From Lachnospiraceae bacterium (GTDB lineage Bacteria > Bacillota > Clostridia > Lachnospirales > Lachnospiraceae), in contig JAFRYE010000045.1 of assembly GCA_017441265.1 (NCBI GenBank), forward strand, positions 1-36,095: a DNA stretch of 36,095 nt, given 5' to 3'. This document shows, piece by piece, positions 1 through 36,095 of the stretch; positions within the stretch are counted from its first letter, which is position 1, and the number at the start of each line of letters is the position of its first letter. Below the pieces are notes generated by a model, which was given only the letters and a program-made list of their open reading frames with translations, did no database searches and was not told the DNA's origin. Made by a program: the position numbers and the translations under genes.

Positions 1-1206
1 CTCGCGTTCCTTTTCCTTCTCTTTTCTGCGGCGCTCTTTCTCTTTATTCTTGTCTTTCTTCTTCGAATTCTTGTCGGTAAATACCGTCTCCGTCGCAGCA
101 GGCGCTTCCTTCGCCGCCTCTACCGCAGCTTCGGTCGCTGCTTCCACGGACTCTGCGGACGCCTCGAGTTCCTTTCTCACGGCTTCCTTCTTCTCGCGGG
201 CAGCCTCCCATGCGGCGTCGCGCTCCTTGCGCTCTTCCTCTTCCTCGGCGTTGCGCAGGAATGCATCAAGATCGGTCGGGTTGGTGCTCTTCACCGACTT
301 CGGACGGGTTGTGGAAATAACGCCTGCAGCATTTTCCTCGGCACCGTCCTTCGCATCTTTATTCTTATCTTTGTTCTTGTCCTTCTTGCGATCCTTGCGA
401 TCTTTATCCTTGTCTTTGTTCTTATCCTTATTCTCTTTTACGTTGTCTTTCGCTTTATTTCTGTCGTCCTTCTCGTTCTTCTTATCCTTCTTGTCTTCCG
501 GCTTCTTCTCCGCCTTGACATCCTTCGTGGCTGCAACCTTGTTTGCATAATCCAACTCGTACTCTCTGTCGAGGATCGGATCATTCAGGCGGCTGCAGAG
601 ATGCAAAATGGCAGTCGGAATACCGACTATAAGCGTAACGACAAAAACAAACGGAATTGCTTCCCAAAACTTCATCGGTGCAGTCGAGTGATAAATAATC
701 GAAACGAGTGCCAGCATAATTGTCGCAACGACTGCGGCGATAATGGAGATACCGCTTTGAACCTGATCTCTGCGAAGGTTTTCAAATCCGGCAATACCTT
801 CGTAGCAGGCCAGAGCGATAAGGATTGCCACCAAAGCAAGAAGAACTGCCGCAACAAAATACGAGATTCCGAGAACGGCACTGAGTTCTTTATCCGAGAA
901 CGGACCGCCTAAAGCAAACATGATCGGAATACATCCGAGGCCGAAGACAATACCGGCTGCGGACACCCAGCGACTGAACTTCGGACGCATACCGATGCGG
1001 GAACATAACGCATAAATGATTCCTGTCGCAGCAAACATCACATAAGTAGCCACGCGGCACTTGGCCATCCAGGAGCCCTCTCCCTTAAGTCCTCCCGTTA
1101 CAGCAAGGAGCACGATCAACCCGATTGCAATCACCGCCTCAGCGATACCTGCGATAAATACTCCTTTGCAGCACAACTCAGTCTTTCTGTCCGGATACGC
1201 CTTCAT
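1..1206 (-). CDS. Six-helix membrane protein with Lys/Asp/Glu-rich cytoplasmic tail (partial, 3' end outside window)
   Basis: The frame is open from an ATG at 1206 to the left edge (402 codons, no stop). The start follows a G-rich GGGGGTAGTGAGG sequence and overlaps the upstream gene by 29 bp, so the two are translationally linked. About six hydrophobic segments are visible near residues 14-38, 52-70, 80-99, 109-135, 151-172 and 182-204. From about residue 228 the protein becomes extremely charged, with Lys-Asp/Lys-Asn-Lys runs near 262-290, an Ala/Glu-rich helical stretch, and another Lys/Arg/Glu run at the window edge. I recognise no family. The tail could bind RNA or acidic partners on the inner membrane face, or act as a spacer; this is inference. 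The gene is real because the membrane-protein pattern and codon use are coherent throughout. Confidence 0.8.
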   Translation of the reverse strand, partial: MKAYPDRKTELCCKGVFIAGIAEAVIAIGLIVLLAVTGGLKGEGSWMAKCRVATYVMFAATGIIYALCSRIGMRPKFSRWVSAAGIVFGLGCIPIMFALGGPFSDKELSAVLGISYFVAAVLLALVAILIALACYEGIAGFENLRRDQVQSGISIIAAVVATIMLALVSIIYHSTAPMKFWEAIPFVFVVTLIVGIPTAILHLCSRLNDPILDREYELDYANKVAATKDVKAEKKPEDKKDKKNEKDDRNKAKDNVKENKDKNKDKDKDRKDRKKDKNKDKNKDAKDGAEENAAGVISTTRPKSVKSTNPTDLDAFLRNAEEEEERKERDAAWEAAREKKEAVRKELEASAESVEAATEAAVEAAKEAPAATETVFTDKNSKKKDKNKEKERRRKEKEKERE

Positions 1207-1816
1207 CCTCACTACCCCCTTCGGTATTTGTTTCGGCACTGGCTTTCTTGCGCTCGCCGCCCGGCCCTTTGAGCTTGGCCGCGAGCATCTTCAATCCTTC
1301 GATCAAAAAATCCTTCGTAACTATTCCTCCGTTCCATCCGCCGTAGTCCAGCTCCTGAATGTAGAACCGGTCCCCGAGGTCGACGGAACGCTCCAGCAGA
1401 GCAAGCGACGCCTGCTCAAAATACTCGATCAGCTCGTCCTGCGTTATCGGCATTTCAATTGACGACATTGCGCGCGAAAGGCGGTTCCAGAATTGCCGGC
1501 TCGACCGGCTGCCGCCGCTCTTGGGAAGTTCGGTGAACAATTCCCACAGATAGTGCGTCCCGCGCTCCAGCGGAAACAGAAACGGAACCTCGGCGTCGAG
1601 TGCGTCCAGAGCGGGTCCCGCGATATGGAAAATGTACGACGCGTCATAGCGCCCGCCGTCCGCCGGTTCGGCGTCCGCGGCGTTGCACTGGATTGCTTCG
1701 AACCGGTTGAAATCCCAGTCCGGATAAAACTTTTTCGCACATCGCTCGATCACCGCACAGGAGCGCTCCTCCAAAATCAGGAGGCTCATGTCCAATTTTT
1801 TTCTCGGAAAAGACAT
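1178..1816 (-). CDS. Hypothetical soluble protein, 212 aa
   Basis: I do not recognise the family. The sequence reads as a soluble mixed alpha/beta protein. It has no signal peptide or membrane segment, an aromatic- and acid-rich middle (FPLERGTHYLWELF around residue 85), and a polar Glu/Lys/Gly-rich tail from about residue 185. I take ATG 1816 as the start. A TTG two codons upstream is possible, but the best SD-like stretch (GGATAGGAACGG) suits the ATG. It is the first gene behind the promoter at 1918-1946 and overlaps the membrane-protein gene downstream, so it may be that protein's cytoplasmic partner. That link is inference from gene order only. Confidence 0.7.
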   Translation of the reverse strand: MSFPRKKLDMSLLILEERSCAVIERCAKKFYPDWDFNRFEAIQCNAADAEPADGGRYDASYIFHIAGPALDALDAEVPFLFPLERGTHYLWELFTELPKSGGSRSSRQFWNRLSRAMSSIEMPITQDELIEYFEQASLALLERSVDLGDRFYIQELDYGGWNGGIVTKDFLIEGLKMLAAKLKGPGGERKKASAETNTEGGSEDEGVSGQKD

Positions 1817-1858
1817 TGGCAACCGTTCCTATCCGTTCAGATTGTCGTCGCGTTCTAC

Positions 1859-1873
1859 TTTCGTAGTACGAAA
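1859..1873. promoter_or_regulatory. 15-bp inverted repeat, candidate operator
   Basis: TTTCGTA G TACGAAA is a perfect 7+1+7 inverted repeat about 38 bp downstream of the predicted minus-strand transcription start and 43 bp before the start codon. Its position would suit a repressor. No regulator gene lies next to it, and the binding protein is unknown. Confidence 0.35.
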
Positions 1874-1917
1874 AATGGCAAAACGCAAGCGAAGCTATCG
1901 ATGATAACCTAATTTCG

Positions 1918-1946
1918 AATATATCATGCATTTAACGCATAGTCAA
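1918..1946 (-). promoter_or_regulatory. Sigma-A type promoter for the 1-1816 operon
   Basis: On the minus strand TTGACT (1941-1946) is followed, after exactly 17 bases, by TATATT (1918-1923). Transcription would start near 1911, leaving a leader of about 95 nt before ATG 1816. A perfect inverted repeat, TTTCGTA-G-TACGAAA, sits in that leader at 1859-1873 and is a candidate operator. Confidence 0.75.
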
Positions 1947-2271
1947 TGTGTTTTGCGTAGGAAAATAACCTATTTACGTAAAAAAATGCACGCCATCACC
2001 CCAAAACCGTCGCTTCTGTTCTACACGCGTAGTATGATAACGGTTTTTTCGACCGCCCGAAATTTTCCTCCGGACGGATCCCCCGTCGACGACCCGCCGC
2101 CCCGGCCGTACACAGTTTTATCACCATTCTTATAGAAAAAGACATTCGCATTTCAACCTGATTTGTGATATTATGGGGTTCGTAGCGCGCGGGCGCGCAC
2201 ACACGTATTATCTATAGTTCAAAAAGGAGATTCTTACGGCCCGGATTCCGCGGCCGAAAGTCATAAGTTTT
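1947..2271. other. Divergent intergenic region
   Basis: This gap separates the minus-strand operon from the plus-strand cotH-like gene. It is AT-rich at first, with a TTTACGTAAA palindrome at 1973-1982, and turns GC-rich around 2180-2200 (GCGCGCGGGCGCGC). The motif CGTAG recurs near 1956, 2027 and 2178. I see no open reading frame or RNA gene that I would defend. The plus-strand promoter candidate is listed separately. Confidence 0.5.
2145..2174 (+). promoter_or_regulatory. Candidate promoter for the cotH-like/ABC/ltaS-like cluster
   Basis: TTCGCA (2145-2150, 4 of 6 to the -35 consensus) lies 18 bases before TATTAT (2169-2174). The predicted start near 2181 places the AAAAAGGAG ribosome-binding site (2221-2229) in a short leader. 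The -35 match is only moderate. Confidence 0.4.
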
Positions 2272-4098
2272 ATGCGTACGTTTCGTTCTGTCCCTGCCGT
2301 GAAGGCAGGCCTTTTTCTCGCACTTTTCTTCGCTCTGGCGCTCTTTACCGCCTGCACCAAGGTGAACAATTCCGCCGGCAATTCCTCGGAGCCCACGCCT
2401 ACCGTGACACCCGAAGGGCCGACGTCGACGCCCACGCCCACCGTCCGGCTCGACGTTTCGCAGATTGATTACTCGAAGGCCGAGGTGGTCGGCGATGCGC
2501 CGGAATTCTCGAGGCCGGGCTCATTTTACGAAGAGGGCTTTGAGCTCATCATCCGCACGGAAAAGCCCTGCGTTATCTACTACACGGAAAACGGCCGCGA
2601 GCCGGACACGTCCGCCAGCTCGATCCGCTACGAGGGTCCGATTTCGGTGGAGGCAAAGAGCGGGGATTACCCGAAGGCATATGTGATCAAGGCGAAGGCA
2701 TTTTACGAGGACGGGACAGTGTCCCCGACGGCGGCGCACACGTATTTCGTTGCCGAGGGCATCACGACCCGGTTCACGGACTCTTCCGAGAAGCTGTTCA
2801 TCGTCAGCCTGATCGGCGAACACGGCGACTTTCTGGGCGGCCCGAGCGGCATTCTCTACCGCGAAAACTATAAGACCCGCGGCGACGCCAGCGAGCGCCC
2901 CGCCCATATCGAAATTCTCGATGCGGCAGGCAACCTTGTGGTCAGCCAGTTCGGCGGCGTGCGCGTCTACGGCGCCTACTCCCGCCGCAACGAGGTGAAG
3001 TCGCTGAAGCTCTTTGCCCGCAAATCCTACGGATCCGGCATCGGCAAATTCAAATACGATTTCTTTGGGACACCGACCACCGCAGGCGAGACTGTCAACT
3101 CCTACGACAAGCTCGTGCTTCGCAGCTACGGCAACGACTGGCAGTTTGCGTTCCTGCGCGACGAGCTCAACCAGCGCCTCATTGCCAAATCCGGTTTCCC
3201 GTTCTACGAGGCCGTGGTTCCCGCGATCGTGTATCTCAACGGGTCGTTCTACAACTTCGTGTGGATGCACGAGAGCTACTGCGACACGTACTTCAAGCAG
3301 AAGTTCCCGTCCGAAACCCTGCGGGGCGATTTCGTCGTCATCGGAGGGACGGAGACGAAAAAGTCGCCCGATGCCGATGAAAATGACGTTGCCGAGTGTG
3401 AGGAGTTCAACGCCGCCTACGACGAGCTGATCAAGCTCGACCTGACCGACGACGCAAGCTTCCGGAAGCTCACCGAGTTTCTCGACGTGGAAAATTATCT
3501 CGACTACTACGCGTTCAACGTCTTCGTGTGCAACGCCGACTGGCCGCACAACAACTACAAGGTCTTCCGCTACTACGCCGACGAGTCCGGCCTCTACGGG
3601 GAAGGCGTCTACGACGGCCGCTGGCGCTGTCTGCCGCACGACATGGACTACTGCTACAACATCTACAGCAGCCCGAACGAATGCACCGCCAACGTCAATT
3701 ACATCAAAAAGAAACTCACAAAAGTCGGCGACCAGCGCTACTCGCCGCTGTTTACGAATCTCATTGCCCGCGAGGATTGCCGCAACTACTTCATCAAAAA
3801 GTACATGTCTCTGGTGAACGGGGCATTTTCCGTGCAATCCGTCAACGAGGAGCTGGACGCCATGGCGGCCGAGCAGGGCAGAGAGCTCGGGCCTTACATC
3901 GAGTCCATGAAGAAGACTTACAACACCGGCGGCTGGGGCTGGGGCGGCGGTTCGATCTGGACCAGCCTGGACAATGTGGAAAATTCCCGCAAAAACATCC
4001 GCAACTATGTCACCGAGCGCGTGCAGCTTGCGGTATCTCAGCTCGCGGAAGCATTTGATCTGACGGAGGCCGAAATCAACGCCATCGCCCGGAATTGA
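2272..4098 (+). CDS. CotH-family lipoprotein with chitobiase-like beta domain
   Basis: Family knowledge: CotH proteins are atypical protein kinases, first known from spore coats and common in secreted clostridial proteins. Seen here: a lipoprotein signal ending LALFTAC (Cys28), a Thr-Pro linker (about 44-62), then a chitobiase/hexosaminidase C-terminal-like beta domain (about 81-160, with YYTENGREPDTSAS). The CotH region follows, with GGVRVYGAYSRRNEVKSLKL (about 224-243) and the metal-binding-type HDMDYC near 456-461. It ends in a helical tail with a Gly/Trp-rich loop (GGWGWGGG). At 608 aa the length suits a multi-domain CotH protein. The protein is probably tethered to the outer membrane face. 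ATG 2272 lies 42 nt from the strong SD; an ACG at 2236 is spaced better, so the start may be 12 codons upstream. An ABC exporter gene follows 25 bp downstream. Confidence 0.85.
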   Translation: MRTFRSVPAVKAGLFLALFFALALFTACTKVNNSAGNSSEPTPTVTPEGPTSTPTPTVRLDVSQIDYSKAEVVGDAPEFSRPGSFYEEGFELIIRTEKPCVIYYTENGREPDTSASSIRYEGPISVEAKSGDYPKAYVIKAKAFYEDGTVSPTAAHTYFVAEGITTRFTDSSEKLFIVSLIGEHGDFLGGPSGILYRENYKTRGDASERPAHIEILDAAGNLVVSQFGGVRVYGAYSRRNEVKSLKLFARKSYGSGIGKFKYDFFGTPTTAGETVNSYDKLVLRSYGNDWQFAFLRDELNQRLIAKSGFPFYEAVVPAIVYLNGSFYNFVWMHESYCDTYFKQKFPSETLRGDFVVIGGTETKKSPDADENDVAECEEFNAAYDELIKLDLTDDASFRKLTEFLDVENYLDYYAFNVFVCNADWPHNNYKVFRYYADESGLYGEGVYDGRWRCLPHDMDYCYNIYSSPNECTANVNYIKKKLTKVGDQRYSPLFTNLIAREDCRNYFIKKYMSLVNGAFSVQSVNEELDAMAAEQGRELGPYIESMKKTYNTGGWGWGGGSIWTSLDNVENSRKNIRNYVTERVQLAVSQLAEAFDLTEAEINAIARN

Positions 4099-4123
4099 CC
4101 GGCGCGTATGAGGAGGAAAACGA

Positions 4124-5908
4124 ATGAAATGGATCTTAAAGTATATGGGGAGGTACCGGCTTCGCGTCGCACTGACCATGAGCGTCAAGTTCTTCGGGAC
4201 GATCGGTGAACTTGTGCTCCCCTTTCTGCTCGAGTACATCATCGACGATGTCGTTCCCGACGGCAAGACCGGTCCCGTCGTGTTCTACGGGCTTTTGATG
4301 ATCCTCACGGCCGTCGTCGTCCGCACGCTGAACGTCTCGGCCAACCGCCGTGCGACTTCCGTGGCGCGCGACTGCATCCGGGATCTGCGGCACGATCTCT
4401 TCACGACGACGACCAGGCTCACCGGCTCGCAGTTTGACTACGTCACGCTGCCGTCGCTCATTTCCCGAATGACCTCCGACACCTATAACGTTCAGAACTT
4501 CATCGGCATGATCCAGCGAATGGGCGTCCGCGCGTGCATTCTTCTTCTGGGAAGCATCATGGTGTCGTCCCTCATGGATCCGTTCCTTGCGCTTGTGCTG
4601 CTTTGCATGGTTCCGGTTATGGCCGGCATCATCCTGTTCATCTCTGTCAAAGGTATCCCGATGTACCGCGCCGTCCAGGAGAAAGTGGACACTATCACGC
4701 GCGTGCTCCGGGAAAATATCACCGGCATCCGCGTCGTGAAGGCTCTCTCCCGAGAGCCGCATGAGACCGAGAGATACGCAAAAGCCAACGATGACCTCAC
4801 CTCCACCGATCTGCGAACCGGCATCACGATGGCGATCCCGAACCCCGTGATGAACCTGTGCCTGAACATCGGTCTCACGCTGGTCATCATATTCGGCGCG
4901 CGCCGCGTAAACGCAGGCGTCATGGCGCCCGGCGTCATCCTTGCGTTCCTCACCTACTTCAACATGATCCTTCAGGCGATCATGGGTATGAACCGAATCT
5001 TCATTCAGTCGACGAAGGCCGCTGCCTCGGCCAACCGTATCGGCGAAGTTCTGCTGCTTGCGGACGACCAGCCGCCCGTTCTTCCCGCGGACGAAGCCCA
5101 CACGCTGCCCGAGTCGATGCGCGACCAAAACGGCCGGATGCCTTTGGTGGTGTTTGACAACGTCTCCTTCTCCTACCCGGTGCTGAGCGATGCGAATGTC
5201 GATGACACAAGGGAAAATGCGATCAGCGGAATCTCCTTCTCGCTCCGCCGCGGTGAGCGGCTCGGCGTCATCGGAGCCACGGGATGCGGCAAGACGACGC
5301 TTCTCAATCTGTTGATGCGCTTTTATGACACGGAGCATGGCCAGGTATTCTACGACGGCCGCGACGTGCGCACCTACGCTCCGGGAGACCTGCGCCGTCC
5401 GATGAGCGTCGTTTTCCAAAACGACACGATCTTCGCGGACACGCTGGAATCTAATATCAAGTTCGGCCGCGAAGTCACCGACGACGAGATGCGTCAGGCT
5501 GCGGAGGACGCCAACATCGCAACGATGATCGAGTCCCAGGCCGAGCGCTACCAATACGCCGCGACGAAAGCCGGTGCGAACTTAAGCGGCGGCGAGAAGC
5601 AGCGCATCCTCATCTCCCGCGCGCTGGCCGGCCATCCGGACCTGCTTCTCCTCGACGACGCCTCAAGCGCCCTCGATTACAAGACCGACGCGGCGCTTCG
5701 CCGCGCCATCCGGGAGCATTATCCCGACACGACCACGATCACGATCGCGCAGCGCATAAGCTCCGTGATGAGCATGGACCGCATCCTCGTGATGGAGAAC
5801 GGACAGATGCTCGGCTACGGCACCCACGAGGAGCTCCTCGCGACATGCGAGGTCTACCGCGATATTTACATTTCACAGACGGGAGGTGAGGCAAATGCCA
5901 CTGCTTAG
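4124..5908 (+). CDS. ABC exporter half-transporter, degenerate ATPase subunit
   Basis: A 594-aa type IV ABC exporter with a six-helix membrane domain (about 1-310) fused to a nucleotide-binding domain. Walker A is GATGCGKTT (about 383), the signature is LSGGEKQR (about 486) and Walker B is LLLLDDASSALD (about 507). The residue after the Walker B Asp is Asp instead of the catalytic Glu, and the switch His is replaced by Gln in TIAQRIS (about 540). These two substitutions are the known marks of the degenerate partner in heterodimeric exporters such as TM287/288. A strong SD (AGGAGG) precedes the ATG. The gene overlaps the next exporter subunit by 14 bp, so the two are co-translated. The substrate is unknown: annotation as multidrug exporter would be a default, and the surrounding envelope genes suggest an envelope-related cargo (inference). 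Confidence 0.95.
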   Translation: MKWILKYMGRYRLRVALTMSVKFFGTIGELVLPFLLEYIIDDVVPDGKTGPVVFYGLLMILTAVVVRTLNVSANRRATSVARDCIRDLRHDLFTTTTRLTGSQFDYVTLPSLISRMTSDTYNVQNFIGMIQRMGVRACILLLGSIMVSSLMDPFLALVLLCMVPVMAGIILFISVKGIPMYRAVQEKVDTITRVLRENITGIRVVKALSREPHETERYAKANDDLTSTDLRTGITMAIPNPVMNLCLNIGLTLVIIFGARRVNAGVMAPGVILAFLTYFNMILQAIMGMNRIFIQSTKAAASANRIGEVLLLADDQPPVLPADEAHTLPESMRDQNGRMPLVVFDNVSFSYPVLSDANVDDTRENAISGISFSLRRGERLGVIGATGCGKTTLLNLLMRFYDTEHGQVFYDGRDVRTYAPGDLRRPMSVVFQNDTIFADTLESNIKFGREVTDDEMRQAAEDANIATMIESQAERYQYAATKAGANLSGGEKQRILISRALAGHPDLLLLDDASSALDYKTDAALRRAIREHYPDTTTITIAQRISSVMSMDRILVMENGQMLGYGTHEELLATCEVYRDIYISQTGGEANATA

Positions 5909-7664
5909 CAACAAGATCTCCCGCCCGAAAGACACCAAGCGAACGCTTCTTCGTCTTTTGTCCTACCTCTCCGTATTCTGGATCCCGATGGCCGCAGCGC
6001 TTATTTTGTCGCTGGGCGCCAATCTTTTGGCGCTCGCCGGCCCGAAGCTGGCAGGACGCGCCATCGACGCCGTAAGCCTCGGCAAGGGGAAGGTGGATTT
6101 TGCGACCGTCGCGTACTACACCAAATTGATGATCGTCATCTACGTGGCTTCCGCTGTCTGCTCCTTCGTCCTCTCGGTTTTGATGATGAAGGTCGGACGC
6201 TCTGTCGGCAAGAAGCTCCGCAAGGAAGTCTTCGACAAATTGATGCGCACTCCGGTCAGCTACTTCGACACGCACCAGACCGGCGACATCATAAGCCGCG
6301 TCTCCTATGACATCGACGTCATCAGCAACTCGCTCTCCACCGACGTGGTGCAGATACTGTCGAGTATCGTCACGGTAGTCGGCGCGTTCATCATGATGCT
6401 TACCGTCTGCCCTCCGCTTGTTTTGGCAGTGCTGATCACGATCCCGCTGTCCGTCTTCTACACTCGTTACATCACAAGAAAAGCGCGCCCGCTTCTCTCG
6501 AAACGCTCCGCAATGTACGGTGAGATGAACGGCTACTCCGAGGAAATGTTCTCCGGCCAGAAGACCATTCAGGCGTATGCGCACGAAGACCTCACGATCG
6601 CGGACTTCGACGTCATCAACGAGCGGACATGCGAGGCATTTTACGACGCCGACTACATCGCTTCGAAGATCGGCCCGTCCATCAGCTTCATCAACAACCT
6701 GTCGCTGGCGTTGACCGCGATGTTCGGATCCCTCTTCTACATGAACGGCGTCATCAACCTCGGCCAGATCTCGTCCTTCGTGCTGTACACCCGCAAGTTC
6801 TCCGGGCCGATCAACGAGGTCGCCAACATCGCGAACGAGCTTCTCTCCGCCCTGGCGGCCGCCGAGCGCGTGTTCAACCTGCTGAATGAGCCGGACGAAG
6901 TTGCCGACCTGAAGGATGCCGAGGAACTTTCCGAAGTCCGCGGCGAGGTCGAGCTCGAGGACGTCAACTTCTCCTATCGTCCGGAGAAGCCGATCCTTCG
7001 GGATATCAACCTGCACGCCGATGCCGGGAAAATGTTTGCGATCGTCGGGCCGACCGGTTCCGGCAAGACGACCATCATCAACCTTTTGATGCGCTTCTAC
7101 GACCCGGTTTCCGGGCAGATCTATGTGGACGACGTTCCGCATGAGCATTTTACGATGGAATCCCTGCGCCGCGCGTACGCGCTCGTGCTGCAGGACACCT
7201 GGGTCTTCCACGGCACCATCTATGACAATATCGCCTACGGCCGGATCGGCGCCACCCGTGAGGAGGTCATTGAGGCCGCTAAAGCCGCTCACATCCACCA
7301 TTACATCATGTGTCTGCCGCAGGGCTACGACACCGTGATCACCGAGGACGGCGGCAACATCTCGAAGGGACAGAAACAGTTGCTCACCATCGCCCGCGCG
7401 ATGCTCTACGACGCGAAGATGCTCATCCTCGACGAGGCCACCAGCAACGTCGACACGCGCACGGAGCGCCGGATCCAGAAGGCGATGCGCACGCTCATGA
7501 AAGACAAAACCTGCTTCGTCATCGCTCACCGCCTCTCGACGATCCAAAACGCCGACACCATCTTAGTCATCGGCGACGGCACCGTCATCGAGTCCGGCAC
7601 GCACAGCGAGCTGATGGAGAAGAAAGGACGTTATTACAGCCTGTATCAGGCTCAGTTTGAATAA
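5895..7664 (+). CDS. ABC exporter half-transporter, catalytic ATPase subunit
   Basis: The 589-aa partner of the preceding exporter. The start is ATG 5895 after GGAGGTGAG; a GTG three codons upstream lies inside the ribosome-binding site and is unlikely. The membrane domain fills about residues 1-310. Walker A is GPTGSGKTT (about 384), Walker B is LILDEATSNVD (about 508, canonical Glu present) and the switch is IAHRLST (about 541). The signature is changed from LSGGQ to ISKGQKQ (about 487). In heterodimers the degenerate site joins the Walker motifs of one subunit to the signature of the other. The altered signature here and the Glu-to-Asp change in the neighbour therefore fall in the same composite site. 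This supports an obligate heterodimer with one hydrolytic site. Confidence 0.95.
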   Translation: MPLLSNKISRPKDTKRTLLRLLSYLSVFWIPMAAALILSLGANLLALAGPKLAGRAIDAVSLGKGKVDFATVAYYTKLMIVIYVASAVCSFVLSVLMMKVGRSVGKKLRKEVFDKLMRTPVSYFDTHQTGDIISRVSYDIDVISNSLSTDVVQILSSIVTVVGAFIMMLTVCPPLVLAVLITIPLSVFYTRYITRKARPLLSKRSAMYGEMNGYSEEMFSGQKTIQAYAHEDLTIADFDVINERTCEAFYDADYIASKIGPSISFINNLSLALTAMFGSLFYMNGVINLGQISSFVLYTRKFSGPINEVANIANELLSALAAAERVFNLLNEPDEVADLKDAEELSEVRGEVELEDVNFSYRPEKPILRDINLHADAGKMFAIVGPTGSGKTTIINLLMRFYDPVSGQIYVDDVPHEHFTMESLRRAYALVLQDTWVFHGTIYDNIAYGRIGATREEVIEAAKAAHIHHYIMCLPQGYDTVITEDGGNISKGQKQLLTIARAMLYDAKMLILDEATSNVDTRTERRIQKAMRTLMKDKTCFVIAHRLSTIQNADTILVIGDGTVIESGTHSELMEKKGRYYSLYQAQFE

Positions 7665-7687
7665 TTCGGGGAGATTTGAGCGGAAGT

Positions 7688-9808
7688 ATGGACAGCGAAT
7701 TAACTGCGGATTCCGGGCGGATGACCGTCCGGAATCTTGTGCAACAATTGGTCATCCCGGTTGCGCTGCTTTGGGATGAACTGGTTTTTCACGCCTATAT
7801 CAACAAGGGCTTTCAAAATGCATCTCTGGGATTCCTCGTGCTTTTTGCGCTGGGATTCGGATTTTTATGCTCCGCGATCACGGGGAAGCTGGGCCGCAGG
7901 GCCACTCCGATCGCGAACGGAGTTATCCTCGCCGCAGTCACCGGCTGGTTTCTGATCCAGGCCGTAAGCCACGGGATGCTCCAGTCGTATCTCACGCTCG
8001 CCCTCACGGAAAATACCGAGGAAGCCGCGGATTTCAGGGGAGATATCTTCACCTGCCTGCTCCGCCGGACGCCCCTCGCGCTCCTTTTGCTCGTTCCCGT
8101 GGCGGTTTACGTCATTTTCCTTATAAAGAAAGTGATCGTGCACTCTTCAGTCCGCGGCAAAGTCGTCGTGATCTCGGCGCTTCTCGCCGTTGAATGCTTC
8201 CTGATCGCCGGGATCGCGCTCATCAGCGACCACTGCAGACAGAACGGTCAGTACAATATGTTTTTCAAGGATTGGGAAAATGACCGCGGCGTCACGAACA
8301 TGGGCGTCTGCATCGGCTTCGTCCAGGATCTGCGTGAGCGGATTACCTACGACCCGCTGGAGATCGGCGACATCGATGTCGTGACGATCCCCACCGTAAA
8401 CCCGGTTCTTCCCGTTGCCATCACAAGCACACCGAAGCCGTCTCCGACTCCGACGAACACGCCGACGCCCGGCCCCACACGAGCTCCGGAGAACACGCCG
8501 ACGCCGACACCTTCCCCGTCCCCGACACCGACTCCCGTCGACCGGTCGCCGCACTCTCTCAGAATTGATTTTCAGGGACTGGCGGATACGGAGAAGAACA
8601 AGACCATCAAAACGATCCATCAATATTTTGCCAATGAGACTGCCACCGCAAAGAACGAGTACACCGGTCTTTGCAAGGATTTCAACCTGATCGTCATCAC
8701 CGCGGAGTCCTTCTGCCAGCTGGCGGTGGACGAGGAGTTGACACCGACGCTGTACAAGCTTGTGCACAGCGGATTTGTCTTCGAGAACTTCTACACGCCG
8801 AAGTGGCAGAACAACACCACCGACAGCGAGTACACCATATGCACCGGGCTCCTGCCGGACACGAAGGACGCCAAGAGTTTCGCCAAATCGGCAACCAACA
8901 CAATGCCCCTCGCGCTCCCTCCGATGTTCAAGGCCCTCGGCTACACGGCGCGCGCGTTCCACAATCACGATTACAAATACTACGAGCGCAACAAGACGCA
9001 CCCGAACCTCGGCTACGAATTCATCGCCGTCGGCAACGGTCTGGAGATCACGAAGCAGTCCAACGAGTCCGACATCGAGATGATGGAGAAAGCCATCCCG
9101 ATGTTCATCAACGACGATCATTTTCTGGCGTACTTCATGACCATGAGCGGGCATTCCCCGTACTCCTTCGGCAACGCGATCTGCAAGAAATACAAGGATC
9201 TGGTGAAGGGGCTTCCCTATACCACCGCCGGCAAATGCTACCTCGCCTGCAACATCGAGCTCGACCGCGCTCTCGCCTACCTGATCGACGAGCTCACCAA
9301 GGCCGGAAAACTGAACAACACGCTCATCGTGATGACCGGGGATCATTTTCCGTATGCGATGTCAGAGGAGGAGCTGAACGACCTCGCCGGCCACACCATC
9401 GAGAAGGAGTTCGAGCGCTTCGAGAACCACTGCATCATCTGGAGCGGCGCTTTCACGGAAAATGTCGTCGTGAGCAAGGCCTGCTGCAGTCTCGATCTGA
9501 TGCCGACCATCCTAAACCTCATGGGCGTCGAGTACGACTCCCGCCTGTACATGGGCCACGACATGCTCTCGGACACCCCCGGCTTCGTCCAGCTGCGAAA
9601 CGGCAGCATCGTCACGGACTACATCCGCTACAGCGCGTCGACCGGCAGGACAACGTGGCTTGTGGACGTGAATCTCACCGACAAGGAGAAAAAAGCGTAC
9701 GTCGATTCCTGCAAGAGCACTGCCAAGACCAAGCTGAACATCTCCCGCGCCATCCTGAACAACAACTACTACAAATACATTCAGGAACTTCTGCCGTGGA
9801 TGCAGTAG
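7688..9808 (+). CDS. LtaS-like membrane sulfatase / phosphoglycerol transferase with Pro-Thr linker
   Basis: A 706-aa polytopic enzyme of the lipoteichoic acid synthase / alkaline phosphatase superfamily. Five hydrophobic segments (within about residues 17-185) precede an unusual Thr-Pro-rich linker (about 245-285) and an extracellular sulfatase-fold domain. Metal and nucleophile motifs match LtaS: Glu in VITAESF (about 338), the candidate catalytic Thr in NTTDSEY (about 378) and Asp-His in MTGDHF (about 551). By family it would transfer phosphoglycerol or a similar group from lipid to an envelope polymer; the exact substrate cannot be read. ATG 7688 is my choice: a TTG at 7676 sits only 2 nt from GGGGAG. 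It follows the ABC pair by 23 bp and probably shares their transcript, which suggests joint export and modification of a surface polymer (inference). Confidence 0.88.
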   Translation: MDSELTADSGRMTVRNLVQQLVIPVALLWDELVFHAYINKGFQNASLGFLVLFALGFGFLCSAITGKLGRRATPIANGVILAAVTGWFLIQAVSHGMLQSYLTLALTENTEEAADFRGDIFTCLLRRTPLALLLLVPVAVYVIFLIKKVIVHSSVRGKVVVISALLAVECFLIAGIALISDHCRQNGQYNMFFKDWENDRGVTNMGVCIGFVQDLRERITYDPLEIGDIDVVTIPTVNPVLPVAITSTPKPSPTPTNTPTPGPTRAPENTPTPTPSPSPTPTPVDRSPHSLRIDFQGLADTEKNKTIKTIHQYFANETATAKNEYTGLCKDFNLIVITAESFCQLAVDEELTPTLYKLVHSGFVFENFYTPKWQNNTTDSEYTICTGLLPDTKDAKSFAKSATNTMPLALPPMFKALGYTARAFHNHDYKYYERNKTHPNLGYEFIAVGNGLEITKQSNESDIEMMEKAIPMFINDDHFLAYFMTMSGHSPYSFGNAICKKYKDLVKGLPYTTAGKCYLACNIELDRALAYLIDELTKAGKLNNTLIVMTGDHFPYAMSEEELNDLAGHTIEKEFERFENHCIIWSGAFTENVVVSKACCSLDLMPTILNLMGVEYDSRLYMGHDMLSDTPGFVQLRNGSIVTDYIRYSASTGRTTWLVDVNLTDKEKKAYVDSCKSTAKTKLNISRAILNNNYYKYIQELLPWMQ

Positions 9809-9826
9809 AACACCGGCGCGAATTGC

Positions 9827-9848
9827 AGTATACTATCAGCAGTATACT
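9827..9848. repeat. Tandem AGTATACT palindromes
   Basis: Two identical 8-bp palindromes (9827-9834 and 9841-9848) with 14-bp centre-to-centre spacing lie just after the LtaS-like stop codon. Flanking bases also match (CAGTATACT twice). They resemble a dimeric protein-binding site, but no function is shown. Confidence 0.5.
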
Positions 9849-9850
9849 GT

Positions 9851-9876
9851 CGGAAAATGAAGCGCGTCATTTTCCG
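9851..9876. repeat. Perfect inverted pair of the GGAAAATG octamer
   Basis: CGGAAAATGA (9851-9860) and TCATTTTCCG (9867-9876) form a perfect 10-bp stem around a 6-base loop (AGCGCG). It lies between two plus-strand genes and has no T-tract on its 3' side. It is therefore not a standard intrinsic terminator, though it could attenuate transcription or protect RNA ends. Each arm is a copy of the octamer dispersed through the window. Confidence 0.75.
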
Positions 9877-9893
9877 AGGGAAAGGGACCTTAT

Positions 9894-10322
9894 ATGAAAC
9901 GTTTTCTTGTAATTGCCGTGCTTTGCAACGTCGTTTGCTATGCACTGGTCACCGCTGCCGACTGGAACGCAGAGCACGGTCACGCCTCCGATTTTCCCTG
10001 GGAGGAGCTCTGCACCCTTGTCTTCATCCTGCTCCTTCTGGCCGAGTTCATCGCGAAGGTCAAACGGCTCGACCGCGATGTCGACCTCAAGCAGAGGTTC
10101 TGTCGCATCTTCCTCTGGTGCGTCATCGTAGGATTGTTCTACCTTTGCTACGGATATCCCGCGCTCAAAGGCTACTGGATCAAGCAACGCTCCGGCGTCA
10201 TGATGAACGGTGTCGAGTATGTTATCCCGGCGCTGGTGATCGGTTCGTTTATGCCGTGCTTGTACATGTGCCTCTGGGTCATCGAAGCCCTTTGGCTCCG
10301 CTTCCGGGAGCCCCGGCAATAA
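9894..10322 (+). CDS. Small four-helix membrane protein
   Basis: 142 aa with four hydrophobic segments at about residues 4-22, 40-53, 70-90 and 109-133, separated by short charged loops (KVKRLDRDVDLKQR on one side). The family is not recognised. An AGGGAAAGGGA purine run precedes the ATG. It stands 85 bp after the LtaS-like gene, behind the AGTATACT repeats and the octamer hairpin, so it may be transcribed with the envelope cluster or weakly uncoupled from it. An accessory role for the exporter or transferase is possible but rests only on position. Confidence 0.7.
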   Translation: MKRFLVIAVLCNVVCYALVTAADWNAEHGHASDFPWEELCTLVFILLLLAEFIAKVKRLDRDVDLKQRFCRIFLWCVIVGLFYLCYGYPALKGYWIKQRSGVMMNGVEYVIPALVIGSFMPCLYMCLWVIEALWLRFREPRQ

Positions 10323-10353
10323 GTTTTTCGGATTTCACTGCAAGGAGGTACCC

Positions 10354-10653
10354 ATGGTACTCAGAAAAGATCTTCTCTCCATCGGCTTCTATCGCCTGAG
10401 CCCCTTTCACGGAAGCGACGGCCCTTTGTCCTACCGCATCGAGAACTTCAAGATTGAGGACGGCGTCGACGACAAAGGCAACCCCAAAATGAAGATCGGC
10501 GGCCTGCGCGTCATCACCTACCCCGGTCCGTACAACTACGAAAACACCGACGACTCCCTCAAGGTTTCCAAGGATTTTCCGTTTGCGCCCGAGAGCCTTG
10601 ACGCCATCGTCGATTACCTCAATTCGCTTCCGAAGCCCGAGCTGGTGCCGTAA
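10354..10653 (+). CDS. Hypothetical 99-aa protein
   Basis: A small soluble protein with no signal peptide or membrane segment and no family I recognise. An ideal CAAGGAGG site precedes the ATG by about 6 nt, and codon use matches the neighbours, so I consider it a real gene. It contains a beta-rich middle (KMKIGGLRVITYPGPYNYENT) and ends in a short amphipathic helix followed by LPKPELVP. It lies 31 bp after the small membrane protein and is the last plus-strand gene of the cluster. Confidence 0.65.
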   Translation: MVLRKDLLSIGFYRLSPFHGSDGPLSYRIENFKIEDGVDDKGNPKMKIGGLRVITYPGPYNYENTDDSLKVSKDFPFAPESLDAIVDYLNSLPKPELVP

Positions 10654-10681
10654 CGTCGACGGAAAATAAAGAACGCAAAAA

Positions 10682-10710
10682 GCCCCTCCCGGCGAACCGC
10701 CCGGAGGGGC
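10682..10710 (-). terminator. Intrinsic terminator of the M18 aminopeptidase operon
   Basis: A GC-rich hairpin with arms GCCCCTCC and GGAGGGGC is followed on the minus strand by a T run (CTTTTTG), 18 bp past the aminopeptidase stop. On the plus strand it lacks a T run, so it serves the minus strand mainly. Confidence 0.85.
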
Positions 10711-10727
10711 ACAACTGTCTGCAGGAC

Positions 10728-12065
10728 TCATTTTCCAAAAAAGATCTCCGCCAGCCTTACCGCTGCCTCCATGTCCGACGCAGCCATCAACTCGCGGGCG
10801 GAGTGCATCGCAAGGATCGGCACCCCGGCATCCAGCGTCGCCATCGGCAGCTGGGAGGACAGAAGCGGTCCCATGGTGCTCCCGCCGGGCTGATCGGAAT
10901 GGTTGGTGTGCACGGCGTACGGCACTTTTGCCGCAGTCAGCGCCTCGCGCATCTCGGCGATCAACTCCGGGTTGTACGTATAGCGCTGGTTCGACGAAAC
11001 CTTCAAAACGACGCCGTCTCCGAAGCGCGCCGAGTTGGCCTCGTCGTACTTCTCCGGATGGTTCGGATGAAGCGCATGTGCCACGTCAAGGGAGAGACAC
11101 CGGCCGGCAAATACCGCCTCCGAGAGGCGGGCAGCCGGGAATTCCAGACCGTCGTAAATCTTTTCTAGAAGCATCGGAGCCAACGCGGAATCCGCGCCCT
11201 GGCGGGTCTGCGAACCGATCTCCTCATTGTCAAACCACATGGCTACGGACAATCCGCGCTTGCGGGAAGCCGCCTTCTCGATCGCCGCCAGCAGCGCATA
11301 GCAGGACGTCTGATTGTCCAGACGCGGTGCGGAGATCATATCCGAGTGGATCCCGACAACCTGCGCCGGCTCCGCCACGTACGCGAAGAGGTCCGACTCG
11401 ACGACGTCCGCCGGTGCAACGCCGGCCAATGTCGCCACATACTCCGAAAGCCAGTTTTTCTCAAGGCCGAATCCGGCGATCGGACGAAGGTCCGTCTGGC
11501 GCTTCAGCTCCACGCCCTTGTTGACCTCGCGGTTGTAGTGAACCGCAAGATTCGGGATCGTCATCACAGGGCCGTTGCTCGCCACAAGCCACTCCGTCGT
11601 GTGCTCGGTCTCACCGATCCGGACCGCGCGCCCGGCGAGCGTCATCGGCAGAAGCGTCTTGCCTGCGGAAGCCTTCTTTTCCTTTCGAACAAAAACGCGT
11701 CCGGCGACGCCCAGGGGCCGGTCAAGCCAGGTGTTCAGGATCGGACCGCCGTACACGTCCGTGTCCACCAGCGCGTAGTACGAACCGGTCTCACCGTTTG
11801 GCTTGATGTGAAGACACGGATAGTCCGTGTGCGCCAGCTCCAGCGAGATCGGGTCTCCCGCCTCATAGTTTCTGCCGATCACCCACGCAAACATCGCGCC
11901 GGCAGGTCCCTTTGCGAGATAGGCGCCGGGCTTCATTTTCCAAGGCTTCGCCATCGATACCTCGGCAAAGCCCGCCCTCTTCAGATGCTCGCGTATCATC
12001 GCCGCGCTGTGATACGGCGTCACCGCATAGTTTAAAAACTCCAGCCAGTCATTTTCGTCAAACAT
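10728..12065 (-). CDS. M18 family aspartyl-type aminopeptidase
   Basis: A 445-aa zinc aminopeptidase of family M18, which removes N-terminal residues (typically acidic) from peptides in the cytoplasm and forms large tetrahedral oligomers. Family motifs appear in order: LAHTDYPCLHIKPN (His ligand), DVYGGPILNTWLDRPLG, HSDMISAPRLDNQTSC (bridging Asp), WFDNEEIGSQT (catalytic and metal Glu), SLDVAHALHPN (Asp) and HTNHSDQPGGSTMGP (C-terminal His). Length and motif order are normal, so it should be active. GAGGTGAAAAGG precedes ATG 12065. It is the last of three minus-strand genes, 35 bp after the putative nucleoid-associated gene, and its stop codon overlaps a CATTTTCC octamer (10729-10736). A housekeeping peptide-turnover role is most likely. 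Confidence 0.95.
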   Translation of the reverse strand: MFDENDWLEFLNYAVTPYHSAAMIREHLKRAGFAEVSMAKPWKMKPGAYLAKGPAGAMFAWVIGRNYEAGDPISLELAHTDYPCLHIKPNGETGSYYALVDTDVYGGPILNTWLDRPLGVAGRVFVRKEKKASAGKTLLPMTLAGRAVRIGETEHTTEWLVASNGPVMTIPNLAVHYNREVNKGVELKRQTDLRPIAGFGLEKNWLSEYVATLAGVAPADVVESDLFAYVAEPAQVVGIHSDMISAPRLDNQTSCYALLAAIEKAASRKRGLSVAMWFDNEEIGSQTRQGADSALAPMLLEKIYDGLEFPAARLSEAVFAGRCLSLDVAHALHPNHPEKYDEANSARFGDGVVLKVSSNQRYTYNPELIAEMREALTAAKVPYAVHTNHSDQPGGSTMGPLLSSQLPMATLDAGVPILAMHSARELMAASDMEAAVRLAEIFFGK

Positions 12066-12100
12066 GCCTTTTCACCTCTGTTAATTCTTTCCGAGACCGA

Positions 12101-13099
12101 TCAAAGATCGATCAAATGAATATCTTTCAGGAGGATGGTGATCTTGCCCTCCTCGTCCTGCACGTACTCCACATAGTCGGGGTTTTTCAGATACGCCACC
12201 GGAACCAAGATCTCGATCCCGTTGTCCGTCACGATGCGTGTTTTGCGCATCAGCGCCCGCTCCGTCTTGGGGCTCACGGGAATCGGCTCCCGCTGCACCT
12301 GCTCGCGCTCCATGCGCTCGCGGTAGCGGCCTCCGGCCTCCTCGCTGTCAGCAAAAACCGTCTTCTCGACATTGACGACGCTCACACTCCCCGTCGCCTC
12401 GGCGTGCTGCGCGACCGCAGATTTGTACTCCATGATCTTCTCCGGAACCTGCTCCTTGGGGTAGCACTCGCGGATGACGTCGGTTGCGGCCTCATGCATG
12501 ATCGCCACCGTCTTCTTCTCGGACGCTTTCGTCCGCAGCTGAAGCACGCACTCCGCAAGGTAGTTCATCTTGCACTCGCCGATGTAGACCTCAATGTCCG
12601 CTACGCGCACCGTGCGGTTCAGCCCGTCGACCACAAAATACTCGCAGTTTTTCAGCGTCGCCTTCGGCATCACCTTCGAGTTCAACACCCACGAAACGTT
12701 GCCCTCCGCATCCAGCCGGCATTGGTACATCTCCAAGAACGGCAATTTGAAAAATGCGACGTACGGCTGTTCCTCCGCCATGAAAAATGAGAATATCGCG
12801 CATCCCGAGCGAAGCTCCGAATTCTCGCTGATCAGCCCGTACACGCACTCCGCCACTTCGCCCGCAAAGGCCTCCAGCCCTTCCGGCTCCGTCGGCACAA
12901 CCGTGGCCGCGTAGTCCTCCTCACCGTAGGTCGCCGTTTTCGCGCCGTTGTCCGACAATGCGGCGGCGCATAATTTGGCGATGTATCCATACAGCGTATC
13001 CTCCGTGTCCAGCTTCACCTCGCTCAGGTTCGGGCACGGCAGCGCACCGTCCAGGGTGCACAAAAAGTTTTTGTAAAGTTCAATGTCTCCTGCTCTCAT
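12101..13099 (-). CDS. Putative nucleoid-associated protein (NA37/NdpA-like)
   Basis: A 332-aa soluble protein. Its layout resembles the 37-kDa nucleoid-associated (NA37/NdpA, YejK) family: an N-terminal part with LSEVKLDTED and YIAKLCAAALSDNGAKT, a middle with an AIFSFFMAEEQPYVAFFKLPF strand pair, and a helical C-terminal half ending ITILLKDIHLIDL. I recognise this by eye from overall pattern, not a single diagnostic motif, so the call is moderate. The start is ATG 13099, 55 bp after the DUF2130 gene and probably co-transcribed with it. Members of the family bind chromosomal DNA, and some firmicute relatives sit in accessory or defence contexts. An alternative is an unrelated conserved hypothetical. 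Confidence 0.55.
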   Translation of the reverse strand: MRAGDIELYKNFLCTLDGALPCPNLSEVKLDTEDTLYGYIAKLCAAALSDNGAKTATYGEEDYAATVVPTEPEGLEAFAGEVAECVYGLISENSELRSGCAIFSFFMAEEQPYVAFFKLPFLEMYQCRLDAEGNVSWVLNSKVMPKATLKNCEYFVVDGLNRTVRVADIEVYIGECKMNYLAECVLQLRTKASEKKTVAIMHEAATDVIRECYPKEQVPEKIMEYKSAVAQHAEATGSVSVVNVEKTVFADSEEAGGRYRERMEREQVQREPIPVSPKTERALMRKTRIVTDNGIEILVPVAYLKNPDYVEYVQDEEGKITILLKDIHLIDL

Positions 13100-13154
13100 A
13101 GCTCATCCTGCCGCCTTCGCGGCTCACTCCTGTAAATTCTGTTTCGGAACGTCG

Positions 13155-14585
13155 TCACTCGTCCCCGGCCTCCGTGATCCCCTCACTCTCCGCTGCCGCA
13201 TCGAACATCGCCTTCACCGTCGGCGCGCCCTTCGTCAGCTTCTTAATGCTGAGGTCATCGGCCTTGTCGTTGGCAAGTCGAAGCTGGTTGGCCGATCCCA
13301 GCAGCGCATCCTTGGTCTTCTGCAAATGATCGATCGTCTTGTCGATCTCGTCGATCGCCTTCTCAAACTTCTCGCTGGCCAGCCGGTAATTCCGCGAAAA
13401 ACCTTCCTTGAACGCATTCATGTTCCGCTCGAAATTCGTCACATCCACCTGCTGCCGCTGTATGATCGCCAGCTGCCTGCGATAGTCCGCAGAGCGGAGC
13501 GCCGCATTCCGAAGGAGCGTGATCATCGGGATAAAGAACTGCGGCCGGATCACATACATCTTGTCATACCGGTACGAGACGTCGACGATGCCGTTGTTGT
13601 AATACTCGTTGTCCGCCTCCAGCAGCGACACCAGCACCGCGTACTCGCACTTCTTCTCCCTGCGATCCTTGTCGAGTTTCCCGAAGAAATCTTCGTTGCG
13701 GTGCTTCGTCGCCGTCTCATCCATCTCATTTTTCATCTCGAACATGATGGACAGAAGCTCATTGCCCTCCTCGTCATTCTCGCGGAAGATGAAGTCGCCC
13801 TTGCTGCCGCCGCTCGCGTCGTTGTCCTTCTCGAAATACGCCGTCGGGAACGCCGTCATCCGCAGTTTGTTGAACTCGATCATACAATGCTGCTCCAAGC
13901 TCTCGCCGACCATCTTCGTCGACTGTCTGGCCTTGAAATCTTTGTAAAATGCGATCTCATCGTCCTTGGACTTGAGCTGCTGCTCATACTGCTCCTGCTT
14001 CGCGCGAAGCTCGGTTTCCCGCTGCGTTTTCGCGGCATTGCGCTCATTTTCCATCTGAAGATCCTTCGCCTGAAGTTTTCCCTCATACTGCAGCTTGATT
14101 GCCTCTTCGTTGGCCTCCAGCAGCGCGATCCGCTGCGCCCGCGAGGAGAGCTCCTCCTCCCGCTGCCGAAGTTCCTTCCGCGATTTCTCCTCCTGCTCCG
14201 CCAGTGCCGTTCTGGCCTGCTCCTCTTGCTGACGAAGTGCCGCCCGGGCCTGCTCTTCCTTCTTCAACAGTTCCTCCCGCGCCTGCTCCTCCTTGGAGCG
14301 AACCGCCTCCGACACAGCGAGCTGCTTCTCCGTCTCCGCACGCTCAAGCTGCGCCTTCAGCGCCGCGATCTCCTGATCCCGCTGCTGCAGATCCGCGCTG
14401 TGCGACTGCGATTGCTTCATCTCCGCAATCTGCCGCTCATCCGCATTTTTCCGCTCAATCTCCGCCATGCGCCGCTCCAGTTCCTTCCGGAACTCCTCGT
14501 CGCGCACCTGCTGCACGATCTGCGCATACCCCGACTCATCTACCTGAAACACAGTTCCGCAATTCGGACACTTGATCTCCTTCAT
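13155..14585 (-). CDS. DUF2130 domain protein with long coiled coil
   Basis: 476 aa. An N-terminal zinc-finger-like start ([12 protein letters not shown]) leads into a long Glu/Lys/Arg/Gln-rich coiled coil (about residues 25-220). The DUF2130 region follows (about 235-440), with [47 protein letters not shown] and the [13 protein letters not shown] segment. DUF2130 has been linked to the PD-(D/E)XK nuclease fold; the GDFIF...EMK spacing seen here would fit D-x(n)-E-x-K. Its biological role is not established. AAGGAGGG precedes ATG 14585. It is the first gene of the operon with the NA37-like and M18 genes, an association that suggests DNA-related work for the first two (inference). Confidence 0.9.
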
Positions 14586-14651
14586 CGTGTAAACCCTCCT
14601 TCATCAAATTCTTCCTCTGCAACACCAAAATAGCCACGCCGTAACACTCCC

Positions 14652-14680
14652 ATTATATACGATTTCGCGGAAAATGTCGC
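14652..14680 (-). promoter_or_regulatory. Promoter of the DUF2130-NA37-M18 operon
   Basis: On the minus strand a perfect TATAAT (14652-14657) stands 17 bases after GCGACA (14675-14680, 4 of 6). A GGAAAATG octamer (14669-14676) overlaps the spacer and the edge of the -35, so any protein binding it could affect this promoter. Confidence 0.65.
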
Positions 14681-14964
14681 TACAATTTAGGGGAATATGG
14701 CCGCCTGCATTATCTTCACTTTCGATAACTCTTCTCCTTGCTAACTTCTCTACCAGTAATTACCGCATATTCCTAATTTGTCCATACTTCACCGAACAAC
14801 AAAAGAGGCTGTCGCTTCGCGATAATCCGCTTTGCAACAGCCTCGTCAATACACTGCCAAATGTTTCTGAAGAACAAATTAATGAATTACTTCATTGCTT
14901 CTTGTTCCCCCTTAGTTACGACATATTACCCTGCTAAATTGCTTCCGCTTTATAAATCGTATCC
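14681..14964. other. AT-rich intergenic stretch
   Basis: Between the DUF2130 promoter and the InlB-repeat gene lies AT-rich sequence without a convincing gene. It holds one terminator (14805-14844). Open frames here lack ribosome-binding sites and any recognisable product. Confidence 0.5.
14805..14844 (-). terminator. Likely terminator of the large InlB-repeat gene
   Basis: Arms GAGGCTGTTGC and GCGACAGCCTC (11 bp, one wobble) with a loop that itself folds (AAGCGG/CGCGAA region) are followed by TTTTGTTG on the minus strand. It lies about 120 nt past the stop codon, which is longer than usual. Confidence 0.65.
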
Positions 14965-17900
14965 TTAATTCTGCATTTGCTTTAAGTAACCAGCAATTTC
15001 AGGATCACAACCGTATTTTATAAACATTGATACAAATACATTCTCCTTTGCCTTTTTCATATTCTCGGTGTGCTCTTCTAATACGATATACTCATAAACG
15101 TCTTTAAGCTTGCTAAGGAATTCTTTCTGACTAACATTCGCTAAATCTCTGCCGCCAAACAATGACCCCTCCAAAAGCGGCTTATCGAATGCTTCCAAAA
15201 CCTGTTCAAGGTTCGCATAATAACAATTAATTGCATCGTTAATCAAAACGTCAACTTTTGAACCAAAAAACTTGATTAGATTTACCAATGCTAATACCGA
15301 ACCTGCACCGGGCACTACTTTCGTAAGCATTGTTTTCATTCCCCGAGCTAAAACCGGTTTTAAATCCCCCGTTTGCAGTGTCTTATTAATAGCTGTAAAC
15401 CATGCAATTCCCGCAAAGCCTTTTTTGATCTCTTTCAGTTTCTCTGGTACACCACCAAAATCCTTTTCCAACTCAGTGTACAATGTTGTGAGAGAACTGG
15501 CAAATGTCATCCACCCATTGAAGCTTAAGTCGGTGTTGACCTGCATCAAGAGAACATTGTTGCCCTTCCATTTCTTGGAATTATCAATTGTCCAAGTTGC
15601 AGTCTCTTTATCAATCCCGAAGTATTGACGAATCCAAAGACTCGTTGCCCTTTCTTTCTCGCTTACTGAAAACAATGCCCAATTGTTCTCTTCATTAAAA
15701 TGAAGAAATTCTATGAATTGGCTGAATTCAATAGGGTTTCCTTCATCATATAACTTTTCGCAATAAGCACAACGAACTCTCACGTAACCATCACCCGCTT
15801 CAGATACAGAATATAAATGATGAATAAATTCCGTTTCTTCCTTAAATGTTCCACAGGTTTGACACTGATACTTTCTTGTTCCCAGAGTTTCGCATTTGCC
15901 TCGAACATCCACAGATGCCCACCTGTGTTTATGCTTCAAAACAGCATAAAGAATGATCGAACTCTCTTTTACCACTAAAGTATCTCCACCGACATATTGC
16001 GCTTTTTGCACAACCCCCGGATGCTCTTTGTTTCTAGACCATCCAAGGAAATAGTAATCTTCGCTGGAATAATTCGTAACTTTCGGTATTGTAATTTCCG
16101 TACCGTATGGAACCTTTTGTGTCGCGATCTTTAGATCCGTCCCCCCGTTTGAATCGAAAATTACACTACAATCCCAAAGCTGCCAAACAGCATAGAGTGT
16201 TGTATCCTTCGAAACAGTGATGTAATCTGTCGCCTTATACTCCGCTTCTGTAGCATCTTTCGAAAGAGCCCATCCCATGAACCAATGGCCTTCTTTTTTC
16301 ATGTAGTAAGACGCTCCGACTTTATGCCCTATGCCGGTTGCTGCAGTAAAGTTGTCCGGAGGTGTTCCGGTTCCTCCATTCAGATCAAATGTCACGGTCC
16401 AATTCATCGGTTGCCAGAAAGCATATAAGACTGTATTCTTCTTTGTCAACGTAATTGTACTTCCGGACTTATATTGCGCTGCCTTAGAACTCGGGTCAGT
16501 TGACCATCCCATAAAGTAATACCCTTCACGAGTGAGACTTTCCTTCTTTACAGTAGGTACAGTTACAGTCTTCCCATAATCTGCCGAAATCTGAGTCGGC
16601 AGTTTACCCTTTCCGCCATTGTAATCAAAACTCAACGTACATTTCTGAATGCTCCAAACTGCATATAACGTCTTGTCAGCAGTCATCACAATCTTGCTGT
16701 CTTTATTATATTTTGCCGTCTTAGCTGTTGCTGTGTCTGCCCACCCCGCAAAATAGTATCCGGTTCGGTACATAGCAGCATATCCGATGACGACCTCATC
16801 TCCATGGGGTACTTTACGAATCTTGGGCGGTACACAACCGCTGTTACCACCGTTCGTATTAAAGAGGAGTGTCCATGTACGCCTTGTCCACACCGCATAC
16901 AACACAGTATTCTTGCTGATTTTCAGTGGAGTCTTACTCGTATACTGTGCCGTTGTTGCATCCTTTGTTTCCGCCCATCCTGCGAAGTAGTATCCATAGC
17001 GAGATATACTCGGTACCGGCAGTTGAACTTCCGTTCCATATGCTTTACTGATTTTGGACGGTAACGTTCCAGTTCCTCCATTAATGTTGAAGGTAATCGA
17101 ATATATAGCCGGTTCCCAGACGGCGCATAACATAATCTGCTGATTCAGTTTATATACATCTCCGGCCTTAAAAGCAACCGTTGTTGAATTCGGTCCGCCG
17201 GACCATCCCTTAAACACGTAACCGGTTTTGGTAGGTGTCGTAGTGGATAATTTTAAATCCTGACCATATGTCTTCGTCTGACTTGCAATTTGAGGGCTTC
17301 CGCCATTCATATTGTAAGACACCGAATACGTCTGCGCTTCCCATATAGCGTACAACGCAAGATCAGCATTAGCTGAATAAGCATCGCCTGCGGAATACGT
17401 TGCCGTTGTCGCGTTCGCAGCGGTTCCCCATCCCTTGAAATTATGTCCGGTTTTCGAAGGACTTCCGGTCGCCAACGTGAGCGTTTTCCCATATGTCTTT
17501 TCCTGTGTAGGGAAATTGCCCGAACCTCCGTTGAGATTATAGGTAACCTTATATGTCTTTAGGGTAAAAACGGCAAACAACGTTACGTCACCTTCTTCGG
17601 TATACGACACGCCCTTCGGATACGTTGCAGTAGTTGCATCCGTGGACTTGGAGTAGCCGAGGAAGATTTGTCCGGATCCTTCGGACGTCGCCGGAAGAGT
17701 TATTGCCTCGCCATGACGCTTGTATACTACTGTGGTGTTCCCCTGATTCTGACTGCCGGATCCTCCGGAATTATTGCATAACGTAATCGTATACACCCTT
17801 GTCCAGACCGCACACAATTGAATTGACTGATTCAGCGTGTACGTATCTCCCGGGCGATAGGCAACCGATGTAGAATTCGGGCCTCCGGACCAGCCGGCAA

Positions 17901-19278
17901 ATTCGTATCCGGATCTCGTCGGAGTCACTGAAGAAAGTTTCAGTGCCTGGTTGTAGGTTTTCTTCTGTGAGTCAATCTGCGGACTTCCGCCGTTAAGATT
18001 ATATGACACTGTGTACGTCTGTATTGCCCATACCGCATACAATGTGATATCTGCATTGCCGGAATACGTTCCGCCTGCGGAATATGTTGCTGTTGTCGCG
18101 GTTGCGGTGGTTGCCCATCCCTTGAACGTATATCCTGTCTTTGCCGGACTTCCTGTTCTCAGAACGAGATTCACTCCATGAGTTTTTACTTGTGAAGCAA
18201 AATTACCTGACCCACCATTAAGATTGTAGGTGACAGTGTATGTCCTCTTCGTATAAATAGCAAATAACGTTACGTCTTTGTCCTCTGTATAATAACTCCC
18301 TTTAGGGTACTGAGGTGTCGTTGCCTTGCGATCTTTGTCGTAACCGATAAAGACACTATCCGTTTGATCCCCCGTGTCCTCAAGTAACAACGGAACACCA
18401 TGCAGTTTTTTACACTGTTTCATATTTCCCGGATTCTGATCATCTCCGGTATTATTGCACAACCAGACAGTATACTCTTTTGTTTTCCATACGGCATAAA
18501 GTTTTATATTTCTGTTCTCCGTATATGAACCACCGGCTTTATATGTAGCCGTTGTCGCCGACGACGATTCAGACCATCCCAAGAAATAATGACCTGTATA
18601 TGACGGTATTGTTGAAGGCAACGTAAGTGTCGTTCCGTAAACTTTTGTTGCTTGCGATGGTGCGCCCGTACCTCCGTTAGCATCAAAGCTGACATTATAT
18701 TTTGCCGGATCCCACTGCCAAACAGCCCATAATTCAACACTTCTGTTCGCAGAGTACTTGTCACCGGGTGCATATTTCACAGTTGTAGATCCTGACTCCT
18801 CTGCCCACCCAAGAAACTTATAGTTGGATTTCGTTGGCGAAGGAAGTGTGACCGATTCCATGTACCCCTTTGTTATCGTGGTAGTGGTAAGTGAACCTCC
18901 AACCGGATTCAGTTTAATTGTAAACTTGGCTCTTTCCCACACCGCATACAGTGTAGCACTTGCATTTCGCTTATACGTGTCTCCCGGCTGGTAAGCCACT
19001 GCCCCGTCTTTAGTGAGGCTCCACCCTTTGAATTCATACCCTTCTTGCCAAGGTTTCGTTGTCCGAAGAACCAGATCCTGATCCTGATACTTCGTTTGAT
19101 TGGACGGTGCCCCTCCACCGCCATTAGCGTTATAGGTAATAGTGTATTCTTGCAAAACCGGTACCACGCCCGCTTCTGCTTTCGGTATTTTCACTATTCC
19201 TGTCAGCATGATTGCTGCCATCGCTAAAGCCACAATCACACCGCGCAACACTTTTCTGCGTTGTTTCCTAATACCCAT
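14965..19278 (-). CDS. Large secreted InlB B-repeat (Flg_new/Listeria-Bacteroides repeat) surface protein
   Basis: 1437 aa from ATG 19278, chosen because GAAAGGAG stands just upstream and a signal peptide ending KAEA follows; longer starts add an implausible N-terminus. Fourteen Flg_new/InlB B-type repeats follow, each about 70-80 aa with a pattern like Y-T-V-x-Y-N-x-N-G-G, GY-x-F-x-GW and LYAVW. Repeats 4-6 (about 17800-18480) and 7-9 (about 17115-17797) are a duplicated three-repeat block. After the repeats comes a short Cys/His-rich module (HKHRW, CQTC, CAYC) like those common in clostridial InlB-repeat proteins, then a helical region of about 260 aa with one hydrophobic stretch and no LPXTG anchor. 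The GC content is visibly lower than in the flanks, most of all in the C-terminal third, which suggests transfer. Role: adhesion or surface display (inference). Confidence 0.9.
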   Translation of the reverse strand: MGIRKQRRKVLRGVIVALAMAAIMLTGIVKIPKAEAGVVPVLQEYTITYNANGGGGAPSNQTKYQDQDLVLRTTKPWQEGYEFKGWSLTKDGAVAYQPGDTYKRNASATLYAVWERAKFTIKLNPVGGSLTTTTITKGYMESVTLPSPTKSNYKFLGWAEESGSTTVKYAPGDKYSANRSVELWAVWQWDPAKYNVSFDANGGTGAPSQATKVYGTTLTLPSTIPSYTGHYFLGWSESSSATTATYKAGGSYTENRNIKLYAVWKTKEYTVWLCNNTGDDQNPGNMKQCKKLHGVPLLLEDTGDQTDSVFIGYDKDRKATTPQYPKGSYYTEDKDVTLFAIYTKRTYTVTYNLNGGSGNFASQVKTHGVNLVLRTGSPAKTGYTFKGWATTATATTATYSAGGTYSGNADITLYAVWAIQTYTVSYNLNGGSPQIDSQKKTYNQALKLSSVTPTRSGYEFAGWSGGPNSTSVAYRPGDTYTLNQSIQLCAVWTRVYTITLCNNSGGSGSQNQGNTTVVYKRHGEAITLPATSEGSGQIFLGYSKSTDATTATYPKGVSYTEEGDVTLFAVFTLKTYKVTYNLNGGSGNFPTQEKTYGKTLTLATGSPSKTGHNFKGWGTAANATTATYSAGDAYSANADLALYAIWEAQTYSVSYNMNGGSPQIASQTKTYGQDLKLSTTTPTKTGYVFKGWSGGPNSTTVAFKAGDVYKLNQQIMLCAVWEPAIYSITFNINGGTGTLPSKISKAYGTEVQLPVPSISRYGYYFAGWAETKDATTAQYTSKTPLKISKNTVLYAVWTRRTWTLLFNTNGGNSGCVPPKIRKVPHGDEVVIGYAAMYRTGYYFAGWADTATAKTAKYNKDSKIVMTADKTLYAVWSIQKCTLSFDYNGGKGKLPTQISADYGKTVTVPTVKKESLTREGYYFMGWSTDPSSKAAQYKSGSTITLTKKNTVLYAFWQPMNWTVTFDLNGGTGTPPDNFTAATGIGHKVGASYYMKKEGHWFMGWALSKDATEAEYKATDYITVSKDTTLYAVWQLWDCSVIFDSNGGTDLKIATQKVPYGTEITIPKVTNYSSEDYYFLGWSRNKEHPGVVQKAQYVGGDTLVVKESSIILYAVLKHKHRWASVDVRGKCETLGTRKYQCQTCGTFKEETEFIHHLYSVSEAGDGYVRVRCAYCEKLYDEGNPIEFSQFIEFLHFNEENNWALFSVSEKERATSLWIRQYFGIDKETATWTIDNSKKWKGNNVLLMQVNTDLSFNGWMTFASSLTTLYTELEKDFGGVPEKLKEIKKGFAGIAWFTAINKTLQTGDLKPVLARGMKTMLTKVVPGAGSVLALVNLIKFFGSKVDVLINDAINCYYANLEQVLEAFDKPLLEGSLFGGRDLANVSQKEFLSKLKDVYEYIVLEEHTENMKKAKENVFVSMFIKYGCDPEIAGYLKQMQN

Positions 19279-19375
19279 ACTTGCTCCTTTCACTCTCTTT
19301 CGTACGGACAGTACTTTGTTTTGCGGTGACCGAACAAAAACAAGCGTTGAGTCACGCAATATAAATTTTAGCATA

Positions 19376-19403
19376 ATTATAAAGACGAAATCAATGTTTT
19401 CAA
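19376..19403 (-). promoter_or_regulatory. Promoter of the large InlB-repeat gene
   Basis: TTGAAA (19398-19403) and a perfect TATAAT (19376-19381) are separated by 16 bases on the minus strand, about 100 nt before ATG 19278. A second overlapping pair (TTGATT and TAAAAT, 18-bp spacer) is also visible. Confidence 0.65.
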
Positions 19404-19464
19404 AATGAATAACCAATTATTCGATTTCCTTCTTCCAAAACAGTATATTTTTCCTCCGAAAAAT

Positions 19465-19494
19465 GAAAAGAGGCGGCCAAAGCCGTCTCTTTTC
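19465..19494 (-). terminator. Terminator of the htrA-like gene
   Basis: A 13-bp stem with one wobble (GAAAAGAGACGGC and GCCGCCTCTTTTC on the minus strand) runs into CATTTTT. It lies about 75 nt past the protease stop and insulates the InlB-repeat gene. Confidence 0.75.
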
Positions 19495-19567
19495 AGTGTT
19501 AAACCCCTATATTTCTATTCAGACCCCCACTGCCTTTGTTCCCACCGGCAAATACAATCTATGACAA

Positions 19568-21043
19568 TCAGTTAAACCATTCACCGAACGGGAAAAAATC
19601 CCAGAAGTCGCCCATTCCGCCTTGACCGTCCTGGCCCCAAGGCAACTGACCGTTCCAGTCATCCTGTCCCCACGGCAGTTGACCGTTCTGTCCATTCTGG
19701 CCATTCTGGCCGTTTTGACCATTTTGTCCGTTCTGTCCATTCTGACCGTTCTGTCCGTTCTCGTCGTTCTCGTCGTTCTGCGACGGCTCCGTGGTCTGGC
19801 GGCGAACCGCAAGAGTTACTTCGATTTCCAAAACATCACCTTTTCGGTATACGGTGAGTTTCACCTTGTCGCCTGCCTTGCCTGCGGAGATCTCGCTCTT
19901 GAGGTCGTCGACGCCGGCGATGTCCTTGCCGTTAACCTTCGTGATGATGTCATTTGCCTTGAGACCGGCTGCCGCTGCAGGGCTGCCTTCCTCGACTGCC
20001 GAAACTGCCGCACCTGCCAGGCCGAAAGCCTCGTAGGAGCTGTCAAGATCGTAGACGGTGACGCCGATGTAGGTCTTCTCGACGTAGCCCTTCTCCATGA
20101 TGCTCTTCAGAAGTTCAACTACGGAGTCGATCGGAATCGCAAAACCGATGTTGTCAACGGATGTCGAGCTGCCGCTGCCGGAATACTTCGCGTTAACGAT
20201 ACCGACAACCTCACCGTAGGTGTTAAACAGCGCGCCACCGGAATTTCCGGCATTGATTGCGCAGTCAGTCTGAATTAATTTCATGGAATTGTTGTTAACC
20301 GTGATCTTCCGATTCAGCGCGCTGACAACACCGTGTGTTAGGGAAAATGTCAATTCTCCGAGAGGATTGCCGATTGCGAATACAGCGTCGCCAACTCGCA
20401 TTTTGTCGGAACTCCCGAGAATAACCGGCGTAAGATTTTTCGCTTCGATCTTCAAAACCGCAAGATCGTTGCTCTCATCGTAACCGACGATCTTCGCGTC
20501 GTAAGATGTATCATCGCTCAGCGTGACTTTGATCTTCTTCGCATCCTCGATCACGTGATAGTTGGTTGCGATATAACCGTCCGCCGTGAGGATGAATCCC
20601 GAGCCGGACGCCGCCGAAGTTGTCTGGTACCCGAAAAAGTTGGTCGTGACCTGCGTCGTGATACCGACCGTGGATTTGACGTTTGCTTCATAAATGTCAG
20701 CCGCGGACATCTCGCCGGTTCTCACAGCCGTCTGCAGCAGACGCGTCTCCTCGTGCTGTCCGAGCAGAAGTTCCGTCGTCTTGGTCTCGCCGTCGGGCGT
20801 CTGCTTGCTGCCGCCGAACCACCCCTTGTATGCGGCCAGGCTGCCGGCGCCGATCAGGCCCCCGAGCAATGCGCAGCACAGAGCCAGCACGATAATTCCA
20901 AACCCCCGTTTCCTGCGGGGCTTCTCTTCGCTCACAGGATTTTCCGCATTCAAAACCGTCGGTGCGATCTCCGTCATCTCAGTGTACGGAGTCGATGCGG
21001 TTGCATTGTCATTTTCGTTCGACAGATAAATATTCTCTTCCAT
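19568..21043 (-). CDS. htrA: HtrA/DegP-like membrane-anchored serine protease with PDZ domain and Gln-Asn-Gly tail
   Basis: 491 aa from ATG 21043 (AAAGGAGGA just upstream). A cytoplasmic N-terminus is followed by one membrane helix (about 47-71) and an S1C trypsin-like domain with the full triad: His163 in NYHVIED, Asp193 in SNDLAVL and Ser268 in NAGNSGG. One PDZ domain spans about 325-410. HtrA proteases degrade or refold damaged proteins at the outer membrane face. The C-terminus is odd: an acidic stretch, then about eight Gln-Asn-Gly triplets (about 430-454), a doubled NGQLPWGQD motif and an aromatic end (FWDFFPFGEWF). It lies directly downstream of a two-component system but has its own promoter with a CiaR-like box (21075-21107). 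That fits stress-induced expression controlled by the neighbours (inference). Confidence 0.95.
   Translation of the reverse strand: MEENIYLSNENDNATASTPYTEMTEIAPTVLNAENPVSEEKPRRKRGFGIIVLALCCALLGGLIGAGSLAAYKGWFGGSKQTPDGETKTTELLLGQHEETRLLQTAVRTGEMSAADIYEANVKSTVGITTQVTTNFFGYQTTSAASGSGFILTADGYIATNYHVIEDAKKIKVTLSDDTSYDAKIVGYDESNDLAVLKIEAKNLTPVILGSSDKMRVGDAVFAIGNPLGELTFSLTHGVVSALNRKITVNNNSMKLIQTDCAINAGNSGGALFNTYGEVVGIVNAKYSGSGSSTSVDNIGFAIPIDSVVELLKSIMEKGYVEKTYIGVTVYDLDSSYEAFGLAGAAVSAVEEGSPAAAAGLKANDIITKVNGKDIAGVDDLKSEISAGKAGDKVKLTVYRKGDVLEIEVTLAVRRQTTEPSQNDENDENGQNGQNGQNGQNGQNGQNGQNGQNGQLPWGQDDWNGQLPWGQDGQGGMGDFWDFFPFGEWFN
19690..19765. repeat. 9-bp minisatellite in the htrA 3' end
   Basis: Near-identical 9-bp units encoding Gln-Asn-Gly (or Asn-Gly-Gln) repeat about eight times. 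The units remain in frame, so copy-number change would alter only tail length. Some units differ by third-position changes. Confidence 0.7.
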
Positions 21044-21074
21044 AAAAGCATCCTCCTTTGCTTTACTTGCCCTC

Positions 21075-21107
21075 ATTGTAAACATGCAATCTTAAGTAAA
21101 CCTTAAG
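21075..21107 (-). promoter_or_regulatory. htrA promoter with CiaR-like direct repeat
   Basis: Read on the minus strand: CTTAAG (21102-21107), 5 bases, CTTAAG (21091-21096), 10 bases, TACAAT (21075-21080). There is no good -35. CiaR-regulated promoters in streptococci have TTTAAG-N5-TTTAAG placed 10 bp upstream of the -10, so the spacing is identical and each half-site differs by one base. The predicted start is near 21068, 25 nt before the ATG. Confidence 0.65.
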
Positions 21108-21142
21108 CAATTTGTGTATTTTTTGTTTCCTCCCGGTGAAAA

Positions 21143-21169
21143 GACGCCGGCCTGCAAAGAGCCGACGTC
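21143..21169 (-). terminator. Terminator after the sensor kinase gene
   Basis: Stem GACGTCGGC / GCCGGCGTC (one wobble) followed by TTTT on the minus strand, about 30 nt past the kinase stop. It separates the two-component operon from htrA. Confidence 0.7.
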
Positions 21170-21198
21170 CCAACCGAATTCATCATATTCATCCGCTG

Positions 21199-22425
21199 TC
21201 AGCCCGGAAAACTCGCCGCCACCGTGAACGACTGGCCGTCCGCCGTGTACGCTCCGATCTTTCCGCCGTGGTCCTCGACAATGGCCTGCGCCATGGAAAG
21301 TCCGATCCCGTGGCCGCCGGTCTCCGAGTTGCGCGACGCATCCAGCCGGTAGAATCTCTCAAACACATGTAGCAGATCATCGGGATTGACCGGCGTGACG
21401 CTTATGTTGCTCACGGTCAAAATGATGTGGCGCCCCTGCTTCCCTAAGGAGAGCAATATCTTGCTTTCCTCCGGAGAATACTTGAGGGCATTGTCCAAAA
21501 GGATGGACACCAGCCGGGCAATCGCTTTCTCGTTTCCGCGAAGCGTGAGCGTAGGCTGAATGTTGCACACAAGCTCTTTTCGCTGCCGCTGTGCTACCGC
21601 CGCAAACGGCGAAGCCGTATCCGCAACGACCTCGGACATCGGAAAATCAACCATCGGCAGCGTACTCTGCGCTTCCTCCATCTTCGCGAGATAGACGAGG
21701 TCGTTGGTCAGCCCGCTCAAGCGCTTGGACTGCTGCCGGATCTCCTCGAGGCACTCATTTTCCCCTAGATCCATCTCCAGAAGATCGACGTTCGCGCGGA
21801 TGATCGTGAGCGGCGTCTTGATCTCGTGCCCTGCGTCGGTGATAAACCGCTTCTGCCGGTCATAGCTCTCCGCAACCGGCCGCACGAAACGCCCCGCTAC
21901 TATGCAAATGATCAGCGCGATGACGAGATAGCCCGCGACCGCCATGCCGATGCTGGTCTTGACGAAGTCGTGGCACATGTCCATTTTCCGACCGCAGTCG
22001 AGAAATAATACTCTTGTATGGGGTCCCTCGGAGATCGCGCGATACCGATAGTCGTCGCAAAATCCTTTCTCGCTCATGCTCTCCCATATCTTGAGGGCAT
22101 AGTCGACAGCCATATTCTTGTCGACAGCGTAGATCCGGCTTGTATCTACAAACAAAACATTGCCGACTTCGCTCAGCAGCACGGAAAAGAACCGGCTCTC
22201 AAACGCAACTTCCGGCGAGATGCCCGACGTCGCCCACCACGGTTTGTCCTCGTCCATGTCCGGGAACACCCCGCTGTTCTTCGCCAGAAGATCCAGCGTC
22301 GTGTCCGCCTCCTCCACCACCGAGCGGTAGTTCAGCCAGTTCATGCCGGCCACGACAAACGCCAGCAACACAAACAAAGCCACCAGCGCCAGAACGATGA
22401 ATTTCCGTTTTAGTTTTCGGATCAT
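21199..22425 (-). CDS. Membrane sensor histidine kinase (CiaH/CssS-like position)
   Basis: 408 aa. Two membrane helices (about 9-29 and 157-179) bracket an extracellular sensor domain of about 125 residues with no family I can name. It contains two WW/GW aromatic patches and three Cys. The HisKA site is His200 in AGHEIKTPLT. The HATPase_c domain has LLDNALKYSP (N box), HVFERFYRLD (F box) and GGHGIGLSMAQAI (G box), and looks complete. The start codon overlaps the response-regulator stop (ATGA), with GGAGGAG upstream, so the pair is translationally coupled. By position and by the htrA promoter box it probably senses envelope stress and drives htrA, as CiaH and CssS do in other firmicutes; this is inference from context. 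Confidence 0.93.
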   Translation of the reverse strand: MIRKLKRKFIVLALVALFVLLAFVVAGMNWLNYRSVVEEADTTLDLLAKNSGVFPDMDEDKPWWATSGISPEVAFESRFFSVLLSEVGNVLFVDTSRIYAVDKNMAVDYALKIWESMSEKGFCDDYRYRAISEGPHTRVLFLDCGRKMDMCHDFVKTSIGMAVAGYLVIALIICIVAGRFVRPVAESYDRQKRFITDAGHEIKTPLTIIRANVDLLEMDLGENECLEEIRQQSKRLSGLTNDLVYLAKMEEAQSTLPMVDFPMSEVVADTASPFAAVAQRQRKELVCNIQPTLTLRGNEKAIARLVSILLDNALKYSPEESKILLSLGKQGRHIILTVSNISVTPVNPDDLLHVFERFYRLDASRNSETGGHGIGLSMAQAIVEDHGGKIGAYTADGQSFTVAASFPG

Positions 22426-23093
22426 GTCATCTCCTCCAGGGAATAACCGGCATTTCTCGACGCCTTAATCCGAATGTCTGCGTGCAGCGCCTCCAGTTTC
22501 TTGCGCAAGTACGAAATGTACACCCAGACAACATTGATCTCCACATCACTGTCATATCCCCATATTTTTTCCATAAACCGCTCCGCGGAAATGATATGCC
22601 GCGGGTTGGACATCATGAACTCCATCATTTGGAATTCCTTGTTGGCCAGCCGAAAGCTTCCCGTCGGCGAGGACAGTTCAAAGGTCGAGCGGTCAAGCGC
22701 CACATTTCCCATGTGAAGCTTATTGTCCGCGACCTCGCGCCCTCTTGTGATCGACCGGATCCGGGCCAGCAATTCCTTCGTGTCGAAAGGCTTCGCAAGA
22801 TAGTCGTTGGCGCCGCTGTCCAAACCGAGCACCTTGTCCTCAACCTCCGCCTTGGCCGTCAGCATCAGCACCGGAATCTGACTTCCGGCCTCACGCACTT
22901 TCCGAAGCACGGTGATCCCGTCCATCTTCGGCATCATGATGTCCAGCACCGCGACATCGTAATTGCCGGACCGAAGATATGCCAAGGCGTCATCCCCGTT
23001 GTACACCGGATCAACCGAATAATGATTTTTCTCGAAAATGGCCACTAAAACACGGGACAACGATTTCTCATCTTCTGCAAGCAATACTCGCAT
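22422..23093 (-). CDS. OmpR/PhoB-type response regulator
   Basis: 223 aa from ATG 23093 (AGGAGG eight bases upstream; a GTG at 23102 overlaps that site). The receiver domain has AEDE at its start, the phosphoacceptor Asp51 in VLDIMMPKMDG, the conserved Thr of LMLTAKAE, and Lys in YLAKPF. The winged-helix DNA-binding domain (about 125-220) ends with WVYISYLRKKLE and AGYSL, typical of OmpR/PhoB. It should bind direct repeats upstream of its targets. The CTTAAG-N5-CTTAAG box before htrA is the obvious candidate in this window. It is coupled to the kinase downstream by a 4-bp overlap and preceded by a small membrane-protein gene 53 bp upstream. Confidence 0.95.
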   Translation of the reverse strand: MRVLLAEDEKSLSRVLVAIFEKNHYSVDPVYNGDDALAYLRSGNYDVAVLDIMMPKMDGITVLRKVREAGSQIPVLMLTAKAEVEDKVLGLDSGANDYLAKPFDTKELLARIRSITRGREVADNKLHMGNVALDRSTFELSSPTGSFRLANKEFQMMEFMMSNPRHIISAERFMEKIWGYDSDVEINVVWVYISYLRKKLEALHADIRIKASRNAGYSLEEMT

Positions 23094-23146
23094 GACGCGC
23101 ACCTCCTACGAAGTCTTCACCGCATTTTCCGTCACAAAGATTAAAT

Positions 23147-23566
23147 CTACTTAAAAAAGCCGTATAAAATCGCGATCAGCAGCAAAAATGAGCCCGCAAT
23201 CCCGTACGCCCACGACCAACCGCTCTGCGTACCGTAGATCTGCACCACGCCCGTGAACAGCGCTCCGACTGTCAGCGTCGCAATTCCGGCGTTCCAAAAC
23301 CGAACCGCGGTCCGATGAATCCGGATCGGTTTTGCGGACGTCGCCGCCATCAGCGCAGGCACCGTTCCCAACAGCATCGGGATCGCCCACGCGTACAACA
23401 TGAACCACGAATACACACCGAAGCTCGCCGACTCGTAGATTGCCCCGAACAGCGCGACAACCAGCGCCACAAGCAGGTAGTTCCGCGCAAGTTTCACAAA
23501 CGACGGCGCAGCCGCGCGCCGCTTTTCCTTCGGAAAATCCTGTTCCCTAGTATCCGATGCATACAA
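23147..23566 (-). CDS. Small four-helix membrane protein
   Basis: 139 aa with a basic N-terminus and four hydrophobic segments (about 30-48, 52-74, 91-109 and 117-137). The family is not recognised. The gene overlaps the end of the phosphodiester-glycosidase gene by 20 bp and sits 53 bp before the response regulator. The four genes from 24563 to 21199 could thus be one transcript, and this protein could be an accessory sensor or a partner of the glycosidase (inference). The SD is distant (AGAGGAG about 17 nt upstream), so translation probably relies on coupling. Confidence 0.7.
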   Translation of the reverse strand: MYASDTREQDFPKEKRRAAAPSFVKLARNYLLVALVVALFGAIYESASFGVYSWFMLYAWAIPMLLGTVPALMAATSAKPIRIHRTAVRFWNAGIATLTVGALFTGVVQIYGTQSGWSWAYGIAGSFLLLIAILYGFFK

Positions 23567-24563
23567 TGTCGCTCACGCTCCTCTCCGAGATCTTGCTCCC
23601 GCCGGTCGTCGGCTTGTTCACGACCTCTCCCATGAACACCATGGTCGAGGAACCGCCGCCGTCCAGATTGTAGGCCGTCTGCACTCCGAGCGTCTGCAGA
23701 AACTGCGCCAGCTCATACAGCGTCAGCCCGTCGCTCGCGCTGGTTCGACCGTCCGCGACAACGAAGAGATAATGATTCTGTCCCGCCTGTGCGATCGCGG
23801 TCCGCGGGTTGGACGCCATCGCCTGCCCGACCTCCTGCCTCTTGCCGACGGAGATCATTCCGTCCTGAATCAGCGCCGGCCCGAAGGACCACACCTGCGT
23901 TGCTCCCTGTTCCAAAAGCTGCTCTGCGGTCACCTCAGTCTCGTTGATGATGCCGAACAAACCGCTCTTGTACATGACGAGATCCTCATTTTTCGAAGAC
24001 TTGCTCCGGTAAAGCACACCGTTGCGGATGACATACCCGTAGCTTCTCGCCCCGTAAAAATCGCCGTTGATCGCGAGGATCGCGCCTGCTCTCTGCGCGA
24101 TCTCCGAAGTCTCTTCCTTCACATTGCGCCCGTACGTCTCCTTCGCCAGCGCCGAGTACAGATACTCCGGCGACGATACCGTGACATCCGCCACATACAC
24201 ATCGGTCTCGTTCACGCGATACTGCGAGATCACGATCGAAATGTTCTCGTCCTTGTACGAATTTTCCGTGATAACCGGCTCCTTGCTCTCCTCTTGTATT
24301 GTGCTCGAATTTCCGCTTTCGGTCAAGTCCGAATTCTCGCCGTTTTCGCCCGTTCCGCTGTTCTCCGTCGCTCCGCCGCTTGGCGTCGGCTTGCTCTCTG
24401 CGGTCTCATTTGTCGTCACACGCTTCACCGAAACCGGTTTCGTCTCCTCGCTCTCGTATGCGTGCGGTATGACAAATACATCCAACAGCGCATAGGCCGT
24501 CACCAGCGTCAGGATCAGCGCTGTCACGATCCCGAACCTGCACCGGTCAAACCATTCCCTCAT
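23547..24563 (-). CDS. Phosphodiester glycosidase (NAGPA domain) membrane protein
   Basis: 338 aa from ATG 24563, preceded by CGGAGATGAGAG; the open frame extends further upstream but without a plausible start. One membrane helix (about 9-29) anchors an extracellular protein. A Ser/Thr/Glu/Asn/Gly-rich linker (about 45-90) leads to a NAGPA domain (about 130-338). Recognisable motifs are AILAINGDFYG, SFGPALIQDG, NPRTAIAQ, DGRTSASDGLTLYELA and YNLDGGGSSTM. The domain is named after the human enzyme that removes GlcNAc from mannose-6-phosphate. In bacteria such proteins cleave phosphodiester-linked sugars in envelope or exopolysaccharide, and the substrate here is unknown. A terminator at 24720-24747 separates it from the C39-like gene upstream, so its promoter must lie within about 24564-24717. 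Confidence 0.88.
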   Translation of the reverse strand: MREWFDRCRFGIVTALILTLVTAYALLDVFVIPHAYESEETKPVSVKRVTTNETAESKPTPSGGATENSGTGENGENSDLTESGNSSTIQEESKEPVITENSYKDENISIVISQYRVNETDVYVADVTVSSPEYLYSALAKETYGRNVKEETSEIAQRAGAILAINGDFYGARSYGYVIRNGVLYRSKSSKNEDLVMYKSGLFGIINETEVTAEQLLEQGATQVWSFGPALIQDGMISVGKRQEVGQAMASNPRTAIAQAGQNHYLFVVADGRTSASDGLTLYELAQFLQTLGVQTAYNLDGGGSSTMVFMGEVVNKPTTGGSKISERSVSDIVCIGY

Positions 24564-24719
24564 ACTCTCATCTCCGTTTCCGTCCGTCGACCTGCCGTAT
24601 TTCCCTGGCAATGCACCGCATTGCTTTCTTCTACATCTCATCACAAATTGTCTGCGGTGGCAAGCGACTTCACACAATATTCCGCAAGATTCCTCGGGAA
24701 TTCCTCTTTCGACGACCAA

Positions 24720-24747
24720 AAAGGACGTGTCGTGGGACACGTCCTTT
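24720..24747 (-). terminator. Terminator of the InlB-C39 gene
   Basis: A perfect 12-bp stem (AAAGGACGTGTC / GACACGTCCTTT) with a 4-base loop, followed on the minus strand by TTTTTGG. It lies 57 nt past the stop at 24804. Confidence 0.85.
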
Positions 24748-24803
24748 GGATCTGCTTCACGTAAACCGCGCCGATCAGCACGGTTTGCTGTTGCATTCTG
24801 TAT

Positions 24804-26117
24804 TTAGTTCACGTATGCAATACGGAAAATTCCATCAATGAATTGTTGCTCTTTCTGAACCCCATGCCCGAGTTTAAACCACGTCTGAGCATACTGAATC
24901 TGCCCTATATCATATGTTCCGTTGTCTACATACCAAAAACCTTTGGAATCGTATCCGACAATGATAAGTGCATGGTCTCCACCTGCACTGGAATACACAA
25001 AGACTCCTTCCGGATGCGTCCTCAACAGAGACTTAATCCGATTTGCAGCAGTTGTCCCTTTAATTGTTTCAAACGTTACCGAATAACTCTTCGGAGTCCC
25101 CGATGTCCCGTATTTATTCCTAAAAGTTGTGGTCAATTCTGTTGCGTTTGACGGAAAATTATAAGTATACTCAGAACCCCAACCGGGCGTAGTAAGATCT
25201 CCGCCGGATGAAACCGTCACTTTACTTGCATCGTACCCACCGACAGCTATTCCTTCAAGAACGTCACGAATGTCGAAGTAGCAAGTCTTTTTCAGATACC
25301 CGTCGTAAGCCATTCTTCTGTTAAGAAGATCCATCATTGCCGAATCCGTGCAGCAATTGGTAAACCAGCGAGCATACCCCATATTGTAATCCAGCGGCTT
25401 GCTTCCCGCTTTCTTTACCACATTTTTGTATCTGCTGTTATAGCTTCCATTGGAGTCCTTAAACAGGGAATCGATGCACAAGTGTATGATCTCCATACTT
25501 ATCGCATTTCCGTACTGATCCGTAAACCACGCCGTCGCTTTCCGATCGACAAGTTCATTATTCTTCGACCTTGTTTTAAACGTTGCATATCCGTTTGAGA
25601 ACGACGGAGTAAGCCAATTTGCCCAACTCCCGCCGCTGACACTGTCAATCTTTGAGAGAGTCCACGTATGACCATACAAGTTTTGCAGCGTAGCGTTGGT
25701 CGAGCCGCCGACCGGGTAGATTTTTCCTTTTCCCGATGACGTAATTACGAGTCTCGCCCAGTGCGCATAAATCTTCAGATATCCGGTCTGATTCGGGCAC
25801 GCCTTGCAGTAAAGGCTATCTACGTTGTCCCCCGTGACCTTTTGTCCGCCGGATGCAGCCGTATACCAGCCCAAAAAAACATATCCGCTTCGCGTGGCTT
25901 TAATTCTGTTAAAATCCGATTTCAGATATGATCCGCGATAAATCGCCTTATTGACCGAACTGCTGACTGCCTTCCCGTCGATCAGCACATTGTCCGCATT
26001 CGCATAGCAAGTCAGATCCACGGTATACATACCAGCACTTGCCTGCTTTGTGGCAACCGGCAACAAACATACAAACATTGCCAACGCCATCAAAAAAGAC
26101 GTTACCTTCTTATTCAC
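24804..26117 (-). CDS. Secreted InlB-repeat protein with C39-like cysteine protease domain
   Basis: 437 aa starting at GTG 26117 behind AGGGGGA. The signal peptide ends KQASA (about residue 28). One InlB/Flg_new-type repeat follows (about 30-122, with RSGYVFLGW and LKIYAHW), then a linker domain (about 123-240). The C-terminal half resembles a papain-fold C39-like peptidase: Cys255/Cys256 in FTNCCTDSAMM, His382 in GGDHALIIVGYD and Asp398 in WYVDNG, in the usual Cys-His-Asp order. It may cleave surface or matrix proteins, process a partner, or be an inactive relative; activity cannot be judged by eye. No anchor motif is seen. GC is lower than in most neighbours, as in the large InlB-repeat gene. 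The gene is monocistronic, with a strong promoter and a clear terminator. Confidence 0.8.
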   Translation of the reverse strand: MNKKVTSFLMALAMFVCLLPVATKQASAGMYTVDLTCYANADNVLIDGKAVSSSVNKAIYRGSYLKSDFNRIKATRSGYVFLGWYTAASGGQKVTGDNVDSLYCKACPNQTGYLKIYAHWARLVITSSGKGKIYPVGGSTNATLQNLYGHTWTLSKIDSVSGGSWANWLTPSFSNGYATFKTRSKNNELVDRKATAWFTDQYGNAISMEIIHLCIDSLFKDSNGSYNSRYKNVVKKAGSKPLDYNMGYARWFTNCCTDSAMMDLLNRRMAYDGYLKKTCYFDIRDVLEGIAVGGYDASKVTVSSGGDLTTPGWGSEYTYNFPSNATELTTTFRNKYGTSGTPKSYSVTFETIKGTTAANRIKSLLRTHPEGVFVYSSAGGDHALIIVGYDSKGFWYVDNGTYDIGQIQYAQTWFKLGHGVQKEQQFIDGIFRIAYVN

Positions 26118-26167
26118 TTTTTTGTCCCCCTAAGTGTTATTTTCACCGTCCCACGCCGGTATAATAC

Positions 26168-26196
26168 GTTATATCATGTTGTGTCATCTGTGTCAA
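26168..26196 (-). promoter_or_regulatory. Strong promoter of the InlB-C39 gene
   Basis: A consensus TTGACA (26191-26196), a 17-base spacer and TATAAC (26168-26173) on the minus strand, about 50 nt before GTG 26117. It is the best -35 in the window and suggests substantial expression. Confidence 0.8.
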
Positions 26197-26283
26197 CCCT
26201 GCTTCGATAGTAACGCTGGAAAACCTTCTCTCTCTCATCCGAGAATCTCCCCAAAAAACTTCTCCGTTTTCCCTCCGTCTGTG

Positions 26284-26289
26284 TATAAT
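26284..26289 (+). promoter_or_regulatory. Candidate -10 element for the 7TM sensor operon
   Basis: A perfect TATAAT about 60 nt before ATG 26351. No good -35 stands 16-18 bp upstream, so the promoter may be activator-dependent. Confidence 0.45.
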
Positions 26290-26350
26290 AAAAGCATCAG
26301 CACCGGCAACCTCACGGTTGTCATTTTTCGGAAAGGCAGCGTAGGCGAGT

Positions 26351-28099
26351 ATGGCTAACACATTTGGACAAGGGAATACAAAGGCGGAGTCCGGTTTCCG
26401 CCGCATGCTCCGGCAGAACCGAAACGCTCTGTTGTTCCTCGGATTTCTTCTGCTTGCCGGAGTTATTCACGCGTGCGAAGAATTCGTTCACGACATCCGG
26501 TCGTGGGATCGCATCATGCCGATCTCGATCTACTCGGCCGTCACGGTGCTGTTCTGCCTGACATTCATCATTTACGCAGGACTTCTTCTGTTCTGGATCC
26601 GGTCGGTGCACAACCGCCTGCTGCCGTCGCGCATTCGGACGTATATGATCGCCTCGGCGGCGCTCATGATCTTTTATCTCGCACTCCGCGTGTTCAAGTA
26701 CCGCATCACCGAAATCCCTGCGATCGTTCGCCTGACCTGGTATGCATATTACGTGCCGATGACGATGATCCCGGGCCTGTTTCTGCTGGTGTGCGTGTGC
26801 ATCCGGCGCGGCGGAAGACGCGGAAAATGGGACGAGCGCCTGTTGCTTCTCCCCGCCGTCGCACTGTCGATCCTCTTCATGACGAACGATCTCCATCATT
26901 GGATTTTCAAGCCTCGGCCCGACATCCGGCCGTTTTACGGGCAGGGCGGAAGCTACTCCCACGGCCTTCTCTTTTATGCGTCGTACGCCTGGATGTTCCT
27001 TGCTCTCGCCGCCGGGATGATACTGCTGCTCATCGGAAACGGACGAAATCTCAGAAAGACACTGTCTCTCGCCGGAGTTCTGCTGCTCGCAACCGCGGCG
27101 ATCCTGCTCTACAACCGAATGGCGGCCGATGAGTATGTGAGGCCGTATGAGCTGCCGGAGATCATCATTTTCAGCCTGATGGGCATCTTCGAAGTCTGCA
27201 TCTGGCAACGGCTCATCCCTCACAACGACAACTACGCGGGCTTTTTCGCAAAGCTCCCGATGCCGGTCATGATCACGGACCGGGATTTCCGGTCGCTCTA
27301 CCGGTCCGCCAACGCCATCGACGCGGATGAAAGCCGGCTCGCCGAGGCACTCAGCGAACCGTTGTACCTCACGCCGGACCTCAAACTTTCCGGACGGCCC
27401 ATCACGGGCGGTTACGCCTTCTGGGTTGAGGACGAAAGCGATATGAACAAGGCGAACGAGCGCCTGCTGGAGGCAAACGAGCTGCTCGAGAGCGAGAATA
27501 CGCTGATCGAGTACGAGAACAAACAGAAAGCGGAAAATGCCTACCTCAAGTCGCGGCACCACATTTACCACGAGATCGCCGAGACCATGTACCCGTATCA
27601 GAAGCGGATTGAGGAGCTGCTCGGCAGAACCGAGCCGGGAGCTGCGGACTTCCACGACAATCTCGCCTATGTCTCGGTGCTCAACGCCTACGTCAAACGC
27701 AAGACAAACATGCTTCTGCTGGCCTCCGAGAAGGCTGTCATCGGCGTGCACGAGCTCATGCTGGCCGTCACCGAATCCGCCCGCTACCTCGCGTACGTCG
27801 GGATCAAGACCTCCTTTGACGACAGTCTCGCCGCACGACAGAACAGCGGAGATGACGAAGAGGAACCCGGGTATCCCGCGGACACCGCGATCGCTTTGTA
27901 CGACACTTTTGAAGCCCTCGCGGAGCAGATGATCGGCAGGGCCACGCTCATGATGATCTCCTTTGCCGACGAGGGCATCAAACTTGCGACGGATACGGAG
28001 ATCACTCCCGACAGGTCGCTCTGCGCTCTGCCGGTGGAATCCAATTTTGCCGAGGGAATCCTGTATCTGACGATCCTCTCGCGGAAAGGCGGTGAGTGA
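26351..28099 (+). CDS. 7TM sensor protein with degenerate histidine-kinase-like C-terminus
   Basis: 582 aa. Seven hydrophobic segments fill about residues 25-285 and resemble the 7TM N-terminal module of some firmicute histidine kinases. A PAS-like piece follows (about 290-355, PMPVMITDRDF), then a coiled coil (about 360-395) and a DHp-like helix pair with RHHIYHEIAETM. The last 180 residues are laid out like a kinase ATPase region and end ILYLTILSRKGGE. I find no N box or glycine-rich ATP-lid motif, so it probably cannot bind ATP. It is followed at once (1 bp gap after the stop) by a histidine kinase with an ATPase domain and then a LuxR-type regulator. The natural reading is a sensor and pseudokinase partner that heterodimerises with the kinase (inference). 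Its SD is weak. Confidence 0.75.
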   Translation: MANTFGQGNTKAESGFRRMLRQNRNALLFLGFLLLAGVIHACEEFVHDIRSWDRIMPISIYSAVTVLFCLTFIIYAGLLLFWIRSVHNRLLPSRIRTYMIASAALMIFYLALRVFKYRITEIPAIVRLTWYAYYVPMTMIPGLFLLVCVCIRRGGRRGKWDERLLLLPAVALSILFMTNDLHHWIFKPRPDIRPFYGQGGSYSHGLLFYASYAWMFLALAAGMILLLIGNGRNLRKTLSLAGVLLLATAAILLYNRMAADEYVRPYELPEIIIFSLMGIFEVCIWQRLIPHNDNYAGFFAKLPMPVMITDRDFRSLYRSANAIDADESRLAEALSEPLYLTPDLKLSGRPITGGYAFWVEDESDMNKANERLLEANELLESENTLIEYENKQKAENAYLKSRHHIYHEIAETMYPYQKRIEELLGRTEPGAADFHDNLAYVSVLNAYVKRKTNMLLLASEKAVIGVHELMLAVTESARYLAYVGIKTSFDDSLAARQNSGDDEEEPGYPADTAIALYDTFEALAEQMIGRATLMMISFADEGIKLATDTEITPDRSLCALPVESNFAEGILYLTILSRKGGE

Positions 28100-28100
28100 T

Positions 28101-29366
28101 ATGACGATCCGTGAAGCAATGCTGACATCGCTGCGGGAAATCCTTCTCGCCTGGCTGATGATCCTTTTCCTTCTGCAGCTTTATTCCTGCCTGCAGCTGC
28201 GGAACAACAAAAAGCTGAAAAAACTCGCCGTGCCGTCATTGTTGCAATTCCTCGCGCTCAGCGTACTGATGACAATGATGCTCGACGGCATTTTCCACTA
28301 CAACGACTCCTACTACGTACGCACCTGGCCGGGCGTTGTCGAAGCACTCTTCGCCCTGCCGGCGGCGCTTCTGATCGGCTACGAGGTCCTCTCGACGGCG
28401 TACCTTCTGTTCACCCGGCACATGGTGCGGAGCTTCCGAGCGCAGAACCCGACGGAGGGCGCGGTCAAAGAGACTCTCGATCTGCTCCCGGCGGGCATCG
28501 CCTTTGCCGAAGAAAACGGCAATGTGGTGTTGACCAACCTCGCCATGAGCGGTGTGGCGCAGGCGATGACCGGCCGGATCCTTATGAACACGGAACCTCT
28601 TCGGGACGCCTGCGGCGAGGATCCGGCGACCGGCAACCGGCTGGCGGCATTTCCGGACGGATCGCAGGTCTGGCAGGTTCATTTTGCGAAGATCACGGAA
28701 CATGACACACCGTATCTTCAGCTGACCGCAACCGACGTCACGCTGCAGGTGCGCGCCAACGAGGAGCTGCAGAGCAAGCACGAGCGGCTGCAGAAGATAC
28801 GCCGCCGTCTCGACATTTACAACCGGCAGGCCGAACGCATCATCATCGCGCAGGAGCTTCTGAACGCGCGGATGCAGGTGCACAACGAGACCGGCCATGT
28901 CCTTCTGGCGAGCCGCCACTGCCTCGACCACCCCGGCAGCATCGACGAGGCCAAGCTGCTTTTGCTGCTGCGGAATACCAACGCGAGCCTTCTCAAGGAG
29001 TACGAGAACGATGACACCGAGCGCGATCCGCTGATCGACGCGATGGAGATGGCCGAGTCCATCGGCGTGACCGTCAATCTGGCCGGAGCGCTTCCCTCGG
29101 ACGGCGTTCGCCGCACCATCCTTGCCGCCGCCGTCAGCGAGTGCGCCACCAACACGCGCAAGCACGCGGACGGCAACTACTTAAACGTCACCGTCGAGGA
29201 TGCCGACGACCGGTTCCGCTTCCGCATCACGAGCATCGGGCCGAAGGCCGGGACGGTCATCAACGAGTCCGGCGGTCTGGCATCGCTTCGCTCCCTTGTG
29301 GAAAATGTCAACGGCGAGATGCAGATCACGGCGGATTCGGAGCTCACGCTGACAATTTCTTTGTAG
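28101..29366 (+). CDS. Membrane histidine kinase, NarX/DesK-like ATPase type
   Basis: 421 aa from ATG 28101 (GGTGAG just upstream, overlapping the end of the 7TM gene). About three hydrophobic segments lie in residues 8-105. A PAS-like domain follows (about 130-215), then a long helix (about 215-265) with the likely phosphoacceptor His in QVHNETGHVLL. The HATPase part has SECATNTRKHA (N box) and a short lid, ESGGLASLRSLVENVNG, of the kind that pairs with LuxR-type regulators. The usual Asp-x-Gly of the second ATP motif reads SIGPKAG. This is close to variants common in this subfamily, but it should be checked. The LuxR-type regulator gene 105 bp downstream is the expected partner. Confidence 0.82.
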   Translation: MTIREAMLTSLREILLAWLMILFLLQLYSCLQLRNNKKLKKLAVPSLLQFLALSVLMTMMLDGIFHYNDSYYVRTWPGVVEALFALPAALLIGYEVLSTAYLLFTRHMVRSFRAQNPTEGAVKETLDLLPAGIAFAEENGNVVLTNLAMSGVAQAMTGRILMNTEPLRDACGEDPATGNRLAAFPDGSQVWQVHFAKITEHDTPYLQLTATDVTLQVRANEELQSKHERLQKIRRRLDIYNRQAERIIIAQELLNARMQVHNETGHVLLASRHCLDHPGSIDEAKLLLLLRNTNASLLKEYENDDTERDPLIDAMEMAESIGVTVNLAGALPSDGVRRTILAAAVSECATNTRKHADGNYLNVTVEDADDRFRFRITSIGPKAGTVINESGGLASLRSLVENVNGEMQITADSELTLTISL

Positions 29367-29471
29367 ATCATTCGAAAAATGGTTCTTTCGGGTGATGCGG
29401 CAATGCTTTTATTTTCCTATAATGTAGCCAAATGACGGCCTTCGTAAGACGCGGAAGGAGACGTAAATGCA

Positions 29472-30137
29472 ATGAACGAAAAGATCAAAGTGGTGATCGC
29501 GGACGACCAGTATGTCGCGCGAAGTTTTTTCGAGATGTATGTGAAAATGTCCGAGGAATACGAGTTGGCCGCGTCCCTCGCAACCGCGGAGCAGGCCGTC
29601 AACTACTGCCTGAAAAACCCGGTGGACCTCGTCATCATGGACGTCATGATGCGGTACGGGCTCGACGGTCTGACCTGTGCAAAGACGATCAAGGCCAACA
29701 ATCCGAAGATCCGTGTCATCTTGGTGACATCCACGGCGGAGTACGACTGGATTGAGAAGGCGAAAGCCGCCAACATCGACAGTTTCTGGTTCAAGGAGTA
29801 CGACGAGAGCCCGCTCTTGGAGATCATGGACCGCACGATGCACGGAGAATCCGTGTATCCCGGCAGCCCGCCGAACCTGGATTTCGGCATGACGCAGAAG
29901 ATCAGCCTCACCGAACGCGAGCTCGAGATCCTGCGGGAGCTGACCGCCAATCGCTCAAACGAGGAGATCGCCGAAAAATACAGCATTTCCCTGAACACGG
30001 TGAAGCGGCACATTCAAAACATGTTGAACAAGACCGGCTTTTCCAACCGTCTGGAGCTCGCCGTCAACGCGAAAGCGCTGGGGCTGGTCGTTCACGACGA
30101 GGACCGAACGGAAAATCGCCCCAAAAAAACTCTGTGA
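29472..30137 (+). CDS. NarL/LuxR-type response regulator
   Basis: 221 aa behind GGAAGGAG. The receiver domain has VVIADDQ at the start and phosphoacceptor Asp57 in VIMDVMM. A LuxR-type helix-turn-helix (about 145-215) follows, with LTERELEILRELTANRSNEEIAEK and ISLNTVKRHIQNMLNKTGFSNRLELA. It should act as a dimeric transcription factor phosphorylated by the kinase upstream. A TATAAT at 29419-29424 in the 105-bp gap could give it separate transcription, although no -35 is evident. The secreted DUF6273/InlB-repeat gene 61 bp downstream is a likely target or operon member (inference). Confidence 0.93.
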   Translation: MNEKIKVVIADDQYVARSFFEMYVKMSEEYELAASLATAEQAVNYCLKNPVDLVIMDVMMRYGLDGLTCAKTIKANNPKIRVILVTSTAEYDWIEKAKAANIDSFWFKEYDESPLLEIMDRTMHGESVYPGSPPNLDFGMTQKISLTERELEILRELTANRSNEEIAEKYSISLNTVKRHIQNMLNKTGFSNRLELAVNAKALGLVVHDEDRTENRPKKTL

Positions 30138-30198
30138 CCATATCCCGGCCGGCGCCGCCGCTGCCGGGTATGAAATATTTATGTGAGGTATCAGCGAT

Positions 30199-32958
30199 AT
30201 GAAGAAGAAAGGAAACCATCTTACGCGAATAGCAGTCATTTTCCTTTGCGCGCTTATGGTCACAACTCTGACGACAATGTTCAGACCCGGTTTCGTCACG
30301 GCGTACGCAGAGGAAGACGAAGAGGAAATGCCGGACAAAGGTACTCTCTGCGGCATTGACGCACGTGTGATCGGATCCCCGAAAAATGTATCCGCCAACG
30401 AGCCCTGGACCGGTAGCTACCTCTGGTTCGGCAAAACCATGGGGAACCCCGTCAAATACCGTATTCTGTCACCGTACAACGTCAGTTACGGCTCCCGAAC
30501 GATGTTCGTGGACTGCGATTCCGTAATAGGTGCTCAACTTTTCTATTACAACAACTATATCCCAAGCACCGATTATGCTCACAATGATTGGACGCACAGT
30601 TATCTGAGAAAACATCTGAATTCAGCTTTTTTGAACAGCAACAACTTTACCACGGCTGAAAAAGAAGCCCTTGCAGAAAGCACCCTCTCCGGTCGCGAAT
30701 TGCGCGTCGGCTCCGGCAACTTCTATGTTTCCTCCGAAACAGCGGCCGCCTATCGGTACAGGGTTCCCCTTACGGGCGAAAAGGTCTTTGTTCTGGACGT
30801 TGAAGAAGCTTCCAACCCGGCTTACGGTTACAACCAAGCAACTACAGCTCTTTGCCGACAGAAGAATACTCTCCCGAATTTAAACAATCGGTCCGAGTGG
30901 GTGTTGCGCAATGCCTACTACGAGGAGGACGAGAGTTCCGCGAATCGGGTAGCATATAACGTCGGGACAACACTGATGCCTGCATCGGTTGAGTCTGCCA
31001 AATGTTTCAGTCCGGCCTTCAACATTGATCTCTCCTCCATAGTCCTTGTCTCTGACGATCCCGACACGTACGGTGAATACGGAACCGAGTACAAATTGAC
31101 TCTCGTGGACGAGGCGATCAACGTAAGTCTCACCGGGGACACACCGCCGTTACTGACAGCCGACGGAGTACAGATATACTACACCGTCAAAGGGTTCAAT
31201 GCGGGAAAAGTTAATCGTCTTTCCGTTCTGATCATTAACAAGCCGTACACTCCCGGAAACACAAACGATGCCGACTTCCGGTACTACGAAGAATTGACCC
31301 TCCAAGGCACCTCAAGCTTCACGAAGGGTCTCGGCACATTCCGGCTTCCGTCAAACTACCCTGTAGATCAGTGGGGACGGACGTATCACGTGTACCTCCT
31401 TGCCGAAGACGTCAACGGACTTCATGAGACCGATTACTGCAGCGCTCCTCTGGAGTTAGTTCTTTCCGACGAACCGATCGTGACCTTTCACCCGAACGGC
31501 GGCGTTTTCGAGGACGACATCTACCTCACGGTGCAGGGAACGCAGATTCAGATCCCGGCCCTTAGCCCCACCAAAGCCGGATATTGGTTCTGCGGCTGGT
31601 CTCCGCTTTTAAACGCTTCCTTCGGAACGCTCCAGAAGGGTTCGACGTATACTCCCTCGGGAGATGAGAGGCTCTTCGCCATCTGGAAAGAACTGGATTA
31701 CACCGGCACCACCCTGACCGCCGCCTCGGAAGAATCTGTTTCTTTCTCGGAAGGAACTGCGATTCTGCCGTATACACTCTCCGGTCCGGATGCCTCCCGG
31801 GTATCCCGTGTGGGTGTCTGGATCCTCGACAAGACCTTCCGTACCGACAACGCAAACAATGCGAAACTGCTTTACGCCGAAACCTTCAAGATCAACTCCG
31901 CAAGCGGAACCATATCCTTTGCTCTGCCTACCGGCTATTCTGCCTATGATTGGGGAACCGAGTATCAGGTATACCTTTCGGCCGTCGGCTCTGCGGGAAC
32001 TCCCGTAAGCAATATGGCTCCGCTCCATCCGAAGTGGGCGCATACGCTGTCCTTTGACCTGAACGGCGGAACCTCCGGCGCACCCGCAGACGTTTACGGC
32101 GTTACCGTCACGATCCCGAAATCAAATCCGATCCGCGACGGCTACTGGTTCCTCGGCTGGGCTTTGGTACCTGACGCAACCACCGCCCATCTAAAGAGCG
32201 GTTCCGACGTATCTCTGCTTCGGGATACGGTTGTTTACGCCGTGTGGAAGCAGAAGTCGGTCACCAACTGTAAACTCATGTTCAACCTCAACGGCGGCAC
32301 CGGAACAGCTCCTGCAACGATCACCGCTGCGTCCGGCACCGCTGTGACGGTACCGAAAGCCTCCGTCTCCCGTACCGGTTACTATTTCCTGGGCTGGTCG
32401 ACCTCTTCGACCGCTACGACCGCAACCTACAAGAGCGGTTCCGTGATCACACTGACGAAGGACATGACTCTGTACGCCGTGTGGAAGGCTGCGTCCGTCA
32501 CCAAATACACGCTTTCCTTTGACCGCAACGGCGGCTCCGGCAACGCTCCTGCAAAGATCACGGCGGCGTCCGGAACCACGGTCACCATCCCCAAATGCTC
32601 CGTATCCCGCGAAGGCCACTACTTCATGGGCTGGTCGACAACCCGCGGCGGCGCGGTCGCTTACAAGAGCGGTGACACGCTGAAATTAACGAAAGACACC
32701 GTTCTCTACGCCGTCTGGAAAGCGAAAAATGTCACCCTGCAATACAACGTAAACGGCGGCTCGGGAACGACGCCCGCCAAAGTGACAACAACCTACGGCT
32801 CAACCGTCACCGTACAGAAGAGCTCCGTCTCCCGAAGCGGATACTGGTTTCTCGGCTGGTCGACGTCCGCAACGGCAACCACCGCGACCTACAAGACCGG
32901 CAGCACGCTCACGCTCAAGGATAACGTGACACTGTACGCTGTCTGGAAGAAACAGTAA
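30199..32958 (+). CDS. Secreted DUF6273 and InlB-repeat protein
   Basis: 919 aa with a signal peptide (MKKK start, cleavage near AYAEE, about residue 37). The N-terminal third resembles DUF6273 (about 45-290), with YLWFGK, WTHSYLRKHLNSAFLN, WVLRNAYYEED and FSPAFNIDLSS. Then a beta-rich domain of about 90 residues occurs twice (about 315-415 and 525-615). Both copies have LSVLIINKPY- or VGVWILDKTF-like strands and a DWG/QWG-T-Y-x-VYL motif, and an InlB-type repeat separates them. Four more InlB repeats close the protein (about 615-919), ending LYAVWKKQ with no sorting signal. GTGAGGT precedes the ATG. It probably sits at the cell surface or is released. Placement after the 7TM/kinase/regulator genes suggests the system controls it (inference). 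Confidence 0.85.
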   Translation: MKKKGNHLTRIAVIFLCALMVTTLTTMFRPGFVTAYAEEDEEEMPDKGTLCGIDARVIGSPKNVSANEPWTGSYLWFGKTMGNPVKYRILSPYNVSYGSRTMFVDCDSVIGAQLFYYNNYIPSTDYAHNDWTHSYLRKHLNSAFLNSNNFTTAEKEALAESTLSGRELRVGSGNFYVSSETAAAYRYRVPLTGEKVFVLDVEEASNPAYGYNQATTALCRQKNTLPNLNNRSEWVLRNAYYEEDESSANRVAYNVGTTLMPASVESAKCFSPAFNIDLSSIVLVSDDPDTYGEYGTEYKLTLVDEAINVSLTGDTPPLLTADGVQIYYTVKGFNAGKVNRLSVLIINKPYTPGNTNDADFRYYEELTLQGTSSFTKGLGTFRLPSNYPVDQWGRTYHVYLLAEDVNGLHETDYCSAPLELVLSDEPIVTFHPNGGVFEDDIYLTVQGTQIQIPALSPTKAGYWFCGWSPLLNASFGTLQKGSTYTPSGDERLFAIWKELDYTGTTLTAASEESVSFSEGTAILPYTLSGPDASRVSRVGVWILDKTFRTDNANNAKLLYAETFKINSASGTISFALPTGYSAYDWGTEYQVYLSAVGSAGTPVSNMAPLHPKWAHTLSFDLNGGTSGAPADVYGVTVTIPKSNPIRDGYWFLGWALVPDATTAHLKSGSDVSLLRDTVVYAVWKQKSVTNCKLMFNLNGGTGTAPATITAASGTAVTVPKASVSRTGYYFLGWSTSSTATTATYKSGSVITLTKDMTLYAVWKAASVTKYTLSFDRNGGSGNAPAKITAASGTTVTIPKCSVSREGHYFMGWSTTRGGAVAYKSGDTLKLTKDTVLYAVWKAKNVTLQYNVNGGSGTTPAKVTTTYGSTVTVQKSSVSRSGYWFLGWSTSATATTATYKTGSTLTLKDNVTLYAVWKKQ

Positions 32959-32981
32959 CCCGATTCCCGATGCCTTGCATA

Positions 32982-33022
32982 ACGGCGGTGAACTTCTGTC
33001 AAAGACAGTGTTTCACCGCCGT
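32982..33022 (+). terminator. Terminator of the DUF6273/InlB-repeat gene
   Basis: An 11-bp perfect outer stem (ACGGCGGTGAA / TTCACCGCCGT) and an inner CTGTC-AAA-GACAG stem, followed by a T-rich CTTTCGTTTCTCTTTT. Confidence 0.85.
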
Positions 33023-33060
33023 CTTTCGTTTCTCTTTTCTTGCGGATTCTTCATTATCTC

Positions 33061-33089
33061 TTGCCTACTGCGCGCATATGCGCTATAAT
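33061..33089 (+). promoter_or_regulatory. Promoter of the TetR/lipoprotein pair with palindromic spacer
   Basis: TTGCCT (33061-33066), a 17-base spacer and a perfect TATAAT (33084-33089). The spacer holds a 12-bp perfect palindrome, GCGCATATGCGC (33072-33083), directly abutting the -10. Confidence 0.75.
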
Positions 33090-33109
33090 GCGACTGTAGT
33101 CTTGTTTTG

Positions 33110-33133
33110 AAAATGACGACCGTTCGTCATTTT
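33110..33133. promoter_or_regulatory. Candidate TetR operator
   Basis: AAAATGACGA-CCGT-TCGTCATTTT is a perfect 10-bp inverted repeat with a 4-base centre, beginning about 14 bp after the predicted transcription start and 29 bp before the TetR gene. Size and position fit autorepression by a TetR-family dimer. Confidence 0.65.
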
Positions 33134-33161
33134 TCGATTACCTTTTACAAAGGGAGGACCT

Positions 33162-33779
33162 ATGGACGCTAAGGCTGCCGCAAGAAAAACCGCCGCAACG
33201 CGGGAAGGAATCAAAACCGCGCTGCTCCGATTGATGGAGAAGAAACCGTACCACGATATCAGTGTTCCGGACATCGTCCTGGAGGCGTCGACCGCGCGCT
33301 GCACGTTCTATCGGCATTTTCCGACGAAGGACGAGGTGCTGCTCGCGTGCTGTAAAGACCGTTTCGAAGGTCTGTACCGCCGCATGCAGGAAGAGCCGTC
33401 GTACACGTTCCACGACACAAGTCTGGGGTACTATATGTACTGGCAGGAGCATTTGCCGTTTTTGCAGTTGCTGCAAAAGCAGGATCTTCTGTTCTTCTTC
33501 ACGAAAAATCTCGACCGTTTCCTCTATGACGTTACCGGTCGGGCCGGCGATGAGGACGAGGCGTCTGCCCCGCCTGCAAAGCTTGTGTACCATTTCTTCT
33601 GCAGTATGTCCGCGATGAGCGGAATCCTTTTGTACTGGCTGAACACGGGCTGCCGCGAATCCGCGGAGCAGCTTGCGCAATACTATGTTTCGTTCCTCGC
33701 CGAAGGCAGCGAGGGCGATGACGATTGCCGCTACTTCCGCGAGCACCACGAATACCCGTTTAAGCATACATATGTGTAA
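33162..33779 (+). CDS. TetR/AcrR-family transcriptional regulator
   Basis: 205 aa behind AAAGGGAGGA. The N-terminal helix-turn-helix (about 14-60) has the TetR signature pattern ISVPDIVLEASTARCTFYRHFPTKDEV. The C-terminal ligand and dimer domain (about 75-190) is helical with several aromatic clusters and no recognisable ligand. Members usually repress their own gene and neighbours until a small molecule binds. Two palindromes at the promoter (33072-33083 and 33110-33133) are candidate sites. The three-repeat lipoprotein gene starts 37 bp downstream, probably on the same transcript, so it is the likeliest regulated partner. Confidence 0.92.
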   Translation: MDAKAAARKTAATREGIKTALLRLMEKKPYHDISVPDIVLEASTARCTFYRHFPTKDEVLLACCKDRFEGLYRRMQEEPSYTFHDTSLGYYMYWQEHLPFLQLLQKQDLLFFFTKNLDRFLYDVTGRAGDEDEASAPPAKLVYHFFCSMSAMSGILLYWLNTGCRESAEQLAQYYVSFLAEGSEGDDDCRYFREHHEYPFKHTYV

Positions 33780-33816
33780 TAACAAGTGAATATGTGAGAT
33801 AAGAGAGGAAAAAATT

Positions 33817-35697
33817 ATGAGAAAAGCAGTATCAGCACTCGTTCGCCGCAGCAAGCGGCAAATGGCGTTTCTGCTCGCTGTTCTGATGGTCGTCTCTCTC
33901 CTCGCGGCATGCGACAACAAGCCGAAGCCCCGCGATCCGAAAGACGAAATGACGTCCGTAACGCCGACGAACACGCCGACGCCTACCGCAACGACAGCTC
34001 CGACGGACGAACCGACGCCTACCGCAACGGAGGCGCCGACACCGACCGAAACACCGACGCCGTCGCCCACCGCGGAACCGAGTCCCGAGCCGACTCCGGA
34101 ACCTACCGAAGTCCCGTCGCCCACAGAGGAGCCGCTCCCTACCGAGGAGCCTTCGCCGGAACCGACGGCTGAGCCGAGTCCCGAGCCGACAGCCGTTCCG
34201 ACAACCCCTGTGACACCGACCGTCACACCGACGCCGACATCTACCCCGACTCCGACCGCTACGCCGAAGCCGACGGCTACGCCTACGAACACTCCGATAC
34301 CGACGCCTTCCTTCGGTCGCAATATATCCGATTACTTCGGCACCTGGTACGCGAAATCCCTCGTCGGCGCCGAAGGTGATGAGGTCGACTGCGCGGAAGA
34401 TCCCTTCTGCGACTATCGGTTGTTTATCAACGATTCCGAGGTCGTGCGTGTGCACACCGATTCCCACAATCTGAACGATCCTCTGGCTACCAGAGATACC
34501 TTTGAGGTTCGCACCTCATTTTCCGAATCGGAAAAAGCTCTCTACAAATCCTGGAACTACGGCGTGATCGATTACCTTTCCGAACCGACGGACCTTTCCA
34601 AGGGCCACATCGTGCTCTCCTGCACAAGCGAGCATTACGAAAATGCGCTGTTCATCATTGACGCGCAGGCGGACGGCTCGCTGTACACTCAGTTCGTCTA
34701 CGTTATGGACAACGGCAGCTTCCCGATCTTCGTCGAAGCGGTATATACGAAAACGCCCGCCTATCCCATGGGATACTACTACGAGGACTACGTCGGCACC
34801 TGGATCCTCAAGTCCAGCGCGGCTTACTACTGCGACGCATTTGAAGTAGACGACGAGGATCCGTATGACGTCCGCCTTGTGATCCGCGACGACGGCACTC
34901 TGGAGTATGTAACCGTTTCCGGCGATCACTCCAAAGTAACCAACGTCCTGCATTTTAAGCTTCGCGATTCCTTCTCGGAATCCGAGATCAACACTTACAA
35001 GAAGTGGGACAAGGCCGGAATCACGACCTACGACAACGAAATGCAAGGCTGGGCCGCCGATGTTGCCTCGGATGTATCGAACGCAGCGCAGGGCAAACTT
35101 GTATTCTGCTGCACCGACAAGAACAACTCCAACCTTCTGATGGTTCTCTCATACGATGATTATTTCCATCAGTTGGACATGGATTTCTTCAGTTATGACA
35201 GTTCCCGCAAGCGCGAAGACATCTACTTCTACACCTTCTCCAGATTCGACGAGAGCTCGCCGTACAGCTACACTCGCGGCCGCTATTTCGCGGATTACTT
35301 CGGCACCTGGGAGGCTAAGGAAATCCGCCGCGACGGTGAGACCAAGAACACCGTGATCACGGATCCGTCCTCGATGGCGAAGCTTCGGATCTGCACGAAC
35401 ATGACCGCTCAGATCCTGTTCAGCAACCGTGCCGTATCCTACACGCTGCGCACGAAGAAGAGTTCTTCCGATCCTTCCTGGTACGCCGACCACAACCTTC
35501 AGGACGTGGTTACCGACTACTCCAAGGGGCGCCTCGTGTTCACCTGCGTTGACAAGGACTATTATCCCGGCTCGCTGCTCGTCGTTGACTACAACGGCGA
35601 CGGAACCGTCACCACGATCCAGTACGGAAAGAACGGCAGCAACGTCCTCTACATCCCTTACGAGAAGTTCGGCCGCCAGACCGGTCTTCCCAGATAA
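33817..35697 (+). CDS. Lipoprotein with Pro-Thr linker and three lipocalin-like repeats
   Basis: 626 aa. The signal peptide ends SLLAAC (Cys32, lipobox), so it should be lipid-anchored outside the cell. A long Thr-Pro/Glu-Pro linker (about 45-165) holds the functional part away from the membrane or through the wall. Three related domains of about 130-165 residues follow, each opening with Y[FV]GTW (about residues 172, 326 and 494). Each then has a beta-rich pattern with a KG[HKR][IL]V[FL][ST/C]C strand, where C is followed by T. The GTW opening and strand pattern recall lipocalin-like small-molecule-binding barrels, but this is a fold guess without a diagnostic match. GAGAGGA precedes the ATG. 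The upstream TetR gene suggests ligand-controlled expression (inference). Confidence 0.8.
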   Translation: MRKAVSALVRRSKRQMAFLLAVLMVVSLLAACDNKPKPRDPKDEMTSVTPTNTPTPTATTAPTDEPTPTATEAPTPTETPTPSPTAEPSPEPTPEPTEVPSPTEEPLPTEEPSPEPTAEPSPEPTAVPTTPVTPTVTPTPTSTPTPTATPKPTATPTNTPIPTPSFGRNISDYFGTWYAKSLVGAEGDEVDCAEDPFCDYRLFINDSEVVRVHTDSHNLNDPLATRDTFEVRTSFSESEKALYKSWNYGVIDYLSEPTDLSKGHIVLSCTSEHYENALFIIDAQADGSLYTQFVYVMDNGSFPIFVEAVYTKTPAYPMGYYYEDYVGTWILKSSAAYYCDAFEVDDEDPYDVRLVIRDDGTLEYVTVSGDHSKVTNVLHFKLRDSFSESEINTYKKWDKAGITTYDNEMQGWAADVASDVSNAAQGKLVFCCTDKNNSNLLMVLSYDDYFHQLDMDFFSYDSSRKREDIYFYTFSRFDESSPYSYTRGRYFADYFGTWEAKEIRRDGETKNTVITDPSSMAKLRICTNMTAQILFSNRAVSYTLRTKKSSSDPSWYADHNLQDVVTDYSKGRLVFTCVDKDYYPGSLLVVDYNGDGTVTTIQYGKNGSNVLYIPYEKFGRQTGLPR

Positions 35698-35712
35698 CAC
35701 ACCGAAACGTCA

Positions 35713-35750
35713 AATGCCCGCAAGAGTTCATCGCTCCTGCGGGCATTTTT
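35713..35750 (+). terminator. Terminator of the three-repeat lipoprotein gene
   Basis: A 10-bp perfect stem (AATGCCCGCA / TGCGGGCATT) with T5 following, 16 nt past the stop codon. Confidence 0.88.
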
Positions 35751-35793
35751 GTGTCTTTCACCTCTTCTTCGGAAAATGACCCCGACAATGTAA

Positions 35794-35823
35794 AAAGCCC
35801 GCAGGACAACCCCTGCGGGCTTT
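35794..35823 (-). terminator. Terminator of the tRNA pair
   Basis: A 12-bp perfect stem (AAAGCCCGCAGG / CCTGCGGGCTTT) with a 6-base loop, followed by TTTTTA on the minus strand just past tRNA-Cys. It may also back up termination on the plus strand. Confidence 0.85.
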
Positions 35824-35830
35824 GTGTTTG

Positions 35831-35902
35831 AGGCGACAACCGGATTTGAACCGGTGGATAACGGTGTTGCAGACCGGTGCCTTACCACTTGGCTATGTCG
35901 CC
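35831..35902 (-). tRNA. tRNA-Cys (GCA)
   Basis: A cloverleaf is readable on the minus strand: acceptor arms GGCGACA and TGTCGCC, anticodon loop CTGCAAC (anticodon GCA), T-loop TTCAAAT, and discriminator U as usual for tRNA-Cys. The CCA end is not encoded (CAA follows). A 7-bp hairpin (GGCTGTA/TACAGCC, 35909-35929) lies between this gene and tRNA-Asn. Confidence 0.95.
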
Positions 35903-35955
35903 TTATATGGCTGTAATCGCTCTACAGCCGCGACCGAAGGAAACCTCCGATCGTA

Positions 35956-36028
35956 CTCCCCGAGTAGGACTCGAACCTACGACACTCCGGTTAACAGCCG
36001 GATGCTCTACCGACTGAGCTATCGAGGA
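35956..36028 (-). tRNA. tRNA-Asn (GTT)
   Basis: Acceptor arms TCCTCGA and TCGGGGA (one G-U pair), D arm AGCTCAGTCGGTAGAGCA, anticodon loop CTGTTAA (anticodon GTT), T-loop TTCGAGT. CCA is not encoded. It lies 53 bp upstream of tRNA-Cys in the same direction, probably on one transcript. Confidence 0.95.
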
Positions 36029-36039
36029 TTATACACCAA

Positions 36040-36060
36040 AAGGAGACCTCCCGTCTCCTT
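36040..36060 (-). terminator. Hairpin upstream of the tRNA pair
   Basis: AAGGAGAC / GTCTCCTT with a 5-base loop, followed on the minus strand by TTTTGG. It may end a gene lying beyond the right edge or be a spacer in a longer tRNA operon. Confidence 0.5.
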
Positions 36061-36095
36061 CCGTCGAAAAGCTCTGCGCCTTTCACAAATTCATA

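Follow-up and report, generated by a model that had tools for sequence, protein, structure and literature searches.

Short words that recur very frequently in bacterial genomes fall into three classes, namely Chi sites, uptake sequences and HIP, as outlined in PMC4390886. Discrimination of self DNA at uptake is said in PMC12616744 to be limited to Neisseriaceae and Pasteurellaceae. The octamer GGAAAATG described here shares with the DNA uptake sequence (DUS) of Neisseriaceae, whose receptor is ComP, a continuous short word, very many copies, permissive intergenic regions, dialect-like variants with a conserved inner part and the presence of ComEC, as far as that system is outlined in PMC3630211 and PMC12616744. 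However, its sequence is unrelated to the DUS and its host belongs to the Bacillota instead of the Proteobacteria. Further differences are that inverted pairs are few, that PilB is not always present and that a receptor for GGAAAATG and its role in uptake are putative. Like the USS of Pasteurellaceae, outlined in PMC12616744 as a core of about 9 bases in two dialects, GGAAAATG is short and genome-wide, but its sequence is again unrelated and it has no AT-rich flanking segments within 20 bases on either side. With the cyanobacterial HIP1 (GCGATCGC) it has in common that it is an iterated octamer with lineage variants and an unsettled function, whereas HIP1 is palindromic and contains methyltransferase sites and GGAAAATG is non-palindromic (PMC4390886, in outline). 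Finally, it resembles the Chi sites of RecBCD/AddAB in being short, over-represented and non-palindromic, and departs from them in lacking co-orientation with replication. In titles and the opening lines of abstracts, no paper gave GGAAAATG as a whole word, and those on uptake sequences or competence in Lachnospiraceae, Clostridia or Firmicutes made no such motif apparent.

The window, that is, the whole analysed stretch of 36,095 nucleotides, contains 27 copies of GGAAAATG, 12 on the plus and 15 on the minus strand, spanning 330..35778. This agrees exactly with the hand count of the sequence-only reading. The over-representation claimed there also stands, while its size of about 30-fold comes down to about 16-fold against dinucleotide shuffles of the window (mean 1.65 copies, sd 1.23, largest 5). 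GGAAAAT followed by A, C or T, put at about ten occurrences, recounts to 5 + 6 + 6 = 17. The copies are located as follows:

330..337, minus strand, copy 1 of GGAAAATG
1627..1634, plus strand, copy 2
3824..3831, minus strand, copy 3
5212..5219, plus strand, copy 4
7027..7034, plus strand, copy 5
8113..8120, minus strand, copy 6
8275..8282, plus strand, copy 7
9344..9351, minus strand, copy 8
9457..9464, plus strand, copy 9
9852..9859, plus strand, copy 10, paired in inverted orientation with copy 11 (9852-9875)
9868..9875, minus strand, copy 11, inverted partner of copy 10 (9852-9875)
10729..10736, minus strand, copy 12
11934..11941, minus strand, copy 13
14045..14052, minus strand, copy 14
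14669..14676, plus strand, copy 15
20342..20349, plus strand, copy 16
21756..21763, minus strand, copy 17
21982..21989, minus strand, copy 18
23123..23130, minus strand, copy 19
26822..26829, plus strand, copy 20
27532..27539, plus strand, copy 21
28289..28296, minus strand, copy 22
29300..29307, plus strand, copy 23
30237..30244, minus strand, copy 24
33315..33322, minus strand, copy 25
34517..34524, minus strand, copy 26
35771..35778, plus strand, copy 27

Copies 10 and 11 face each other inside an 11-base inverted repeat (9852-9875), which starts 43 bases past the end of an LTA-synthase-like ORF (7676-9808, labelled by a match below the curated cut-off) and is not followed by a T run. The longest stretch of the window free of the word, 14677-20341, covers ORF 14965-19416, which encodes a 1483-aa protein with TIGR02543 repeats; ORFs 24804-26117 and 30199-32958 of the window match the same repeat family.

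The host genome (G000; 2,585,061 bases in 79 contigs) belongs to a genus of Lachnospiraceae and probably to a gut or rumen bacterium. It carries 881 + 803 = 1684 copies of GGAAAATG, a density of 0.65 per kb or one per 1.5 kb, compared with 21 + 16 = 37 copies of the reversed word as a control. Markov and codon tests in this genome covered 428 kb (or 340 kb) of the 2.585 Mb. In 428,278 sampled bases, GGAAAATG is the most enriched 8-mer, with 279 copies vs 21.1 expected from a Markov model of order 2. At order 4, 241 copies vs 54.9 expected were found in 340 kb, and the latter expectation is raised because the word itself inflates the model. Copies are spaced close to randomly in the sample (CV 0.89) and lie more densely in non-coding (1.38 per kb) than in coding DNA (0.61 per kb).

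A bias in codon pairs, amino acids or Shine-Dalgarno and start-codon context could in principle make such a word frequent; its commonest coding frame is G-GAA-AAT-G (81/210), and 3 of 241 copies have a predicted start codon at their end. Against this, coding DNA of G000 holds 210 copies vs 24.9 (sd 4.6, max 39; 23.9 in another count) in 100 shuffles that preserve each gene's protein sequence and codon usage. The excess holds in every one of the six frames, at 4.5- to 23.6-fold, and the two gene strands carry the word nearly equally (111 sense, 98 antisense). The higher density outside genes also speaks against a coding origin, as does the reversed word, which shows no excess (3 vs 5.8) and fills only 3 of the 407 positions open to it. 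These results reject codon usage, amino-acid sequence and the context of start codons as the cause, base composition fails as well, and such an origin is very improbable. The sequence-only reading had named a count near Markov expectation and an enrichment fully explained by codon-pair bias as the outcomes that would tell against it; the sampled DNA shows neither, the enrichment lying far above both, as for a DUS or USS. Overall, GGAAAATG occupies 210 of the 397 positions that the protein sequence permits (53%; 210/398 on recount), and occupancy is only slightly lower in genes with predicted membrane spans (90/191) than in others (115/189). An occupancy of 53% demands a mechanism whether or not the word serves in uptake. 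The high copy number would agree with an origin from a dispersed repeat or mobile element that left remnants carrying the word, but the flanks hold almost no information past the bases that adjoin the word and G000 has one tyrosine recombinase match; with no repeat in the flanks this source is rejected, and it is the least probable of all the origins considered. As an observation in its own right, the single recombinase match in the 2.6 Mb draft suggests that integrated mobile elements are scarce.

The immediate context of the word is biased. In the G000 sample, the preceding base is C in 161/279 copies and the following base is A or C in 213/279. Neighbours that differ by one base are enriched when the change falls at position 1 (T only, 44/16) or at positions 2, 3 and 8, for example GAAAAATG (110/21) and GGAAAATA (76/13), while changes at positions 4-7 (AAAT) leave no or weak excess, the highest being GGACAATG (21/13). 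A profile that is strict at positions 4-7 looks like DNA-binding specificity rather than random or simple decay. Inverted pairs acting as terminators are common for DUS and USS. Among the 279 copies there are 6 pairs within 20 bases, with 2.4 of any orientation expected, and four of the six are inverted (two convergent, two divergent), a small number.

Strand balance bears on functions that are read in one direction. By GC skew, 150 copies in the G000 sample are leading and 129 lagging (54% leading, n=279), as against 2430 and 979 (71% leading) for 279 anagrams of the word, a share significantly below that of the anagrams (binomial p about 7e-10). Base composition alone would give a less symmetric distribution, and the word probably acts on double-stranded DNA, neither on mRNA nor on a single strand. 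The dialect words of two other genera behave likewise (83 leading and 100 lagging in G118, 20 and 22 in G199), and GGAAAATG alone leans slightly to the leading strand in smaller samples (G005 32/23, G253 31/18, G118 25/18, G134 35/28). DUS of Neisseriaceae also occurs in both orientations. The lack of polarity argues against Chi and against KOPS/SRS (FtsK/SpoIIIE), whose strong terminus-ward polarity is found neither per contig nor by GC skew, and strand-polar functions of either kind are disfavoured. A Chi-like hotspot of recombination, unoriented and read by AddAB/RecBCD, would account for a word that is short, very frequent, non-palindromic and different between lineages. Known Chi sites, on the other hand, are mostly co-oriented with replication, and this is seen neither in G000 nor for the words of G118 and G199, which makes the hotspot quite unlikely. 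The earlier argument that strand balance speaks against a Chi- or FtsK-type polar motif, and in favour of a symmetric signature such as an uptake sequence, a HIP1-like motif or a binding site, is thereby borne out.

All 21 genus mates of G000 that were searched carry GGAAAATG, in 221 to 1763 copies. The lowest counts, in G006 (221, control 82) and G018 (257, control 57), are near background after codon shuffling (7 vs 4.4 and 4 vs 2.3). In a survey of 250 genomes of the family, its table read by eye, the word exceeded its control more than 15-fold only in G000, its mate G002, G118, G134 and G253. A survey with GGNCAATG gave at least 10-fold excess in G118 (2302 vs 162), G199 (1171 vs 83) and G230 (631 vs 62, from word counts). 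De novo searches recovered GGAAAATG and GGNAAATG in G134, GGNCAATG and GGNAAATG in G118, GAAAATGA in G253 and GGGCAATG in G199. The word assigned to each genus and the observed vs codon-shuffled counts in coding DNA are:

g1, the genus of G000: GGAAAATG; 39 vs 4.7 in the mate G005
G134: GGNAAATG; 47 vs 12.6, and 60 vs 10.7 for GG[CGT]AAATG
G118: GGNCAATG; 129 vs 19.2
G199: GGGCAATG; 23 vs 2.0
G253: GAAAATGA; 82 vs 12.7

These words thus exceed their codon-shuffled counts 3.7- to 11.3-fold. The corresponding excess in samples of 40 kb from each of 20 other genera, ten of which have PilB, is 1.2- to 1.9-fold. Observed and codon-shuffled counts in the ten with PilB are 28/23.7 for GGAAAATG and 31/23.5 for GGNCAATG; the ten that lack PilB give 42/22.6 and 58/33.8. 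None of the 20 has a comparable word of its own at this sampling, the best two-strand score being 10.0, where GGAAAATG reaches 16.7 in 40 kb of G000. The consensus GGNMAATG fits the words of g1, G134, G118 and G199 and overlaps that of G253 in part only. By analogy, the genus variants are like dialects of uptake sequences. In a LepA comparison, G118, G134, G199 and G253 do not stand out as the nearest relatives of g1, and LepA and ComEC comparisons do not group the motif genera with confidence; 4 of the 11 outside loci, G118's included, lacked a full ORF and were dropped from the ComEC tree.

Two further word families were noticed in these samples. In G018 (L028-L030), TCCTATGAAAC and its parts are over-represented, with CCTATGAA at 13 vs 0.8 in 60 kb, and may be a repeat family or another tag. 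In G253 (L136-L145), words of the TCTACAAG type lie on one gene strand only (26:0), unlike the symmetric GAAAATGA words.

At the comEC locus, individual copies turn over between species. Among ordered pairs (A to B) of seven species of the motif-rich clade, L087 included, comEC-locus sites permitted in both carry the word in B in 34/67 cases when A has it and in 33/81 when A lacks it; at another 62 sites that carry the word in A, B does not permit it. At this locus, then, abundance is kept and individual positions are not. Such turnover is not seen upstream of the type IV pilus locus, where comparisons are few (4/7 if present in A, 3/49 if not).

The competence check proposed in the sequence-only reading came out mixed. 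G000 encodes ComEC and ComEA (SLBB plus helix-hairpin-helix) as well as loci for a type IV and a Tad pilus and so has, as far as genes go, the competence machinery of a DUS or USS organism. For the type IV pilus, Pfam domains back PilB (T2SSE with MshEN), PilC (T2SSF) and, through N_methyl, 3/4 of the scanned prepilins; a second T2SSE protein adjoining PilB is called PilT by position, and a PilM-like label was assigned by eye. In the Tad locus, Pfam finds a CpaF-type ATPase, a Flp1-like pilin and two T2SSF proteins, one above and one below the cut-off. ComEC is present in 58/61 genomes (G000 and 60 relatives) and in 8/8 selected genomes of the family. In the genera examined, however, motif abundance and type IV pilus genes do not go together. 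PilB occurs in 107/250 family genomes (E <= 1e-100), G134 and G118 among them, and was not found in the motif-bearing G253 and G199, the latter assembly being 87% complete. Conversely, ten PilB-bearing genera show no comparable word in 40 kb each, and G006 and G018, of the same genus as G000, have PilB and ComEC with the motif near background.

ComEC and a CpaF-sized ATPase occur together in g1, G118, G134, G199 and G253; in G253 and G199 the search was for these two genes, and both were found. The ATPase is the only PF00437 match over the cut-off in G253 and G199, and its neighbours in G253 have T2SSF domains, as in a Tad locus. If a pilus reads GGAAAATG, the Tad pilus would be the candidate common to all motif genera examined, but a CpaF-sized ATPase occurs in motif-less genera too. 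Tad pili are reported as essential for DNA uptake in Liberibacter crescens, with Micrococcus luteus cited as the earlier case, in PMC8513845.

Loss of comEC as the reason for low motif counts is not supported: in G006 and G018, where the motif is sparse, a single open frame encodes ComEC. In G016 (L038) and G017 (L037), comEC is in two pieces, which may be real or an assembly error, and these genomes have intermediate motif counts of 374 and 807. In the five genus mates that yielded both proteins, ComEC is 37-41% identical to that of G000, while LepA is 94-96% identical, so that the uptake channel seems fast-evolving here.

One part of the genome is nearly free of the word. The longest GGAAAATG-free stretch in the G000 sample, 13,575 bp on contig C30 (L048:12952 to L049:8637), extends from pilT over all that follows of the type IV pilus locus. 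Eight permitted sites in a row stay unused there, which for G000 by itself is not significant by a hand estimate, and the depletion claim is based on several species. At 16 genus-like PilB loci (L053-L066, L079, L087), the 176,087 bases that start with pilB hold 8 copies and the 155,782 bases upstream hold 49, whereas eight loci of other genera have no such contrast (by hand sum, 8 copies in about 95 kb vs 6 in about 80 kb). Further, permitted coding sites are used at 2/48 in the pilus locus and 15/36 upstream in seven genomes of the motif-rich clade, without L087 (Fisher p 4e-5), and at 2/57 vs 11/36 in seven other loci of the genus (p 4e-4). The PilB tree puts L087 with L061, whose PilB place matches the low-motif G006; L087 was counted with the motif-rich clade for turnover, codon identity, GGNMAATG and a third count of 4/62 in the pilus locus, 16/44 upstream and 42/102 at comEC loci (p about 4e-7). 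These counts shift slightly with the gene model, and the sites share ancestry and are not independent. Codons for the same residue are identical at 57% in the pilus locus and 62% upstream (L087 included), so the pilus locus has diverged at least as far as the upstream DNA. The contrast is weaker for the broad word GGNMAATG (51 in 70,000 bases upstream vs 22 in 82,927, seven loci, L087 included), and short stretches of G118 (4 in 4.4 kb vs 12 in 6.3 kb) and G134 (4 in 6.0 kb vs 15 in 11.4 kb) show a mild deficit only. An uptake model does not predict that the type IV pilus locus should be exempt from the motif.

A word that is non-palindromic, non-polar, independent of codons and present at 0.65 per kb with dialects matches uptake sequences best, and the leading reading, with a rough probability of 0.47, is that GGAAAATG may mark DNA as self throughout the genome in the manner of a DNA uptake sequence. 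Under such a scheme, a surface DNA receptor, possibly an accessory protein or a subunit of the type IV or Tad pilus, would bind the GGAAAATG duplex in either orientation; DNA of the same lineage would preferentially be imported via ComEA/ComEC and recombined into the genome; and biased uptake with recombination (molecular drive, with or without selection) would add copies wherever the protein sequence permits. A somewhat more tentative extension is a DUS system of rumen and gut Lachnospiraceae in which one of the two pili, Tad or type IV, would read self DNA through GGNMAATG-type genus dialects, with the type IV locus itself exempt.

The chief competitor assigns the word no role in uptake. GGAAAATG would be, or contain, the target of a DNA-modifying enzyme or of an abundant chromosome-upkeep protein, and biased repair or diffuse selection would build up copies as in HIP1. 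It would share with HIP1, which PMC4390886 links to orphan methyltransferases, the phenomenology of more than 1000 copies, no strand bias and lineage-specific variants, and would account for the motif in G253 and G199, where PilB was not found. A non-palindromic 8-mer with a degenerate inner position, as seen in the relatives, is unusual for an orphan methyltransferase target. This explanation is possible and on balance doubtful.

Even with no part in uptake, GGAAAATG would be an iterated motif of large extent that calls for explanation. If the uptake-sequence reading is true, it would be the first DNA uptake sequence in a Gram-positive-type lineage, outside Neisseriaceae and Pasteurellaceae, and a third, unrelated case of self-DNA recognition, now in gut Bacillota, which would mean that the trait evolves repeatedly. 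GGAAAATG could then serve as a tag for bringing DNA into bacteria that are hard to manipulate genetically, and uncultured Lachnospiraceae would be naturally transformable, sharing genes within kin groups.
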